Positions 1 to 64,000 of a stretch of DNA of 64,000 nt are shown piece by piece (position 1 is the first letter of the stretch; every line of letters begins with the position of its first letter). The translations under genes and the position numbers were made by a program. The notes beneath the pieces are model-generated. The model did no database searches. It was not told the origin of the DNA and saw only the letters and a program-made list of their open reading frames with translations. The stretch is from Corynebacterium yonathiae (GTDB lineage Bacteria; Actinomycetota; Actinomycetes; Mycobacteriales; Mycobacteriaceae), in assembly GCF_022288805.1 (NCBI RefSeq), contig NZ_JAKOPM010000002.1, positions 248,001 to 312,000 of the forward strand, in the 5' to 3' direction.

Positions 1-354
1 GCCCGCCGCGGCAATACTCGCAAGCAGCTCCTTGACCTGGGCGGGAATAATAAAGGCACTCTCCGCGTGGCAGGCCAACGCCGCCTCATAATCAATCGGC
101 CCGGGATCGGCAGCGAGGAAAAGCACCGGCATAGACGCGGTGTGGGTGCGCTGCGCTGCCGCCACCACGCGAGCCATGAGGGAATCAACTAACACCGCAT
201 AGGCCCCCGGCAGGCTGCGCGGGATATCGCGGGGATCGGTCACAGTAAGCACATCGTGGCTGGTAGCCGCCGCGGCGTGGACGGCCTCGGCGCGCAGTGC
301 CTCATCACCAATGGCTACGACAATGGCTGCGGATTCAGGGTGTAATGCGTTCAT
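1..354 (-). CDS. ssd: Septum-site-determining protein Ssd, CpaE-like (partial, N-terminal part)
   Basis: The reading frame starts at ATG 354 and runs off the left edge, giving 118 residues. It begins MNALHPESAAIVVAIGDEAL and contains VLVDSLMARVVAAAQ and PVLFLAADPGP, which resembles the N-terminal receiver-like part of the actinobacterial Ssd/CpaE-type ATPase. The ATPase half lies outside the window. In mycobacteria and corynebacteria this gene heads the Tad/Flp pilus locus and sits divergent to a HAD phosphatase, as here. The assignment rests on that synteny and weak sequence recall; no Walker motif is visible. Confidence 0.6.
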   Translation of the reverse strand, partial: MNALHPESAAIVVAIGDEALRAEAVHAAAATSHDVLTVTDPRDIPRSLPGAYAVLVDSLMARVVAAAQRTHTASMPVLFLAADPGPIDYEAALACHAESAFIIPAQVKELLASIAAAG

Positions 355-407
355 GCCTCATAGCCTGAAGCATTCGCGCAACCGCAGTAAGCCACCGCAG
401 CCAACGC

Positions 408-479
408 TGTGGATAACCCTGCGCCGATCACTACCTAGGCCCGATTTTGTTGCTATTTCAACCAAAATTCTGTGGATAA
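408..479. promoter_or_regulatory. Two perfect DnaA-box matches upstream of ssd
   Basis: TGTGGATAA, the reverse complement of the DnaA box TTATCCACA, occurs at 408-416 and again at 471-479 in the same orientation, 63 bases apart, in the ssd/HAD intergenic region. The spacing is about six helical turns. The match is seen directly; binding by DnaA is inferred. Confidence 0.5.
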
Positions 480-507
480 CTTTCTCCACACGGCGGTAGA
501 TATAGGT

Positions 508-575
508 GACGGCCCGCGCATCGGGGGGTGTGCGCGCGGGCCGTCAGTAACCCGGCCTCGGGGGGGTGAGCCGGG
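508..575. other. Two adjacent GC-rich hairpins with G-run loops
   Basis: The first hairpin has a perfect 12-bp stem (508-519 with 534-545) and a 14-base loop. The second has a 6-bp stem (551-556 with 570-575). Both loops contain a similar TCGGGGGG stretch. No T-run follows either one, so they are poor intrinsic terminators. They lie between the divergent ssd and HAD genes. Confidence 0.6.
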
Positions 576-619
576 GCAGGCCGCACGGTATATCGGGGCC
601 TTGCACGCATTATTATGAC

Positions 620-820
620 ATGATCACTACTCAATCACAACAGCTAACAGGAGAATTCCACAGCCATGGCGCTGACCTGCACCGAATGCATGTTCACTAA
701 GTACCACTCCGCGTGGGTCACCATTCCCTCATCATTGACACGCAAATCACCATTAACGGCAGCCACTTCTACACCACCAAGTACGAAGGGCGGCTAGACT
801 CGGCAGCAGATCATGACTAA
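620..820 (+). pseudogene. Possible small gene interrupted by an in-frame stop
   Basis: The frame from ATG 620 reads MITTQSQQLTGEFHSHGADL and stops at TAA 698-700. It then stays open in the same frame to TAA 818-820, with 21 of 30 codons from GTG 713 to TCG ending in G or C, as in real genes here. The second part includes TINGSHFYTTKYEGRL. The end overlaps the start of the HAD gene at 813. A TATTAT element about 6 bases upstream of 620 would suit a leaderless transcript. A competing ORF, 666-797 in another frame, follows an AGGAG. No family is recognised. Confidence 0.3.
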
Positions 821-1682
821 TTCCCGCGAGCCCCATCAGTCCCGCCCCGCTAGCATGACTCGCGCCGGCGGTGACCACGCACGCACCGCGGCGTTTTTCG
901 ACCTCGATAAAACCATAATCGCTACCTCCTCGGCCTATGCTTTTGGCCGCGAGTTCCTACACAACGGGCTCATCTCCCCAACCGAGGCACTACAGCTCTC
1001 ATTGGCTAAGGCCAGCTATATGTTTTCGGGCCTTTCCAGCGAAGGCATGGATACCACCCGCGATCAACTCACGGCGATGATTACCGGCTGGTCTGTGGAG
1101 GAGGTGCGCGCCATCGCCCGGGAGACCATGCACCAAGTAGTCACCCCCTCTATTTATGCCGAAGCCCGTGAGCTTATTCGCGCCCACCGCGCCGCTGGCG
1201 ATCACGTCGTCATTGTCTCTGCCTCTGCCGCCGTGCTGGTAGACATAATCGCAGAGGAACTCGGCGTCGAGCACGTCATCGCCACGGAATTGGCAGAAGA
1301 GGACGGACTTTTTACCGGCGAGGTGCTCTTTTATTGCAAGGGCCCACATAAGGCGAAGGCGCTGGAGCGCACCGCAACCGCAGAAAACATCGACCTCAGT
1401 GCCAGCTACGCCTATTCGGATTCCGCTACGGATATCCCCATGTTAGAGAAGGTCGGCCACCCCGTTGCAGTCAATCCAGACAAGCACTTACACCGCCACG
1501 CCCTAGCCCACGAGTGGGATATACGTTCCTTTAAGGACCCAGTGCCACTATTGCCCGCTCCGTCTGCCAAGAAAATTGGCATCGGTGCCTCCGTACTGGC
1601 AGGGACCGCGGCGGCTATCGGCGCCGGATTGTGGCTCGCCCAGCACCCAAACCGCTTTGGGCAGCTAAAGCGAGACCCATAG
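813..1682 (+). CDS. HAD-IB family hydrolase (SerB-like) with C-terminal membrane segment
   Basis: 289 residues. The HAD nucleophile motif is FFDLDKTII (about residues 28-36), motif II is VIVSASAAVLV, and YSDSATDIPMLE supplies the acidic motif III/IV. This places it with the phosphoserine-phosphatase-like HAD-IB hydrolases, which use an aspartyl-phosphate intermediate; the substrate cannot be read from sequence. About 20 hydrophobic residues near the C-terminus (KKIGIGASVLAGTAAAIGAG) look like a tail anchor. The gene is divergent from ssd, as in the equivalent mycobacterial region. A second ATG with MTRAGGDH, at residue 15, is an alternative start. Confidence 0.85.
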   Translation: MTNSREPHQSRPASMTRAGGDHARTAAFFDLDKTIIATSSAYAFGREFLHNGLISPTEALQLSLAKASYMFSGLSSEGMDTTRDQLTAMITGWSVEEVRAIARETMHQVVTPSIYAEARELIRAHRAAGDHVVIVSASAAVLVDIIAEELGVEHVIATELAEEDGLFTGEVLFYCKGPHKAKALERTATAENIDLSASYAYSDSATDIPMLEKVGHPVAVNPDKHLHRHALAHEWDIRSFKDPVPLLPAPSAKKIGIGASVLAGTAAAIGAGLWLAQHPNRFGQLKRDP

Positions 1683-1690
1683 CGCGCCTT

Positions 1691-2407
1691 CTAGGCCGCT
1701 CTGGCAATCGCGTCGGCTTCTTTGCCGCCGGCGGCCCAAGCGGCGAGGTGTGTAACAAGTGCTTCAGCAGACGCGGTGCGGTAGTTGTCTACCGCGGCGG
1801 CATATTCGCTGCGGTGGCGGGTGAAGTAAACCTCGGGCACAGCGAAACCGCGCGGATCCAAGCCTGTATGCACTGCGGCAAGGCGGGAAGCCACGCGGGC
1901 GACGAGGCCGCTGCGAGGGCCGAAAAACTGGCTGGCAGCAATTTCGGCATGAACCACGCTCGGCAGCAGGAAGTCGAAGGCAGGACCGCTCCCCTGCGCG
2001 ATAAGCCGACCCAGCCCTTGCAGTCGTGCGCTTTCGCCGACTGGGATACCGGTGCCACCGGCCGCGACGTCGATGCGCGCTAATACCTGCAGTGGCGCCC
2101 GGGCGAAGGAGCGCACCGTGGCGTCGAGGAGCTCCGGCGCGGCCACGGAATAGGCGCTAACGGCGCTGGCCAGCGGTCCATCTTTCATATCTTCTGGGCC
2201 CGGATGTGGGGGGATGGCGTGTCCATCCAACGCCACGCTGGCACGGGCGCCGCGTATGAGGGACTCTGCGGAGATGACCTTAAACTTCCGCAATCCTGCA
2301 GGTCGGCGGTGCGCTCGGGCGATGGCGGCGGCGGCTTTTTCTGCACTTTCTTTCACCCCCGGCAGGCGAAACAGCGGGGATAACGCGTCATTTTCTGACA
2401 TATCCAT
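1691..2407 (-). CDS. Conserved actinobacterial protein, possibly a degenerate Fic fold
   Basis: 238 residues, no signal peptide and no membrane segment. The stretch HAEIAASQFFGPRSGLVARV looks like a weakened version of the Fic core (H, then F, G, N, G, R), with the canonical HxFx(D/E)GNGR not conserved. If it is Fic-related, AMP-transfer activity would be doubtful. It is convergent with the HAD gene (8-base gap) and divergent from the holin-like gene at 2516. A conserved hypothetical gene sits in the same place in the mycobacterial order. I do not assign a function. Confidence 0.6.
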   Translation of the reverse strand: MDMSENDALSPLFRLPGVKESAEKAAAAIARAHRRPAGLRKFKVISAESLIRGARASVALDGHAIPPHPGPEDMKDGPLASAVSAYSVAAPELLDATVRSFARAPLQVLARIDVAAGGTGIPVGESARLQGLGRLIAQGSGPAFDFLLPSVVHAEIAASQFFGPRSGLVARVASRLAAVHTGLDPRGFAVPEVYFTRHRSEYAAAVDNYRTASAEALVTHLAAWAAGGKEADAIARAA

Positions 2408-2515
2408 TAGGATAGCCGTGGAAGTCCCTAAGCATGCGTGGCACCATGGGATAATAGTGATTCCATTATTATTAGGGACATTACAAGGTTTAGATAAACG
2501 CGAGGAGATTTAATC

Positions 2516-3019
2516 GTGAGCAACGATGGACTTTTTACCGACGGTACTGATCAATTTGCACCGAAGGTGAACTCTATCCCTTTGAGTGACGTGGATACAT
2601 CCTCGTCCGAGACTTCGGTGGGCCAGCTGGTCTCCAATGCTACCGAGCAGATGTCCCAGCTCGTGCGCTCCGAGGTGGAGCTGGCTAAGACCGAGCTGGC
2701 AGAGTCCGCAAAGAAGGGCGGCATCGGTGCCGGCTTCTTCGGCGGCGCTGGCACCATCGCGCTGTATAGCTCTTTCTTCTTTTTCTTCTTCTTGGCAGAG
2801 CTCCTCGCCGTCTGGCTCGACCGCTGGGCAGCGTTCCTGATCGTCTTTTTGATCATGATCGTGATCGCCGGCATCCTGGCCTTCGTTGGACTGAAGAACG
2901 TCAAGCAGGTCAAGGCCCCGCAGAAGACCATTGACTCCACCAAGGAACTCAAGAACCTGGTTCCGGGCAAGGCGCAGAAGTCCCTGGACCGTAAGAACAC
3001 CCACGGCCTCTACACCTAA
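2516..3019 (+). CDS. Phage-holin-superfamily-like membrane protein (PF07332/DUF1469 type)
   Basis: 167 residues from a GTG start preceded by GAGGAG about 8 bases upstream. A charged, probably cytosolic N-terminus of about 75 residues ends in an amphipathic helix (QLVRSEVELAKTELAESAKK). Two hydrophobic helices follow (about 80-103 and 108-130), then a basic tail. This matches the 'phage holin family' proteins common next to ephE and marP in actinobacteria. They are chromosomal, not phage, genes, and their role is unknown. No prophage genes are nearby. Confidence 0.75.
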   Translation: MSNDGLFTDGTDQFAPKVNSIPLSDVDTSSSETSVGQLVSNATEQMSQLVRSEVELAKTELAESAKKGGIGAGFFGGAGTIALYSSFFFFFFLAELLAVWLDRWAAFLIVFLIMIVIAGILAFVGLKNVKQVKAPQKTIDSTKELKNLVPGKAQKSLDRKNTHGLYT

Positions 3020-3070
3020 ACCAACACGCGCCACGCACACGCACCACGCCACGCGTTCGTGCACTCTCTA

Positions 3071-3099
3071 TCCGCCCTAGCTAGCCTGGGGCGGATTTT
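3071..3099 (+). terminator. Intrinsic terminator after the holin-like gene
   Basis: TCCGCCC (3071-3077) pairs with GGGCGGA (3089-3095), followed by TTTT. Confidence 0.7.
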
Positions 3100-3155
3100 G
3101 TGTACTTCCTCCCTTTCCTCTACCGTTTCTGCCCCAACTATAGAAAGGCGGCACA

Positions 3156-4070
3156 ATGGCCTTCGCACCCTTGCCTCCCTCAACGGTGGAGCTGGATGGA
3201 CCGTTTGCGCATGAGTTCGTCCACACCCGCGGCATCCGCTTACACGTGGCCACAGCGGGCGATAGCTCGCACCCCCTGGTGGTGCTAATCCACGGCGCCT
3301 TCGGCGGATGGTTTGACTATCAAGACGTCATTGCGCCGCTTGCGCAGCGCGGTTTTCACGTCGCGGCCGTGGACATGCGAGGCTTTGGCATGTCCGATAA
3401 GCCGCCCATCGATGCGGGGCAGGATATCCGCACCTTGGTAGGAGATATTAGCGGCCTCATCCAGGCCTTGGGCCATGACGACGCCTTTGTAGTAGGCGCC
3501 GATACCGGCGGCGCGGTAGCGTGGTGTCTGGCTGCTGAGCGCCCCGAGCGGGTACGCGGCTTGGCTTCCATCTCTGCCGCTCACCCGGTAGATTTGCGCC
3601 GCGCGATTGCCGCCCGCCCGTGGGATTTCGGGTGGATCAACCTGCGTTCCCTATTGTGCCGCCTGCCCCGCATCACCCGCGCGCAGAACCTGCTGCTCAG
3701 CCCGCGCGCCTACCGCAAGGAACTGGAGCTGGATACGGGCGCTTCGCTTGCCGGAGCCACCTTTGACCGCATCCTCGATCTCCGCCTGCGTGCCTCCCGC
3801 ATCGGCAGCGTGCGCCGCGGCATCCTCTGGAACCACCGCATGCGCACCGCAGTTGTACCCCTGACCTGGGTGGAATTAGCGGTAAAACGACCTGTACTTT
3901 TTATCCACGCCCAGCAGCGGCTGTGGAACCCCGTCGTCCGCCGCGCCGCCATGCGCGCCGGCCGCGAATTTACCGCTACAACCGTCCCCGGTGCGAAGAA
4001 CCTACCGCACCTGGAAGCACCTGCGGACTTCATCTCCACGCTGGCGGCGTGGCTACGAGAACATAGCTAG
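3156..4070 (+). CDS. Alpha/beta-fold hydrolase (EphE-like)
   Basis: 304 residues with the epoxide-hydrolase-type alpha/beta fold: HGAFGGWFDYQDVI gives the oxyanion HG motif, DMRGFGMSDKP is the typical strand-4 region, and VGADTGGAVAW carries the nucleophile elbow with Asp (G-x-D-x-G-G). That residue is what epoxide and haloalkane hydrolases use. A late His is probably in PGAKNLPHLEAP. It is preceded by AGAAAGG. The last four bases overlap the convergent marP stop. The same pairing with marP occurs in mycobacteria (ephE). The substrate is unknown. Confidence 0.8.
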   Translation: MAFAPLPPSTVELDGPFAHEFVHTRGIRLHVATAGDSSHPLVVLIHGAFGGWFDYQDVIAPLAQRGFHVAAVDMRGFGMSDKPPIDAGQDIRTLVGDISGLIQALGHDDAFVVGADTGGAVAWCLAAERPERVRGLASISAAHPVDLRRAIAARPWDFGWINLRSLLCRLPRITRAQNLLLSPRAYRKELELDTGASLAGATFDRILDLRLRASRIGSVRRGILWNHRMRTAVVPLTWVELAVKRPVLFIHAQQRLWNPVVRRAAMRAGREFTATTVPGAKNLPHLEAPADFISTLAAWLREHS

Positions 4071-5263
4071 TGCGCCACGCACTCCCCGGTATCTACCGGG
4101 TGGGTAAGCTGCGTGACATCTCCGACCTGGCGGTTGACCTCATCAGCGGTTAGGGCATAGCCCGTCTCGGTGTCATCTACCGAGGCGCCAAAGACCACGC
4201 CGAGGACCTCGCCGGCCGTATTGACCAGCGGTCCGCCGGAATTTCCTTGCTGGATATTGCCGCGCACGGTGTAGGAATCGCGCTCCACATGCCCGTGGGA
4301 GTAAATATCCGGGCCGGAAATGGTGATGCGATCGCGCACACGTGCCATCTCGGCGTCAAAAGGACCGGAATGCGGGAAGCCCATGACCATGGCATCATCG
4401 CCCGTCTGGGCCGAGGCCTGGGCCCACGGCAACGGATCGATGCCCAGATCGCGCGCATGTAGCACCGCCACATCCACGTCCGGGTTGTAATAGACCACGG
4501 TGGCGTCCTTAAGACCCAACTTGGTATCGAGGCGCACAGTCTGCGTACCGGCCACCACGTGGGCATTGGTAATCACGTAGTCATCGGCCGTTACGAAGCC
4601 GGAACCCATGAGGCGGCGGGAGCACTCTTCGGCGTCGCCTAGCACGTGAATAATGGAGGGCCGCATCCGGCGCACCAACTCCGGATCCTGCACGTCTGGG
4701 TCCGGCTCTTCTACCTCCTCAGTACTAATAGAGTTTTGCCACGGCGACACTAATGGCGGCAGGCCGGACTCATTGAGCATCGCCGCGACGCCATTAGGCA
4801 GCGCCGCTACCCGCGCCGGCGCGGCCGAGTTGAGGTTGCCCAGAATGCGCGATTCACGCAGCCCCTGACCAGCCGCGCCGCCTAAGTTGGTAGCCACGGG
4901 GATAGAAATCAACCAGATAACCACCAGAGCGGCAAATGCTTGGAATACCGCACCCACCGCAGAATCGAGGCGCTGCGTCGTGCGCGCCTTCATGCGGTCG
5001 CGCACACTGCCACCCAACGAGGAGCCGATGAGCTGTCCGATGCCCACAAAAAGCACCAAAATTCCTACCAAAAGCAGCAAGCGCAACGAGGGCTGTTCCA
5101 CCAGACGCAGCGCGGCCGGTGCCACGGCAATGCCCAACACTATCCCAGCGCCGACGCCAATGGAGGCCAATACCGCCGCGAGGGCGCCATTGCGCCACCC
5201 ACTCAGTAGCGCCACAAGGACGGCGACCACGATCAGGCCGTCAACGATAAGCGCAGGAGTCAT
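4067..5263 (-). CDS. marP: MarP-type membrane serine protease
   Basis: 398 residues. Four transmembrane helices occupy about residues 3-125 (CvpA-like), followed by a linker and a trypsin-like periplasmic domain. The triad is visible as His235 (TNAHVV), Asp264 (PDVDVAVLHA) and Ser342 (GNSGGPL). Cys214 and Cys395 are placed as the redox-active disulfide pair described for M. tuberculosis MarP, and the residue numbers nearly coincide. The family protects mycobacteria against acid and oxidative stress by cleaving periplasmic targets. Downstream on the same strand order lie the Nudix, TlpA and nth genes, the same neighbours as in mycobacteria. Confidence 0.9.
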   Translation of the reverse strand: MTPALIVDGLIVVAVLVALLSGWRNGALAAVLASIGVGAGIVLGIAVAPAALRLVEQPSLRLLLLVGILVLFVGIGQLIGSSLGGSVRDRMKARTTQRLDSAVGAVFQAFAALVVIWLISIPVATNLGGAAGQGLRESRILGNLNSAAPARVAALPNGVAAMLNESGLPPLVSPWQNSISTEEVEEPDPDVQDPELVRRMRPSIIHVLGDAEECSRRLMGSGFVTADDYVITNAHVVAGTQTVRLDTKLGLKDATVVYYNPDVDVAVLHARDLGIDPLPWAQASAQTGDDAMVMGFPHSGPFDAEMARVRDRITISGPDIYSHGHVERDSYTVRGNIQQGNSGGPLVNTAGEVLGVVFGASVDDTETGYALTADEVNRQVGDVTQLTHPVDTGECVAH

Positions 5264-5320
5264 GGCTATGGGTTCTTTCTATCTGGGAGTTAAGACGTAC
5301 ACGTACCGCGGCACAAGCGG

Positions 5321-6022
5321 TTAGGACATCTTCTCATTATTGCGGGAGTTTTTGAGGGAGTCACGCAGGTCCATGACTGAATTGTTATCCCAAGGAACAC
5401 TCCACCCGGAGTGTTGCAAGAGCGCTGAAAGCACTCCGGCGGTAAAGCCCCAAATAACATAACCATTGGCATGGAATGCTGGTCCTTGCCATTTTCTAAA
5501 GCCCACCACGAAGCGATTGCGTGGATCGACCAACTCCCGGATGGGCATGAGAAATACGTCATCGGTTTCATCTGGGCTGGCGGGATAGACCTCCCCCGGC
5601 TGGGTCCAATGCGCCAGTATCGGGCTCACCGGATTGCCGGTGGCGCGAATATGCAGCTGGTCCCACTGTTCCAATGGGGTCACGGAATTTCGCTGCAGGT
5701 CCGTTTCTTCCCAGGCTTCCCGCAGCGCAGTATCCACCAGCGAGGTATCAGCGGGATCTCGGCGGCCGCCTGGGAAGGCGATCTGCCCGGAGTGCGAACG
5801 CATGGACGGCGAGCGGTGCGTGAGCAAGATGCTGCCGTTCTCCACGCTCTCGCCGCTAAGCAGCATGAGCACGGCCGCCTCCCGTTTGACCGGCACCTGC
5901 ACATTGGTGCCATTGAGCGACGAGGCTTGGCGGTTGTCAATGAGCTCTTGCACCTGACTGGGGTCTGCGCCCAACGCCGGCTTCAGCCATTCTGGCGTGC
6001 GCTCGGGAAGCAGTTGGCTCAT
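5321..6022 (-). CDS. CoA pyrophosphatase-type Nudix hydrolase
   Basis: 233 residues. The Nudix box reads GGRRDPADTSLVDTALREAW followed by EETDL, with the catalytic glutamates in REAWEE. Just upstream of it is the LLTHRSPSMRSHSGQIAFPG stretch that resembles the NUPF CoA-Nudix signature (PROSITE UPF0035). The predicted reaction is hydrolysis of CoA or acyl-CoA to phosphopantetheine and 3',5'-ADP. It overlaps the upstream TlpA-like gene by 4 bases (ATGA type), so the two are likely translationally coupled and form an operon with nth. Confidence 0.88.
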   Translation of the reverse strand: MSQLLPERTPEWLKPALGADPSQVQELIDNRQASSLNGTNVQVPVKREAAVLMLLSGESVENGSILLTHRSPSMRSHSGQIAFPGGRRDPADTSLVDTALREAWEETDLQRNSVTPLEQWDQLHIRATGNPVSPILAHWTQPGEVYPASPDETDDVFLMPIRELVDPRNRFVVGFRKWQGPAFHANGYVIWGFTAGVLSALLQHSGWSVPWDNNSVMDLRDSLKNSRNNEKMS

Positions 6023-6582
6023 GCCGCAATCGCCTCCTCCACGGCTTTTTCAATCTCCGCAGCGGAGCTAAACGGCTGTGCAAATTGTTTGCGCACCTTA
6101 CCGTTCTGGAGCACCACGGTGACCGGTACCACGCCCGGCAGCCCCAGCTCACCGGCAAATTTATTATCCGAATCCTGGAAGCTCGGCAGATCCACTCCCA
6201 AGTCATTCAAGAAAGCCGCACCATTTCCCGCGTTCTTATCCGCGTGCACACCCACGACCTGCCATTCTGGGTGCTCCTCCGCCACCTCCTGCAGATAGGG
6301 AAGCTCCGCGCGGCACGGCTGGCACCACCACGCCCATACGTTGACTACGCTCACGCCTTCATCGGTGTGTTTTCCGGCGGCTTCACCGCCCAGACACTCC
6401 AGCTCCACCCCGGCCACGGTGCCAGACGGGCAGTCCGGGCGCTGCGGTATTTCTTGCGGGCTTGCCTCGCCTGACGGCGCCCCCTCATCTCCGTCCCCAC
6501 CCCGCAATTGCAAGACGCCCACTACCGCGATAACGGCAACGAGGATCGCGGCAATCACCGTGCCAAGGACGTAGTTCTTCAT
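6019..6582 (-). CDS. TlpA/ResA-like membrane-anchored thioredoxin
   Basis: 187 residues. An N-terminal hydrophobic anchor (about 4-26) is followed by a Ser/Glu-rich linker and a thioredoxin fold with active site WWCQPC (Cys87 and Cys90). The cis-Pro loop is GLPGVVPVTVV. Two further cysteines (51 and 63) lie between the anchor and the fold and could form an extra disulfide. Such proteins reduce or isomerise disulfides outside the membrane. The adjacent MarP has a redox-sensitive disulfide, so a functional link is possible but is inference. Confidence 0.88.
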   Translation of the reverse strand: MKNYVLGTVIAAILVAVIAVVGVLQLRGGDGDEGAPSGEASPQEIPQRPDCPSGTVAGVELECLGGEAAGKHTDEGVSVVNVWAWWCQPCRAELPYLQEVAEEHPEWQVVGVHADKNAGNGAAFLNDLGVDLPSFQDSDNKFAGELGLPGVVPVTVVLQNGKVRKQFAQPFSSAAEIEKAVEEAIAA

Positions 6583-6591
6583 ACCGTTAGC

Positions 6592-7248
6592 CTAGCGCCC
6601 AACACCGGTCGGGCACATATCCCGCAGCACGCATGCTTTACACTCCGGCGTGCGCGCATGGCATATCTGACGCCCATGAGAGATGACGCGGTGCGAGAAC
6701 ATCGTCCACTCTTCTTCTGGCAAAAGCTTGGCGATGTCCCGCTCAATCTTAACCGGCGTCTTCTCCCCCGTTAGCCCGAGCCGCTGCATGAGGCGGCCGA
6801 AGTGCGTATCCACCGTCAGCCCGGGAATCCCGAAGGCGTTTCCGAGCACCACCAGCGCGGTCTTGCGCCCCACGCCGGGCAGGCTAGTGAGCTCTTTGAC
6901 CGTGCGCGGGACCTCGCCTGCAAAATCTGCCACCAACTTCTCCCCGATGCCCAAAAGATGGCCCGCCTTGGCGCGCTGAAATCCCAAGGGGCGCAGGATG
7001 CGTTCCAGATCCGAGCGCTGGGCCGCTGCATAATCCGCCGCCTCTGGGTACCGGGCAAAGAGTTCAGGGGTCACCGAATTCACGCGTTCATCCGTGCATT
7101 GGGCCGACAATACCGTGGCTACCAAGAGCTGCAGTGGGGAGTCATAGTCCAAGGCGCATCGCGCATCCGGATACTCCTGTGCCAAGCGGCTATTTATCTC
7201 TGGTGCCCGTAACTCCGGCGCGCTGGCCGCAGACAGTGCTGAATTCAT
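6592..7248 (-). CDS. nth: Endonuclease III
   Basis: 218 residues. The helix-hairpin-helix LPGVGRKTA carries the catalytic Lys129, and TVDTHFGR carries Asp147. The [4Fe-4S] ligands are Cys196, Cys203, Cys206 and Cys212 with the expected 6-2-5 spacing. The protein is a bifunctional DNA glycosylase/AP lyase for oxidised pyrimidines in base excision repair. It lies 9 bases upstream of the TlpA-like gene in the same orientation. Confidence 0.96.
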   Translation of the reverse strand: MNSALSAASAPELRAPEINSRLAQEYPDARCALDYDSPLQLLVATVLSAQCTDERVNSVTPELFARYPEAADYAAAQRSDLERILRPLGFQRAKAGHLLGIGEKLVADFAGEVPRTVKELTSLPGVGRKTALVVLGNAFGIPGLTVDTHFGRLMQRLGLTGEKTPVKIERDIAKLLPEEEWTMFSHRVISHGRQICHARTPECKACVLRDMCPTGVGR

Positions 7249-7276
7249 GGGATAAAGCTTAGTAGACTAGGAAAAC

Positions 7277-7366
7277 ATGATTTCACTCGTAATTCTGGTA
7301 CCGCTTGCCATCGCCCTTTTTGCCCTTTTGATGGAAAAGCTCGAGGCGGTCGTTTTCGCTGACTAA
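7277..7366 (+). CDS. 29-residue single-helix membrane microprotein upstream of glxR
   Basis: ATG 7277 to TAA 7364-7366. The peptide starts MISLVILVPLAIALFALLME and ends KLEAVVFAD: one hydrophobic helix of about 17 residues followed by a short charged amphipathic end. It sits where mycobacteria carry a small membrane protein (Rv3675) between nth and crp, which supports it being a real gene. A short purine-rich stretch (GGAAAAC) lies just upstream. Function unknown. Confidence 0.55.
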   Translation: MISLVILVPLAIALFALLMEKLEAVVFAD

Positions 7367-7387
7367 GCAGCAAACCTGCTGGCCGGA

Positions 7388-7489
7388 ATCGTGCCTTTAG
7401 CACGATCAGAGTTTCTATACTGTGACAAATATTCACTAAAATACCAAAAGTGACCAATTACACTGTAAGATGAAATGCGTTACACAGTG
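7388..7489 (+). promoter_or_regulatory. glxR promoter/leader region with inverted repeats
   Basis: ATCGTGC (7388-7394) pairs with GCACGAT (7400-7406) across a 5-base loop. TATACT (7416-7421) is a good -10 element. It is followed by TGTGACAAATATTCACT, which resembles a CRP/GlxR site but has one extra base in the spacer. Further down, CACTGTAA and TTACACAGTG (near 7462-7489) form an imperfect inverted repeat. Autoregulation by GlxR is known in C. glutamicum; these exact sites are inference. Confidence 0.45.
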
Positions 7490-7589
7490 ACCCCGCTTGT
7501 TCCGCATTGTCGAGTGCATGAAAGACCGCACCCAGATGTGGCACAGGCTCATCTATGGACTTTCGTAGTCGACATCCAAGGAGTAAAAC

Positions 7590-8273
7590 GTGGAAGGCGT
7601 ACAGGACATCCTCTCCCGCGCCGGAATCTTCCAAGGCGTTGATCCCGTTGCAGTGCAGCATCTAATCGAGCAGATGGAGACCGTGCGCTACCCGCGCGGA
7701 ACCACCATCTTCGACGAAGGCGAGCCTGGTGACCGTTTGTACATCATCACCTCGGGCAAGATTAAGCTCGCCCGCCACGCTCCGGATGGCCGCGAAAACC
7801 TCCTGACTGTCATGGGGCCGTCCGATATGTTCGGCGAGCTATCCATCTTCGATCCGGGCCCGCGCACCTCCTCCGCAGTATGCGTGACAGAGGTTCAGGC
7901 AGCCACCATGAACTCCGAGCTGCTCAAGAAGTGGGTAGGTGACCACCCCGAAATCGCGCAGCAGCTACTGCGTGTACTGGCTCGCCGCTTGCGCCGTACC
8001 AATGCCAACCTGGCCGATCTCATCTTCACCGATGTTCCGGGCCGCGTGGCAAAGACCTTGCTGCAGCTGGCTAACCGCTTCGGCGTCCAGGAAGGCAGCG
8101 CTCTGCGTGTAAACCACGATCTCACTCAGGAAGAGATTGCCCAGCTGGTCGGCGCTTCCCGTGAGACCGTCAACAAGGCGCTCGCTACCTTTGCACACCG
8201 CGGCTGGATCCGCCTCGAGGGTAAGTCCGTGCTCATCGTCGATACCGAGCACCTCGCTCGCCGCGCTCGCTAA
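7590..8273 (+). CDS. glxR: cAMP-responsive global regulator GlxR (CRP/FNR family)
   Basis: 227 residues from a GTG start with AAGGAG about 7 bases upstream. The N-terminal cyclic-nucleotide domain holds the phosphate-binding cassette [17 protein letters not shown]. The C-terminal winged helix has the recognition region [20 protein letters not shown]. The protein reads almost identically to C. glutamicum GlxR along its whole length. That factor binds TGTGA-N6-TCACA sites and controls carbon, respiratory and many other genes. A clear terminator follows. Confidence 0.96.
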
Positions 8274-8291
8274 CCTCAGGCCAGCTCATCA

Positions 8292-8310
8292 CCCCGCTGC
8301 GGCGGGGTTT
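8292..8310 (+). terminator. glxR terminator
   Basis: CCCCGC (8292-8297) pairs with GCGGGG (8302-8307), loop TGCG, followed by TTT. Confidence 0.75.
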
Positions 8311-8361
8311 CGCTGGTTTTCACCGCGTTTGCGCGGCATCACCAGCCCAGGGCATAATTAA

Positions 8362-8393
8362 GCCCCTCTTCCCGCAGTGTCAGGAGGAGGGGC
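8362..8393 (-). terminator. Terminator of the MBL/RidA operon
   Basis: GCCCCTC (8362-8368) pairs with GAGGGGC (8387-8393). Read on the minus strand the stem is followed by TTAATTAT, just past the MBL hydrolase stop. Confidence 0.6.
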
Positions 8394-8408
8394 GAATGGA
8401 GATACTAC

Positions 8409-9224
8409 TTATTTAGCCTCACCATCCAAGTACTTCAGCGCGGTGCGTGTGGACTGCTCCGCAGCGTGGCGTAACACCGGATCCACATCGTCATACATTT
8501 CATTGACCAGGGTATTGAGATCTACGTCCTCACCCAGGCGGGAGCGGATCTCCTTGATCTGGCTCAGGCGGTAATGGCGGCGGTCAATGTACTTGCGAGC
8601 CACCTGGGAGGTGTCATCCAGGTCCGGACCGTGCCCTGGGAACAGCGCGATGTCTTTGCCTCGCTCTTCTAGGGTATCCAGGGTCTGCAAGTAGTCGGCC
8701 AAGTTACCGTCCGTTTCCGAAAGGAGGACGGTGTGGCGGCCGGCGATGGTGTCGCCGGAAATGATGCCCTCAAGGCGAGAGTTTTCTACTTCACCACTCC
8801 ACACGAAAAAGCAGGTGGAATCCGCGGTATGGCCCGGAGAGTGAACTACCTCGAGACGCGGGGTAATGCCATCGAGGGAGATATGCTCACCATCCTGGAG
8901 AGCCTCAGCACCATTGCAGTAGCTCGGATCGAAGGCACGGATGGGGGCGCCGGTCATCTGCCGCAAGCGCTGCGCTCCTGAAGCATGGTCATCATGGCGG
9001 TGGGTAATCAAAATCAAAGCCACCTCGCCTGCGTTGCGGTGCACAACGTTGAGATGGCCTTCGTCCTCGGGACCGGGATCCACGACGATCGCCCGAGAGT
9101 CTTCAGCGGCGCGAATAATCCAGGTATTCGTACCCTCAAGAGCGGTGTAGCTGGGATTATCGCAAAGGACAACGCCAACGGATTGGCTGACGGGACGCAA
9201 TTGACTATATGCAGGGTGCTCCAT
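8409..9224 (-). CDS. MBL-fold metallo-hydrolase
   Basis: 271 residues. The metal-binding signature is THRHDDHASG (HxHxDH). Further ligands are likely in HSPGHTADST and LFPGHGPD. The C-terminal part carries the winged-helix-like segment (RHYRLSQIKEIRSRLGED) seen in LACTB2-like members, some of which are ribonucleases. The mycobacterial counterpart in the same position (Rv3677c) is annotated only as a hydrolase. It is last in a run with RidA and the DUF4177 gene. Confidence 0.85.
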   Translation of the reverse strand: MEHPAYSQLRPVSQSVGVVLCDNPSYTALEGTNTWIIRAAEDSRAIVVDPGPEDEGHLNVVHRNAGEVALILITHRHDDHASGAQRLRQMTGAPIRAFDPSYCNGAEALQDGEHISLDGITPRLEVVHSPGHTADSTCFFVWSGEVENSRLEGIISGDTIAGRHTVLLSETDGNLADYLQTLDTLEERGKDIALFPGHGPDLDDTSQVARKYIDRRHYRLSQIKEIRSRLGEDVDLNTLVNEMYDDVDPVLRHAAEQSTRTALKYLDGEAK

Positions 9225-9242
9225 AGTTACTAGCCTATCCGA

Positions 9243-9701
9243 TCAAGCAGCGATTTCTACGATTAGTTCGATCTCTACCGGCGCGTTCTTAGGCAACGCA
9301 GCCACACCCACGGCGGAGCGAGCATGCGTGCCGGCGTCCCCAAAGACGTCACCGATGAAATCGGAGGCACCGTTGATCACAACCGGCTGATCTTCAAAGT
9401 CCGGGTCAGAGGCCACGAACCCCACGATTTTTACCACGCGGGAAATATTATCCAGGCCCACCTCGGCATCGATGGCTGCGAGCGCATTCAGCGCCGCGAT
9501 GCGAGCCTGTTCCTGGGCCTGCTCCGTGGTGAGATCGGCACCGACCTTACCGGTCAACGGCAAGGCACCTTCCACCAAGGGGAGCTGGCCCGAGGTCCAG
9601 ACCTGATTACCCACGCGCACGGCCGGCACATAGGAGGCTAGCGGCTTGGCGACGCCCGGTAGCTCGTACCCCAGCTCCCGCAAGCGAGCATGAAAGCCCA
9701 T
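9243..9701 (-). CDS. RidA family protein (YjgF/YER057c/UK114)
   Basis: 152 residues. VWTSGQLPLVEGAL and QARIAALNALAAIDAE are typical of the family. In canonical RidA an Arg in the C-terminal motif helps deiminate enamine/imine intermediates from PLP enzymes. Here the corresponding region is GTHARSAVGVAALPKNAPVE, the longer atypical subgroup also found in mycobacteria. The ATG at 9701 directly abuts the stop of the DUF4177 gene (9702-9704), so the two are probably coupled. Confidence 0.88.
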   Translation of the reverse strand: MGFHARLRELGYELPGVAKPLASYVPAVRVGNQVWTSGQLPLVEGALPLTGKVGADLTTEQAQEQARIAALNALAAIDAEVGLDNISRVVKIVGFVASDPDFEDQPVVINGASDFIGDVFGDAGTHARSAVGVAALPKNAPVEIELIVEIAA

Positions 9702-9860
9702 TTACTCTGCCACCTCGCGCTTGAAATAGGCCACCACGTTTTCCGGGTTAGGGCCCGGGGTGACGGTGACCAGTTCCCAGCCGTCTTCACCCCAAGAATC
9801 GAGGATCTGCTTGGTGGCGTGGGTAAGGACAGGTGCGGTTGCGTATTCCCATTTAGTCAT
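9702..9860 (-). CDS. Small DUF4177-like protein
   Basis: 52 residues from ATG 9860, starting MTKWEYATAPVLTHATKQIL. The following WGEDGWELVTVTPGPNPENV matches the DUF4177 pattern (GxxGWELV). It is a single small alpha/beta domain with no signal peptide. It occupies the place of mycobacterial Rv3678A ahead of the RidA gene. The stop codon is immediately followed by the RidA ATG. Function unknown. Confidence 0.75.
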   Translation of the reverse strand: MTKWEYATAPVLTHATKQILDSWGEDGWELVTVTPGPNPENVVAYFKREVAE

Positions 9861-9905
9861 AGGGCCTATTCTATCTATTAAACACGCCCCACGCCGTCTA
9901 AATTC

Positions 9906-10229
9906 TTAAATCCCGACGAGCTCGCCGCCCTCGGCCAAGTAGTGCGCCCAGTCGGTAATGTGGGGGTTCTTACGCAGCAGGGCACGGCGCTGACGCTCGG
10001 TCAGCCCGCCCCAAACGCCGAACTCGACGCGATTATCCAGAGCATCGGCGCGGCATTCGTTGAGCACCGGGCAGTGGCGACAAATGACAGCCGCCTTGCG
10101 CTGTTCTGCACCGCGCACAAATAGGGCATCCGGGTCACCCTTGCGGCATTTAGCCTGGGTAACCCACTCACCACGCTCGGGATTTCGGGCTGTATTAGAC
10201 ATTCCAGCAGTCTTCACACGAACGGTCAT
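9906..10229 (-). CDS. whcA: WhiB-family iron-sulfur regulator, WhiB4/WhcA-like
   Basis: 107 residues. Four cysteines bind the cluster: Cys28, Cys50, Cys53 and Cys59 (C-x21-C-x2-C-x5-C). They are followed by GVWGGLTERQRRALLRK, the WhiB G-x-W-G-G turn and basic segment. It sits upstream of and divergent from a class A PBP, as whcA does in C. glutamicum and whiB4 near ponA2 in M. tuberculosis, where these proteins govern oxidative-stress responses. AAGGAG lies 13 bases before ATG 10229; MSNTARN at 10202 is an alternative start. Confidence 0.85.
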   Translation of the reverse strand: MTVRVKTAGMSNTARNPERGEWVTQAKCRKGDPDALFVRGAEQRKAAVICRHCPVLNECRADALDNRVEFGVWGGLTERQRRALLRKNPHITDWAHYLAEGGELVGI

Positions 10230-10373
10230 GGGTGAGTGTGCTCCTTCCCAGACGGAATACTATGTAACGCACCTCAGTCTATTCATCCAGGCAGAAGATT
10301 GTCTAACACGTCACACTTTAGGGGGTGCGAGTGATCTTCCACCTACCAAGGCCGACCACGTAGTGTATTGGGC

Positions 10374-12878
10374 GTGACTGTCTTCAAATCTTTGGCCAAG
10401 ATAGCCCTGTCCACGGTCTTGGTAGGTGCGCTTATCGCCCTGGCTCTTGCCCCCTTTGCGGGCATTTCCGGGGTGGCGATTGCCCGCACTAACGAAACCA
10501 TGCAATCTGACCTGCAAGATCTGACCGCCGGCAATATCCCTGGCGTAACCACGATCAAGGACGCCAAGGGCAAAAACATGGCCTATGTCTTCAGCCAGCG
10601 CCGTCACCCGGTGGAGAGCAAGAAGATTTCCTCAGCCATGAAAGACGCCATCGTCTCCATTGAGGACGAACGTTTTTATGAACATGAAGGCGTGGACTTC
10701 CAGGGCAATTTTCGCGCCCTGTGGACCAACCTGACCTCAGGCGGCGTCTCCCAGGGCGCTTCCACCATCGATCAGCAGTACGTAAAAAACTACTTATTGC
10801 TGGTCTCTGCCACCACTGATGAAGAACGCGCCGCAGCCACCGAGCAATCCATAGCCCGCAAGCTGCGCGAGATGCGCATGGCCACCAAGATGGATGAAGA
10901 GCTAGATAAGGATGAAATCCTCACCAACTATCTCAACTTGGTGTCCTTTGGTAACCATGCGTATGGCGTCGAAGCAGCGGCCCGCACCTACTTTGGCACG
11001 CATGCTTCCGAGCTGACGGTACCGCAAGCAGCGATGCTGGCCGGCATGGTCCAATCCTCTGAACGCCTCAACCCCTATACCAATGCCGAGGAAGTAACCC
11101 AGCGACGCAATCTGGTCCTGCAATCCATGGCGGAGAACGGCCATATCGAGCAGCAGGAAGCGGATAAGTATAAGGAGGAGAAGCTGGGCGTCGGCAAGAA
11201 GCCCAAGACGCTTGCCAATGGCTGTATCGGCGCAGGCGACCGCGGTTTCTTTTGCGATTATGTACTAAAGTACCTGAATAAGAAAGGTATTAGCGAGGAG
11301 CAACTGGCACGCGGCGGCTACACCATCAAGACCACACTGGACCCAACGGTGCAAGATAAGGCGCTTCAGTCCGTGCAAAGCCACACCAGCCCAGACGCGC
11401 AAGGCGTGGCCGAGGTCATGAACGTCATCAAGCCCAGCAAATCGGACCGCAAGGTGCTGGCCATGGTCTCCTCCCGTGACTATGGCCTAGACCTAGATAA
11501 AAATGAGACCATCTTGCCGCAGCCCTATTCCCTGGTGGGCAATGGCGCAGGTTCGGTTTTTAAAGTCTTTACCGCCGCGGCCGCACTCGAGGCAGGCTAC
11601 GGCATCAAAAATACCGTGGACGTACCCACCCGCTATGAGGCAGAAGGCCTGGGCCATGGCGGCGCTGAAGGATGCCCGGCCAACCGCTACTGCGTGGAAA
11701 ACGCCGGCTCCTACAAGGCCACGATGACGCTGCAAGAAGCGCTGGCACACTCACCCAATACGCCGTTTATCAAGCTCACGGAGCAGGTAGGCGTGGCTCC
11801 CATCGTTGATATGGCCGTGCGCTTAGGTCTGCGCTCCTATGATGATAAGGGCAGCTTTGATAAGGACACCTCGATTGCCCAGCACACTAAGGAAGCCAAT
11901 TCGGGTTCCTTTACCCTAGGCCCGGACCAGGTCAACCCGCTGGAGCTATCCAATGTAGGCGCCACGCTGGCTGCGGATGGTAAATGGTGCGAGCCCAACC
12001 CTATCTCCCAGGTCACGGATAAGGAAGGCAATGAGGTCTACCTGAAGGAAACCCCGTGCGAGCAAGCAGTAGATAAGGGCGTCGCCCGCGCCATGAGCAA
12101 TGCCCTATCCGAAGACGCCAAGCAGGGCACGGCCAAGGATGCAGCCCAGGCAGCCGGCTATTCCAGCCCAATCGCGGCCAAGACCGGTACCACCGAGTCC
12201 AACCAATCCTCTGCTTTCCTGGGATTCAACGAGGGCATTTCCGCAGCGCCTTATATCTATAACGACGGCACTTCCACCGTCCCACTGTGTACCGGACCAG
12301 TACGCCAGTGCGCGGGTTGGGGCAACCTCTATGGTGGTTTGGAGCCGGCGCAGACCTTCTTCAGCATGGCCTCGCAGTTGCCCATAGCAACCAAGGCCGG
12401 ACTGCCTAATTACGACAAGAAATACGACAACGGCACCACGGCCGATAAGACCTTGGATAGCCTGCGGGGCAAATCCGAGGCCGAGGCGCGCCAAGCCTTG
12501 GAGTCAAAGGGCTACGTGGTGAAAACCTCCCGCGTGATAGGCGGCGATGTGCCTTATGGCCGCGTGGTGCGCGCCATTACCGGCAAGGACGGAAAGAAGA
12601 AGGGCGCGGAGATTACGCTGCAGCTTTCCGACGGCGCCGGGGCCTCCCAATCCCCCTCCTCCGGCGTGGCCGACGCTAACTCCACCGGCGCACAAAATAG
12701 CACCGGCGGCGGTGCTGCCGACGGCGCTACTAACCCGGGCCGCTCAACTGGCGGTACAGGCGGTGGAAATGGCAACGGCGGTGGCGGTCGCGGTGGGTTC
12801 TCGCCAGAGGACTTTGGCATCCGCCAAGAGGATATCGATAATTTTGCCAACGATATCCGCAGCCTACTTGGCCGCTAG
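10374..12878 (+). CDS. Class A penicillin-binding protein with PASTA domain (PonA2/Pbp1a type)
   Basis: 834 residues from GTG 10374; a TTG two codons earlier at 10368 is possible, and no clear ribosome site marks either. In order: membrane anchor (about 8-32), glycosyltransferase domain with EDERFYEHEGVDFQG, transpeptidase domain with SVFK, HSPN and AKTGTT motifs, then one PASTA domain (about 690-760, GKSEAEARQALESKGYVV). A Gly/Ser/Asn-rich tail follows. It polymerises and cross-links peptidoglycan outside the membrane. The gene is divergent from whcA, as in related genera. Confidence 0.93.
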   Translation: MTVFKSLAKIALSTVLVGALIALALAPFAGISGVAIARTNETMQSDLQDLTAGNIPGVTTIKDAKGKNMAYVFSQRRHPVESKKISSAMKDAIVSIEDERFYEHEGVDFQGNFRALWTNLTSGGVSQGASTIDQQYVKNYLLLVSATTDEERAAATEQSIARKLREMRMATKMDEELDKDEILTNYLNLVSFGNHAYGVEAAARTYFGTHASELTVPQAAMLAGMVQSSERLNPYTNAEEVTQRRNLVLQSMAENGHIEQQEADKYKEEKLGVGKKPKTLANGCIGAGDRGFFCDYVLKYLNKKGISEEQLARGGYTIKTTLDPTVQDKALQSVQSHTSPDAQGVAEVMNVIKPSKSDRKVLAMVSSRDYGLDLDKNETILPQPYSLVGNGAGSVFKVFTAAAALEAGYGIKNTVDVPTRYEAEGLGHGGAEGCPANRYCVENAGSYKATMTLQEALAHSPNTPFIKLTEQVGVAPIVDMAVRLGLRSYDDKGSFDKDTSIAQHTKEANSGSFTLGPDQVNPLELSNVGATLAADGKWCEPNPISQVTDKEGNEVYLKETPCEQAVDKGVARAMSNALSEDAKQGTAKDAAQAAGYSSPIAAKTGTTESNQSSAFLGFNEGISAAPYIYNDGTSTVPLCTGPVRQCAGWGNLYGGLEPAQTFFSMASQLPIATKAGLPNYDKKYDNGTTADKTLDSLRGKSEAEARQALESKGYVVKTSRVIGGDVPYGRVVRAITGKDGKKKGAEITLQLSDGAGASQSPSSGVADANSTGAQNSTGGGAADGATNPGRSTGGTGGGNGNGGGGRGGFSPEDFGIRQEDIDNFANDIRSLLGR

Positions 12879-12905
12879 GCTCCACCCGTTACGGTCTCGC
12901 CCGCT

Positions 12906-13370
12906 TTAGCTCAGCTGGGCCTTGACCTCCGCGGATAGGCGCTTGCCGTCCGCCTGGCCGGCAGCCTTAGCATTGGCCACCTTCATTACTGCACCCATCT
13001 GCTTCATGGTGGGTGCTTCGCCGTTTTCGGCCTCAACCTCTGCAATGGATTCCTTTACCAAGGCCTGCAGCTCGGAGTCGTCTAGCTGGCGGGGCTGGTA
13101 GGCCTCGAAGAAGGGGACGTCGGCAAGCTCGGCTTCAGCCAACTCTGGACGCCCATTTTCCGCATAGACCTCGGCGGACTCGCGGCGCTTTTTAATTTCG
13201 CGCGCAATGACCTTAAGGATGTCGGCGTCCTCCAGCTCGTGCCGGGAGCCATTGGTTTCCTCGGCCTGGATGGCAGCCAACAAGGCACGGATGGCGCTGG
13301 TGCGCTGCTTCTCCTTCGCCTTCATTGCGGTTTTCAGATCTGCACGGATGGTTTGTTTTAGCTCGCTCAT
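12906..13370 (-). CDS. GatB/YqeY domain-containing protein
   Basis: 154 residues from ATG 13370 (MSELKQTIRADLKTAMKAKE). The YqeY helical bundle is recognisable in IRALLAAIQAEE, VIAREIKKRRES and the tail MKQMGAVMKVANAKAAGQAD, which matches the GatB tail domain. YqeY proteins are thought to contact tRNA, but no firm role is known. It is convergent with the PBP gene (27-base gap) and divergent from the phosphoesterase. Confidence 0.88.
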   Translation of the reverse strand: MSELKQTIRADLKTAMKAKEKQRTSAIRALLAAIQAEETNGSRHELEDADILKVIAREIKKRRESAEVYAENGRPELAEAELADVPFFEAYQPRQLDDSELQALVKESIAEVEAENGEAPTMKQMGAVMKVANAKAAGQADGKRLSAEVKAQLS

Positions 13371-13403
13371 GCCTATCAATGTACGCCAGGTAGGGTGGTA
13401 GCC

Positions 13404-14294
13404 GTGAAACTTTTACGTATTCTTGGCGGCCTCACCGCTGCGGGCCTGGGCGCCGCGGCCTGGGGCTATAGCGAACTGACCAAATTCGAGCTCAAGGAAT
13501 ATACGCTCCCTCTCCTGCCCAAGGGCGCCCTGCGTGGCAAGCCGGAATTTCGGCTGCTCCACCTTTCTGATCTGCACATGATTCCGGGCCAAGAGACCAA
13601 GATTGCCTGGGTCTCCGCCCTCGACGCCTTGGAGCCGGACCTCGTAGTCAACACCGGCGATAATCTCTCCGATCAGCAGGCCGTACCCGATACGCTGCGT
13701 GCTCTCGGTCCACTGCTGGCCCGGCCCGGTCTCTTCGTCTTCGGTACCAATGACTACTGGGCTCCACAGCCGGTCAATCCCTTCAAGTACCTGCTGGGCA
13801 AAAAGCGCGAACCCTCCTATGTAGATCTGCCCTGGCGCGGTATGCGCGCCGCATTTTTAGAGCATGGCTGGCGCGATGCCAACCAGGCCCGGCATGAATT
13901 CAAGGTGGGAAATGTCCGCCTCGCCGCCGCTGGCGTGGACGATCCACACCACGATCTGGATGACTACTCCGAAATCGCGGGTCCGCCCAACGAGGATGCC
14001 GACTTGTCCTTAGCTCTCCTCCACGCTCCCGAACCCCGCGTGCTGGAGAAATTCGCGGCCGACGGCTATCAGCTCTCGCTGTCTGGCCACACCCACGGCG
14101 GCCAAATTTGCCTGCCTGGATCCCGTGCGCTGGTGACCAATTGCGGCATCGATCGCGACCGCGTGCAGGGCCTCCATGATTTCGGCCCAATGAAGATGCA
14201 CGTCTCCAATGGCTTGGGCACCTCCAAATTTGCTCCCGTACGCATCTTCTGCCGGCCTTCCGCCACACTGCTGAAAATCACCGAGAAGGTCTAA
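13404..14294 (+). CDS. Membrane-anchored metallophosphoesterase
   Basis: 296 residues from GTG 13404, chosen because AGGTAGGG lies 8 bases upstream; GTG 13395 is possible. An N-terminal hydrophobic anchor (LLRILGGLTAAGLGAAAWGY) is followed by a calcineurin-like domain: LLHLSDLHM (DxH), NTGDNL (GDN), FGTNDYW (GxND) and SGHTHGGQ (GHxHGG). These give the dinuclear metal site. The family includes YkuE/Rv3683-like phosphoesterases near the cell envelope; the substrate is not evident. tRNA-Pro follows. Confidence 0.88.
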   Translation: MKLLRILGGLTAAGLGAAAWGYSELTKFELKEYTLPLLPKGALRGKPEFRLLHLSDLHMIPGQETKIAWVSALDALEPDLVVNTGDNLSDQQAVPDTLRALGPLLARPGLFVFGTNDYWAPQPVNPFKYLLGKKREPSYVDLPWRGMRAAFLEHGWRDANQARHEFKVGNVRLAAAGVDDPHHDLDDYSEIAGPPNEDADLSLALLHAPEPRVLEKFAADGYQLSLSGHTHGGQICLPGSRALVTNCGIDRDRVQGLHDFGPMKMHVSNGLGTSKFAPVRIFCRPSATLLKITEKV

Positions 14295-14372
14295 ACCCAG
14301 CCACCTGCCGTTTTGTTGATTGCGCTCAGGTTGCGTTAAAGTATCCGAGTACCGCTTTTCAAGGCGGAACGC

Positions 14373-14449
<77 letters not shown>

Positions 14450-14453
14450 TCAG

Positions 14454-14479
14454 CCCGCAGCTTTGCTGCGGGCCTTTTT
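14454..14479. terminator. Terminator after tRNA-Pro
   Basis: CCCGCAG (14454-14460) pairs with CTGCGGG (14466-14472), followed by CCTTTTT. It lies 5 bases from the stop of the convergent transporter gene and may serve both. Confidence 0.85.
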
Positions 14480-14484
14480 CATAG

Positions 14485-15849
14485 CTACGCCAGCATTCCC
14501 GTAAACAGCGCTACGGCGACCAAGCTGGCGGAAAATAGCCACGCAATGGGGAAAGCCAGCTTGAGATATTTACCCATCTGACCTTCCGCGAGCCCCAACG
14601 CCAGCCATAATGCGGGCGAGAAGGGCGAGACGAAGGTGCCCACCACGTTGCCAATGATGAGCGCGCAGGCCGCTCCCATACCACTGACCCCAAAGCTTTC
14701 TACGGTTTCCTGGACAATGGGAAGGACCGAGAAGTAATAGGCGTCCGTCGAGGTCAACAAGTCAAGCGGTACACCAAAGAAACCCACGATGACGTGCAGA
14801 TGCGGTGCGACGCCCTCCGGCAAGACGTTGACTAGGGTCAGGGCAATCTCTTCGAGCATCTTCGTTTCATTGAGAACGCCAAGGAACATCGCCGCCGCAA
14901 GAATGACGCCTGCCATGGCCAATGCATTAGGCGCATGACGCCGCAGGGCCTCGCCTTGTTCCATGGGACCACTGAAGTTAATGGCCAGGGCAATCGTGGT
15001 GGCGACGAGGAAAGCTGGGGCGGGCGGGACTACACCGGATAGCAGAGCAACTAAGACCGCGAGAGCAACCACGATGTTGACCACGGTAACCCAGCGTCCG
15101 GTGCGAAAGTGGTATCCCAATTTATGTTGTTCGCGCACCTGTGCAGCTGCGAATTCCTCGGCCAATTCATTAACGTCTACTGCGGTGCTGCCTGCTATTT
15201 CGCCGCTTTCCCGCAAAGTCGCCACACGGCGCTGTTCCTTCCATCCCAAAAGCGCAGCCAAAATGAATACCAACACAATCGCTACGCCTTGAATAGGTAG
15301 AAGCTGCACCCAGATAGCATTGGGCTCTTGATCGACCACGGCACCAGCCCGGCCAAGCGGGCCTCCCCAAGGAATCATATTCATTACGGAAGCGGCCATC
15401 GCCACAATGGTGATAAGCACGTAGCGCGACATATTCAGCGCACGATAGAGCGGGAGTAGCGCGGGGATGGTGATAAGGAAGGTGGTAGAACCAGACCCAT
15501 CGAGGTGCGCCACTATGCCAATCGCCGCAGTACCCAACGTTACGGCCATGATTTTTCCGCGGGTGGCCTTGATGAGCGCGCGGATAACCGGGGTAAACAG
15601 GCCAACATCTTGCAATATGCCAAAGAAGATGATGGCAAAGATAAACATCACCACAACGTTGATGACGGAACTTAAGCCTTCGCTGAAAAAGTCAGAAATT
15701 TCACCTAGACCAAATCCGCACACTAAGGCACCGACTACGGGTACCAATGTCATGGGAATGATGGGATTTACCCGGCCGCGGATTAAAATTCCCACCGTCA
15801 CGAAGATAATGATGAGGCCCACGACCGTGAGCCCGAGCGGGGTCTGCAT
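14485..15849 (-). CDS. CitMHS-family citrate:proton symporter-like transporter
   Basis: 454 residues with about 11-12 transmembrane helices. Characteristic stretches include VAHLDGSGSTTFLITIPALL and MIPWGGPLGRAG, which match the CitMHS (metal-citrate/proton) family. C. glutamicum CitH, a member, takes up citrate complexed with calcium or strontium. Around residues 205-250 there is a charged cytosolic loop (GWKEQRRVATLRESGE). The long upstream region holds a perfect 14-bp palindrome 31 bases before the ATG. Substrate choice is inferred from family. Confidence 0.82.
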   Translation of the reverse strand: MQTPLGLTVVGLIIIFVTVGILIRGRVNPIIPMTLVPVVGALVCGFGLGEISDFFSEGLSSVINVVVMFIFAIIFFGILQDVGLFTPVIRALIKATRGKIMAVTLGTAAIGIVAHLDGSGSTTFLITIPALLPLYRALNMSRYVLITIVAMAASVMNMIPWGGPLGRAGAVVDQEPNAIWVQLLPIQGVAIVLVFILAALLGWKEQRRVATLRESGEIAGSTAVDVNELAEEFAAAQVREQHKLGYHFRTGRWVTVVNIVVALAVLVALLSGVVPPAPAFLVATTIALAINFSGPMEQGEALRRHAPNALAMAGVILAAAMFLGVLNETKMLEEIALTLVNVLPEGVAPHLHVIVGFFGVPLDLLTSTDAYYFSVLPIVQETVESFGVSGMGAACALIIGNVVGTFVSPFSPALWLALGLAEGQMGKYLKLAFPIAWLFSASLVAVALFTGMLA

Positions 15850-15879
15850 AGTGCTCCTTCATAAATCGACAGCCCGCCA

Positions 15880-15893
15880 TGTCGCATGCGACA
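15880..15893. promoter_or_regulatory. Perfect palindrome upstream of the citrate transporter
   Basis: TGTCGCATGCGACA is fully self-complementary and ends 31 bases from the ATG at 15849. A dimeric repressor or activator site is the natural reading. I do not know which regulator would bind it. Confidence 0.5.
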
Positions 15894-16284
15894 AAGATAG
15901 GCGGGTGTGACTCAGATTAAACCCTAGCCATTGGTAGCACTACTACCACCCCCAAAAAATTCACACCGCTTTGAATTGAATTGCCTATAGATAAGCGTCG
16001 CCAAAAGCGGCATGCAAAGCGCGGAAACTAACCCACCCCGAAAACGGCAGCCGTAGTGCACGGATTCTTGCACAGAAAATGCAGCTAAACACCCCACATA
16101 TGGGAAACGACGCGGTGCCCCTACAGCGCCGCGTCGTCCCTATTCCCTATCACTCACAACGGATTGGAGAAACCGTTCGCCTACCCCCTAAGTAGGCTTT
16201 GTGAGCAAAGACAACTGTAGCATTCGCACAATACAAACGGTAGCGGACGCTAAAATTCCCAGTTTCCACCAATGTTTTTTATTC
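15894..16284. other. Non-coding AT-richer region between transporter and YhgE-like gene
   Basis: No convincing ORF on either strand. It contains a hairpin with a perfect 9-bp stem, ACGACGCGG (16107-16115) with CCGCGTCGT (16129-16137), not followed by T residues. Base composition is clearly less GC-rich than the flanking genes. It presumably holds the citrate-transporter promoter. The YhgE-like gene terminates into it from the right. Confidence 0.5.
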
Positions 16285-16308
16285 TTAGGTCTGCTTTTTC
16301 AGACCTAA
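16285..16308. terminator. Hairpin over the stop of the YhgE-like gene
   Basis: TTAGGTCTG (16285-16293) pairs with CAGACCTAA (16300-16308). The TAG stop of the minus-strand gene lies inside the stem. No T-run follows on the minus strand, so its strength there is doubtful. It is not a DtxR box, because the arms are too far apart. Confidence 0.45.
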
Positions 16309-17753
16309 TTAAACGAATTTTTAGTTTTTGCTGTGGACAAGGCCCACCATTTTGCACTTAACCCAATGAGAGTGACGGCGAGCAAAACCGCAATCCCGGT
16401 CCACAGGACGGCCTGTTCGCCTTCGTTTCCCGCCGCCGTTACTGCCGCGGTAGTCCAATTCAAGGGCAAAAGATTAGAAATAACCTGCCAGACCTTAGAA
16501 ACGCCGGCAATCGCCGCGGATTTCCATAGCCATCCCACCAGCGCAGTCTGACCGATACCAAAGAGTGCCGCAAGAATGCTGCCGGCAGTAATCCCGCACA
16601 GGCCTAGCAGGCCACGCGTGATGGCCGCCATAGACAGCGCACCCAGAAGCAATGCCGCCCCAGCCCACGCTGCCGCCACGGGAGTAAACCCGGTGGCAAA
16701 CACAAAGAGGAGGATTTCCCCGATAGCTACAGCGGCCAGCGTACCGCCCACAACCGTCAGCCAAGGGCGGAATCCCACCTGCCAGGCCACGCCCGCCACG
16801 GCACCTGCGAGCAGCACCAAGGCGGAGACCAACATCGCCACGATGGGGCTCAGCAGATGTGCCGAGCCGTTGGAAGCGGTATGCGCCGGCGGCAGGGCAC
16901 GCTGAATATCGCCCACGTTGGTCTGATTTTGAGCTGCCATGGAGGAGAGCCTGCCAGCGCCGTCGTCAAGCTTGTCTACGCCTTCTTGCGCCTCCCCAAC
17001 GCGCTTATTGAGCTCCGCAATGCCCTCATTGAGCTCTTGTGCACCAGACACTGCCTGATTCACACCATCGTGATAGGCATAGCCGCTAACCGCCAGCTGA
17101 TTGGACAGATCGCGCGAGCCATCCTTGAGCTTTTTGAGCTGGTCAGTTACCGAATTATCCAGGCGGAAATTATTTACCTGCGCACGAAGATCACCTAGCT
17201 GCGCGCGAATGTCCTTGGCTTCTTTGGACTTATTGCCTTCCAGATCGTGCATCGTGCCATCGATGGCCTGCAAAATCTGCCCCTGAACAGCACCGAGGCC
17301 GACCACCTGGTCCACGGCGCCGCCTACGCCATTGGCCAGCTCCGTTGCTCCGCCACCGAGCGTATTGGTTCCAGACTGCAGCTGATTGAGGCCGGCTAAC
17401 AGTTCTTGAGAGCCCGTCGCCAGCTTGTCGACGCCCCCTCCCAACTCATCGGCTCCTTTGTTTAGCTCCCCCGTGCCGTCGTCAAGCTGCTTGGCGCCCG
17501 ATTTAAGCATGCTTGCCTGTGCCTGGGCGCGGCTGGCTGCCTCGGCGGCTTCCTTTACCTCTGGAGTGGCAGAGTTTTCTCGCGGCGCGCCAAACGGCTG
17601 CGCGGCGTTAGACCAGGCATGGGCGGGTTCCCACTGCGCAAGGCCCGCCACCGCAGCGCCGATAATCAACGGCAGGGCAAGCAACAAGATTAAGAGGACG
17701 CTGCGCCACCTAGAGGGAGACGTAGCGTTCGGGGAAGCAAGGCGTGAGGTCAT
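16305..17753 (-). CDS. YhgE/Pip-like multi-pass membrane protein
   Basis: 482 residues from ATG 17753; the longer frame adds only an unlikely N-terminus. One N-terminal helix (about 17-38) precedes a long extracytoplasmic region of about 270 residues. That region has 11-residue repeats of the form LxxGxxELxxG (LDDGTGELNKGADELGGGV). Five or six further helices fill the C-terminal 190 residues. The arrangement matches YhgE/Pip and ABC-2-like proteins, a family linked to phage receptors in lactococci and type VII secretion (EsaA). No ESX genes are in the window. Confidence 0.75.
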   Translation of the reverse strand: MTSRLASPNATSPSRWRSVLLILLLALPLIIGAAVAGLAQWEPAHAWSNAAQPFGAPRENSATPEVKEAAEAASRAQAQASMLKSGAKQLDDGTGELNKGADELGGGVDKLATGSQELLAGLNQLQSGTNTLGGGATELANGVGGAVDQVVGLGAVQGQILQAIDGTMHDLEGNKSKEAKDIRAQLGDLRAQVNNFRLDNSVTDQLKKLKDGSRDLSNQLAVSGYAYHDGVNQAVSGAQELNEGIAELNKRVGEAQEGVDKLDDGAGRLSSMAAQNQTNVGDIQRALPPAHTASNGSAHLLSPIVAMLVSALVLLAGAVAGVAWQVGFRPWLTVVGGTLAAVAIGEILLFVFATGFTPVAAAWAGAALLLGALSMAAITRGLLGLCGITAGSILAALFGIGQTALVGWLWKSAAIAGVSKVWQVISNLLPLNWTTAAVTAAGNEGEQAVLWTGIAVLLAVTLIGLSAKWWALSTAKTKNSFN

Positions 17754-17838
17754 GGTAATGAACCTATCCTTGCAGGTCACTCCCCTGCTGCAGGCGCGCC
17801 GAGCACGCCACATAGCCAATTACCCTAAGATATATGGC

Positions 17839-18426
17839 ATGTCCCACATCTATTCCCTAACCCCTTCCCGCCACCTTGCCACTGCGGCCCTCGTACCGCT
17901 GTGCTTTGGCCTTGTTGCCTGCTCCAACGACGCCGATACGTCCGCAGAACCAGAATTCTCCGACGCCACCGCTCTCAGCTCTTCTGCCGAGGAAACCTCG
18001 TCCGAAGAAACCACGAGTGAGGCCACCACGTCGGAAGCTGAAGATACCTCCGCCGCGGCTGAACCCACTTCCGTAGAAGCAGCTCCCTCCACAGCCCCCA
18101 CGGAATCCGACAACGGGGGAAGCGAAGACCAAGCCGCCATGCCTGCCGATACCGGTCGTGGCGATTGTTCCCCAGAAGCGCTACAGCCCGCGACCCCAAG
18201 CATGGCAAATATCCGGGTCAGTGACTGCGATGGTCAATGGGCGCACTTTGGCAAGGACAGCACGGACTGGACGGCTTGGGCGCGCTACGACAATGGTCAG
18301 TGGGTCGCCATTGAGCCCATCGGCGAAGCCACCTCCGGACTAGCCGCCCCGTGCTACGACGTAGACAAGTGGGCCGCCGAGGGAGCTCCCGCTTTCCTTA
18401 CCGAAAATATGCGCCGCTGCGACTAG
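17839..18426 (+). CDS. Putative lipoprotein, Ser/Thr/Glu-rich
   Basis: 195 residues from ATG 17839. The signal peptide ends in the lipobox LVAC at about residue 28. The next 70 residues are low-complexity Ser/Thr/Glu/Ala (EETSSEETTSEATTSEAE), probably a flexible stalk. A small C-terminal domain follows with four cysteines (GDCSPEALQ, VSDCDGQWAHF, APCYDVDKW, MRRCD), likely two disulfides. TAAGAT ends 8 bases before the ATG, so a leaderless transcript is possible. It is divergent from the YhgE-like gene. No family recognised. Confidence 0.75.
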   Translation: MSHIYSLTPSRHLATAALVPLCFGLVACSNDADTSAEPEFSDATALSSSAEETSSEETTSEATTSEAEDTSAAAEPTSVEAAPSTAPTESDNGGSEDQAAMPADTGRGDCSPEALQPATPSMANIRVSDCDGQWAHFGKDSTDWTAWARYDNGQWVAIEPIGEATSGLAAPCYDVDKWAAEGAPAFLTENMRRCD

Positions 18427-18442
18427 CTGCACAGCATGACTT

Positions 18443-18487
18443 CGCCCCCGTACCGCGCTTTATAGCTGCGCGAGACGGGGGCGGCGT
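18443..18487 (+). terminator. Terminator between lipoprotein gene and katA
   Basis: CGCCCCCGT (18443-18451) pairs with ACGGGGGCG (18475-18483), followed by GCGTTTT on the plus strand. It serves the lipoprotein gene and perhaps the convergent katA. Confidence 0.7.
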
Positions 18488-18516
18488 TTTAGTGCGGAGG
18501 AACTGCCGCAAAAGGT

Positions 18517-20067
18517 TTACTTCTTTTCGGCGTAGACCTCACGCACGCGCTGGCCAAGGGCTGGGTGCACCTTAGTCCAGTAGTCGTAAACTCGCTCCTC
18601 GGTTTCCTCAGATACACCTGCCATAGCATTGGTGATATTGGTAACCAGGCGCTCCTTGGCGGCATCATCGTAGACGTTTTCGTACAGGTCGCGCGCCTGG
18701 ACAAAGTCATCGTCCTCGGAATGACGAACGTACGGTGCACGCACCAGATCGCTGCCGTAGGACTCCGGATTAATGTAGAGCTCGGCCGCAGTGGTGGTCT
18801 CGAGCTGGGAGCGGTCGTTCACAGCGGCATCGTCAAGCACGCCCGTGCCCTTTTCATAGCGATTCGGTGAGTAAACCGGATCCGCAGGGGCATTGAAGTG
18901 GAATTGCATGCTGCCCTCGTGCTGATAAGTATTAACCTCATCCACATTCTGCGGCTGGTTGACCGGCAACTGCTGGTAGTTGGGGCCAATGCGGTAGCGC
19001 TGCTGGTCAGCGTAGGCGAAGACACGAGCCTGCAGCATCTTATCTGGGGACAGGCCAACGCCGGGCACGATATTAGACGGATCGAGCGCCACCTGCTCAA
19101 TCTGCGCAAAGAAGTTACGTGGGTTGCGGTTAAGCACGAAATAGCCCACATCATGCAGCGGGTAGTCCTTCTTAGACCAGACCTTGGTTAGGTCGAAAGG
19201 ATTGAACCGGTAGTTTTCCGCCTCATCCAGCGGCATGATCTGTACCTTGACGTCCCAGACCGGGTAATTGCCCTCCTCAATGGCGGTATAAAGATCCTCG
19301 CGGTGGCAATCCGGGTTCTGACCGGCGGTGGTGGTGGCCTCTTCATCGGTGAAGTTCTCCACGCCCTGGCGGGTCTTAAAGTGGTACTTCACCCAGAAGG
19401 CCTCACCCTCTTCATTGACCCACTGGAAGGTGTGAGAGCCGTAACCGTTCTGGTGGCGAGTCGACTTCGGCGTGCCACGGTCACCCATCAGGTAGGTGAC
19501 TTGGTGGGCAGATTCTGGATTACGGGTCCAAAAATCCCACTGCATATCCGCATCGCGCAAACCATTGGTGCCCAGACGCTTCTGGGAGTGGATGAAGTCA
19601 GGGAACTTCTGACCATCGCGAATGAAGAAGACTGGGGTGTTATTGCCCACGATGTCCAAGTTGCCTTCCTCGGTATAAAAACGCAGCGCAAAGCCGTGTA
19701 CATCGCGCCAGGTATCCGGGGATCCCTGCTCACCAGCGACGGTGGAGAAACGCCCCATCATCGGGGTGACCGTGCCCTTCTGGAAGACCTTGGCCTTGGT
19801 ATAAGCAGAAACATCTTCCGTAATGTGCAGCTCACCGAAGGCGCCGTGCCCCTTAGCGTGCGGGGTGCGCTCTGGCACGCGCTCGCGGTTGAAGTGGGCA
19901 AGCTTTTCAATGAGGTGAATGTCATTGAGCACCACCGGGCCCTGCTGACCGGCAGTCACCGAGGTGTTCTCGGAAGGAACTGGCTGGCCAGACTGGCGGG
20001 TGGTATTGCCCTTGCCGGCGGGGCGCTGGCCTCGATCCAAAATGTCATCAGCAGTGAAATCAGTCAT
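18517..20067 (-). CDS. katA: Monofunctional heme catalase
   Basis: 516 residues from ATG 20067, preceded by AGGAGG at ideal spacing. The distal His is in RTPHAKGHGAFGE, the Asn in DIVGNNTPVFF, and the proximal Tyr in RVFAYADQQRYRIGPNY. The length fits a small-subunit, NADPH-binding clade. It decomposes hydrogen peroxide in the cytosol. It is divergent from sigC, the same pairing as C. glutamicum katA (cg0310) and sigC (cg0309). An inverted repeat, GTAG-ATATGTA-CTAC, lies just upstream and could be an operator for a redox regulator. Confidence 0.96.
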   Translation of the reverse strand: MTDFTADDILDRGQRPAGKGNTTRQSGQPVPSENTSVTAGQQGPVVLNDIHLIEKLAHFNRERVPERTPHAKGHGAFGELHITEDVSAYTKAKVFQKGTVTPMMGRFSTVAGEQGSPDTWRDVHGFALRFYTEEGNLDIVGNNTPVFFIRDGQKFPDFIHSQKRLGTNGLRDADMQWDFWTRNPESAHQVTYLMGDRGTPKSTRHQNGYGSHTFQWVNEEGEAFWVKYHFKTRQGVENFTDEEATTTAGQNPDCHREDLYTAIEEGNYPVWDVKVQIMPLDEAENYRFNPFDLTKVWSKKDYPLHDVGYFVLNRNPRNFFAQIEQVALDPSNIVPGVGLSPDKMLQARVFAYADQQRYRIGPNYQQLPVNQPQNVDEVNTYQHEGSMQFHFNAPADPVYSPNRYEKGTGVLDDAAVNDRSQLETTTAAELYINPESYGSDLVRAPYVRHSEDDDFVQARDLYENVYDDAAKERLVTNITNAMAGVSEETEERVYDYWTKVHPALGQRVREVYAEKK

Positions 20068-20172
20068 TTTGCCTCCTGGCAATCAGTAGATATGTACTAC
20101 CAGTGTGGCAAAAGAATCACCGGTTGTCAGGGGTCTAAAAGGAGTGTAGGGGCTACTGGTAAATTCATTCAG

Positions 20173-20715
20173 GTGACTCACCACTCCGCAGCAGATGACG
20201 CCCGCGTCACCGACCTTGCCCTTCGGGCCGGCCGCGGCGACCGTGCGGCGCTGACGGAGTTTATCAAGGCCACCCAGGATGATGTGTGGCGTTTGCTAGC
20301 GCATTTGGGTGGGCCCGAAATCACCGACGACCTCACCCAAGAAACCTACCTGCGCGTCATCAGCGCCCTGCCGCGCTTTGCTGCGCGGTCCTCTGCACGC
20401 ACGTGGCTACTCTCCCTGGCGCGGCGCGTATGGGTGGATAATATTCGCCACGATATGGCCCGGCCACGCAAATCTGTCACTGAATATGAAGATGCAATGG
20501 GAGCATCGCCGGAAAATTCCGCAGCGTGGAGCGAGTGGATAGACGCCCGCGCTCTTATCGACGCCCTGCCGGAAGACCGCCGCGAAGCTCTCATCCTCAC
20601 CCAGGTGCTGGGCTACACGTACGAGGAGGCGGCCAAGATTGCTGGCGTGCGGGTAGGTACTATCCGCTCCCGCGTCGCGCGCGCCCGCAAGGATCTGATC
20701 GCAGGGACAGGTTAA
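20173..20715 (+). CDS. sigC: ECF sigma factor SigC
   Basis: 180 residues from GTG 20173 (VTHHSAADDARVTDLALRAG). Region 2 has DDVWRLLAHLGGPEITDDLT followed by QETYLRVI, the core-binding and -10-recognition helices. Region 4 has LGYTYEEAAKIAGVRVGTIR. The sequence closely matches C. glutamicum SigC, which switches on cytochrome bd and related genes when the cytochrome aa3 branch fails. No anti-sigma gene is adjacent. There is no strong ribosome site, and TAAATT about 9 bases upstream may give a leaderless message. Confidence 0.92.
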   Translation: MTHHSAADDARVTDLALRAGRGDRAALTEFIKATQDDVWRLLAHLGGPEITDDLTQETYLRVISALPRFAARSSARTWLLSLARRVWVDNIRHDMARPRKSVTEYEDAMGASPENSAAWSEWIDARALIDALPEDRREALILTQVLGYTYEEAAKIAGVRVGTIRSRVARARKDLIAGTG

Positions 20716-20999
20716 TACCCCCATACCGGCCCCTTGAGGCGGCGAGATAATTTCACCTGCAAATTGTTACGTTCTGGTTACCTTGCACCCCAAGAGCCCC
20801 AGTTTTTGGCATTTAGCTGCAGATTGAGCACCAGACGCTGGGTGAAGGAGGCCACAATTAGGGCGATTCTTGCCCGAAGTATTTGTCCAATGTGTGGTTT
20901 ATTAGATCTGTACACACGTGATAAATCGACCGTCGATCCGGGCCCGCGCGATCCCAATGCCGGGCCCGGCGCGTGTGAGTAAGAGAGTTTCTCCCTTTC
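20716..20999. other. Intergenic region upstream of the YkvI-like gene
   Basis: No gene seen. Two copies of the self-complementary octamer CGGGCCCG (20939-20946 and 20961-20968) lie 31-60 bases before the ATG at 21000, inside what should be the 5' leader. They can pair as a GC-rich stem, so a leader-based control is conceivable. The ribosome site of the next gene is weak. Confidence 0.45.
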
Positions 21000-22406
21000 A
21001 TGTTAAAACGCGCAATCGGAATTTCCATGGCGTTTATCGGCGTCGTCGTGGGCGCGGGTTTCGCTTCTGGCCAAGAAGCTATGCAGTTCTTCGTGGCCTT
21101 TGGCAAGTGGGGCTTGTGGGGCATCGCCCTAGCCGCTGGCTTGATGATGATCACCGGCGTGTCCATCCTGCAGCTCGGCTCGTATTTCCAGGCCGAGGAA
21201 CATACCGCTGTCTACGACAAGGTCGCATCGCCGTTTACCGCCAAGATTTTGGACTGGTCCACCCTGGTGACCCTGTTCGCCATCGGCTTCGTCATGTTCG
21301 CCGGCGGTGGTTCTAATATCAATCAGCAGTTCCCGTCCATACCTGTATGGGTAGGCGCCACCGCGATGCTGATTCTGGTGCTGCTCGTCGGCCTGATGGA
21401 TGTTGACCGCGTGACCGCGGTCATTGGTACCATCACCCCGTTCATCATCATCTTCGTGGTGCTTGCCACCGGCTATACCATTGTGAACGCGGACGTAGAC
21501 TTCTCCGCCATGAATGACTGGGCGGTTAATAATGTAGATACCTCGCTGCCCAACTGGTGGCTATCCGCGCTGAACTACACCGGCCTAAACGTGATGACTG
21601 CAGTATCCATGTCCATCGTCATTGGCGGTAACTTCCTGGATAACCGTGCAGTGGGCATTGGTGGCCTCATCGGTGGCCTGCTCTACCTCATCCTATTGGC
21701 CCTGCTGGTCTTCGCCCTGTTCTTCGAAGCTAAGGACGTCAACGGTCAAGATCTGCCGGTGCTGGCATTAATCACGGGCATCCACCCGGTACTGGGTGTG
21801 CTCATGACCTTTGTTATTTACGGCATGGTCTTTAATACCGCTATCGGCATGTTCTACGCGCTGGGCAAGCGCTTGACCCGCAATAACCCTAAGCGCTTCT
21901 ACCCTGTCTACGCTGTTTGCTGCATCGTCGGCTTCGTCCTGTCCTTCGTGGGCTTCCAGACGCTGGTCAGCAATGTCTACCCGATCTTGGGTTACTTGGG
22001 CCTGCTGATGATCGCGGTGATGGTCTTCAACCGCATCAAGAACGGCAGCAAGCTGGCCGATGAGTCCGACCGCCGCATGCGCGCACACGAGCTGGTTTCC
22101 CGCCGCCTGGATCCGCGCAAGCGCTTTACCAAGAAGAATGAGCGCGAGCTGCGCAAGCTGGCTGCGGCATCCAATATGGAAACCACCGAGTTCGTCACCA
22201 ATATCGCAGAAGAGATCCACGAAGAGCTCGAAAACGATGACGATCTTGATTACGACCGTGAAGATCCGGAGCCATCCGTGACCTACGTGCAGCACACGAA
22301 GCCGGAGGTTCCGTCCTCCGATAGCGACCTTGACTTTGGCAAGAAGGGTTCTGCCGCTGATAGCGGCAAGGCTACTGGCACCGCGAAGCCGGTCTCTGAG
22401 GACTAG
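21000..22406 (+). CDS. YkvI-family membrane transporter
   Basis: 468 residues. Ten or so transmembrane helices occupy residues 1-345, opening with FIGVVVGAGFASGQEAMQFF, the glycine-rich unwound helix 1 typical of LeuT-fold carriers (COG3949, YkvI). A cytosolic C-terminal extension of about 120 residues is strongly charged, basic then acidic (EELENDDDLDYDREDPEP). The substrate is unknown; the family is related to amino-acid transporters. It is transcribed from downstream of sigC toward asd. Confidence 0.8.
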   Translation: MLKRAIGISMAFIGVVVGAGFASGQEAMQFFVAFGKWGLWGIALAAGLMMITGVSILQLGSYFQAEEHTAVYDKVASPFTAKILDWSTLVTLFAIGFVMFAGGGSNINQQFPSIPVWVGATAMLILVLLVGLMDVDRVTAVIGTITPFIIIFVVLATGYTIVNADVDFSAMNDWAVNNVDTSLPNWWLSALNYTGLNVMTAVSMSIVIGGNFLDNRAVGIGGLIGGLLYLILLALLVFALFFEAKDVNGQDLPVLALITGIHPVLGVLMTFVIYGMVFNTAIGMFYALGKRLTRNNPKRFYPVYAVCCIVGFVLSFVGFQTLVSNVYPILGYLGLLMIAVMVFNRIKNGSKLADESDRRMRAHELVSRRLDPRKRFTKKNERELRKLAAASNMETTEFVTNIAEEIHEELENDDDLDYDREDPEPSVTYVQHTKPEVPSSDSDLDFGKKGSAADSGKATGTAKPVSED

Positions 22407-22431
22407 CCTCCTCGCCTAAGGCACACAACCC

Positions 22432-22485
22432 AAAAGCTCGGCGCCCTCCTTATCCCGTAACGAGGAAGGAGGGCGCCGAGCTTTT
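22432..22485. terminator. Strong bidirectional terminator between YkvI gene and asd
   Basis: A perfect 20-bp stem (22432-22451 with 22466-22485) starts with AAAA and ends with TTTT, giving U-runs in both directions. The two genes are convergent. Confidence 0.95.
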
Positions 22486-22514
22486 AGTGCAACCTGCGGC
22501 GACGCGGCGCCTGC

Positions 22515-23579
<1,065 letters not shown>

Positions 23580-24098
23580 TTAACGTCCGGTTCCAGCATA
23601 AACCGTGGCCTCATCTTCGCCACCGAGCTGGAATTTCTCGTGCAGCGCACGGGCGGCCTTATCCAGGTCAGCCTCGCGCGTGAGCACGGAGATGCGGATT
23701 TCGGAGGTGGAAATAAGCTCCATATTGACATCCACGTCGCGCAGGGCCTCGGTGAACTCAGCGGTCACGCCCGGGTGGGATTTCATGCCAGCGCCGACGA
23801 GGGAAACCTTGCCCACCTGGTCGTCGTAAAGCACATTGGCCCAGCCACCCTCAGACTTCAATTTGCTCAAAAGCTCCATGGCTCGCGGGCCGTCCGCACG
23901 CGGGCAGGTGAAAGTGATATCGGTGGTGCCGTCCTCCAGGGAGGAGACATTTTGCAAGACCATGTCGATATTGATCTCTGCATCGGCAATGACGCGAAAG
24001 ACCTTCGCAGCCTCCCCCGGGCGGTCTGGGATGCCTAGGACGGTGACCTTTGCTTCGGACTTATCGGTAGCTACACCAGTTAGTACTGCTTCTTCCAC
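23580..24098 (-). CDS. lysC: Aspartokinase beta subunit, internal in-frame start
   Basis: An internal GTG at 24098 is preceded by GGAGGAT with 6 bases between, inside the frame ATGGAGGATATCCCCGTG. Starting there gives 172 residues consisting of the two ACT domains, the same size as the C. glutamicum beta subunit. In that species alpha and beta form the feedback-regulated alpha2-beta2 enzyme. Confidence 0.85.
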
Positions 24099-24845
24099 GG
24101 GGATATCCTCCATCGATCCGGTAACTAGGGTGCCGGGGTCATTTGAATAAGACGAGCGAACTCGCAAGGGTACATTGAATGCGCGGGCGTACTCCACGCT
24201 GCGCAGGACCAAAATCTTGGAACCTACCGCGGCCATCTCCAACATCTCCTCGAAAGAGAGCTTGTCTAGCTTCTGTGCGTCTGGGACGATGCGCGGATCT
24301 GCGGTGTAGACGCCGTCGACGTCAGAATAAATCTCACACACATCCGCATTCAGCGCCGCAGCAAGGGCTACCGCGGTGGTATCGGAGCCACCGCGACCCA
24401 AGGTAGTGACATCGCGCGATTCCTTATTAACGCCTTGGAAACCGGCCACAATACAAATCTTGCCTTCGTCCAAAGCCTCGGTCAGGCGCCCTGGAGTAAC
24501 GTCCACGATGCGGGCATTACCGTGGCGCTCGGTAGTGAGCACGCCGGCCTGGGAACCGGTAAAGGACTGGGCCTGGGCGCCTAAGGATTCCACGGCCATA
24601 GCCACCAACGCATTGGAGATGCGCTCGCCCGCTGTAAGCAGCATGTCCATTTCTCGCCGTGGCGGCACGGGGTTGACCTGGGCGGCGAGGTCGAGCAGCT
24701 CATCAGTGGTATCGCCCATGGCGGAGCACACCACAACTACGTCGTTGCCCTGCTTTTTGGTGGCCACGATGCGCTCCGCAACGGCGCGGATGCGGTCTGC
24801 GGATTCGAGGGATGAGCCGCCATATTTTTGCACGATCAGGGCCAC
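23580..24845 (-). CDS. lysC: Aspartokinase, alpha subunit (full length)
   Basis: 421 residues, the same length as C. glutamicum LysC and nearly the same sequence. The kinase domain begins VQKYGGSSL and includes [19 protein letters not shown]. Two C-terminal ACT domains (about 265-421) carry [18 protein letters not shown] and [12 protein letters not shown], the lysine/threonine feedback site. The enzyme phosphorylates aspartate, the first step of the pathway. The shorter beta subunit is made from an internal start (see separate entry). Confidence 0.97.
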
Positions 24846-25071
24846 GGTAAAGATGCCGCCTTTCGTCTTTTAAGGCATCCCCGGCGCCCGCATGTGCGCG
24901 CCCTGAAATACCTGTCGATCATTAGTCAAATACCCATGCTACCCCGCAGGGGCCTAGTCCTCATCATAATTCCTAGACAATGCCTGCTTTTTATTCACAC
25001 GCCTCTAGCATGAAGCGGACCATACGCTAGCCACCCCCACGGATAGAAACACACGCCATGCAGCGGAGAAT

Positions 25072-25950
25072 ATGCATATAACAGGAATCTTTACTACCGT
25101 TGAGCGGGTGTTAAGCAACCTTCTCGCCATCTTTTTCGCGCTCGCATCCGCGCTGACGGTTGCTTGGGGGACGGTCATCCGCCACCGCATTGCCCTCGAC
25201 GCCGATGATTCGGTCATGCGCGCCGCCATGTCCAACCCCTTATGGTGGGTAGGCACCGCTGCCGCCATTGGTGCCTACGGCCTGCAGGTTATTGCGCTCG
25301 GCTTTGGCACCTTGCTGGTAGTCCAGCCCATCTTGGTGCTGTCCTTGATGTTTACCCTGCCGCTTTCGGCCTGGTATTCCGGCCGCAAAATGCCCTTTCA
25401 CGAAGTTTTCTGGTCTATTGCGCTGACCATCGCGGTGGGCATCATGGTCGTTTACGGTCGGCCGGTTGCCGGCAACCCTCGCCCAGAGTGGAGTGATTGG
25501 TGGCCAGCACTCCTCGTGGGGTTGGTCACCCTCGCAATCTTGGGCGCAGCAGCCACGAAGCTACCGGAGCAGCGGCCTTTAGCCTTGGGCACGGCCTGCG
25601 GCGTTATCTACGGCTTCGTCGCTCTGCTTTCGAAGGCCGTGGTGGATATTTTCACCCACGAAGGCCTCACCACGTTGCTGGCAAGCTGGCAGTTCTATGG
25701 CCTCATCGGCCTCGCGCTCACCGGCACGGTGGTGCAGCAATATTCCTTCAACGCCGGCCCCCTGGCCCACTCCTTGCCGGCCATGACCATCTTTGAGCCC
25801 ATTGTGGCCTTTGGTTTGGGCTATATGGTGCTGGGAGAGAAATTCCTCATCGACACGGCCGTCGGTTGGACCATCATGCTCATCGCCCTTACCGTCATGA
25901 TACTTTCCACCATCGTGCTCTCCCGCAGCCCCATAAGCCAGCGCACCTAA
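25072..25950 (+). CDS. DMT-superfamily transporter-like membrane protein
   Basis: 292 residues with about nine or ten transmembrane helices. TLLVVQPILVLSLMFTLPLS and a second-half GPLAHSLPAMTIFEPIVAFG give the two-fold repeat typical of EamA-like DMT carriers; the family also has NIPA-like members. No substrate can be read. ATG 25072 has only a weak upstream purine stretch, and a GTG ten codons in is an alternative. It overlaps the convergent mannosyltransferase-like gene by 4 bases. Confidence 0.75.
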   Translation: MHITGIFTTVERVLSNLLAIFFALASALTVAWGTVIRHRIALDADDSVMRAAMSNPLWWVGTAAAIGAYGLQVIALGFGTLLVVQPILVLSLMFTLPLSAWYSGRKMPFHEVFWSIALTIAVGIMVVYGRPVAGNPRPEWSDWWPALLVGLVTLAILGAAATKLPEQRPLALGTACGVIYGFVALLSKAVVDIFTHEGLTTLLASWQFYGLIGLALTGTVVQQYSFNAGPLAHSLPAMTIFEPIVAFGLGYMVLGEKFLIDTAVGWTIMLIALTVMILSTIVLSRSPISQRT

Positions 25951-27074
25951 ATGGCCCACTCGAATACGCCGAGCATATAGGCGGAAAACCACGCACCGAA
26001 CAGGGCCCAGGCAATAACCGCCACGCTTGCCGACGCCCCCTTTTTCACCCACGGCAACAACACAATCACCGCCGGCAGGAGCAGCCGAGGCCGCGAGTGC
26101 ATGATGCCATCAGAAAGCAGCACATTCGCCATCAGCACCGCAGAGAATAACCAGGCCGCTAGCGGCAGGCGGCGCCACGCTAGCACCAAGCATATGGGAG
26201 CGGCAATCATTACTCCAGCGCTGAGCAGGTAGCCACCGTTGGTGGCCCCGGTAAGCGTCTCCCATAGCCAGATAACCGTCGCTTTGCCGCCATCGAAGCC
26301 GGAATTCCAATGCTCCTTTTGGATACCAAAGTAGCCACCGACCTCTGTCAGGTGACTGCTTGACCACCACAAGTACCCCACCAGCGGAACAACAGAAAAC
26401 GCCACCGCGGCCCAGACCCGCCAGTCCTTTCGCGCCCGCAACAGCACCATAAGAGCAAAGACCGCAACGAGGTCTACCGCGGTAAGGCGCACCAGCCCGG
26501 CCACAAAAATATACGCTGCAGCGGCCCACCAACGCTCGCCCACCAGCGCCACCACTACCCAGATGGCAAGCGCTCCAAAAAGCGCCTCGGTATACGGCAT
26601 GGAAAATACTATGGACATCGGCGCGCTGGTCACTACCACTGCGCTGAGCACTTGGGCCCACTTACCCATGCCCATGTGCGCAGCCAAGGCCATCACACCG
26701 GCAGCCAGCGCGATGCTAAAGAGCACATTGAGTGCAATGGCCGTACCGGCCTCGCCGGTCCCTAGGATGCTGCTTACCCCACGCACCAGGAAAGGAAACC
26801 CCGGAAAAAAGGCCATGGTCGTCTCATGGACCGGCCCGTCCGTAGAGATATCCGCGCCGAAGTACCCACCGCGGGCGATTTCTACATAGTGCTTGGCGTC
26901 CCACTTATTGAGCAGCCCCCAGAGCTTATCGTCCTGCGCAGCGGCCACGGCCGCGAGCACGCCTACGCGCAGTGCAGCGCCGATGAGCGCGACGAGTGCG
27001 GCAGGAGCCCACAAGGAGCGCAGCAGGGATGGTGAGTTAAGTGCAGCATGGCGGGATTTCGACACGACAGGCAT
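25947..27074 (-). CDS. PIG-V/mannosyltransferase-like membrane protein
   Basis: 375 residues from ATG 27074 (MPVVSKSRHAALN). About ten transmembrane helices. After the first helix comes LNKWDAKHYVEIARGGYFG, then TTMAFFPGFPFLVR and SMPYTEALFGALAIW. The WD-x-x-H-Y, FPGFP and PYTE signatures are those of GT-C glycosyltransferases of the PIG-V type, where the Asp in the first loop is catalytic. In corynebacteria such enzymes use polyprenyl-phosphomannose for envelope glycans. The exact acceptor is unknown. It is divergent from leuA. Confidence 0.72.
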   Translation of the reverse strand: MPVVSKSRHAALNSPSLLRSLWAPAALVALIGAALRVGVLAAVAAAQDDKLWGLLNKWDAKHYVEIARGGYFGADISTDGPVHETTMAFFPGFPFLVRGVSSILGTGEAGTAIALNVLFSIALAAGVMALAAHMGMGKWAQVLSAVVVTSAPMSIVFSMPYTEALFGALAIWVVVALVGERWWAAAAYIFVAGLVRLTAVDLVAVFALMVLLRARKDWRVWAAVAFSVVPLVGYLWWSSSHLTEVGGYFGIQKEHWNSGFDGGKATVIWLWETLTGATNGGYLLSAGVMIAAPICLVLAWRRLPLAAWLFSAVLMANVLLSDGIMHSRPRLLLPAVIVLLPWVKKGASASVAVIAWALFGAWFSAYMLGVFEWAI

Positions 27075-27113
27075 AGTACCCCACCGCCACCATTTCTCAT
27101 TGAATGAAATTTC

Positions 27114-27142
27114 TTGCCACACAGTGAGAGAGCCTGTAGTGT
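27114..27142 (+). promoter_or_regulatory. leuA operon promoter
   Basis: TTGCCA (27114-27119) and TAGTGT (27137-27142) are separated by 17 bases. The start point would fall just before the leader ATG at 27150. The interrupted repeat TCATT-G-AATGA lies just upstream near 27097. Confidence 0.55.
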
Positions 27143-27149
27143 GACCGGT

Positions 27150-29110
<1,961 letters not shown>

Positions 29111-29164
29111 GCCTGCCCGAGCCTGCCCGCCGGCCCGGCTCCCCGGCGTGGTAGAAGGGTGGGT

Positions 29165-29941
29165 ATGCCTTCTTCTACCTACCTCATTCCACACCGCGGT
29201 TTGGGCGCCGTGCAGGCCCTGCCCATCTATGGTGCGCAGACGAAGGAAAACCGAGAGTTCACCGTCACCCTGTCACCCCGCCCGGACGGCGGCTTGGAGG
29301 TGCGCGCTGACTCCGTCCTCGGGCACATCACCAGCGCCGACCGCGCCGAGTATCCCGAATTAGATCTGCTCTTTCGCGCCGGGCTCACCCCTGCAGCCAC
29401 CGCCGCACCACAGCCCGATGACTCCCTGGCACTACTCCTGCCTCGGCCGGGCCTGTGCCTTCCCGCCAATAACCCGCCAGCTGGTCCGTGGACAATGCTG
29501 GGCTATGCCCCGCCCATAGACATCACCGATCTGCCCGCGGATCTGGATATTCCCGCCCAGGCCCGCATGCACCTTTTGGTTACGCTCTCGCCCAGCACCA
29601 CCGGTTCCGGCGCCGATGCCTATTTAGGCCCACGGTGGGTGGGGCGGCTGGAAGGGGTGGACGTCGCCAAGCAGGGCACAACCCTGGCCCACGCCTACCA
29701 TGCGCCGCGCAGCACCGGCCGCGTACTCAGCATCTACGCGGGGGAGCCGCTGCCAGATTCGGAGGAAGCCTCGCTTGCCGACGCCACCCCTACCTCCCCC
29801 TCCTCCACAGAAACCTTCGAAACCACAAGCTTTCGCGCCGTGAGCAACGATGCACCCGCGCCCCCCGGGCGATGGGCACCTGCCCTCATTGCCCTATTGG
29901 TGATTGCAGCACTTATCGCCGTACTCATTTTTCTTCTGTAG
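29165..29941 (+). CDS. Tail-anchored protein with PANNPPA motif (paralogue 1)
   Basis: 258 residues from ATG 29165; GTG 29159 two codons earlier is possible. The N-terminal 190 residues form a folded domain with HITSADRAEYPELDLLFRAG and LPRPGLCLPANNPPAGPWTM. A Ser/Thr/Glu-rich linker leads to a single C-terminal helix (ALIALLVIAALIAVLIFLL) with nothing after it. There is no signal peptide, so the domain is probably cytosolic and tail-anchored. It is clearly related to the next gene product. I do not recognise the family. Confidence 0.75.
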   Translation: MPSSTYLIPHRGLGAVQALPIYGAQTKENREFTVTLSPRPDGGLEVRADSVLGHITSADRAEYPELDLLFRAGLTPAATAAPQPDDSLALLLPRPGLCLPANNPPAGPWTMLGYAPPIDITDLPADLDIPAQARMHLLVTLSPSTTGSGADAYLGPRWVGRLEGVDVAKQGTTLAHAYHAPRSTGRVLSIYAGEPLPDSEEASLADATPTSPSSTETFETTSFRAVSNDAPAPPGRWAPALIALLVIAALIAVLIFLL

Positions 29942-30050
29942 AAACTTTTGGGCAGGATATCAACCCTTGTTCACCGGTCGGGGAAATTGGAAAAGCCCAA
30001 GGCAGGGCCTAAAATACGGTGTTACCATTCCCTCGTATCGAAAGGCTCTC

Positions 30051-32027
30051 ATGACTTCGCTGGATTCCGCCACCTACGTGGTCCCTGACCACGGCTTCGG
30101 CGCGATCCATAATCTGCCCATCGGGGATGTTCCGCCAGAAGTTTTCAGCGAATTGCTTGAGTCCACCGCCGCGGAAGACGGCTACCTTTCCGCGGAGCTC
30201 GGCCCCCGCACCGCCCAGAAAGGCTTCGCGGTCCGGATTGGCGACACCCTCGTCGGCCACCTCAGCGCCGCCGATTCCCAGGCCTACGCACTCTTTGACT
30301 GGGTTCTTAGCGCCGGCCTACGCCCACGCGCCACCGCTCATGTGAGCATGACGGATGCCTCCGGCGAAGAATGGCCCACGCTCAACCTGCTCCTGCCGGC
30401 ACCGCACCTGTGCATCCCCGCTAATAACCCACCGGCACAGCGCTGGGCCATGCTGCCGGGCGAGGCTGCGGCCACGATGACGGAGTTTTCCAAGGACGTC
30501 ACTGCCTTTCCGCAAACCGACGAGCACTACCTCGTTACTTTGCGCACCCGCGGTTTCCTGCGCCGCAATACCGTTGATGTCTATATAAATAGCACCTATT
30601 TAGGCTCCCTTCCCAGGGAAGCCGCCCGCGAGATTGCCCCCGCCGTGCTCGACTGCACCAAGACCGGCCGCCTCGCCATTGCTCACGGCTACTTCCGCTA
30701 CAACGCCGATGACCGCCCCGCACTCACCATTTATGCGCACAACGCCGCCAATCGGCACCACACCGGCTTGGTTTTGGGAGTGGTCGCCGGTGGCACCGCC
30801 GTCATATCCGCTGCTACCGCAGCCCGCGCACAGGCAGCATCCGCTGCGCCCCGTGGCCTCGCTGGTGTCTCCGCACCGAGTGGCTTTAGCGTCACCTCCG
30901 CCGCCGGTGCTGCCGGAGCTTCCGGCGCTGTGACCTCGAACCTGTTGGCTGCAGCCGGCGTCGCCGTGCTTGTGGGTGGCGGCGCCACCGTGGCTACCAA
31001 CCTGCTAAGCGAGGATGAAGCTCTTTCCGACACCCACACCCATTCCACCGCGCCCGCCCCGGAAGACAACCACTCCGGTCTCGATTCTTCCCATTTCGAT
31101 GGCACTGGCCCCAAGCGCCCCGCGCACCCCGCTACGCCCCGCCTCCACGATGCCGACCCCACCAGCGGTACCGCCGCGCCATCCCGCGCGACGTCCTCGG
31201 CCCAGCGCCCGCTTGCCGACGCCTCCGCGCCGCAGCCGTCTAAGCCGTCGCAGCCGATGCACGCACCTCATGCCGACCGTGCCAAGGCCCCTGCCGCAGG
31301 CCACCACGGCAAGCACCGCGGCGAACACCGTGGCGAGCACCAGGGCATTGATTCCCAGGCAATTTCCCGTGCCGCCTCCGCCGCAGCCACTGCCGCTGCT
31401 GCCGCTGCGTCTAATAACGTCGAATCGACCCCGGCCTCGGCGCCATCCTCCAGCTCTGAGCCGGCGCCGCAGCTAGCGGCGAAGGAACCTGCCGAACCGT
31501 CCGACCTACCTACTTCCAGTACGCCTGGCTCGGAAAAGACGACGTCTGAGACGACAGCACCTGAAACCACCGCCGCCACCTCGACGGATAAGCAGACGGC
31601 ACTGCCCGAACCAGAGTCCTCGGAACCAACGCCTTCGGAGCCGACTGCGCCTACAACGACGTCTTCGTTGCTAACCTCGGAGCCCCAGGCTGAGCCGACG
31701 CCGGATGCCACCGTGCCAAGCACCACTATCCCGGGTTCCGAACTCGAGCCAACGCCAGAGCCAGAGCCGGAAACTACTGCCCCAACGACGACGATCCCTG
31801 GCTCAGAACTCGCGCCTACCCCGGAACCAGAACCGGAGGCCGAACCGGCACTGCCCACGACAGACCGCAGCGCGCCGGATGGCCCGGAACGATCACTCGA
31901 ACCAGAAAAGCCGGCAGAGCCGGAGGAGCCGGCAGAACCGCAGCAGCCAGAGACGCCGGGGCGCCCTGAAGAGCCTGAGGAACAGACAACCCCGCCGGAC
32001 GTCATTGTCATCGTTGTGGAAGATTAA
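30051..32027 (+). CDS. Membrane protein with PANNPPA domain and long Pro/Glu/Thr-rich tail (paralogue 2)
   Basis: 658 residues from ATG 30051 with AAAGG 7 bases upstream. Residues 1-235 are homologous to the preceding protein (LVGHLSAADSQAYALFDWVL, LLPAPHLCIPANNPPAQRWA). Two hydrophobic stretches follow (near 240-260 and 305-325). The last 320 residues are low-complexity Pro/Glu/Thr/Ser/Ala, including a near-duplicate block around TTIPGSELEPTPEPEPE and TTIPGSELAPTPEPEPE. The product ends VIVIVVED. Tandem duplication followed by acquisition of the tail is the simplest history. Function unknown. Confidence 0.72.
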   Translation: MTSLDSATYVVPDHGFGAIHNLPIGDVPPEVFSELLESTAAEDGYLSAELGPRTAQKGFAVRIGDTLVGHLSAADSQAYALFDWVLSAGLRPRATAHVSMTDASGEEWPTLNLLLPAPHLCIPANNPPAQRWAMLPGEAAATMTEFSKDVTAFPQTDEHYLVTLRTRGFLRRNTVDVYINSTYLGSLPREAAREIAPAVLDCTKTGRLAIAHGYFRYNADDRPALTIYAHNAANRHHTGLVLGVVAGGTAVISAATAARAQAASAAPRGLAGVSAPSGFSVTSAAGAAGASGAVTSNLLAAAGVAVLVGGGATVATNLLSEDEALSDTHTHSTAPAPEDNHSGLDSSHFDGTGPKRPAHPATPRLHDADPTSGTAAPSRATSSAQRPLADASAPQPSKPSQPMHAPHADRAKAPAAGHHGKHRGEHRGEHQGIDSQAISRAASAAATAAAAAASNNVESTPASAPSSSSEPAPQLAAKEPAEPSDLPTSSTPGSEKTTSETTAPETTAATSTDKQTALPEPESSEPTPSEPTAPTTTSSLLTSEPQAEPTPDATVPSTTIPGSELEPTPEPEPETTAPTTTIPGSELAPTPEPEPEAEPALPTTDRSAPDGPERSLEPEKPAEPEEPAEPQQPETPGRPEEPEEQTTPPDVIVIVVED

Positions 32028-32078
32028 GCGGCGCGCCCTGTCCCCCTGCACGAAATGCGGGATACTAGACTGAGTTTA

Positions 32079-33485
32079 ATGAACAACAAACCTGGCCCCT
32101 CTCCGCAGCACCCGTCGGCGTCGGCCCCAGCGCCGTCACCCGCGACGGTAGCTTCGCGCCATGCGGCCAGGTTTTCAGCACCCAAACCAGGCACGGAACA
32201 GCGCCATTCTAAGCAGCGCCGCGCGGTCCGTCCTTCCGGAGAGCCAGACGTCCCGAAGCCCAAGCCGACACCGAAGCCGAAACCGCACCCACGGGCCCAG
32301 CAACAGCCACAGCAGTCCGACTCGCCCCACGCGGCAGCGGACTTTCCCTATGTGGCCCTGACCATCCAGACCACCGGCATTCACCCCAGCACCGGACGCA
32401 TCGTTACTATCGACGCCATTGCTTTCAACGACGCCGGCGATCAAGGCCAGCAATTCCACGCCGTCCTCAAGCCCGATATCGATGCCGGTCCGCGCCACCT
32501 ACACGGGCTGAGCATCACCGATATTGAACAGGCGCCAGCTTTTGGCAAGATCCTTAAATCGCTGGATAAGCTTCTCGACGGCCGCACGCTCATCGTCCAC
32601 GATCTCCCCTACACCTGGGGTTTTCTTGTCGCTGAGGCCCGCCGCGCCATGATGGCCGCCGCCCGCCAAAATCGCGCGCGCAACCGCGGCCGCAATAAAA
32701 ACCGCCGGCGCCGCCAGAAGGTCGGACATGTCCCCACCCCCGTTCGCATCATCGATACCTTGGCCACCTCCTATGCGCAGCAGGTGCGGTCGAATGATGT
32801 GCGCTTGGGGGGCGTCGCCAAGCAGAGCGGCTTGGACGCTTCGCCCAAGGCCTCGGTGGAGCGCGCCGGCCGGCCCGAACCCGAGACCTCGCGCGCGGAA
32901 ACCGAACTACTCATCGCGCTCTACCGCAAGCAGCAAGGCGGCACGGTGCGCAGCTATGCGCCGGAGGACGTGCGCGCCGACCGCTTCGGCCTACAGCGCT
33001 CCCACGTGCGCGTCGACGCCGCCGAGGCCCCCGTCCAGCACCACAACCCCGGCAAATACGAGCCCGGCAAGGAGCTGCGCCGCGGCATGGAAATCGTAGT
33101 CGCCCCGGAAATCCTCGAGGATCCGGACACCATCATCGCCGCACTAATGCGCGAAGAGCTCAATTATTCCGAGAAACTCACCCGCGAATCCTCGCTGGTC
33201 GTGTGCAATGTGACCACTGACCTGGTGGGAAAACCCATGCATGCCCACCGCAAAGGCATCCCGCTGATGTCGGATGCCGCATTTCTTGATGCCCTCACGC
33301 GCATCGAAGACGCCGAGTCCGAACCCGAATCCTCCAAGCCGGCGCCGCGGTCCCAACCCTCGCCCCAGAACAACAGAAAAGGCGGCGGCAAGAACCACAA
33401 GCGTCGCCGACGCCGCGGCGGCCGTGGTGGCCGCGGCAGAGGACGACGAAATTCTGGCGGCTCGGCGGGGAAAAAGAACGACTAA
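32079..33485 (+). CDS. DnaQ-like exonuclease-fold protein with missing catalytic acids
   Basis: 468 residues from ATG 32079. A Pro-rich basic N-terminus precedes an exonuclease-type fold starting FPYVALTIQTTGIHPSTGRI, where DEDDh enzymes have FDxETTG. Both acids are replaced (T and Q). The later HNAxFDxxFL is here VHDLPYTWGFL, also without Asp. Only the IIDTL stretch keeps an acid. A basic insert (RARNRGRNKNRRRRQK) sits mid-domain and the C-terminus is Arg/Gly-rich, as in RNA-binding tails. An active proofreading exonuclease is unlikely. Confidence 0.75.
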   Translation: MNNKPGPSPQHPSASAPAPSPATVASRHAARFSAPKPGTEQRHSKQRRAVRPSGEPDVPKPKPTPKPKPHPRAQQQPQQSDSPHAAADFPYVALTIQTTGIHPSTGRIVTIDAIAFNDAGDQGQQFHAVLKPDIDAGPRHLHGLSITDIEQAPAFGKILKSLDKLLDGRTLIVHDLPYTWGFLVAEARRAMMAAARQNRARNRGRNKNRRRRQKVGHVPTPVRIIDTLATSYAQQVRSNDVRLGGVAKQSGLDASPKASVERAGRPEPETSRAETELLIALYRKQQGGTVRSYAPEDVRADRFGLQRSHVRVDAAEAPVQHHNPGKYEPGKELRRGMEIVVAPEILEDPDTIIAALMREELNYSEKLTRESSLVVCNVTTDLVGKPMHAHRKGIPLMSDAAFLDALTRIEDAESEPESSKPAPRSQPSPQNNRKGGGKNHKRRRRRGGRGGRGRGRRNSGGSAGKKND

Positions 33486-33512
33486 GCCGCCCGCACGACT
33501 ACCCTAGGGGAC

Positions 33513-34790
33513 ATGAGTTTTAGAGTCCCGGGTGCGCTGAGGAAGTTGCGCACCACCACCGCCACTACCGCCGCGAAGCTGGCTACCACCGCTTCCCGCG
33601 CCACCGGCCGTGGCGCCGGCGGAATGATCGGTGGTCTAATCGCCAATGCCATTGATCCTTCCATCATGACCAACCTGGGCGGTGGGCGCCCGGCCGTACT
33701 GGTTACCGGCACCAACGGCAAGTCCACCACCACCCGCATGCTGGCCGCCGCAGTCCGCGCCGAGCACACCGTAGCCACCAACGACGGCGGTGACAACATG
33801 GATGCCGGCATCATCTCCGCACTCATGGCCGGTAAGGACGCCTCCCACCTCGTACTCGAGGTAGACGAGCTCCACGTGCCCCACGTAGCCGATAATCTGA
33901 ACCCGCAGGCGCTGGTTCTGCTCAACCTCACCCGCGACCAGCTCGACCGCGTGGGCGAGATCAACAAGATCGAACGCGCTCTGCGTGGCGCTGTCGAGGC
34001 CCACCCAGACATGCTCGTCATTGCCAACTGTGACGACGTGCTCATGACCTCCGTGGCTTATGACGCCAAGAATGTCATTTGGGTCTCGGCCGGTGCCGGC
34101 TGGCTCGGCGACTCCGTTACCTGCCCGCGCACCGGCGGGCACGTCGTGCGCACCGAAGATGACTGGTACGCCGTCAAGCCGCTTGCCGATGGCCGCGAAT
34201 TCCGCCGGCCACAGCCTACCTGGGGCGTCGATAAGCATGGCATCATCACCCCCACTGCCAAGCGTCCACTGAACCTGGCACTGCCTGGCCGTGCCAACCG
34301 GGGCAACGCTGCCCAAGCCATCGCTGCCGCCGTCGCAGGCTTTGGCGTGGACCTCGACAAAGCCATTGCAGCCGCCGAGAGCATCGATGATGTCGCCGGC
34401 CGCTACTCCACCATCCACTGGCGCGGCCGCGAGATTCGACTCCTGCTGGCCAAGAACCCGGCCGGCTGGCAAGAAGCGCTGTCCATGGTGGATCGCAGCG
34501 CCGATGGCCTAGTCATCGCCACCAACGGCCAGGTAGCCGATGGCATCGACATGTCCTGGCTGTGGGACGTGAAATTCGAAGGCTTCAATGGCCTAAGCGT
34601 CAAGGCCGCCGGCGAGCGCGGCACCGACCTGGCAGTGCGCCTAGTCTATGCCGATATCTCCCACGAGCTCATCCCGGATCCGCTAGATGCGCTCGCCGCC
34701 TGCCCGGAGGGTCGCATCGAGGTCCTCGCCAACTACACCGCCTTCCGCGATTTGAAGAAGGCGCTTTCCAAGGAGGCCACCAATGCTTAA
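33513..34790 (+). CDS. murT: Lipid II isoglutaminyl synthase, MurT subunit
   Basis: 425 residues. The Mur-ligase ATP-binding motif is TGTNGKSTTTRM, followed by the central Mur ligase domain and the C-terminal DUF1727 domain (about 320-425). With GatD it amidates D-Glu of the lipid II stem peptide to D-isoglutamine, using ammonia from glutamine. The zinc ribbon seen in streptococcal MurT is degraded here: TCPRTGGH keeps one of four cysteines. The end overlaps gatD by 8 bases (ATGCTTAA), so the subunits are translationally coupled. Confidence 0.93.
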   Translation: MSFRVPGALRKLRTTTATTAAKLATTASRATGRGAGGMIGGLIANAIDPSIMTNLGGGRPAVLVTGTNGKSTTTRMLAAAVRAEHTVATNDGGDNMDAGIISALMAGKDASHLVLEVDELHVPHVADNLNPQALVLLNLTRDQLDRVGEINKIERALRGAVEAHPDMLVIANCDDVLMTSVAYDAKNVIWVSAGAGWLGDSVTCPRTGGHVVRTEDDWYAVKPLADGREFRRPQPTWGVDKHGIITPTAKRPLNLALPGRANRGNAAQAIAAAVAGFGVDLDKAIAAAESIDDVAGRYSTIHWRGREIRLLLAKNPAGWQEALSMVDRSADGLVIATNGQVADGIDMSWLWDVKFEGFNGLSVKAAGERGTDLAVRLVYADISHELIPDPLDALAACPEGRIEVLANYTAFRDLKKALSKEATNA

Positions 34791-35556
34791 TATCGGCCTA
34801 GTGCTTCCCGACGTCCTCGGTACCTACGGCGACGACGGCAACGCCCTCGTCCTGCGGCAGCGCGCCCGCATGCGCGGCTTCGAAGCGGAGATTCACCCGA
34901 TCCGCTTGGGCGAACCCGTGCCTGAGACACTGGATATCTACACCCTCGGCGGCGGCGAAGATACCGCGCAAATCCTAGCCGCGGACCACCTCATCGCTGA
35001 CGGCGGCCTCAGCCGCGCCGCTAACGCCGGCCGCCCCATCTTCGCCATTTGTGCTGGCTTGCAGGTCTTGGGCGAGTCCTTCCGCGCCTCCGGTCGCATC
35101 ATCGACGGCGTCGGGCTACTCGATGCCACCACGGCCGGCATGCAGGACCGCGCCATCGGCGAGGTTGCCTCCGAGCCCACCCGCGCCGGTGTTACCGCGG
35201 ACCTCACCGAGCCGCTCACGGGCTTTGAAAACCACCTGGGTGCCACCATCCTTGGCCCCTCCGCGCAGCCTCTCGGTACGCTCACCCGCGGCAATGGCAA
35301 TGCCGACCAGGCCGCCACCGCTGACCTCAGCGACGGCTCCACCCAGCGCACCTTCGAAGGCGCAGTCCAAGGAAGCGTCATCGCCACCTATATGCACGGA
35401 CCGGCGCTGGCCCGTAACCCGCAGTTGGCCGATCTCCTCCTCGCCCAGGCGATGGGCGTGGCCTTCGCGGACCTCGAACCACTCGATATTCCGGCCGTCG
35501 ACCGTCTGCGCGTCGAACGTTTCAACGCCTCCGAGCCCCCGCGCTCCCAGAGATAG
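34783..35556 (+). CDS. gatD: Lipid II isoglutaminyl synthase, GatD glutaminase subunit
   Basis: 257 residues of the CobB/CobQ-like class I glutamine amidotransferase type. The nucleophile is Cys90 in FAICAGLQVLGE, and the His is in ATYMHGPALARNP. TLGGGEDTAQ is the typical GatD strand-turn. It releases ammonia from glutamine for MurT. The reading frame starts inside the murT stop overlap. It is followed by a pair of DnaA boxes. Confidence 0.94.
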   Translation: MLNIGLVLPDVLGTYGDDGNALVLRQRARMRGFEAEIHPIRLGEPVPETLDIYTLGGGEDTAQILAADHLIADGGLSRAANAGRPIFAICAGLQVLGESFRASGRIIDGVGLLDATTAGMQDRAIGEVASEPTRAGVTADLTEPLTGFENHLGATILGPSAQPLGTLTRGNGNADQAATADLSDGSTQRTFEGAVQGSVIATYMHGPALARNPQLADLLLAQAMGVAFADLEPLDIPAVDRLRVERFNASEPPRSQR

Positions 35557-35565
35557 GTCCAAACC

Positions 35566-35611
35566 TGTGGATAACTTCACCGGACAGCCCTAACCCCCCG
35601 AGTTATCCACA
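35566..35611. promoter_or_regulatory. Inverted pair of perfect DnaA boxes downstream of gatD
   Basis: TGTGGATAA (35566-35574) and TTATCCACA (35603-35611) are exact DnaA-box sequences facing each other; the flanking bases extend the inverted repeat to CCTGTGGATAACT and AGTTATCCACAGG. The 28-base loop is too long for a standard terminator and no T-run follows. Confidence 0.55.
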
Positions 35612-35664
35612 GGCCCGGCCGCCGCCCCTTGTAGCTACCTGCTCCCGCACTTAGGCTGCGGGGC

Positions 35665-36738
35665 ATGACGTTATTGGAGCAGCTGGGCGACATCGCTAAG
35701 CGCGGCGTGGACCTTCTCGAAGAGGCCCACGCCGCCTCCAGCCTACCTCTGCCCGCGGACCAAGCGCGCATGGTGCGCCGCACCGCCGCGGCCTTCCTCT
35801 CGCCCACCAGCCACTCGCGCTACCAATCCCGCGCACTGGCCGCCGCACGCCGCAATCAACACAGCCTAGAGACCCTCGCGCTTATCGCCCGCCGCTCGCG
35901 CGGCATTAGCGAGCCCACCAAACGCTGGCAATTCCGCGAGAAGCTCTGCGCTACTGCAGGCACCACCGCGCAGATTTCGCGCGCGGCTACCCGGCTACTG
36001 CGCGAACTCAACCCACCGCCCGAGCGCGAAGACGGCGGCCGCCGGATTATGCACGGCGAGAAAACCACCCTGAGTTTCACCGGCCCCGCCGCAGAAATGG
36101 CCGATATCTGGGCCGCCGCCAAATCCGACCCGCTGGCCTGGCTCACCGGTTCCCGCGCCGCCGCGCCCGCTACCGTGACCACCAATGTCATCATCGAACT
36201 GCCGGATTACCTGAAAATCCTGACCGGCGACGGCGATGACATCCGCCTCGCTATGACCAACGGTGCCACTATCAGCGGTGCCGAGTTGGTCCGCCGCACG
36301 CTAGCTGGTGCCGGCCTTTTTACGCTCATCCACCCCGAGCGCGGCCCGGTCAACCTCTACCGCACCCGGCAGGCCTCCCCAAAGCAGCGCCGCATGCTCG
36401 AGGCCGAAGGCGCCCGGTGCGCCTGGCCCGCTTGCCGACGCCCCGCCTCCGAATGCCAAGCCCACCACCTCCTGGAATACTCCCGCGGTGGCCTGACCCA
36501 CCCCGAAAATATGGCGCTGCTGTGCCCTTATCACAACTCCATCAATGGACTTCCGGGTCGCGGCCGGATGGCGCGCATTCGTGGCCGAATCGCCTGGCTA
36601 CCGCCTGTTAGACACCATGCTGACAAGGATAGCAATGACAAAAATAGAAATTTTGCGACGGGCACCAAAGCACGGGCTCCTGGGCCGCCGGTGTTCACCG
36701 GCCGCGCGCGAACCGGGCCCACGGCCGCGGTGCCGTAG
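35665..36738 (+). CDS. HNH endonuclease-domain protein (DUF222/13E12-like)
   Basis: 357 residues. The N-terminal helical half (about 1-230) is of the DUF222 type common in actinobacterial 13E12-repeat proteins. The C-terminal HNH motif has CAWPACRRPASECQAHHLLE followed by N and CPYH: paired cysteines, the catalytic HH, and the later N and H. A basic disordered tail follows. Such genes are numerous in actinobacteria and often sit in variable spots; a DNA-cleaving role is plausible but unproven. It lies between DnaA boxes and recR. Confidence 0.8.
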   Translation: MTLLEQLGDIAKRGVDLLEEAHAASSLPLPADQARMVRRTAAAFLSPTSHSRYQSRALAAARRNQHSLETLALIARRSRGISEPTKRWQFREKLCATAGTTAQISRAATRLLRELNPPPEREDGGRRIMHGEKTTLSFTGPAAEMADIWAAAKSDPLAWLTGSRAAAPATVTTNVIIELPDYLKILTGDGDDIRLAMTNGATISGAELVRRTLAGAGLFTLIHPERGPVNLYRTRQASPKQRRMLEAEGARCAWPACRRPASECQAHHLLEYSRGGLTHPENMALLCPYHNSINGLPGRGRMARIRGRIAWLPPVRHHADKDSNDKNRNFATGTKARAPGPPVFTGRARTGPTAAVP

Positions 36739-36777
36739 TTTTGCGCTCGCCCGCTACTAGCCGAGGCGCTCAGGGTG

Positions 36778-37434
36778 CTAAATGGTTAGGCGGCCAGAGA
36801 GCGCACGAGACAAGGTGAGCTCGTCTACGAACTCCAGATCGCCTCCGAGCGGCATGCCGGAGGCCAATCTGGTGATCTTCAAATCAGGGAAGTCGCGTAA
36901 AAGCCGCACAAGGTATGCGGCGGTCGCCTCGCCCTCCGTATTGGGGTCGGTGGCGAGGATTACTTCGTGGATGGTGGGGGTGGCGTCGTAAAGCGGGGCT
37001 TCGGGGGTGGAATCTGCCAACTCGCGGTCCGGCAACACGCCGCCCAAGCGCTGCAACAGCGTGGAGATATTTAGATCGCGCGGGCCCACATTCGCCAGCG
37101 GGTCCAACGCCCCACCCAAAACGTGATAGCGGCCCTCATATTCGCCGGTGCGCTCGATGACCTGGATATCCTTCGGCTCCTCCACCACGCAGATGGTAGA
37201 GGCGTCGCGCTGCGAGTTAATGCAGATGCGACAGACATCCTCACGGGAAATATTGCAGCAGATCCGGCAGAAAGTCACGCCATCGCGCACCGCGCCCAGC
37301 GCGTTCTGCAGCCGCTCAATGTCTTCGGGCTCCATGTGCAAAACGTGAAACGCGATGCGCTGCGCCGACTTCGGGCCGATTCCCGGCAGGCGCGAAAACT
37401 CGTCGATGAGGTCTTGCAGAGGTCCTTCAAACAT
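36778..37434 (-). CDS. recR: Recombination mediator RecR
   Basis: 218 residues from ATG 37434 (a TTG codon just before it is ignored). HhH region [16 protein letters not shown]4 zinc finger [16 protein letters not shown], then a Toprim domain with [19 protein letters not shown], and the Walker-like end [16 protein letters not shown]. With RecF/RecO it loads RecA on gapped DNA. It follows ybaB in the conserved dnaX-ybaB-recR order. Confidence 0.96.
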
Positions 37435-37456
37435 CAATTACTCCCAAAATCAGCAA

Positions 37457-37489
37457 AAGGCCGCGGCCCCAACGCGGGGCAACGGCCTT
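37457..37489. terminator. Hairpin between ybaB and recR
   Basis: AAGGCCG (37457-37463) pairs with CGGCCTT (37483-37489), with an inner GGCCCC/GGGGC stem. Minus-strand read-through meets TTTTGCTGATTTT just after it, so it may attenuate transcription into recR. Confidence 0.5.
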
Positions 37490-37506
37490 ATATCGTATCG
37501 CGCGGA

Positions 37507-37875
37507 CTACTGGTTGCCGCCGAAGACATCCTCAAAAGACGGGCCACCCTGGCCGCCCATGCCTTGGGACAGCGGGCCAATCTTTTCCTGCGCCAGGCGG
37601 CCGGCCGCAGCGTGGGCCTCCTTGAACGCGCCCATGACGAGGTCCTGCAGGGTGTCAACGTCCTCCGGATCCACGACGGACTTATCGATCTGTAGGTCCA
37701 CGAGCTCCGCACCGCCGGTCATGGTCACCTTAACCAGGCCGTTGCCTGCCTGGCCCTCAACGTTGGTGGCGAGGATTTCTTCCTGCGCCTTCTGCAGATC
37801 CGCCTGCACCTGCGCGGCCTGTGCGATGAGGTAGTTCATGTCATTTGCCTGCTGCATTGGGTCTTGGTCAGCCAT
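37507..37875 (-). CDS. YbaB/EbfC nucleoid-associated protein
   Basis: 122 residues. NDMNYLIAQAAQVQADLQKA is the N-terminal coiled helix; GNGLVKVTMTGGAELVDLQI is the conserved beta region; a Gly-rich tail ends FGGNQ. The family binds DNA as a dimer. It is positioned between dnaX and recR as in most bacteria. Confidence 0.93.
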   Translation of the reverse strand: MADQDPMQQANDMNYLIAQAAQVQADLQKAQEEILATNVEGQAGNGLVKVTMTGGAELVDLQIDKSVVDPEDVDTLQDLVMGAFKEAHAAAGRLAQEKIGPLSQGMGGQGGPSFEDVFGGNQ

Positions 37876-37937
37876 GGTGTTTCCTTTCTAAATCAACTTT
37901 AAATTTCGCTACCGCCCGAGTGTACCGTGGTTGTCGC

Positions 37938-40274
37938 TTAGGCACGCCGTGCGCCTAGCTCGCGTTCCAATAGCTCCATCGCTACCTCGGTAGCGCTGCG
38001 ATGATCCATTTCACCGGTGGACTGCGCGGCCTCCATCATGTCGCGTTCTTCGTCATCGCGGGTATAGGCCGGCGGTTCCTCGGGCGGTACCTCATCGGGC
38101 TCCGGCTCGGGTTCGGGCGGCAGCGGCACGCCGTTGCTGAACTGCGATTCATCGCGCTGCTTGGCGGCCTGCGTCGCCCGTGCGATGCGCGAGCGCCACC
38201 CAGGCGTGCGTTCTTGCTTACTCTCCGCCTCCTGGTCGTCGGCAGGCTCGCGCGCTGGCTGGTTCGGCGTCCACGCTTCCTTGCGCTGCGGCGGCCGCGG
38301 GGCATCGAAGCCGGCAGTTTTCGGGTCGGTACCCACCACGCAGGTCACGGCCACATCGCGCTGGAACTCCTCTTTGAGCACCTCCACGATGACGGAGTTA
38401 TTAGCGGGTGCGTTGATGCGCTCGGCCAGTGCGCCGGTGGTGTGCCCCAGTGTCAGGGTGCCATCGCGGAAGCCAAGCACGCGGGCTTCGGCCAGCATGA
38501 TTTCGGCCACCTTATTCCGCTTTCCGACGCTCTCCCTCAACGCCACCCACTTCTCCCTCACGGCCGCTGCGAAGTCGCCTGCCGGCTCCTCCGCCGCTTG
38601 TGCGGTCTCGGCCGTGGGCTGCGCCACGGTTTCTGGCGTATTTTCCGGCGCGGTTTCCTTTGCGGATTCCGCTGCGCGGGCCGGCACAGGCTTTTCTAAT
38701 GGCTCGCGACGCCCCTCCGGCGCTTGTTGCGGCTCTGGCTGCTGTGCCTGGCGCTCGGGCGCTTCTGCCTGCGGAATTTGCCGCTCGCGCTGCCACGGGC
38801 CATCGGACTCCTGTTGCGTCGGCTGCGCTAGTTGCGTCTGCTGCTCTTCCGCCGCAGGCTCAACCTGCTGCGACTGCGCCTGCGGCTTGTGCGGCTCAGG
38901 CTCGGCGGCTGGTTGCTCGGTTGGGGACGGAGCTTGCGGCTGGGCGGCGGACGCAGGCGCGGATGCGGATGCGGACGAGGATGCAGATGTGGAGCTAGAA
39001 GTCTGCTGCTCCTGGGACTTGGCGCGGCGGCGCGCAATGATGGCGGCGGCAGCGGACTGGGGGTCTTGGGCACCGGCGACGGCAGGGGTCGCGGGATCAG
39101 CCGGGGCAGACGGGGCCGCGGCAGCGTTGGCGGCTGCGCCGGGAGCGGGGGCGGGGGCGGGCGCAGCCGCGGAAGGGCCGGTGGAGCCGATTAGCAGATG
39201 CGCGCACATGATTTCCAACAGCAGGCGCGGCGAGGTCGCGCCGGTGAGTTCGCTGATGCGATCGTTGACCGTAGAAGCAAGATAGGTCAGCTGAGGTCCG
39301 GAAAAACGCTGCGCTTGGGCGGTAAGCACAGAAGCGCGGTCCGTAGGAGCAGAGACGAGGCCGGCTTCGATGGCGCCCGGCACGGCCTGCAGGATCATCA
39401 GATCGCGCAGGCGGTCGAGCAGATCGATGGCGAAGCGTCGCGGGTCGTGGCCGGCCTCGATGACGTGGTCGACCATGGCGAAGAGGCCGGGTTTGTCTTG
39501 GTTGGCGAGGGTTTCGATGGCGTCGTCAAGCAGCGAGACATCAGTGACGCCCAAAAGCGGCCGCGCGAGGTCATAGGTCAGGCCATCGGGTCCAGCGCCG
39601 GCTAGCAGCTGGTCCAGCAAGGACAAGGTATCGCGCGGGGAACCACCGCCCGCCTCAATGACCATGGGGTACACGGCGTCCTCGACATGCACGCCCTCGG
39701 ACTCCACGGTGCGCTGCAGCAAGCCTTTCATGGCCGGCGGGGTGAGCAGGCGGAAAGGATAGTGGTGGGTACGCGAGCGAATGGTGCCGATGATTTTTTC
39801 CGGCTCCGTGGTCGCGAAGATGAAAATGACGTGCTCCGGCGGCTCTTCTACCACTTTCAACAAAGCGTTGGCACCGGAGGGCGAAATCATATGCGCCTCG
39901 TCAATGATGAAAATGCGGTAGCGCGATTCGGCCGGCGCATAGTAGGCGCGGTCGCGCAGCTCGCGCATATCCTCCACACCGTTGTGCGAGGCGGCGTCAA
40001 GCTCCGTCACGTCCAAGTTTCCGGGGCCGCCCGGGGCCAGGGAGACGCAGGAATCGCATTTGCCACACGGCGTCGAGGTCGGCCCGTGCTCGCAATTGAG
40101 CGAACGGGCCATAATTCGCGCCGAGGAGGTCTTGCCGCAGCCGCGCGGGCCGGAAAAGAGGTAGGCGTGGTTGATGCGCCCTGCATCAAGGGCGGCGGAT
40201 AGCGGTGCGGTGACCTGCTCTTGGCCCACGACCTCCGCGAACGTTGCTGGACGATATTTCCGGTATAAAGCCAC
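37938..40274 (-). CDS. dnaX: DNA polymerase III subunits gamma and tau
   Basis: 778 residues. The clamp-loader AAA+ part (1-370) has the Walker A GPRGCGKTSSARI, zinc ligands in CEHGPTSTPCGKCDSC, Walker B FIIDEAHMIS and sensor region. A long Pro/Ala/Gln/Ser/Glu low-complexity section (about 370-570) precedes a compact C-terminal domain (FAAAVREKWVALRESVGKRN) and an acidic tail. No evident frameshift site for gamma was found. It loads the beta clamp during replication. Confidence 0.95.
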   Translation of the reverse strand: MALYRKYRPATFAEVVGQEQVTAPLSAALDAGRINHAYLFSGPRGCGKTSSARIMARSLNCEHGPTSTPCGKCDSCVSLAPGGPGNLDVTELDAASHNGVEDMRELRDRAYYAPAESRYRIFIIDEAHMISPSGANALLKVVEEPPEHVIFIFATTEPEKIIGTIRSRTHHYPFRLLTPPAMKGLLQRTVESEGVHVEDAVYPMVIEAGGGSPRDTLSLLDQLLAGAGPDGLTYDLARPLLGVTDVSLLDDAIETLANQDKPGLFAMVDHVIEAGHDPRRFAIDLLDRLRDLMILQAVPGAIEAGLVSAPTDRASVLTAQAQRFSGPQLTYLASTVNDRISELTGATSPRLLLEIMCAHLLIGSTGPSAAAPAPAPAPGAAANAAAAPSAPADPATPAVAGAQDPQSAAAAIIARRRAKSQEQQTSSSTSASSSASASAPASAAQPQAPSPTEQPAAEPEPHKPQAQSQQVEPAAEEQQTQLAQPTQQESDGPWQRERQIPQAEAPERQAQQPEPQQAPEGRREPLEKPVPARAAESAKETAPENTPETVAQPTAETAQAAEEPAGDFAAAVREKWVALRESVGKRNKVAEIMLAEARVLGFRDGTLTLGHTTGALAERINAPANNSVIVEVLKEEFQRDVAVTCVVGTDPKTAGFDAPRPPQRKEAWTPNQPAREPADDQEAESKQERTPGWRSRIARATQAAKQRDESQFSNGVPLPPEPEPEPDEVPPEEPPAYTRDDEERDMMEAAQSTGEMDHRSATEVAMELLERELGARRA

Positions 40275-40292
40275 GGTTAGCCAGTCTACCGG

Positions 40293-40835
40293 CTAACCCT
40301 CGCGCGACCAGTCCAGCAGGTCAATGCCCTGCTCGGCCACTGCCCCTTGCAGCTTGCCGACGCCCTCTTCTACCCCAAACGCATATTCCGAATCGGTCAG
40401 CATGACCAACTGCAGGATGAGGGTCAGGCGGCCCTCTTCGCGAAATTGCGGGGTCTGCCCTCCCCACAGGTACGGCGCAATGAAGAGGCCGTGGTGCACG
40501 GTGATGTCTGGGACGTCGAGGATGGACGGCAGCATTACACCCGGCTGCGCCGGTAGCAGGCCGTCGGCCTTTTCGAAAGTATCGGCCGCAGCGTTAATGG
40601 CGGCAGCCACCTCAGGCTGCCCGGTGCGTGCCACCGTCAACAGCTCGCAGCGCACATCGGTACCGTCCTCCTGGCTCTGCAGGCCGGTGTCGGTGTTGTT
40701 GAAGGTGGTGGTGAGGGCGAGCGATTGGGCGTCGGCAAGCGCGGCAAGACCAAGCCGACGTTCATCGACGTAGCGGAACTCCAGCGGCGCCGGGATAATC
40801 TCGCTCAGCCACAGGGCAGACTCGTCGGCGTTGAT
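40293..40835 (-). CDS. Suppressor-of-fused domain protein, apparent AUC start
   Basis: 180 residues if started at ATC 40835. The body (ALWLSEIIPAPLEFRYVDER, LALTTTFNNTDT, LTLILQLVMLTDSEY) matches the bacterial SUFU-like family, a fold often tied to immunity or toxin-antidote functions but of unknown role here. No ATG, GTG or TTG occurs in frame at a suitable place. An AAGCTGGGAGCC ribosome site stands 6 bases before ATC, one base after the aspT stop. A sequencing error or a further upstream start is the alternative. Confidence 0.7.
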   Translation of the reverse strand: MNADESALWLSEIIPAPLEFRYVDERRLGLAALADAQSLALTTTFNNTDTGLQSQEDGTDVRCELLTVARTGQPEVAAAINAAADTFEKADGLLPAQPGVMLPSILDVPDITVHHGLFIAPYLWGGQTPQFREEGRLTLILQLVMLTDSEYAFGVEEGVGKLQGAVAEQGIDLLDWSREG

Positions 40836-40836
40836 T

Positions 40837-42108
40837 TTAGGCTCCCAGCTTCTCCACGGCGGCAAGCAGCACACAGGTAGCGACGCCGTCCATCGCGGCC
40901 TCGACCTCCTCCTGCGGCGGCAGGGTTGGGGCGAGGCGGATATTGCGGTCATTATCGTCCTGACCATAAGGGAAGGCCGAGCCAGCCTGGGTGAGCAGGA
41001 TACCGGCATCGCGCGCAAGCTCCCAGACGCGGTTGGCGGTGCCATCGACGACGTCGAGCGAGATGAAGTAGCCGCCCTTCGGGTTGGTCCACTGCGCCAC
41101 CTCGTACTCGCCAAGGCGCTTTTCCAGGATGCGCAGCACCGCATCAAACTTCGGCTTAATCAGCGCGGCGTGGCGACGCATCACCGCGCGCACCCCTTCT
41201 GCGGAGCCGAAGAACTCGTGGTGTGCCAGCTGGTTGATCTTATTGGGGCCGATGCCACGAATGCCGGCGTGCTCTAGGTACCACTCGAGGTTATCCTCCG
41301 AGGTGCCGAAGAAACCCACGCCCGCGCCCGCGAAGGTAATTTTCGAGGTGGAAGACATGGCCCAGAAGCGGTTCGGGTTGCCTTCTTCCGCGGCGATGTC
41401 CAGGATTGGCAGGATTTCCGGGAAGTCCTCGGTCAGAGTATGCACGGCATAGGCGTTATCCCACACGATGCGGAAATCCGGTGCGCCGGCCTGCATGCGG
41501 GCGAGCCGGCGGGCCTTGTCCTCAGAAATCACGGCGCCGGTGGGGTTAGCGAACATCGGCACGACCCACATGCCCTTGACTGTCGGGTCCGCCACCAGCT
41601 TTTCGACGGCCTCTACATCCGGCCCGTCTTCCTCCATCGGCACCGTGACCAGTTCGAATCCGAACTGCTCCGTGATGGCAAAGTGGCGGTCATAGCCCGG
41701 CACTGGGCAGATCCACTTGAGCTTTTCTTCCTTGCTCCACGGCTGCGCGGAGTCATTGGTGCCGAAGAGAAATGCCCACGAAATCAGGTCGAACATGATG
41801 TTCAGCGAGGAAGAGTCTGCGGCTACAAGCAGCTCCGGGTCCATGTTGGTCAGCTTGCCCCAGATGTCGCGCAGTTCCTTGATGCCCTTTTGGTTGCCGT
41901 AGTTACGCAGGTCGTTTCCGGCCGCATCGGTGTAATGGCCCAGTCCGGGCAGGGCGAGGAGATCATTGGAGAGGTCCAGCTGCGCCTTGGCTGGCTTGCC
42001 GCGGGTCAGGTCCAATTTCAGGCCCTTAGCCTTAAGATCCTCGTAGTCTTTACGGACCTGGGCAGCGAGCTCAGTTAGTTCGGACGATTCCAAAGTAAGA
42101 AGCGACAT
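40837..42108 (-). CDS. aspT: Aspartate aminotransferase AspT, class I subgroup Ic
   Basis: 423 residues. The PLP lysine is in SSTSKITFAGAGVGFF. WDNAYAVHTL supplies the Asp/Tyr around the cofactor, and DLTRGKPAKAQLDLS is the N-terminal substrate lid typical of this unusual subgroup. It reads like C. glutamicum AspT, which makes aspartate from oxaloacetate and glutamate and has an unusually long sequence for the fold. It lies upstream of the SUFU gene and downstream of dnaX in opposite sense to the SRP RNA neighbour order seen in C. glutamicum. Confidence 0.93.
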   Translation of the reverse strand: MSLLTLESSELTELAAQVRKDYEDLKAKGLKLDLTRGKPAKAQLDLSNDLLALPGLGHYTDAAGNDLRNYGNQKGIKELRDIWGKLTNMDPELLVAADSSSLNIMFDLISWAFLFGTNDSAQPWSKEEKLKWICPVPGYDRHFAITEQFGFELVTVPMEEDGPDVEAVEKLVADPTVKGMWVVPMFANPTGAVISEDKARRLARMQAGAPDFRIVWDNAYAVHTLTEDFPEILPILDIAAEEGNPNRFWAMSSTSKITFAGAGVGFFGTSEDNLEWYLEHAGIRGIGPNKINQLAHHEFFGSAEGVRAVMRRHAALIKPKFDAVLRILEKRLGEYEVAQWTNPKGGYFISLDVVDGTANRVWELARDAGILLTQAGSAFPYGQDDNDRNIRLAPTLPPQEEVEAAMDGVATCVLLAAVEKLGA

Positions 42109-42175
42109 GCGTATGTCTACCTTCCATGTATAGGGCGACTTTTAGCCCCCAATAGTAACGCACGCCATACAAAAA

Positions 42176-42268
42176 GGGGACCCCGCGCACCCGCCAGAGC
42201 CTCCTGACCCTTGCTGCATTCCTGCCCTGGGGGAGTTCAGAGGATGGACGCCACGCGGAATCCTCCCC
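42176..42268 (-). ncRNA. ffs: Small (4.5S-type) SRP RNA
   Basis: About 93 bases on the minus strand. The 5' and 3' ends pair (GGGGA with TCCCC), and the apical part has CAGGGCAGGAATGCAGCAAG, the conserved Ffh-binding internal loop with its GGAA-type cap. TTTTTG follows as a terminator. This RNA with Ffh targets membrane proteins. Confidence 0.93.
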
Positions 42269-42445
42269 TTACTTTAACGCCCGAGCGCCGGTTTAGCCAA
42301 ATGGACCTCCGCGCACACGACCAGACGCCGGCTTCCGGAGCACGAACCAACACCCAACCGCCACAAAGCCTCTATAGTTCCCTAAAAATTAGCTCTGACC
42401 TGGCGATTGGTAAAATAATTGCCACGGCTGCTAATGTTTCTTCTC

Positions 42446-42534
42446 GGAGGATTCGACTAGCGGCCTATGTCACACGCCTGGAACGCGTGCGGGGTTCACG
42501 CCCCTCGTGGGTTCAAATCCCACATCCTCCGCCA
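42446..42534 (+). tRNA. tRNA-Ser (GGA), CCA encoded
   Basis: Acceptor GGAGGAT pairs with ATCCTCC, anticodon stem CACGC/GCGTG with loop CTGGAAC (anticodon GGA), a long variable arm (class II), and T-arm GTGGG-TTCAAAT-CCCAC. 89 bases including CCA. Confidence 0.95.
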
Positions 42535-42540
42535 GAGGAA

Positions 42541-42580
42541 ATCCCGGTTCCTGCTTTTATAGCAAGGAGCCGGGATTTTT
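42541..42580 (+). terminator. Terminator after tRNA-Ser
   Basis: ATCCCGG (42541-42547) pairs with CCGGGAT (42570-42576), followed by TTTT. Confidence 0.85.
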
Positions 42581-42639
42581 GTTATATCTGCTCGGCGCGG
42601 GCGGGCGCTCGGCCGCACTAGCCGACGCCGCGTTAACCG

Positions 42640-42975
42640 CTAATCGATGACCGGCGGTTCGTAGCCATCCGCCTTAAGCCAAGCAACGTGCGGCGGCGTA
42701 TTCATCCCCCACTCGGTACGCGCCCAAAGGAAGGCCTGGGAAACCTCGGCCTCAGAATAGCCCCCATCGCGCAGGTATTGCCGGAAACCATTGGGGCCAG
42801 GGTCTTTGATCCAGAGCCAGACGTAGTCGTCGAGGGAGTCGTCGGCAAGCAAGCCCTCCATCCCTTCTGGAACGTATTCACGCTCGGCGCGCACGCGGTC
42901 CACTAGGTCTTGGTCGAGGAAATCATAGAGATAATCCAGCGCATCCTCGAGCTGGGCATAATCGAAGGCGTCCAT
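42640..42975 (-). CDS. Small acidic conserved hypothetical protein
   Basis: 111 residues from ATG 42975, preceded by AGGCGGC. It begins MDAFDYAQLEDALDYLYDFL and is rich in Asp, Glu and aromatic residues (DDYVWLWIKDPGPNGFRQYL). No signal peptide, no membrane segment. The ATG lies 11 bases after the antiporter stop (TAG 42988-42986), so the two are likely co-transcribed. Family not recognised. Confidence 0.7.
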   Translation of the reverse strand: MDAFDYAQLEDALDYLYDFLDQDLVDRVRAEREYVPEGMEGLLADDSLDDYVWLWIKDPGPNGFRQYLRDGGYSEAEVSQAFLWARTEWGMNTPPHVAWLKADGYEPPVID

Positions 42976-42985
42976 GCCGCCTAGC

Positions 42986-44566
42986 CTAGTGGCGCTTGGT
43001 ACCCAAGACCATGCGGTCAATTTCCTCGAGCACCTCGTCTACGATGGCCGGATTATAGGCGCGGTAGCCGCGCATGCGCAGCAGTTCCTCCTGTGCGGCC
43101 GTCAGAGCCGTCCGGCGGGCCTCCAAAGCCACGTGGCGGAACTGCCAGGCGCGTTGCTTGCGGGAGTCTTCGGAAACATCCTCGCCATCGCCTAGGCGGT
43201 CTTCGAACCACTGCATCACGTTGGCAGAAATCTCGGGGTCGACCTTTTCGGCGTCGGGCGCTATATGCCCATCAGGCCGGAAGTGCGACAGTGCCTCGAT
43301 GCTGGCAGCACGCGCACGGGCAACAACGGCAGCGCGCATCTTATCGCTGGCAATCTGGGAGGCCTCCGTGAGGTCCAGGCGCTCCATCAGCCATGGCAGC
43401 AGCAAACCGGGAACCACCATCGTGACCAGCAAGACGGTGAGTGCGATGACCGCGAGCTCGTGGTGGAAACTGAACACACCGGCCGGGATGGACAAAACCA
43501 GCGCTAAGGTGACGAGGCCGCGCATGCCGGACCACGTCATCAGCAGCACCTCCTGGAGACGCAGCGGCGCAACCCGCGGGCGGCCGCGAGAGACATTGAT
43601 GCGGTAGTAGATGTACATCCACACCAAACGGACGATAAAGGCCACAAGGGACAAGATGACGCCCACAACCACCGAGTGCCACAGGTCCGAGCCCACTTCC
43701 CCGATGGCGGTATTGACCGTCAGGCCAATGAGCCCGAAGGCCACGCCGGTAAAGAGCAGCTCGATGGTCTCCCAGAAAGACTGACCGGAAAGACGGTCCT
43801 CGGCCTGGATATCGGCGCGAGAATTTAGCTCCACGGCTGCAATGACCACGGCGATAACGCCGGAGGCACCGAGTTCCTCCGCGATGAGGTAGACGGCGAA
43901 CGGCGTCACCCAGGTCAGTGCGTTGCGCGCGGTGACGTCGTGGACATGAGTGATAAACAGCGCCACCAGCCGGCCGACGACCCAGCCCAGGCCGCCCGCG
44001 ACGAATGCGGAGTAGAAGAAGTTCAGCACGCCGCCACCGAAGGAGAGCTCATCGCCTTGGGTTACCGCCGTCAAGGCAAGGTTGAAGGCGACGATAGAGG
44101 CGGCATCGTTAAACAGGCCTTCGGTCTGCAAGGTAGTGATAATACGCCGCGGGATGCCGGCGGGTTCGGCCACAGCATCAACTGCGACGGGGTCCGGTGG
44201 CGCGATGGCCGCACCGATAAGGATGGCCGCTGCCAGACTAATGCCCGGCAGGAAAGCATAGGCCGTGGCACCAACGGCCAGCGTGGTGGCGACAACCAAC
44301 AGCACGGATAGGCTCAGGATGGTCACCCATTGCTCGCGGATAACGCCCCACGAGGTACGCCGGGCCAGCGCCCACAGCAGCGGCGGCAGAAAAATCGGCA
44401 GGATGAGTTCGGTGGGCGGCTCAAATCTGGGTAGCCCCGGCACGAAGACGGCGCAGGCGGTGATGATAGTCAGCAACGCCGGCCACGGCAGCCCAATCTT
44501 GTCGCCGATGGCGACGACGAATACGGTCAGCAGCATGAGCCCAATGAGCACCAGAAGAACGTCCAT
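42986..44566 (-). CDS. CPA1-family Na+/H+ antiporter (NhaP/NhaK-like)
   Basis: 526 residues. Twelve transmembrane helices fill residues 1-400. The ion-binding motifs of the CPA1 family are AAIAPPDPVAVDAV and TEGLFNDAASIVAFN, where the ND pair coordinates the cation. A cytosolic C-terminal domain of about 125 residues, charged and helical, ends RMVLGTKRH. It exchanges Na+ or K+ for protons for pH and salt balance. It begins 12 bases after gluQRS. Confidence 0.88.
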   Translation of the reverse strand: MDVLLVLIGLMLLTVFVVAIGDKIGLPWPALLTIITACAVFVPGLPRFEPPTELILPIFLPPLLWALARRTSWGVIREQWVTILSLSVLLVVATTLAVGATAYAFLPGISLAAAILIGAAIAPPDPVAVDAVAEPAGIPRRIITTLQTEGLFNDAASIVAFNLALTAVTQGDELSFGGGVLNFFYSAFVAGGLGWVVGRLVALFITHVHDVTARNALTWVTPFAVYLIAEELGASGVIAVVIAAVELNSRADIQAEDRLSGQSFWETIELLFTGVAFGLIGLTVNTAIGEVGSDLWHSVVVGVILSLVAFIVRLVWMYIYYRINVSRGRPRVAPLRLQEVLLMTWSGMRGLVTLALVLSIPAGVFSFHHELAVIALTVLLVTMVVPGLLLPWLMERLDLTEASQIASDKMRAAVVARARAASIEALSHFRPDGHIAPDAEKVDPEISANVMQWFEDRLGDGEDVSEDSRKQRAWQFRHVALEARRTALTAAQEELLRMRGYRAYNPAIVDEVLEEIDRMVLGTKRH

Positions 44567-44577
44567 GGGCCTAGATT

Positions 44578-45471
44578 TTACCCCCGCCAGGTATAGGGCT
44601 TTGGGCTTAAGCGGTCGGGCTCGAATTGCGCTAGCAGCTCTGCGGCACTGACGGCTTCGTATCCCAGCGAGACTGCCAATTGCTTTACGACGTCCCCCAC
44701 CTCCCCCATCTCCCGCATGGTCACCGCCCCATCGCGCTTGGCCAGACGCTCGCCGGATTCATTGAGCACGAGCGGGACGTGGATATACTCCGGCGCTTCG
44801 ATGCCGAGCAATGAGGCGAGGTAGGCCTGGCGCGGCGCGGAGGAGAGCAAGTCATCGCCGCGGACCACCTGGTCAATGCCCTGGAAGGCATCGTCGACGA
44901 CGACGGCCAAGTTATACGCCCAACCGGTGTCCTGGCCGCCGCGGCGCAGGATGAAGTCATCGACGTCGCCGGTATAGGTGCCGTGGAGGGCGTCGTGGAT
45001 GGTGAAAGTGGGGACGTCGGCAAGCAGGCGCAGGGCGGGCTGGCGATTCTGGGCAGCAAGCTCGGCACGCTTGACCGCCCGCTGGTCCTCGGTGAGGTTG
45101 CGGCAGGTGCCCGGGTACTGGCCAGGGATGGCGTGTGGGGCGCGGGAGGCCTCGCGGATGTCCTTACGCGAGCAGTAGCACTCGTAGGTGGGCAGCTGGG
45201 CCAAGGCCTGCTCATAAGCGGCGTCACGATCCTGCTGGTAGATGACTTCGCCGTCCCAATCCAGCCCGAGCGCGCGCAGGTCCGCGAGCTGGCGCTCGGC
45301 CGCCTCCGGGGAAGAGCGCTGCTTATCGATGTCCTCCACGCGCACCACAAAGCGCCGACCCGTCGACCGAGCGAAAAGCCACGCTAGAAGCGCCGTGCGG
45401 AGGTTGCCAAAGTGCAGATCGCCCGAGGGACTCGGCGCGTAGCGGCCGGCGCCGGTAGTCGCAGAATTCAT
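44578..45471 (-). CDS. gluQRS: Glutamyl-Q tRNA(Asp) synthetase
   Basis: 297 residues from ATG 45471. A glutamyl-tRNA synthetase catalytic core without anticodon-binding domain: [20 protein letters not shown] is the HIGH-like region and RLAKRDGA the KMSKS-like loop. The zinc ligands are Cys98, Cys100, Tyr119 and Cys123, all present. It attaches glutamate to the cyclopentene-diol of queuosine at position 34 of tRNA-Asp, not to a tRNA end. Transporter and tgt genes next door fit a queuosine role. Confidence 0.93.
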
Positions 45472-45495
45472 GCCCACAGTCTACGGGCTGGCACA

Positions 45496-46179
45496 ATGGC
45501 GGGCATGGAAAAACCAACCAGCGCTGAGGTGCGCTTCATTCCCGTCCGCTCCACCCTCTACCCCTGGCTGGTCACCGTGTTTGTGGTGACCTTCCTGATT
45601 TCCAATATCAATGCCACCAAGGGTGTACAGCTCGGCCCGCTGGTAACCGACGGCGCCTTCTTCCTGTTCCCGCTGGCCTATATCGTCGGCGACGTGCTCT
45701 CCGAGTGCTATGGCTTTAAATCCACCCGGCGCGCGGTCTATATCGGCTTCGCGATGGCCATCTTGGCGGCCGTGTGCTTCTATATCGCCATCTGGCTGCC
45801 GGCGGCCGATTTCTACGAGGGCCAAGAAGCATTCGCAGCCACGCTCGGCCTGATGCCGCAGATTCTGGCCGCCTCGCTAGCCGGCTATCTCGTGGGCCAG
45901 CTGCTCAACGCTTGGACGCTGACCGCAATGAAGAAGCGCTCGGGCGAAAAGGGCCTCTTTTCGCGCCTTATCGCTTCTACCGTGGTGGGCGAATTTGGCG
46001 ATACATTGCTGTTTTGCGCCATCGCCGCGCCGGTAATCGGCGTGGATACCGTGGGTGGTTTCATCAACTACGTCATCGTGGGATTCGTCTGGAAGACCCT
46101 GATGGAGGCCGTCATGCTGCCGGTGACGGCCGCGGTCATCAAGTGGGTGAAGAAGCGCGAGGATTACTTGCCGGCGTAG
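45496..46179 (+). CDS. Queuosine precursor transporter (YhhQ/QPTR)
   Basis: 227 residues from ATG 45496; ATG 45505 (MEKPTSAEV) is also possible. About six transmembrane helices. Family hallmarks are LISNINATKGVQLG, FPLAYIVGDVLSECYGFKST and STVVGEFGDTLLF. The family imports preQ0/preQ1 or queuine. It is divergent from gluQRS and overlaps the convergent tgt by 16 bases, so the three queuosine genes are clustered. Confidence 0.9.
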   Translation: MAGMEKPTSAEVRFIPVRSTLYPWLVTVFVVTFLISNINATKGVQLGPLVTDGAFFLFPLAYIVGDVLSECYGFKSTRRAVYIGFAMAILAAVCFYIAIWLPAADFYEGQEAFAATLGLMPQILAASLAGYLVGQLLNAWTLTAMKKRSGEKGLFSRLIASTVVGEFGDTLLFCAIAAPVIGVDTVGGFINYVIVGFVWKTLMEAVMLPVTAAVIKWVKKREDYLPA

Positions 46180-47408
46180 TAGCGGCCGAGGAATTCATCG
46201 CGGTAGGCCTCGTAGTAGCCACCGTCGATCGCGGCGCGGATATTGTCCACTAGCCGAATCATGAATTCCACGTTGTGGATGGTGCACAGCGTGCCCGCGA
46301 GGAATTCCTTCGCCTTGAGCAGGTGGTGCAGGTAGGCGCGGGAGTAATTCTCAGATACGTAGCCGCCGAATTCCTCGTCGACGCCAGCGAAATCGCGCTT
46401 AAAGCGCGCATTGGTGAGGTTCATGCGGCCGTCGAGGGTGTAGACGCCGCCGCGGCGCGCTAGGCGGGTCGGCGCCACGCAGTCGAAGGTATCGGCGCCG
46501 GCCTCGACGGCAGTGAAGATATCGTCCGGCTCGGAGATGCCGAGCAGGTGGCGCGGCTTGTCCTCGGGTAGCTCATCGCAGACCCAGCCGACAATGGTGC
46601 CCAGGTTTTCCTTCTCCAGCGCGCCGCCGATGCCAAAACCGCCAAAGCCGCGCTTGCCTTCCTCCCGGGCGGCGCGGTCGAGGTCGAGCAGGCCACGGGT
46701 GGCCTGGCGGCGCAGATCCTCATATTGCGCGCCCTGAACGACGCCCCACAAGGACTGCTTCGGGCGATGGGCACGCTCCCGGGTGAGGCGGTCGTGCTCG
46801 TCTAGGCAGCGCTTCGCCCAGCGGTGCGTGCGGGCGACGGATTCTTCTTGGTAGGTGCGCGTATCAACGAGCGTGGTCAGCTCATCGAAGGCGAACATAA
46901 TATCCGCGCCCAGCCCGTGCTGAATCTGCATGGACTTCTCAGGCGTGAAGCGGTGCTTGGAGCCGTCGATAACGGATTTGAAATCCACGCCGTCCTCGTC
47001 CACCTGCGCCATACGTTCTTTCTTGGCGGCGCGGATGTCCTTATCGCTAAGTTCCGCGATATCCATCGCAAGGACCTTCTTGAAACCTACGCCCAGCGAC
47101 ATCACCTGAAATCCGCCGGAGTCGGTGTAGGTCGGTCCGTGCCAGTTTTCGAACTCCGCCACGCCGCCGGCCTCGTCCACGATGTCGTGGCCTGGCTGCA
47201 GATAAAGGTGGTACGCATTCGACAGGATGGCTTGCGCGCCGGTGGAGCGAATCTGCTCCGGAGTCAGGGTCTTTACCGTGGCTTTAGTGGCCACCGGGAT
47301 GAAGGCTGGGGTCTGAATATCGCCGTGTGGGGTGTGGATGACACCGCTGCGGCCGTGCTTGCCGGGACCTTCGGGCAGGCGCTTGCCGACGTCGAAGCTC
47401 AAGTCCAT
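46164..47408 (-). CDS. tgt: Queuine tRNA-ribosyltransferase (Tgt), divergent form
   Basis: 414 residues. The catalytic acids are kept: Asp96 in TDSGGFQVMSLG and Asp309 in FDCVAPTRLARRG. The zinc motif is not: where E. coli Tgt has C-x-C-x2-C ahead of RNYSRAYLHH, this protein reads EEFGGYVSENYSRAYLHH with no Cys. The substrate-pocket loop GGLAVGE is replaced by IGGALEKENLG. It should exchange guanine 34 of GUN-anticodon tRNAs for a queuosine precursor. The deviations suggest a specific subfamily, possibly using queuine. See findings. Confidence 0.88.
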   Translation of the reverse strand: MDLSFDVGKRLPEGPGKHGRSGVIHTPHGDIQTPAFIPVATKATVKTLTPEQIRSTGAQAILSNAYHLYLQPGHDIVDEAGGVAEFENWHGPTYTDSGGFQVMSLGVGFKKVLAMDIAELSDKDIRAAKKERMAQVDEDGVDFKSVIDGSKHRFTPEKSMQIQHGLGADIMFAFDELTTLVDTRTYQEESVARTHRWAKRCLDEHDRLTRERAHRPKQSLWGVVQGAQYEDLRRQATRGLLDLDRAAREEGKRGFGGFGIGGALEKENLGTIVGWVCDELPEDKPRHLLGISEPDDIFTAVEAGADTFDCVAPTRLARRGGVYTLDGRMNLTNARFKRDFAGVDEEFGGYVSENYSRAYLHHLLKAKEFLAGTLCTIHNVEFMIRLVDNIRAAIDGGYYEAYRDEFLGRYYAGK

Positions 47409-47410
47409 AT

Positions 47411-49990
47411 CTATTCTTCTTCCTTGTGTGCAGGGCTAGGGGTTGGGGTGGCGTGTTTAGCTTCCCATTCTTCTTCCAGGGCGGTGCCTTCGATGTCCAG
47501 GGTGGGCAGAATCTTGGCCAGCCACTTCGGCATCCACCACGTCGCGCGGCCCATAAGGAACATGGTGGCGGGGACGAGGGTCATGCGGATAAAGAAGGCG
47601 TCGAAAAGCACGCCAGCGGCCAAGGCAAAGCCGAAAATCTGAATGAAAGGCAGCGGCTGGTTAATAAACGCCACGAAGACCGAAATCATAATGATGGCTG
47701 CGGCCGTTACCACGCGGGCGCCTTGGGTAAAGCCGGTGATGGTGGCCTCATCGACGGCGCTATACCGCCCGCCGGTGCCCTCCGGGTGGCGAGAGATGTG
47801 CTCTCGCATGCGAGTGACTAGGAAGACCTGGTAGTCCATCGCGAGGCCAAAGGTCACGCCGATGAGGAAGATCGGCATGAAGGAAATCAGCGGGCCCGGC
47901 GCGGGAACCAGGTTCCACAGGCCTTCCTGCCAGACCAGAACGGTCAGACCGAAGGCGGCGCCAACGGACAGCAAGAAACCCAGGCCCGCAACCAAAGGCA
48001 CGAGGATGGAGCGGAAGACCAAGAGCAGCAGCACGATGGCCAGACCCACGACGATGGCCAGGTACGGTGCCATAGCTTCCTCGAGGCGCTCGGTGATATC
48101 GAGCTGCACAGCGGTCAGGCCGGTCAGGCCGATGTCGGTACCGGTAGCGTCCTCGATCTCGCCGGTGGCCGAGCGCAGTGCGTGCGCTACGTTGACCGTC
48201 GCGGTATCCGTAGGCGCGGTTTCCGGGGTGACCATGATCTGTGCGGCGCGCTGATCCTCGCTCAGTCCGACGATCTGCGCGTGCTTCACCCCGCCCAAGC
48301 CCTTGAGTTGGTCCGCGGCATAGAGGAAGGACGCGAGCGCGGCCTTATCCTCCGGAGAGGCATCGTCTGCAGCGTCTGCAGAGGTATCTACCACCTCAGC
48401 AGCCGGGGCAATCTCCGGCTCTGCCGCGGGTTGGTCCTGCTGCGGCTGCTCAGGCATCTCTTCTTCGGGGGCAGCATTCTCGGCCGCGTCCTGCTCCGGC
48501 GCGGGAGCAGGTGCGGGAGCGGGGGCTGGTTCGGGTTGAGACTGGGCGTCGACAAGCGGGGCCAAGGCGCCGGACTCCGCGTTGACCGTGTGGGCATCGA
48601 CCACGGCGAGGAAAGGATCGTTGACGCCGGGGCCAAAGCCCTCGGACATGAGGTCAGCGGCCTTGCGCTGGGTGGTATCGGGATTCGACGTAGTATCGGC
48701 CGGAAGGGCAAGCTCCATCTGGAGTACCGGCGCGGTCATTGCACCTAAGGAGAGCACGACCAGCGCCATAGCCAAGCCGGGGACCTTTTGGACTAGGCGC
48801 ACCCAGCGGTTGCCCATAGTGGGCCCGCGGCGGCGCTTTCCCTTGCGGGTCGGGTTGCCGGCCACGCCGGGGATTCGGCCATTGAAGGCCTTATCGCCCA
48901 GCACACCCAGCATCGCGGGGATGAGCGTAAGCGACACCAATACGGCGATGGCGACGGTGCCGGCGGCGGCCAAGCCCATGGCCGTCAAGAAGCCGATGCG
49001 TGCAATGAGAAGCGCAAAAAGCGCAGTAAAGACGGTCGCGCCGGCAAAGACCACGGAGGAGCCGGCGGTTCCCACCGCCATGCCTGCGGCATCGGGCCCG
49101 TCCATGCGGCGGCGCTCGGCGCGGTAGCGCGAAAGGATAAACAGCGCATAGTCAATGCCCACGGCTAAGCCAATCATGATGGCCAGGACCGGGGTCATAT
49201 TATTGAGCTCAATCCAGTGGGTGGCAATGAACATGCCCAGCGCGCCTAGTCCCACGCCGATGACGGCGGACACCAAAGGCATACCCGAGGCCACCAGGGA
49301 GCCGAAGGTAAAGATGAGCACGATAAAGGCAACGCCGAGGCCGATGATCTCAGAGGTGGAATTGACCGCGATTTCATCGCCGAAGCCGGCACCATTGCCT
49401 TCTACCGTGAGGCCGCGGTCGCGGGCAATATTCATTGCCTCGGTAACGGTGTCTTTATCGGCCTGCTCCACGCTATAGGGCGACTCGGCGTCGAAATTAA
49501 AGGTGGTATAGGCAATGGTCTCGTCATCATTGACCATGGCGAGGTTGTCCGCGTCCGCGCGGGCGGATGCTTCCGGCAATCCCATGTCCGTGAACTGGTG
49601 GATCACCTGGTCCTGCAATCGAGGCGAGACCTCAAGCGGGTTGCCAAAGCGCGTGGTATCGCCCATCTCTAGGTTGTCCTCGAGGTAGGAGATGGTGGCG
49701 TCGATGGCCTCGCGGTTTGCGGGATCAGAAAGCTTCTGGCCGTCTGGGGCCTTGAAGACCACGTTGACCGAGGGCGAGTTGGCAGGATTGCCGCCCTCTG
49801 GGAAGAGGTCCATGGTCTTGTAGGTGGCGTCGATGGACGGGGTTCCCTTGATGGAGAACTCACTCGTCATCGGTTTCATCAGCAAGGCGGCGGCACCGCC
49901 GACGGCGGCGAGCAGCAGTAGCCATGCCACGATGACCTTCCATTTATGGAGGAAAGACCAACGCCCAAGACGATAAAGCAGTTTAGCCAC
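47411..49990 (-). CDS. MMPL-family RND transporter
   Basis: 859 residues with two halves, each with one helix, a large external loop and five clustered helices. ALLMKPMTSEFSIKGTPSID opens the first loop, and IMIGLAVGIDYALFILSRYR is the MMPL-specific TM4-5 motif with the proton-relay Asp-Tyr, repeated in IGVTFGLAMDYQVFLVTRMR. A Pro/Ala/Glu-rich insert (about 490-545) sits in the second loop. In corynebacteria MMPL proteins export trehalose mycolates or other lipids; which one this is cannot be told. It lies 2 bases upstream of tgt. Confidence 0.88.
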   Translation of the reverse strand: MAKLLYRLGRWSFLHKWKVIVAWLLLLAAVGGAAALLMKPMTSEFSIKGTPSIDATYKTMDLFPEGGNPANSPSVNVVFKAPDGQKLSDPANREAIDATISYLEDNLEMGDTTRFGNPLEVSPRLQDQVIHQFTDMGLPEASARADADNLAMVNDDETIAYTTFNFDAESPYSVEQADKDTVTEAMNIARDRGLTVEGNGAGFGDEIAVNSTSEIIGLGVAFIVLIFTFGSLVASGMPLVSAVIGVGLGALGMFIATHWIELNNMTPVLAIMIGLAVGIDYALFILSRYRAERRRMDGPDAAGMAVGTAGSSVVFAGATVFTALFALLIARIGFLTAMGLAAAGTVAIAVLVSLTLIPAMLGVLGDKAFNGRIPGVAGNPTRKGKRRRGPTMGNRWVRLVQKVPGLAMALVVLSLGAMTAPVLQMELALPADTTSNPDTTQRKAADLMSEGFGPGVNDPFLAVVDAHTVNAESGALAPLVDAQSQPEPAPAPAPAPAPEQDAAENAAPEEEMPEQPQQDQPAAEPEIAPAAEVVDTSADAADDASPEDKAALASFLYAADQLKGLGGVKHAQIVGLSEDQRAAQIMVTPETAPTDTATVNVAHALRSATGEIEDATGTDIGLTGLTAVQLDITERLEEAMAPYLAIVVGLAIVLLLLVFRSILVPLVAGLGFLLSVGAAFGLTVLVWQEGLWNLVPAPGPLISFMPIFLIGVTFGLAMDYQVFLVTRMREHISRHPEGTGGRYSAVDEATITGFTQGARVVTAAAIIMISVFVAFINQPLPFIQIFGFALAAGVLFDAFFIRMTLVPATMFLMGRATWWMPKWLAKILPTLDIEGTALEEEWEAKHATPTPSPAHKEEE

Positions 49991-50132
49991 GGGTAGATGT
50001 ACCTTCGCATTCGCGTGGGGGACGGGTTGAACTTTGTCCTAGTGTAGTGGCCATACCCTCTAATCCCCTATAATTTAGCCGCCGGGCAGCCCGTATTCAC
50101 AGACGATGCCAAGGCAGCGGGCCAAAAAGAAA

Positions 50133-50175
50133 CGTGGCCACCCGATGCAGTCAAGGACTCGATCGGGTGGCCACG
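50133..50175 (-). terminator. htaC terminator
   Basis: A perfect 14-bp stem (50133-50146 with 50162-50175), followed on the minus strand by TTTCTTTTTGG. Confidence 0.9.
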
Positions 50176-50219
50176 GCGGAGCGGCGTAGATAATTCTGCC
50201 GCGAGAGAACGCTCGCTGT

Positions 50220-51080
50220 TTAAACGTACTTCGACAAACTCAGGCCGGGAAGAACGAGGTCAGAGAAGAAGGCGCTAATTTTCTTTACCCGCTCGACAAC
50301 AGCAGCGATGGTCTCGCCTAGTTTGCCGAACGAAGAACCGTGGAAAGAAGAGCCATCGGCTGCAGCGTTGTCGCCCGAAGGCTTCTTTTCTGGGGCCCCA
50401 TGGTCAGATGGTTCAGCGTTTTCGGAGGCACCGTCGAATGCCACGGTGAGATCAGAGTTGGCATCGTCAAGCGGCTGCCCCACCGGGTACTTGCCCAAGA
50501 AAATGTCGGAGCCCGTCTGGGTCAGCGAGGTGGGGGCATCAGTTGTGGCGTAGGACTTGCCGGTTTCCGGCACCAAGGGCTCAGTAAGCGTGAAGGTAGA
50601 GATTGCGGCGTCATCGCCAGACAATTCAACCGGCTTGTTCTTAAGCGGGCCCGAGGCGCCCGTAAGTTTATAATCCGCGGTGATGGTGGCGTTTTGGCCT
50701 GCTACTTCTACCTTGATATCCGAGAATGTGAGATCGACGCCGTAGGAACCATTAGGGCCGAAGCCTGGATAGCCTTGAATCTGCACGGATCCCTGAGTGC
50801 CAATAGTGCCGTTTCCCTCAGCATCCAGCGTGGTGTAGGCCGCATCGACTGGGAAGGTGAAGTCCTTTCCTACCTTCTCCGCGCCGTCGGTGGTATTGAT
50901 TATGCCTTTGGCAAGCGGGTTGGTGTCCACGTGGTGAATGAAGGATTCCTTGATGGGCCAGTTCAATTGGCCGGATTCCACGGCGGGGACATCGGCCGGA
51001 GCCTCATCGGCAGAGGCTACCGGTGCGGTGACGGCGCCGAGTGCAACCGCTCCAACGGCGATGACGGATGTTGTTTTCAT
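50220..51080 (-). CDS. htaC: HtaA-domain protein HtaC-like, heme ligands exchanged
   Basis: 286 residues. Signal peptide with cleavage near ASA-DEA (residue 24). One HtaA (CR) domain, about 35-215, starting LNWPIKESFIHHV. At the sites where HtaA has Tyr and His, this protein has His50 and Tyr104 (VQIQGYPGFG), while the third-site Tyr is kept in IFLGKYPVGQPLDD. A Ser/Pro linker and hydrophobic C-terminus (ISAFFSDLVLPGLSLSKYV) would tether it to the membrane. In C. glutamicum htaC closes the heme locus. A DtxR box lies 45 bases upstream. Confidence 0.82.
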   Translation of the reverse strand: MKTTSVIAVGAVALGAVTAPVASADEAPADVPAVESGQLNWPIKESFIHHVDTNPLAKGIINTTDGAEKVGKDFTFPVDAAYTTLDAEGNGTIGTQGSVQIQGYPGFGPNGSYGVDLTFSDIKVEVAGQNATITADYKLTGASGPLKNKPVELSGDDAAISTFTLTEPLVPETGKSYATTDAPTSLTQTGSDIFLGKYPVGQPLDDANSDLTVAFDGASENAEPSDHGAPEKKPSGDNAAADGSSFHGSSFGKLGETIAAVVERVKKISAFFSDLVLPGLSLSKYV

Positions 51081-51124
51081 GAATTTCTCCTCTTGAGAGC
51101 AGTGGTGAAGCTTCGCCTAAAATA

Positions 51125-51143
51125 TTAGGCTAGCCTTACCTAA
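51125..51143. promoter_or_regulatory. DtxR box upstream of htaC
   Basis: TTAGGCTAGCCTTACCTAA matches the 19-bp DtxR consensus TTAGGTTAGCCTAACCTAA at 17 positions. It should repress htaC when iron is sufficient. Confidence 0.85.
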
Positions 51144-51166
51144 ATTGGAAAATTAGAAAAAGTAAA

Positions 51167-51808
51167 TCAGTGTCGCTTATCAAGCTCGGCGAAGATTCCC
51201 GAGTTGAAAGCGAATGCGCGCTGCGCCTCCGAGAGCAATGCCTCGCACTGCTCCGCAGTCAGCATGAGACTGTCTAGGCGTTCGCGATAGCCCTTGCGGT
51301 ACGGCGGAATCTTGCCGATGGCACTGAAGTCATAAAAGTTCAGTGCATCCGGCTCGATGTCATAAAGCGTGCCGAGGCGCGCGGCAATCACCTGGCCGCC
51401 GGAGATATCACCGAGATACCGAACATAGTGGTGGGCTACCACTTCTGCCGCACTGCCGGATACCTCTTCTAGGCGGGCAACGTAAGATGCCGTGGCCGGC
51501 AGGATTCGGATCTTTTCGCGCCAGTCGCTACCGACGAGTGTCGCCAAATCCGCCTCCAGAGCGAAGCGCCGCTCAAGGCGTGGATCAGCCACCGCACCGG
51601 CGATTGGAGTATGCGCCACACTGCGGACTGCATGCTCCAGAGACTCATAAACAAACCACAGCTGGCCGCTCAAATCGGCTGCGGCCTCAGCGCTCAGCTG
51701 GCCCGACATGAGCCGCTGCATAAACGCAGAACCCTCCGCGTTCTCGTGAGCGTGGGCGGTCCCCTCGCGCAATGCGACGGATAATGGTTTCTTGAGTGTC
51801 ACAGTCAC
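51167..51808 (-). CDS. hmuO: Heme oxygenase HmuO
   Basis: 213 residues. The proximal heme ligand is His21 in TAHAHENAEGSAFM (His20 in C. diphtheriae HmuO), and the distal helix is YLGDISGGQVIAARLG with the flexible glycines. It oxidises heme to biliverdin, CO and iron in the cytosol. It sits between htaB and htaC, right inside the heme-uptake locus, and has its own DtxR-like site upstream; in C. glutamicum the gene is elsewhere. No signal peptide, as expected. Confidence 0.94.
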   Translation of the reverse strand: MTVTLKKPLSVALREGTAHAHENAEGSAFMQRLMSGQLSAEAAADLSGQLWFVYESLEHAVRSVAHTPIAGAVADPRLERRFALEADLATLVGSDWREKIRILPATASYVARLEEVSGSAAEVVAHHYVRYLGDISGGQVIAARLGTLYDIEPDALNFYDFSAIGKIPPYRKGYRERLDSLMLTAEQCEALLSEAQRAFAFNSGIFAELDKRH

Positions 51809-51853
51809 TGACTTCCTCCAAAGTAATGCTTACCTAATCTCTAGATATAAAAG

Positions 51854-51872
51854 TAAGGTTAGGCAATCCTTA
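51854..51872. promoter_or_regulatory. DtxR-like box upstream of hmuO
   Basis: TAAGGTTAGGCAATCCTTA matches 14 of 19 positions of the DtxR consensus and lies 46 bases before the hmuO ATG, a position that would overlap the promoter. Confidence 0.65.
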
Positions 51873-51985
51873 TTTACAAGGCTTGTGGGGAGAAATCAAC
51901 CAAAAGAACTAACTCCCCACCCCCGCCAGCAGTGCTCACGGTATTAGGATGTGGCTGCCGGCACGGCACACTTAGCTAACCCCTA

Positions 51986-53035
51986 TTACCGGTGGAGAAG
52001 AGCACGAACGCTCTCAAGGGCGCCTGACTTTATAAAGGCCTGCCCAAGAATGGCAAACATGCTGCCAATGGTTGCTACGCCCAAGATGTAGTTCCACACC
52101 TTGGCAAAGCTAGAACCGGAGGGAGTGTCCTTCTCTGGCTTATCAGTTCCCGGCTTCTTAGACTCCGAAGATTCAGGACTCTTTGGGGTCTCCGGCTTCT
52201 TCGGCGGTGCCGGGGTCTGCGAGGTCGCTGGTGGCTGACTCTGTGGCTTCTCTTCCTTTTCCGGCGAAGCTACCGGCGGCTCCGGAGCAGGCTCATTCTG
52301 CGGCTTTTCCTGATCCTGCGGCATTTCTTCCTTCTTCTGGCCACAACCAGAGGAAACCTTGAGGGTTAGGTGGGCGTCATCAAGCTCAGGCTTGTTCTCC
52401 GAGCTATACATGCCCATGAAAAGTTGGTCTACGCCCTCGACTTTTCCATCTCTTGTTCCTTGCTGCTCCTTGTACCGCACATCGCTGGCGGAAAGGGTGA
52501 GTGTATCGCCCTCCTTGGTCCATTGCGCCGTGCCGTGGCCAAAGATCCCATCCCCGGTGCGCTTATTGGCGTCGATGTGGTCGTCCTCGGTGTATTGAAG
52601 CATATTCTTACCCTCTACGTGATAGACCTCGTAGCCGGAACCGAGATGGGCTTTATTACCGGAGGTCTTGATGAAAGGTGCCACAACCGTGGAATGTAGA
52701 GCGCCGTGGTGACCGGTGAACGTAATCGAGGAGTCTTTGCTTTCGATATTGGACGACACCACATTGCCCTCCTCATCCACCGTTACCGTAGAGGTTTCAG
52801 GATCGACCTCGAAGCCGAAAGAGAAATCCTTCCCCTTAGGATCACCGGTTTGCGTCACTGGGCCACTAGTGGACCAATCACCAGCAGCGAAACCGGTTTT
52901 GAGGTAGGAACGCCACGAGTACTTAATTCCCCAGTTCAAAGAACCGGATTCGATGGTGCAGGTTTCTTCCGCAGAAGCGTGTGGCACGGTGAGTGCGGTC
53001 GCCGCGAGAGCGGTGACCACTACTTTCTTAAACAT
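51986..53035 (-). CDS. htaB: Heme-binding HtaA-domain protein HtaB-like
   Basis: 349 residues from ATG 53035 with AGGAGG at 6-base spacing. Signal peptide ends near PHASA (22). One HtaA domain, 34-235, with the expected ligand set: Tyr44 (WGIKYSWRSYL), His109 (ITFTGHHGAL) and Tyr210 (LFMGMYSSE). A Pro/Glu/Lys-rich stalk (about 245-310) is followed by a C-terminal transmembrane helix (VWNYILGVATIGSMFAILG). It presumably relays heme at the cell surface to HmuT. It is the last gene of the htaA-hmuTUV unit, 10 bases after hmuV. Confidence 0.88.
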   Translation of the reverse strand: MFKKVVVTALAATALTVPHASAEETCTIESGSLNWGIKYSWRSYLKTGFAAGDWSTSGPVTQTGDPKGKDFSFGFEVDPETSTVTVDEEGNVVSSNIESKDSSITFTGHHGALHSTVVAPFIKTSGNKAHLGSGYEVYHVEGKNMLQYTEDDHIDANKRTGDGIFGHGTAQWTKEGDTLTLSASDVRYKEQQGTRDGKVEGVDQLFMGMYSSENKPELDDAHLTLKVSSGCGQKKEEMPQDQEKPQNEPAPEPPVASPEKEEKPQSQPPATSQTPAPPKKPETPKSPESSESKKPGTDKPEKDTPSGSSFAKVWNYILGVATIGSMFAILGQAFIKSGALESVRALLHR

Positions 53036-53045
53036 GGAAATCCTC

Positions 53046-53822
53046 CTATTTGTGTGAGAAGAGTGGGTTGATGGTGGGCGTTGCACGCTGCGGGTGTACC
53101 CGCAGCCCCTCGACGGATATCGGCCAGCCATACACTTGAGACAAGGTAGGACTGGTAAAGACCTCATCTACGCGCCCTTGGGCTGCTAATCCCCCGCACG
53201 CCAGGCATACGAGATGATCACAATATGCTGCTGCCGCATTGAGGTCATGCAGCACCACGAGGACGGCGACGCCTGCCTCACGGGCAAGGGCTTTTACTGA
53301 GCCCAACAGTTGTTCTTGGTGCCGGATATCCAGCGCGGCCGTTGGCTCATCGAGCAAGATAACCGGGGTATTTTGGGCAAGCACACGTGCGAAGGCCGCG
53401 CGGGCGCGCTCACCGCCAGACAGCGTGCTGATGTCTCGGCCTGCTAAGTGCGCGACGCCGGCGGTATCGAGGGCGGCGTCAATAAAGTCATCGTCAAGGT
53501 CTGCGTAGTCAGTTCCTTCCCACGGGCGGCGCCCCATCGCAACGACATCGCGGACGAGGAATTCGAAGGACACCGAGACGTCCTGGAGCATCACCGCACG
53601 CGTGCGCGCGAGCTCTCGCGCTGGCGCCTTGGGCGATAGCCCACCCACGGTGATCTCGCCGGAATAGTCGAAGTCTCCGGCGACGGCGGCAAGTACGGTG
53701 GATTTACCGGCGCCGTTCGGGCCGATAAGCCCGGTAACTTCGCCCGCTTGGGCGGTAAAGGACACTTGGTCCACCAGGGTGTGCTCCCCCACGCGAACAG
53801 TTAAGTCTTTGACGTTTATCAT
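53046..53822 (-). CDS. hmuV: Heme ABC transporter ATPase HmuV
   Basis: 258 residues. Walker A GPNGAGKSTVL, Q-loop near MLQDVSVSFEF, signature LSGGERARAA, Walker B VILLDEPTAALD and H-loop LVVLHDL are all present. It energises heme import through HmuU. ATG 53822 shares one base with the hmuU stop (TGATG), so the two are translationally coupled. Confidence 0.95.
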   Translation of the reverse strand: MINVKDLTVRVGEHTLVDQVSFTAQAGEVTGLIGPNGAGKSTVLAAVAGDFDYSGEITVGGLSPKAPARELARTRAVMLQDVSVSFEFLVRDVVAMGRRPWEGTDYADLDDDFIDAALDTAGVAHLAGRDISTLSGGERARAAFARVLAQNTPVILLDEPTAALDIRHQEQLLGSVKALAREAGVAVLVVLHDLNAAAAYCDHLVCLACGGLAAQGRVDEVFTSPTLSQVYGWPISVEGLRVHPQRATPTINPLFSHK

Positions 53823-54871
53823 CAGTGCACTCCTTTGCGCATCATGCGCCGTAGCAGGATGAAGAACGTGGGACCGCCCACCAGCGCGGTGAAAATGCCG
53901 ATGGGAAGATCCGCAAAAGGAATCATCGTGCGCGCTGCCACGTCAGCGAAACCAATGAGCACAGCACCGCCAAGGGCGGAAGCCGGCAGCAGGATGCGGT
54001 TTTCTGGTCCGACGATGCTGCGCAGCAGGTGGGGAACGATAAGTCCCACAAAGCCAATGAGGCCGGCGAAGGAAACGGCCGCTGCAGTCAACACTGCCGA
54101 TGCCACGATCGCCACGATGCGCAGCCGCGGCACGTTCACACCGGTATGCGCGGCGGCGCGCTCGCCGAGCGCGAGGACGTCTAACTGCTTACCCAGGCGC
54201 AAGGCCACTGCGAGACCAACCATCACGATGGGCAGTACCGCCCACAGGTGTTTCCACTGTGAGCCGTTGAGGGAGCCCATCTGCCAGAAGATGATCGCTT
54301 CACGGTTGGCGGTCGGCGCTAGGTACACCATGAAAGAGATAATGGCGTTGCATACCGCATTGATGGCGACGCCGGTGAGAATCAGGTGCACCACGGCCAC
54401 CCGTCCGTTGTGGCGCGCAAGCTGATAGATAATGAAGGTAACCAGCAGCGCGGTCAGGAAGGCCGCAGCGGGAACGGTAAAGGTACCGAAGAACTCGATA
54501 TTAAAGACGATGATCACGGCCGAACCAACGCCCGCACCGGAGGTAACGCCAATAATGGAGGGTTCTGCCAAGGGGTTGGCAAATACCGCCTGCATCAGCG
54601 TGCCGGCAACGCCCAAGGCCGCTCCCACCACGAGCCCCAAGACCAAACGCGGTAGGCGGATGTCCCACACCACGCTTGCGGTCAAGGAATCCTCCCCGTG
54701 GCCAGCTGCCAAAATGGGAAAGAGATCAGACAGCGGTACATAGTATTGCCCCAGCACGACGGAGATGATCGCCGCGACAACGATGAGGATCCCCAGCAGT
54801 ACGAATACCCAAGTGCGCTGCGTGCGTCGGCGCGCGAAGGTGTCCGGGTCCTTACTCATTGTCCGGGTCAT
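53822..54871 (-). CDS. hmuU: Heme ABC transporter permease HmuU
   Basis: 349 residues, FecCD/BtuC type with about ten helices. Typical stretches are RLPRLVLGLVVGAALGVAGT and SFAGLIGFVGLIVPHLLRSI. AAAGGC at 6 bases supports ATG 54871; ATG 54859 (ATGAGTAA overlap with hmuT) is the alternative. It forms the membrane channel for heme with HmuV. Confidence 0.94.
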   Translation of the reverse strand: MTRTMSKDPDTFARRRTQRTWVFVLLGILIVVAAIISVVLGQYYVPLSDLFPILAAGHGEDSLTASVVWDIRLPRLVLGLVVGAALGVAGTLMQAVFANPLAEPSIIGVTSGAGVGSAVIIVFNIEFFGTFTVPAAAFLTALLVTFIIYQLARHNGRVAVVHLILTGVAINAVCNAIISFMVYLAPTANREAIIFWQMGSLNGSQWKHLWAVLPIVMVGLAVALRLGKQLDVLALGERAAAHTGVNVPRLRIVAIVASAVLTAAAVSFAGLIGFVGLIVPHLLRSIVGPENRILLPASALGGAVLIGFADVAARTMIPFADLPIGIFTALVGGPTFFILLRRMMRKGVH

Positions 54872-55898
54872 ACACAGCCTTTGCTAGCTTCACCAGCGTT
54901 TGCCCAGTCATGGGACCAAATGCCAACGACTGGCCGTCCGGAATGGTCACGATGCGCTTCTTTTGGCCGGCGGTGGTTTGAGCAACGCCGGGCCGCTCCA
55001 GCAAGCCGTCAATTCCGCCGGTGGATTCCAGGCCATTGGTCATCATGATGATCACCTCTGGATTGATGCGCGCCAGCGCCTCAGCATTAGCGGGTTCCGC
55101 ATAGGAAAGGTTGTTTTCTGCAGCCAGATCCACACCGCCAATGCCTTCAATCAGATCTTGCGCACCGGTACCATCACCCATGATGAAGAAGACGCCACCG
55201 TTTCCGCGTGCGTAAAGGAACGCCATGCGCATTGGATCATCGGGAACCAACTTCTTGATGGCTTCCTTTGCCTCGTCGATTTCCTTGGTGGAACGATCCG
55301 CCAGCTCGCGTGCTTCATCGGGCAGGCCGAGGGCATCGCCAAGCGTGGTGATGTCCTCACCCACCGAATCGATCGTGCGCTCAGGTTCCATCACCACGGT
55401 GGTGACACCCGCCGCGCGGATTTGATCGATGGCATCGCGCGGGCCAATGGAATGGTCTGCAATGACGAGCGTCGGCTGCAGCTCCAGCACCGCCTCCACG
55501 TTGATGTTGTGGCCACCTTCGGTCACCACCGGGAGATCCGCCAGGTTGGGCTCGGTAGAAGAAACTGTGCGACCGACGATATTATCCGCAAGCCCCAAGC
55601 CGCTAAGGGTATTGGTGTAGGTGCCATAGATATCCAAAGCCAGGATGCGGGAGGCATCGGTGACGGTAACGTCGTTACCATCGGCATCGGTAAGCTCCAC
55701 CGGAAGCGCCGGCTCTGCCTTATCAGTAACCGGTTCGATTTCGTCAAAACCTTTGACGTCACTGACACCTTCAAAAGACCTGGGATCCGAGAGATCAGCG
55801 GGATCCGGTAGCTGATCGGTATAGCTTCCCTGCACACCGCACGCGGTAAGACTGAAGATGCACAGGAATGGTACGAGGAAACGAAGAACGAGTTTCAC
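54852..55898 (-). CDS. hmuT: Heme-binding lipoprotein HmuT
   Basis: 348 residues. The lipobox LTAC at residue 20 anchors it to the outer face of the membrane. It is a cluster-A-II substrate-binding protein with a long helix linking two lobes (GVTTVVMEPERTIDSVGEDI and beyond). His in VVTEGGHNINVEAV is a likely heme ligand, as for the His/Tyr pair of C. diphtheriae HmuT. It delivers heme to HmuUV and begins 11 bases after htaA. Confidence 0.93.
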   Translation of the reverse strand: MKLVLRFLVPFLCIFSLTACGVQGSYTDQLPDPADLSDPRSFEGVSDVKGFDEIEPVTDKAEPALPVELTDADGNDVTVTDASRILALDIYGTYTNTLSGLGLADNIVGRTVSSTEPNLADLPVVTEGGHNINVEAVLELQPTLVIADHSIGPRDAIDQIRAAGVTTVVMEPERTIDSVGEDITTLGDALGLPDEARELADRSTKEIDEAKEAIKKLVPDDPMRMAFLYARGNGGVFFIMGDGTGAQDLIEGIGGVDLAAENNLSYAEPANAEALARINPEVIIMMTNGLESTGGIDGLLERPGVAQTTAGQKKRIVTIPDGQSLAFGPMTGQTLVKLAKAVYDPDNE

Positions 55899-55908
55899 GG
55901 CAATCTTT

Positions 55909-57792
55909 CTAAGAGTTGTTCATGACAAGCCGGCTGGTGGAGCCACCGGCGATGATCAATCCGACGATGAAGAGCAGTAGATAGGCGGTCGGATTATCTA
56001 GGCTCCCGCCGGGAGACGTCGCGGACTTGACCTTGAATTTGTTCGATCCGTCCTCGTATCCCTGCCCCGAGTCACCGGCTAGCACTGGATCCCCGGCCCC
56101 GGCATGAGCGCCGCCTTTGGAACTAGGGGTTCCCTTTCCGTTTCCGCCTGCGCCAGATCCACCGGATCCGCCGGATCCAGAACCGGAGCTAGAGCCTCCA
56201 CCACCTGATACGGCGCCGCAATCAGCGCTTCCACCCAAGGTGGCGTGGAAGCTCAACGGGTCCAGCTGGGTGCCTGGTTCATAGAACTCAGCGAGTGCCT
56301 GGGAACCGGCTTCAGAAAGCGATACCGCAGCTTCACCGGACACGGTGTCCGTGCCGATGTCGAGGGATTTAAAGTTCAAGGTGCCAATAACAGTGCGTCC
56401 AAAGTCTTTCTTCTTCCCTTCCATATTGGAAGAGCGCACGTCAGCGATAAGCTCGCCAGAATTGCCGTTAAAGGTGATTTCCAGGTTGGCGATGTTGAGG
56501 TCCAGCTTGCCGTGGTGCCCGGTGAACTGCATGCTTCCGCCATATTGCACGGAGCCCGCGCCATCTTTTACGGCACCGGAGTTACTCGTGAATTGGAAAC
56601 GCCCATTGTCATAGCCAACACCAGAGAGATCCCATCGGCCCTGGGCAATGGATCCGGTGATATAGGACTGGAAGGATTTCTTTAAACCCCACTGAGCGGT
56701 GGCTTGAGTAACACCAGTAGCCTCACAGACGGCACCGTCCCCGCCAGATCCTCCCTCGCCCGAATTACCTGAGCTCGGGGCGCCAGAGCTCGCAGATCCA
56801 GAGTGCGCAGGACCAGAAGCCGCTGTTTTGCCAGCGCCTGAGGCACCGCCGCCTCCACGCGAACCAGAGTTGCTCGGTGATGAATTTCCCGATGCAGAGT
56901 TAGTAGAAGCCGAGTTTCCTCCAGTGGAGTTCGACGTACCCGAAGTAGAACCACCCGAATTCGAGTTCGATCCACCCCGGTTATTGAAAGACTCCAACTC
57001 ATCCAGGAACGCCTGGGTATTGCCCATAAACGTAGTAATCCCGTTCATCGTGTCATTGGTTTCAGACAGGATGTCCATAGCTTCCTTGTTAAAGCCCGTG
57101 AAGGAACCCGTAATGGAGGTCAATGGGCGCTCCCCACCGGAACCGGAGCCAGAACCGGATCCAACGCACGAGCCGTCGAGCGCAATGCTGCCGGAGGACG
57201 GATCTAAGGCTTCGCCCGGCTGGTAGAAGCCGGTAAATAGCTTGGCCCCGCCGGAGGTCAGAGCGGTAGATCCAGACAAATCAACCTTCCCGGCACCATC
57301 TTCGACGGGGTTGGCCAGATTAATGGTGGCGATTACCTCATCATTGCCTTGGATCTTTTTACCGCGGCTGAGGTCTTGGCGGTTCATCTCATAGGAGACG
57401 TAGTCCACGGAAATCTGTGCTTGCTTTCCAGAGGCCTTGACCTTGAAGTCCGACATCGTCATGTCCAAGACCCCATCGTGGCCGGTAAAGCTCAGCGTTC
57501 CATTGAACGGAATCGTGACGTTTCCACCAGACGCATCGGGCTTTCCTGGGGCAAAGACGAACGCACCATCGCCCTGCTCGTCGCCTGTAAAGCCAATGCC
57601 ATTGGCACCCCATCCACCGTGGGCGATATTGCCCTTGACGTAGCTACGGAATGATTGCTTGATGCCCCACTTCCATGTGCAGGATTCATCTGCGTGGGCC
57701 ACTGGAGCAGATGACAAAAGTGGGGCGAATGCCGCGACGAGAAAAGCGGCGACGATGCTGCCGAACGCCGGCTTCCACAGTTTTCCAATCAT
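55909..57792 (-). CDS. htaA: Surface heme receptor HtaA with two HtaA domains
   Basis: 627 residues. Signal peptide ends AHA (residue 34). CR1 (about 38-210) carries Tyr51, His105 and Tyr190; CR2 (about 355-525) carries Tyr377, His426 and Tyr504, the Tyr-His-Tyr heme site known from C. diphtheriae. The two domains are joined by a Gly/Ser/Asn-rich linker of about 75 residues (from 272). A C-terminal helix ([15 protein letters not shown]) anchors it. First gene of the htaA-hmuTUV-htaB operon, with a DtxR site upstream. Confidence 0.95.
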
Positions 57793-57844
57793 ATTGAGAA
57801 CCTTGTTTTCGTGTCTAGAAATGAAATAGACTACGCTTGCCTTA

Positions 57845-57870
57845 GTTAGGTAAGTGTATCCTTACCTAAC
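57845..57870. promoter_or_regulatory. DtxR-type site in the htaA divergent promoter region
   Basis: GTTAGGTAAG (57845-57854) and CTTACCTAAC (57861-57870) are perfect inverted arms built from the TTAGGT/ACCTAA half-site, separated by 6 bases. The arms are wider apart than in a single 19-bp box, which may mean two overlapping sites. It lies between htaA and the divergent membrane protein gene. Confidence 0.8.
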
Positions 57871-57912
57871 TCCTTCTGATTGTCAATAAACCACCCCTAT
57901 AAGAAGCAAAGA

Positions 57913-58416
57913 ATGCAAAACGACCCCCGCAAAGACATCTTCACCAGCATCTATCCAGATGTGGATCCCACACAGAACTTCCCACTCACGTTCGGTGAAC
58001 GCTTGTCCTTAACTCTTTCCGTCGGCGTATTTATGTTCGGCGGCGTAAGCGGCAACCTGCTCATCGCCGGTATCGGCTTGGCCTTCGTGGTCGCCTGTTC
58101 CTTGGTACTTGCCCGTAAAACGCCACGCCGCATCCGCGCAGAGGCCCGTAGCCGATTCCCACGGGAACCGTGGGCCGAACAACCCAGCTTCCTCGTGCCC
58201 GTCGTATGGATCCTCATCGCAGTAGTCGCGGCCCTGGCGTGGTGGTTTACCCCCGTGAAATACCTCGCGTGGAGCGCGGGCATTATTGCTGTCATCGCGG
58301 CCATCGCAACGTGGTTCCTCCCCACCCTGCAGCGCCGCCGCGCGCGGTCTACACGCGCAAAGCAAGACGCGTTAGCTACCCCAGCACCCCAAAGCTCCCT
58401 AGCGGAGAAAAACTAA
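57913..58416 (+). CDS. DtxR-regulon membrane protein divergent from htaA
   Basis: 167 residues from ATG 57913; a TTG at 57880 would add 11 residues. Four transmembrane helices in two pairs (about 35-68 and 90-130), with a basic loop between (RKTPRRIRAEARSRFPREPW) and a basic tail. In C. glutamicum cg0465, a membrane protein, holds the same position and is iron-controlled. Its role in heme handling is unknown. Confidence 0.72.
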   Translation: MQNDPRKDIFTSIYPDVDPTQNFPLTFGERLSLTLSVGVFMFGGVSGNLLIAGIGLAFVVACSLVLARKTPRRIRAEARSRFPREPWAEQPSFLVPVVWILIAVVAALAWWFTPVKYLAWSAGIIAVIAAIATWFLPTLQRRRARSTRAKQDALATPAPQSSLAEKN

Positions 58417-58422
58417 AATAGA

Positions 58423-58448
58423 CCCCGACCTGTATTAACAGGTCGGGG
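58423..58448. terminator. Terminator after the divergent membrane protein gene
   Basis: CCCCGACCTGT (58423-58433) pairs perfectly with ACAGGTCGGGG (58438-58448), loop ATTA. On the minus strand, TCTATTTTAGTTTTT follows, which suits termination of the tRNA-Ser transcript. Confidence 0.85.
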
Positions 58449-58455
58449 CCTTGCG

Positions 58456-58543
58456 CGGTGGCGGCGGGATTTGAACCCGCGGTTGGGGGTTACCCAACAA
58501 TCGCTTTCGAGGCGATCACCTTCGGCCGCTCGGACACGCCACC
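58456..58543 (-). tRNA. tRNA-Ser (CGA)
   Basis: Acceptor GGTGGCG pairs with CGCCACC, anticodon stem ATCGC/GCGAT with loop CTCGAAA (anticodon CGA), a long variable arm and T-loop TTCAAAT. 88 bases; no encoded CCA. Confidence 0.95.
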
Positions 58544-58632
58544 GCGTTCCAGACTACGGGAGTGGGCCCGAGCGACAAAATCGCTGCGCCGGCGGGGTGC
58601 TAGCGCAGCGATATGAGAAACGGGGACGAGGA

Positions 58633-58833
58633 TTAGTCGTCCTTCAGGCCGCCGATAACCTCGTTAGCCTTGTCCTTGATGCCGTCGGCGGCGTCGGACA
58701 GCTTGTCCTTAGCCTCGGAGGTGACCTGGTCGGCCTTGCCCTCGTTAGCTACTTCCTTGTTGTCGGTAGCTTCGCCGTAGGCTTCCTTTGCCTTGCCTAC
58801 GAGGCCATCCTTCTTGTTTTCCAAATCGCCCAT
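58633..58833 (-). CDS. CsbD-family stress protein
   Basis: 66 residues from ATG 58833, preceded by AAAGGAG at 5 bases (a GTG two codons earlier overlaps that site and is rejected). MGDLENKKDGLVGKAKEAYG is the CsbD opening; the protein is helical, highly charged and has no Cys. CsbD-like proteins are general-stress proteins of unknown biochemical role. Confidence 0.9.
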   Translation of the reverse strand: MGDLENKKDGLVGKAKEAYGEATDNKEVANEGKADQVTSEAKDKLSDAADGIKDKANEVIGGLKDD

Positions 58834-58884
58834 AATCACTCCTTTGATTAGACGGATAATGTATGGGCACCAGTGTACGCACTT

Positions 58885-59355
58885 TCAACGCAGGTCGTCG
58901 AAGAAATTCCTGAGCAACGCGGCGCACTCTTCTTCGAGGACGCCGCCGCGGACCTGCGGAGTAAAGGGCGCAGTGGGGGCACGCAGGACGTCGATAAGCG
59001 AGCCACACGCGCCGGTCTTAGGCTCAAAAGCGCCGAAAACCACGGAGGAAACGCGCGCAGCTTGCAAGGCGCCGGAGCACATGGCGCAGGGCTCTAGGGT
59101 GACAACAAGTTCGCAGCCGCTCAGGCGCCAACCGTCGCCATGGACGCGCACTGCGTGGCGGATGGCCTCAACCTCGGCGTGGGCGGTTGGGTCAGCCAGC
59201 TGTTCGCGGCGGTTGACGCCGGTGGCGAGTTCGGTTCCGGTGGCGTCATACAGCACAGCGCCCACCGGGACATCGCCAGCCGGGGTGCACTTGGCGACGT
59301 CCAAGGCGCGCCGCATGCGGGCTTCTGCGCGCAGGAGGGGCTCAGGCGTTATCAA
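58885..59355 (-). CDS. tadA: tRNA-specific adenosine deaminase TadA
   Basis: 156 residues from TTG 59355, chosen because GGAAG lies 6 bases upstream and the length fits the family; ATG 59316 is the alternative. The zinc site is HAEVEAI and PCAMCSGAL, with the catalytic Glu in HAE. It deaminates A34 of tRNA-Arg(ACG) to inosine, and that tRNA is encoded at 63285-63357. The start overlaps the partner gene by 14 bases. Confidence 0.93.
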   Translation of the reverse strand: MITPEPLLRAEARMRRALDVAKCTPAGDVPVGAVLYDATGTELATGVNRREQLADPTAHAEVEAIRHAVRVHGDGWRLSGCELVVTLEPCAMCSGALQAARVSSVVFGAFEPKTGACGSLIDVLRAPTAPFTPQVRGGVLEEECAALLRNFFDDLR

Positions 59356-59821
59356 TGACGTCTTCCAGCTCATCGCCAAAGCCGAGCTCGCCGGCGATAC
59401 GCAGCAACATATCGGATGGCCAATCTTCGTCATTGTCAATGATGTAGCCCACCTGGTCCTCGGACAGGCCAAGGTCGGCGAAGATATCGAAATCGCCCTC
59501 GCCATAGGGATCGGCCTCATCGGGGTCCACGTCCGGGATTTCATGGTCGTTGATATCCATGAAATCGGCCGCAAAGTCATCATCCACGCCATAGGTGGCA
59601 TCCGAGATGAGCATCTTCACCCCGCCCGGCACTGGGCGTACGACGATGAAATAGGCATCCTCCACGCACAGCAAAGCGAACGCAGCGCCCTCGGAACGCA
59701 GGCTGCGCACCGCGTTTATGGAGGTCTGCGGATCCTCAAAGTCATCGTTGAAGCTGCGCACCAGCCACTGGCCCGCGTTACGGGCGACGGTCACCGCGAA
59801 GGAGTAATTTTCGTTGCTCAT
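59342..59821 (-). CDS. tRNA adenosine deaminase-associated protein
   Basis: 159 residues from ATG 59821 with GAGG just ahead. SFAVTVARNAGQWLVRSFND and AAFALLCVEDAYFIVVRPVP are typical of the actinobacterial family named for its place next to tadA. The C-terminal third is very acidic (DVDPDEADPYGEGDFD). Its role is unknown; the 14-base overlap with tadA suggests coupled synthesis. It is divergent from tyrA. Confidence 0.85.
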   Translation of the reverse strand: MSNENYSFAVTVARNAGQWLVRSFNDDFEDPQTSINAVRSLRSEGAAFALLCVEDAYFIVVRPVPGGVKMLISDATYGVDDDFAADFMDINDHEIPDVDPDEADPYGEGDFDIFADLGLSEDQVGYIIDNDEDWPSDMLLRIAGELGFGDELEDVIDNA

Positions 59822-59860
59822 ACCTCGTGAGATTAGTCGTGTTGTGCCACAATTGTCATC

Positions 59861-60889
59861 GTGAGTTCTCAAGATGTTCAACGCCCTATCTGCATTATTG
59901 GCCTCGGCCTCATCGGCGGCTCGTTGCTGCGCGATCTAGCTGGATATAAGCACCCCGTTTTTGGATACAACCACTCCACTTCTGGCGCCCGCACTGCAGT
60001 AAAGCAGGGCTTTGACGTCACCGATGATCTTCCCGCTATTTTGACCCGCGCGGAAACGGAGAATGCGCTCATCGTTATTGCCGTTCCCATGACTGCGGTG
60101 GGTGGGGTTCTCGATGCCATTCAGGAGCACGCACCTAGCTGTGGCATTACGGATGTCGTATCCGTGAAGACCGCGGTGCGCCAGCAGGTACTGGAGCGCG
60201 GCATGGAATCGCGCTATGTGGGCGGCCACCCGATGGCGGGCACCTCCAAGTCCGGTTGGGATAACTCCCAGAAGGACCTTTTCCGCCGGGCGGCGTGGGG
60301 AATTACCTATGACTATGCTGCCGAGTGCGAGGCGCGCGGGGAAAAGATTCCGAAGCAGTGGATTGAGACCTTCACCGAGGTCGTGCGCATGACCCAGATG
60401 GTGCACGCGGAGGCGGTGCCTATTCGCGTGGCTAATCACGATGCTGCGGTCGCGCGCATTTCCCACCTGCCGCACGTCTTTGCTGAGATCCTCGCTGTGG
60501 TGGGCGATAATGGCGGAATCCTGGCGCAGTCCCTGTCTGCCGGTTCCTTCAAGGACGCCACCCGCGTGGCCGGCACGCACCCGGAGCTGGTACAGCAGAT
60601 GTGCGAGACTAATGCCCCAGCTTTGGTGGAGGCTTTGGACGAGGCCTTGGATTTGCTGCGCGACGCCCGTGAGAAGCTCGACTCTCCCGATCCCTCCATT
60701 GCGGAGCTTACCGACGCCGGCTATCGCGCCCGCACCCGCATCGATGCCCGTTCCGGCGCGCGTAAAGAATCGGTTTCCCCGGTCAAGATTTCTTCCCGCC
60801 CAGTGCTGCGCCTGCACCCAGGCGGCCCGAAGTGGGTGGCGCAGCTGCGCCAATCCGAATCCCTGGGCGGGCGCATCGAGATTTTCTAA
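59861..60889 (+). CDS. tyrA: Prephenate dehydrogenase
   Basis: 342 residues from a GTG start. The Rossmann motif is IIGLGLIGGSLLRDL, with HPMAGTSKSGW and the catalytic His in ISHLPHVFAEIL. A C-terminal extension (about 290-342) is not the ACT domain of some TyrA enzymes. It converts prephenate (or arogenate) to the tyrosine precursor with NAD(P)+. Its last four bases overlap the convergent protease stop. Confidence 0.93.
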   Translation: MSSQDVQRPICIIGLGLIGGSLLRDLAGYKHPVFGYNHSTSGARTAVKQGFDVTDDLPAILTRAETENALIVIAVPMTAVGGVLDAIQEHAPSCGITDVVSVKTAVRQQVLERGMESRYVGGHPMAGTSKSGWDNSQKDLFRRAAWGITYDYAAECEARGEKIPKQWIETFTEVVRMTQMVHAEAVPIRVANHDAAVARISHLPHVFAEILAVVGDNGGILAQSLSAGSFKDATRVAGTHPELVQQMCETNAPALVEALDEALDLLRDAREKLDSPDPSIAELTDAGYRARTRIDARSGARKESVSPVKISSRPVLRLHPGGPKWVAQLRQSESLGGRIEIF

Positions 60890-61923
60890 CGCTTGCGACC
60901 CCGTAGGCCGGGAATCCGGGATACTACCGCGGCGGCAACAAGACCTAGCACCGCTATTCCGGCATAAAGCCAAGCGTGGTCGGCGCTGGTTTGCGGGGTT
61001 TTCGGCGGCTCAGGAGTAGTTTCCGCGGTGAGAATCGCTTCCTCATCGCGTCCGCTGACTACTCCCTCAATCCAGTCCTTGGTGCCAGCCAGCGTGGTAA
61101 TAGCTGCACTAGGTGAAGGCAGGTCTGGGTCCCCGTTCGCGGTGCCCGCCGTGGCGAGTCCGGCGAGTTTACCGTCGACAAAGAAGGGGCCGCCGGAGTC
61201 ACCACCCTGCATTCCCGCTCGGCCGGTGGAATGTACATCAAGAATGGCACTTTCGATCAATGGCATCGGGCCATCTGGCGCCCCACCCGGCATGGCCTCG
61301 CTGGCTGGCACGCTTTCTGTATCCTCCGGCGCACTAATTTCTGGCATGGCCTCGGCCGCGGGAACGCTTTCTCCACCATCGGCCTCCTCACCAGCGCTCG
61401 CGGCAGCGTCCGCAGTGGCGTCCGCGCCAGCAGGGCCGGCGGGACCACCGCCGAGGAGCTCGGCCACTTCCATTTCTGCTTGGGGCAGCTGACCGCGGCG
61501 CGCCATAGAGGAACTACTGCTCCAGCCGTAGAGTGTGCCGCGTTTGCCCGGTTCAGGAACTTGGGTGGAAATCTCTGCGGGTTTTGTATCGGTGACAGGG
61601 GTGGTGAGGTGGAGAAGGGCGGCGTCGGAAAGCGGCGACAGCGCCCAGGAATCAGCGTTGTAGGTGGTGCCATTGATGCGGGCCTGGGTGCCCTTGTTAT
61701 TCACGGACTCGAGGCAGTGACGAGCGGTGAGCACCCATTGGGCGGCCACGAGAGTACCGGTGCAATCACCGAAGCTACCCACGCGTCCTATCTTGAGTTG
61801 AGCGACGGTACGAGCCTCCGGGGAGTCCGTGGCTGGATCGCCGTGTTCGAGTGCAGTAGCCGGGGCGGCTGTCAATGCCACGATGCTGGCGGCGAGCAGA
61901 GCAGGGAAGATTTTGTGCTGCAT
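60886..61923 (-). CDS. Secreted, membrane-anchored trypsin-like serine protease
   Basis: 345 residues from ATG 61923. Signal peptide MQHKIFPALLAASIVALTAA. The triad is His in LTARHCLE, Asp in LSDAALLHL and Ser in GMQGGDSGGPFF. An Ala/Glu/Pro-rich insertion of about 60 residues (about 175-235) includes the near-repeat ESVPAAEAMPEISAPEDT and ESVPASEAMPGGAP. A C-terminal helix (LYAGIAVLGLVAAAVVSRI) plus basic end anchors it. Target unknown. The gene follows the acyltransferase-like gene by 2 bases. Confidence 0.88.
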   Translation of the reverse strand: MQHKIFPALLAASIVALTAAPATALEHGDPATDSPEARTVAQLKIGRVGSFGDCTGTLVAAQWVLTARHCLESVNNKGTQARINGTTYNADSWALSPLSDAALLHLTTPVTDTKPAEISTQVPEPGKRGTLYGWSSSSSMARRGQLPQAEMEVAELLGGGPAGPAGADATADAAASAGEEADGGESVPAAEAMPEISAPEDTESVPASEAMPGGAPDGPMPLIESAILDVHSTGRAGMQGGDSGGPFFVDGKLAGLATAGTANGDPDLPSPSAAITTLAGTKDWIEGVVSGRDEEAILTAETTPEPPKTPQTSADHAWLYAGIAVLGLVAAAVVSRIPGLRGRKR

Positions 61924-61925
61924 GA

Positions 61926-62849
61926 TTAGTCCTTCTTTCCGGCAGGAACGGCGATGGCAATAGCTTTGGCGACGACCCATTCGGCCGGCCCCTTCCCTAT
62001 CAGGCGGCGCCACAGGGTTGCGATAACGAGGAAGAGCGCGATGAAGGCACAGGCCCAGGCGGTGTTGTGCAGGGCGATGTGGCTTTGCCAATAGTAGGCG
62101 GTGAGCACGTGCAGTATGTAGATACTCAGTGACATCGCACCCAGCGCGGCGAACGGATAGACCAGCTTGGGCGCAGCTCGGCCGGCAAGCAAGCATAGGT
62201 GTAGGACGACTGCAGCGACGGCAATGGACAGCATGATCTCACCCACTACGCCAGTGTGGCCGGTAAAACGTAGCCAGCCAGGAATGTCCGTAGTAAAGCG
62301 GAAGTAGAAACCGATAGCGGCAACGATGCTGGCTATAGCGGTAGAAGCCCACTGCGCAGCGGTGCGTTGCTTGCGAATATAGATTTCATAGAGCAGCATG
62401 CCGGCGAGGAAATAGGCGATATAGGCCAGCAGTGGGTATACCTGCGGTAGGGTCAGCGGAGCATATTTCACGGTCGCGGCTACGGTGGCCGCAGCGAATA
62501 GGATTAGCTTCCAAGCCCAGTGCAACGGGGGGACCCAGCACAGCAACATCATAGTGATGCCAATTACTACTAGGACGACCTGAATCTCTCCCCCTAGGGG
62601 CAGTAGCGCGAGGCCGATGAGTGTAATTATGCAGCCGCGGGCAAGGATACGCAGAAGCGTGGTCACCGTGAAATCACGGGCAATAATCATCAGCGTGACG
62701 CCAGCCAAGATGGCGAAAAACGCGGCAGGCAGGCCGTTTAAAATGACCTTGGTGTGCCACACAAGGGAGGCCATATGCAGAACTATCATGCCGATAATCG
62801 CAAGTGAACGGGCTATATCGAGCCCTACAATGCGCGAGGGTGCTAACAC
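61926..62849 (-). CDS. Acyltransferase-like multi-pass membrane protein (DUF1624/DUF418 type)
   Basis: 307 residues from GTG 62849 with GGAG upstream. About nine transmembrane helices. The opening IVGLDIARSLAIIGMIVLHM and late GAMSLSIYILHVLTAYYWQS match the heparan-glucosaminide N-acetyltransferase-like/DUF418 families, where a His in the first helix is thought to handle acyl groups. Acceptor unknown; presumably an envelope sugar or lipid. The coupled protease gene downstream suggests a shared envelope role, which is inference. Confidence 0.72.
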   Translation of the reverse strand: MLAPSRIVGLDIARSLAIIGMIVLHMASLVWHTKVILNGLPAAFFAILAGVTLMIIARDFTVTTLLRILARGCIITLIGLALLPLGGEIQVVLVVIGITMMLLCWVPPLHWAWKLILFAAATVAATVKYAPLTLPQVYPLLAYIAYFLAGMLLYEIYIRKQRTAAQWASTAIASIVAAIGFYFRFTTDIPGWLRFTGHTGVVGEIMLSIAVAAVVLHLCLLAGRAAPKLVYPFAALGAMSLSIYILHVLTAYYWQSHIALHNTAWACAFIALFLVIATLWRRLIGKGPAEWVVAKAIAIAVPAGKKD

Positions 62850-63030
62850 CTAGCATTCTCCTTCAAGACGTAGGGGAACGCGTTGCCACACTCCCCTTGT
62901 TAATAAAGACTTTCTTTTTCTACTAGACCCGTCTGAAAGGTTGCTGTGAACGTTTTATACGTGTTCTGCATTTTATAAGGGGATTGTCTAAGAGTCTTTG
63001 CGACTCAGGGAGGCGCGCTGAGGCGCGAGC

Positions 63031-63222
63031 CTAGTCGCGGAAAGAACTATCGCGGCGCCTGCGCGAACGCGAAGGATTCGCAGCCAGCTTCACCAGCGGG
63101 GATGCGGCGAGACCAATGCCTAAGCCGGCCAGGAAGAGCCAGAAAACGCCAGAGTCTAGCCACAGCATCAAGCCGAGGAGGGCTCCGGCGATAAGGCCAG
63201 AGAGGAGCGCGGAAGACTTCAC
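63031..63222 (-). CDS. Small two-helix membrane protein
   Basis: 63 residues from GTG 63222. Two hydrophobic helices (about 5-21 and 25-45) are followed by an Arg-rich tail (NPSRSRRRRDSSFRD). It lies between tRNA-Arg and the acyltransferase-like gene on the same strand. No family recognised. The 180 bases upstream of 63030 toward 62850 hold only promoter-like AT-rich sequence for the neighbour. Confidence 0.6.
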   Translation of the reverse strand: MKSSALLSGLIAGALLGLMLWLDSGVFWLFLAGLGIGLAASPLVKLAANPSRSRRRRDSSFRD

Positions 63223-63260
63223 GGAGAGACCTAGGTCGGAACGGGTTAAGATACAAGAAA

Positions 63261-63278
63261 AGCCGCCCGAAGGCGGCT
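63261..63278 (-). terminator. Terminator after tRNA-Arg
   Basis: AGCCGCC (63261-63267) pairs with GGCGGCT (63272-63278). On the minus strand the stem is followed by TTTTCTTG. Confidence 0.85.
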
Positions 63279-63284
63279 GATTTG

Positions 63285-63357
63285 TGCGCCCGGAGGGATT
63301 CGAACCCCCAACCTTCTGATCCGTAGTCAGATGCTCTATCCGTTGAGCTACGGGCGC
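63285..63357 (-). tRNA. tRNA-Arg (ACG)
   Basis: Acceptor GCGCCCG pairs with CGGGCGC, anticodon stem TCTGA/TCAGA with loop CTACGGA (anticodon ACG, a TadA substrate), and T-arm GGGGG-TTCGAAT-CCCTC. 73 bases; no encoded CCA. Confidence 0.95.
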
Positions 63358-63476
63358 AGACCGTTGGTAAGCAGTGCGTATGCTCTGCTGTGCAACGAGA
63401 ATTTACTATACCCACGGTCTGGAAAACTAACAAATCGCCTGTTCACCCTGTGTTCACTTGGCCGAAATGGAGGCGT

Positions 63477-64000
63477 TTAGGAGGGGATAAGGGCGGCAAC
63501 TTCGGCGTCGGAAAGCAGGGCGTCCTGAAAGGCCTGAAGAGTGGACTCGTGGTCGAAGTCGATACCGATGAGGACGATTTCAGACCCGGGCGTCACGCCA
63601 GTAGTAGCCCAAAAAGAGGCCGGCATAATTTGCAGATTTGGACCGGCTTGCTGCCAAGCGTGGGTGACCCGGAGATCGGTATCAATCCAGCAATACCCCT
63701 TGGAGCGCACTAGGCCAGTACTGGCACGGAGGGCGGCAAGCAGGCGCTCTCGATTAAAGGGGCGGTCGGCGCGGAAAACGACGGAGGAAATGCCATATTC
63801 CTCGGTTTCGGGTGTGTGCGGGTTGGCCAACTCTTCCGCGTAGCCGTTATAAGCAGCAGCAGTGGCGGCGTCATACAAGTGAGCATCGAGAACAAGCTGC
63901 GGGTCGATGGCACCATGGGTGACAATCACGACGCGGGCGCGGGGGTTCATAGCACGAACGGTAGCGATAACCCGCTCGGTTTCGGCAGCATCAACCACAT
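63477..64000 (-). CDS. CobW-type GTPase/metallochaperone (partial, C-terminal part)
   Basis: The frame ends at 63477 and is open through the right edge, so the GTPase half with its Walker motifs lies outside the window. The visible part resembles the CobW C-terminal domain: YGISSVVFRADRPFNRERLL and VRSKGYCWIDTDLRVTHAWQ. COG0523 proteins deliver zinc or cobalt. No Zur site is visible in the window. The metal and client cannot be read from this end. Confidence 0.75.
   Translation of the reverse strand, partial: VVDAAETERVIATVRAMNPRARVVIVTHGAIDPQLVLDAHLYDAATAAAYNGYAEELANPHTPETEEYGISSVVFRADRPFNRERLLAALRASTGLVRSKGYCWIDTDLRVTHAWQQAGPNLQIMPASFWATTGVTPGSEIVLIGIDFDHESTLQAFQDALLSDAEVAALIPS

Follow-up and report, generated by a model that had tools for sequence, protein, structure and literature searches.

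What a short DNA word does when it recurs across a bacterial chromosome, and what keeps it there, is the question raised by a 64-kb stretch of the Corynebacterium yonathiae genome, the whole of which is referred to here as the window. Scattered over positions 6726–55344 of the window are 24 copies of CRTCGNCAAGC, 14 on the plus and 10 on the minus strand, comprising 19 CGTCGNCAAGC (CGTCG; 11 plus, 8 minus) and 5 CATCGNCAAGC (CATCG; 3 plus, 2 minus); versions beginning CTTCGN or CCTCGN do not occur in the window. Markov models of orders 1–5 predict 0.5–1.2 copies of both forms together, and order 6 predicts 2.7. The sequence-only reading that had pointed out the word gave 18 and 5 copies (14 plus, 9 minus), overlooking one minus copy, and a somewhat too low chance expectation of 0.1–0.2; the over-representation itself is confirmed and is larger than that reading had stated.

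In the full-genome count that it had proposed, CRTCGNCAAGC occurs 523 times in C. yonathiae, a genome close to C. kefirresidentii and C. tuberculostearicum, with 259 forward and 264 reverse copies; the reversed word occurs 6 times (1 forward, 5 reverse). In 100-kb samples of C. yonathiae and of genome G031 the word, or part of it, ranks top in over-representation. DNA uptake tags, to our knowledge known so far only in two Gram-negative families, the Neisseriaceae (DUS) and the Pasteurellaceae (USS), are likewise short words far above expectation and among the most over-represented of their genomes.

The fixed part of the word is CRTCG-NN-AAGC, since the seventh base is merely favoured as C; the core described by the earlier reading stands, and the fixed C does not. 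The spacer has to be 2 nt long, with 52 copies per 100 kb in C. yonathiae against 2.3–6.9 for spacers of 0, 1 and 3–6 nt. Of the flanks, said earlier to lean to GNC, the G at position −2 holds (94–95% of C. yonathiae copies), and the G-rich context proves to extend over some 40 nt on one side only, preceding the core in five of six samples. The wider core occurs 42 times in the window, between 6726 and 63516 (Table 1), and the spacing of the word is not unusually even (CV 0.71–1.34).

Table 1 Copies of the word and of its wider core in the window (word, included in the CRTCGNCAAGC count; core, wider core only).
Sequence	Position	Strand	Class	Location
CATCGCCAAGC	6726..6736	-	word	
CGTCGCCAAGC	9644..9654	-	word	
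CGTCGGAAAGC	12623..12633	-	core	
CGTCGGCAAGC	13118..13128	+	word	
CGTCGTCAAGC	16961..16971	+	word	
CGTCGACAAGC	17423..17433	-	word	
CGTCGTCAAGC	17477..17487	+	word	
CATCGTCAAGC	18828..18838	+	word	
CGTCGGCAAGC	22682..22692	+	word	
CGTCGTAAAGC	23822..23832	+	core	
CGTCGGCAAGC	26025..26035	-	word	
CGTCGCCAAGC	29662..29672	+	word	
CGTCGGCAAGC	29773..29783	-	word	
CGTCGGCAAGC	31211..31221	-	word	
CGTCGAGAAGC	32570..32580	-	core	
CGTCGCCAAGC	32813..32823	+	word	
CATCGGCAAGC	34181..34191	-	word	
CGTCGATAAGC	34226..34236	+	core	
CGTCGGGAAGC	34803..34813	-	core	
CATCGCTAAGC	35691..35701	+	core	
CGTCGGCAAGC	36430..36440	-	word	
CGTCGTAAAGC	36984..36994	+	core	
CGTCGGAAAGC	38519..38529	-	core	
CGTCGTCAAGC	39521..39531	+	word	
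CGTCGGCAAGC	40352..40362	-	word	outside called gene
CGTCGGCAAGC	40730..40740	+	word	outside called gene
CGTCGAAAAGC	41598..41608	-	core	
CGTCGGCAAGC	42840..42850	+	word	
CGTCGTAAAGC	44682..44692	-	core	
CGTCGGCAAGC	45015..45025	+	word	
CATCGATAAGC	45321..45331	-	core	
CATCGCGAAGC	45746..45756	-	core	outside called gene
CGTCGGCAAGC	47381..47391	-	word	
CGTCGAAAAGC	47599..47609	+	core	
CGTCGACAAGC	48547..48557	+	word	
CATCGTCAAGC	50462..50472	+	word	
CATCGCCAAGC	55334..55344	+	word	
CATCGGTAAGC	55685..55695	+	core	
CGTCGATAAGC	58989..58999	+	core	outside called gene
CGTCGGTAAGC	60706..60716	-	core	
CGTCGGAAAGC	61623..61633	+	core	outside called gene
CGTCGGAAAGC	63506..63516	+	core	

Selection on DNA and chromosomal distribution

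Codon, context and dicodon shuffles of C. yonathiae yield 9–11 genic copies against 105 seen, which supports selection acting on the DNA and not on the peptide; in G031 the three codon shuffles give 5–8 against 104. Wobble positions are 97–100% conserved within words and 42–87% in control words. That the word is instead a by-product of common codon strings (for example, CTT-GNC-GAC or GTC-GNC-AAG), arising from codon, peptide or mutational bias, is in keeping with the two reading frames that hold 98 of the 105 genic copies of C. yonathiae. This explanation is nevertheless highly improbable, as the shuffles reach a tenth of the observed count, 79–83 different five-residue contexts carry the word (79 in C. 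yonathiae), copies also occur outside genes, the spacer length is exact, and the word is present or absent among species of one genus; the shuffle counts refute it, barring serious errors in the gene calls. The sequence-only reading had argued for selection on DNA and against a single protein motif, and both claims are borne out; neither outcome that it had named as fatal, counts at the level of a dicodon shuffle or one peptide frame for all copies, was found.

Strand use is near even in four contigs (C. yonathiae 70+/65−, G133 70+/88−, G006 64+/78−, G031 87+/67−), and genome-wide forward and reverse counts are balanced. On the skewed 320–400-kb stretches of these contigs over which polarity was scanned, orientation follows neither GC skew nor the direction of genes, confirming the lack of strand bias noted earlier and arguing against FtsK/KOPS-type polarity. 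Between 10 and 16% of copies lie outside called genes, compared with 12–25% non-coding DNA in the four samples, and there is therefore no promoter preference. Placement on both strands, within and between genes and without replication polarity is as in DUS/USS on these stretches. The inverted neighbouring pairs (<60 bp) that form terminators in DUS/USS genomes are, by contrast, rare here, at 0–4 per sample of 135–158 words.

Three plasmids of the C. kefirresidentii/tuberculostearicum group are at background level, with one CGTCGNNAAGC in 98.5 kb where about 31 would be expected at the chromosomal density of C. yonathiae. As with DUS/USS, the host chromosome is marked and foreign DNA is not, on a count covering one phage and six plasmids, of which three belong to that species group; plasmid depletion would suit other functions tied to the host chromosome as well. 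Seven words lie within the first 50 kb of pTP10: a block of chromosome-type genes contains five of them, and tetAB the other two.

Two dialects within Corynebacterium

The count in other Corynebacterium genomes suggested by the earlier reading shows that 150 of 201 (about three quarters) bear one dialect at 280–1964 copies: 139 carry CGTCGNNAAGC (280–1964 copies each) and 11 carry CATCGNNAAGC (625–1337 copies each). A further 10 are intermediate and 41 have neither dialect; genome densities are about 0.3–0.65 per kb, and no genome of the genus falls between 150 and 200 CGTCGNNAAGC copies. The signal is confined phylogenetically, with none comparable among 295 other Actinomycetota. Some non-Corynebacterium genera have a modest excess of the word, reaching roughly 5-fold where counts are near 200.

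As in DUS/USS, the dialects track phylogeny with one main dialect per genome, the exceptions being G167 (1337 A-dialect and 352 G-dialect words) and G032, which is G-dialect yet groups with the A-dialect C. phoceense on long branches. The dialects differ by one letter, base 2 (CGTCG or CATCG), and switch in place and in concert between related species. Aligned with the close A-dialect genome G006 (82% identical), 92 CGTCGNNAAGC words of C. yonathiae correspond to 57 CATCGNNAAGC, 10 CGTCGNNAAGC and 25 other sequences; in the same-dialect G133, 110 of 118 words are intact. Where C. yonathiae CGTCGNCAAGC falls in the synonymous frame (n = 30), A stands at base 2 in 24 cases and G in one, against A in 102 and G in 145 of the control CGTCG (n = 265). 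Where the change would alter the protein, leftover CATCG of C. yonathiae is still CATCG in G133 in 7 of 8 cases; where the change is silent, 6 of 12 read CGTCG there.

Possible functions of the word

The word is probably a self-recognition signal for natural transformation, similar to DUS/USS and acting via a Tad pilus, ComEA and ComEC. A surface or cell-wall protein, for which a Tad/Flp minor pilin and ComEA are candidates, would prefer DNA with G-N-CRTCG-NN-AAGC, usually behind the G-rich stretch of about 40 nt, and bound DNA would enter via ComEA/ComEC, to be passed to DprA and recombination. Because tagged fragments would be taken up more often, tags would spread and persist over the chromosome by molecular drive, mostly where the protein stays unchanged. 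A shift in receptor preference at base 2 (G or A) would be followed by sites genome-wide through uptake and recombination, generating dialects.

The gene set found in Corynebacterium comprises a Tad ATPase, a Flp-like pilin, a TadG-like protein, ComEA, ComEC and DprA: comEC is present in all 201 genomes of the genus, the TadA model matches 198 of 201 (192 above its cut-off), and Flp-like pilin and DprA are each found in 40 of 40. A type IV filament with ComEA/ComEC/DprA, as in DUS/USS hosts, is equally present in word-less species, and these genes therefore fail to explain presence or absence of the word. In the C. yonathiae group, 15 columns of ComEA (239 aa) and 41 of ComEC (470 aa) are fixed for a residue that A-dialect taxa lack, compared with 10 in the control HolA (325 aa), to which the best single columns belong; at the dialect switch, Tad pilins, ComEA and ComEC are no outliers in divergence (ranks 0.15–0.65 among 205 orthologues), and none of these proteins stands out as the receptor. 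Also weighing against the uptake reading are the scarcity of inverted neighbouring pairs, the lack of unusually even spacing and the modest excess of the word in some other genera. Excerpts of two papers describe a Tad cluster, ComEA and ComEC serving transformation in Micrococcus luteus (PMC8467076, PMC6370729); for Corynebacterium, none of the literature matches listed reports natural transformation in its title or abstract opening. An uptake-type signal was the best of the options offered by the sequence-only reading and is helped by the dialect switch; the comEC/Tad link that it envisaged extends to gene presence, equal in species with and without the word.

A protein that organises the chromosome or regulates globally (a nucleoid-associated protein, condensin loader or similar) could also bind the word, which is asymmetric and bipartite, has a fixed spacer and a G-rich flank on one side, and is scattered over both strands of the chromosome and near background on plasmids. 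The specificity of this protein would have moved from G to A, with a return to G in some lineages, and selection would maintain hundreds of sites. We regard this as unlikely: weak per-site selection would hardly replace one letter at 57 of 92 alignable sites between species that are 82% identical, which biased uptake and recombination would achieve more easily, and the absence of promoter preference also weighs against it. Rather doubtful, too, is a Chi-like recombination hotspot read by a helicase–nuclease (AdnAB- or AddAB-type) in double-strand break repair. Chi words vary between lineages, and the densities and G-rich context of the word would suit one, but it exceeds known Chi in length and shows no biased orientation on the four contig stretches. 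RecC, the reader of Chi in E. coli, was found in 0 of 40 genomes, with a model that matched only E. coli among 14 controls; this result bears on RecC and so leaves room for AddAB/AdnAB-type readers. Polar segregation or replication signals (KOPS/AIMS-like) are dispersed, over-represented words as well, but polarity per replichore was not seen on the skewed stretches of 320–400 kb, and restriction–modification sites are usually avoided rather than multiplied; that the word is either of these is scarcely credible.

Taking transformation as the preferred reading, and judging from genomes, we lean on balance towards a wider proposal: most of Corynebacterium may use a system of DNA uptake signals, which would be the first beyond the two Gram-negative families. 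It would rely on Tad pili and on a composite signal in which CRTCG-NN-AAGC is joined to the G-rich tract, and at least one genome-wide dialect change would have been undone later in the window's lineage; a single base would thus decide whether skin and mucosal corynebacteria are sexually isolated or connected. If so, this third, Gram-positive case would show convergent evolution of uptake tags on another type of pilus, and many corynebacteria would transform naturally. It would also offer a route to the DNA receptor of Tad-type competence and a natural experiment in which hundreds of homologous sites have changed dialect. Whatever its function, a bipartite word that changes one base genome-wide calls for explanation.

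Comparison with known systems

Like Chi hotspots, the word is short, over-represented and chromosomal; it differs in having no polarity, no RecC (0/40) and a concerted dialect switch. The Tad/Flp-pilus and ComEA/ComEC transformation genes of M. luteus (PMC8467076, PMC6370729) are shared with Corynebacterium, where their role in transformation is putative; the M. luteus transformation paper does not use the phrase 'uptake sequence'. Pasteurellaceae USS are similarly composite, with a short core and a longer one-sided compositional flank, which according to sections of one paper (PMC12616744) consists of AT-rich tracts downstream. The flank of the Corynebacterium word lies upstream and is rich in G, and the two signals differ further in sequence, in host phylum and in the type of pilus.

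The sequence of the word is unrelated to Neisseriaceae DUS. The word has two parts set 2 nt apart and a G-rich tract upstream, and its hosts are Gram-positive with Tad instead of type IV pili. Inverted pairs are few here and frequent, although not required, in DUS/USS genomes. DUS are read by the minor pilin ComP, the counterpart of which in Corynebacterium would be a putative receptor acting in a presumed uptake. The likeness to DUS, as portrayed in portions of the literature, lies in a 10–13-nt word that is the genome's most abundant repeat, with hundreds to thousands of copies, in one- or few-letter dialects that track phylogeny and an outgroup without the word (PMC3630211, PMC12616744), and in densities similar to those of the Corynebacterium word (PMC3630211).

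The word, its core and its flanks

Scattered over both strands of the window are 24 copies of CRTCGNCAAGC (19 with CGTCG and 5 with CATCG; 14 on the plus and 10 on the minus strand), where Markov chains of order 1–5 predict 0.5–1.2, a count that upholds and surpasses the over-representation reported by the sequence-only reading. The whole genome holding the window (G000; other G-numbers denote genomes compared with it), comprising 2.48 Mb in 71 contigs, carries 259 forward and 264 reverse copies, compared with 1 and 5 of a control, the word read backwards. Rfam and tRNA scans gave no feature relevant to the word.

The distance between CRTCG and AAGC is fixed. A 2-nt spacer occurs 52 times per 100 kb in the own genome, compared with 2.3–6.9 for spacers of 0, 1 and 3–6 nt; the same peak is present in G031, G006, G133 and G118, and word-less G014, G030 and G176 give about 4 per 100 kb in this test. 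As only this spacer peaks and base 7 is merely favoured as C, not fixed, the core is taken to be CRTCG-NN-AAGC, of which there are 42 copies in the window and 933 in the own genome (reversed control, 70). The two free bases vary by lineage, often being A then T or C in pooled named loci with the CGTCG form (referred to here as the G-dialect, and counted as CGTCGNNAAGC), and G then C in the own genome and G031. The CATCG form, the A-dialect, was counted as CATCGNNAAGC.

Within 416 kb of the own genome, position −2 is G in 95% of copies, and the flanks are one-sided, with a G-rich tract of about 40 nt upstream on the strand of the word. Approaching the word in 10-nt steps, the upstream GC skew is 0.19, 0.34, 0.50 and 0.52; it is low beyond the tract and downstream of the word. 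The tract is present in five of six samples (own, G133, A-dialect G006, and pools of 15 G-dialect and 12 A-dialect loci, in which it is a pooled signal and not one established species by species) and absent in G031. No even spacing of copies was seen.

Coordinates of features in the window and at the loci compared (C, contig; L, locus)
Feature	Coordinates	Remarks
Tad/Flp pilus cluster	G000:C22:243836-248354 (L258:5836-10354)	runs into window 1-354, left end; TadZ-like, TadA, TadB/C-like, Flp-like DUF4244, TadE-like and TadG-like genes; helicase-like gene adjoins
6C RNA (Rfam)	window 504-580
Bacterial small SRP RNA (Rfam)	window 42169-42267
GluQRS and Tgt genes	window 44578-47408	queuosine-type tRNA modification
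MMPL transporter gene	window 47411-49990	adjoins GluQRS/Tgt genes
Own comEA-comEC-holA	C70 (L103)
comEC with in-frame TGA	G219:C1:543012-543797	genome word count intermediate (102)
Block on plasmid pTP10	L278:9700-13320	also holds chromosome-type dihydroorotate dehydrogenase and undecaprenyl-diphosphatase genes
GCGTCGAGC sites, word-less G176	C1:200001-300000 (L127-L131)	10 copies, 0.74 expected; 12 in 119 kb
CATAAANCAGA and AACACNAGTAA, G014	C1:200001-300000 (L132-L136)	ten copies each, with related words

Coding context and placement

Inside genes, called here with a simple codon-scored ORF finder (codon model) and not taken from annotation, lie 105 of the 122 copies in the own sample. Shuffling reduces this number to means of 9.0 (synonymous within genes), 8.9 (next-base context) and 10.5 (conditioned on the previous codon), with a maximum of 19 over 60 shuffles per scheme, and in G031 there are 104 genic copies where codon shuffles predict 5.2–8.1. 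With the shuffles giving about one-tenth of the genic count, and with 79 and 83 distinct five-residue contexts around the copies in the own genome and G031, respectively, the earlier proposal that selection acts on the DNA instead of on a peptide is supported; an explanation by peptide or codon use is rejected on the codon shuffles. Two frames, antisense Leu-x-Asp and sense Val-x-Lys, account for 98 of the 105 own genic copies and are presumably those where carrying the word is least costly, which would be expected of a tag fitted into coding sequence. Between the own genome and G133 (90.2% identical where aligned), wobble positions in the Leu-x-Asp frame are conserved at 97–100% in words, compared with 42–87% at equivalent positions of control words bearing only half of the motif.

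The absence of strand bias described from the window extends to stretches of four genomes, in which plus and minus words are nearly even (own 70/65, G133 70/88, G006 64/78 and G031 87/67) and genes lean 1.5–2.5 to 1 by strand. The preference for antisense within genes would account for the small surplus on one strand. Copies outside called genes make up 10–16%, with 12–25% of the sequence non-coding, so that there is no concentration between genes, and close inverted pairs are rare.

On 98.5 kb of plasmid DNA (three plasmids from C. kefirresidentii and C. tuberculostearicum) there are one CGTCGNNAAGC, two CATCGNNAAGC and two control words, compared with about 31 CGTCGNNAAGC expected at the own chromosomal density (782 in 2.48 Mb). 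C. aurimucosum pET44827 and C. striatum pCs-Na-1 have none. C. striatum pTP10 carries seven words in its first 50 kb, two in tetAB and five at 9.7–13.1 kb. These five lie in one block, three in mshC and two in hypothetical genes, and the block looks as if this resistance plasmid had taken it from a word-bearing chromosome. A plasmid search with a stretch of the window gave distant matches only. C. glutamicum phage CL31 (45 kb; accession taken from the available part of PMC8002715), the sole phage counted for words, has three CRTCGNNAAGC and one control; the best 40 of 1785 phage records were all Gordonia phages save CL31, and 18 Corynebacterium records were counted.

Distribution in the genus and the dialect switch

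Across 201 genomes of the genus, drawn from a larger group and including two of the window's species (G000 and G098), the CGTCGNNAAGC count is bimodal, with 61 genomes at 150 or fewer, none at 150–200 and 140 above 200. CATCGNNAAGC reaches 625–1337 copies in 11 genomes, of which ten have 150 or fewer CGTCGNNAAGC. Using class limits chosen after viewing the distribution (200, 500 and 100–200 copies), 139 genomes are G-dialect (280–1964 copies, median 1094), 11 A-dialect, 10 intermediate and 41 neither; A-dialect counts were entered for 13 genomes only, the remaining 188 having 159 or fewer. G167 bears both dialects (1337 CATCGNNAAGC and 352 CGTCGNNAAGC) and is perhaps a genome in mid-switch.

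Copies of CRTCGNNAAGC and of its reversed control in 26 named genomes
Genome	CRTCGNNAAGC	Control	Level
C. amycolatum SK46	1687	96
C. gottingense	1506	110
C. lipophiloflavum	1327	102
C. tuberculostearicum SK141	1039	61
C. kefirresidentii	963	67
C. phoceense	694	82
C. macginleyi	532	81
Seven further named genomes	667-1189
C. parakroppenstedtii	320	63	weaker
C. mastitidis	242	22	weaker
C. meridianum	157	70	weaker
C. jeikeium	107	119	near control
C. falsenii	60	69	near control
C. glyciniphilum	106	93	near control
C. sp. SN15	86	73	near control
Gordonia	277	202	near control
Rhodococcus, Mycolicibacterium, Williamsia			near control

No comparable level of CRTCGNNAAGC over its control occurs among 295 Actinomycetota genomes outside Corynebacterium, where a ratio of about 6 is confined to very low counts (G255, 44/7) and one of about 5 is the most reached near a count of 200 (G413 and G327); for the narrower word, the top value in 24 genomes of the same order is 135/46. 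The modest excess in G413 (217/42), G519 (216/48), G327 (183/35), G403 (152/36) and G255 may stem from codon usage or from weak signals particular to these genomes. Within the genus, no broader consensus was visible by eye around the CGTCGAGC sites of G176, tried as a third dialect, and the repeated words of G014 may represent an insertion element or a repeat array.

A ComEC and HolA tree (two proteins, FastTree, 67 taxa, several weak nodes) places the word-bearing taxa in one clade. Outside it is a basal clade without words, comprising C. jeikeium, C. falsenii, C. glyciniphilum, G003, G010, G028, G030, G171 and G190; inside it, G014, G176, G187 and some other species are intermediate or lack the word, apparently through loss. 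Surrounding the G-dialect own group (with C. kefirresidentii, C. tuberculostearicum, G133 and G004) are the A-dialect species C. phoceense, G135/G118/G203, G168, and G006 with C. macginleyi. On this tree, in which some nodes are weak, the arrangement would most simply reflect a change to A followed by reversal to G in the own lineage, and owing to this reversal the CATCG copies in the window would be leftovers. Simple change plus reversal does not explain why G032, a G-dialect genome, groups with C. phoceense, the two sitting on long branches.

Site by site, 324 kb of the own genome (8 kb masked) was aligned with the matching stretches of G133 (90.2% identical) and G006 (82.4%), orthologous positions being taken from the best blastn alignments. 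The stretch has 135 CGTCGNNAAGC; 92 are fully alignable in G006, where 57 read CATCGNNAAGC, 10 CGTCGNNAAGC and 25 neither, and 118 in G133, where 110 read CGTCG, 4 CATCG and 4 neither. In the frame where the change is silent (Asp GAC/GAT), the narrower word has A at base 2 in 24 and G in 1 of 30 cases in G006; of 265 control CGTCG without the following NNAAG, 102 have A and 145 have G at that position. In the Val-to-Ile frame, base 2 is A in 4 of 12 words and 26 of 306 controls. Conversely, of the 29 CATCG words left over in the own genome, the Ile/Val frame holds 8 that can be aligned in G133, 7 of them unchanged, and 6 that can be aligned in G006, all unchanged; the 12 in the silent frame read CGTCG (6), CATCG (3) or neither (3) in G133. 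Words are switched in place and kept where the protein constrains them; sites are therefore carried over and rewritten where the protein permits. Such rewriting would fit a changed reader together with gene exchange; weak selection at each site would achieve it at a slow pace.

Uptake machinery and relation to known signals

Genes of the putative uptake machinery are common in the genus: comEC is present in 201 of 201 genomes, the Tad ATPase (TadA) model matches 198 (192 above cut-off), comEA adjoins comEC in the 50 loci examined, and a Flp-like pilin (DUF4244) and DprA are found in 40 of 40. In the actinobacterium M. luteus, the available parts of PMC8467076 and PMC6370729 describe a Tad cluster, ComEA and ComEC as serving transformation. 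Being equally common in word-less genomes, the com and Tad genes permit the words and do not explain them, and presence of comEC or TadA as the cause was rejected for want of correlation.

Several features of candidate proteins were considered and dropped, and no receptor is proposed. A longer ComEC, seen in the basal clade, does not mark word-less species, as G123, grouping with word-rich C. amycolatum, has one too; six ComEC tested against Pfam show the Competence domain only, save a sub-cutoff DUF4131 in one. Columns fixed in the own group and absent from A-dialect taxa number 15 of 239 in ComEA, 41 of 470 in ComEC and 10 of 325 in the control HolA, which also supplies the two best single dialect-linked columns, leaving residues of ComEA and ComEC unconvincing as dialect determinants. 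At the switch, ComEA and TadG-like (73.5% identical each) and ComEC (76%) are among the faster-diverging of 205 orthologues (rank 0.15–0.21), with TadE-like (83%) and Flp-like (90%) outside that group; raised divergence of pilins or ComEA was rejected, none being an outlier.

Taken together, the counts and alignments suggest that the word is probably an uptake signal. That it is a chromosome-binding site is unlikely; a polar segregation signal is rejected on the strand counts of the four contig stretches of 320–400 kb. A role as a Chi-like site appears quite improbable, and the RecBCD–Chi reading is set aside, RecC being found in 0 of 40 genomes. No earlier report of the word was found in the spellings tried, most subscription journals and bioRxiv preprints lying outside the search, and among the matches listed on Tad pili, competence, uptake sequences and over-represented words in Corynebacterium, or on uptake sequences in Gram-positives, none bears on it. 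The available part of PMC5217627 surveys spaced motifs in genomes including Corynebacterium and names CRISPR repeats for that genus.

A strict uptake signal is defined by an uptake effect and a specific receptor, and the word is therefore described here as working like one, not filed as a proven member. It differs from the DNA uptake sequences of Neisseriaceae (DUS) and Pasteurellaceae (USS) in its sequence, its upstream G-rich tract, the Tad-type pilus of its bearers and the scarcity of inverted pairs. Its likeness to them, as far as the available parts of PMC3630211 (for DUS) and PMC12616744 (for both) describe these systems, lies in being the genome's top word, on both strands, in forming dialects by clade, and in being absent from outgroups and nearly so from plasmids.
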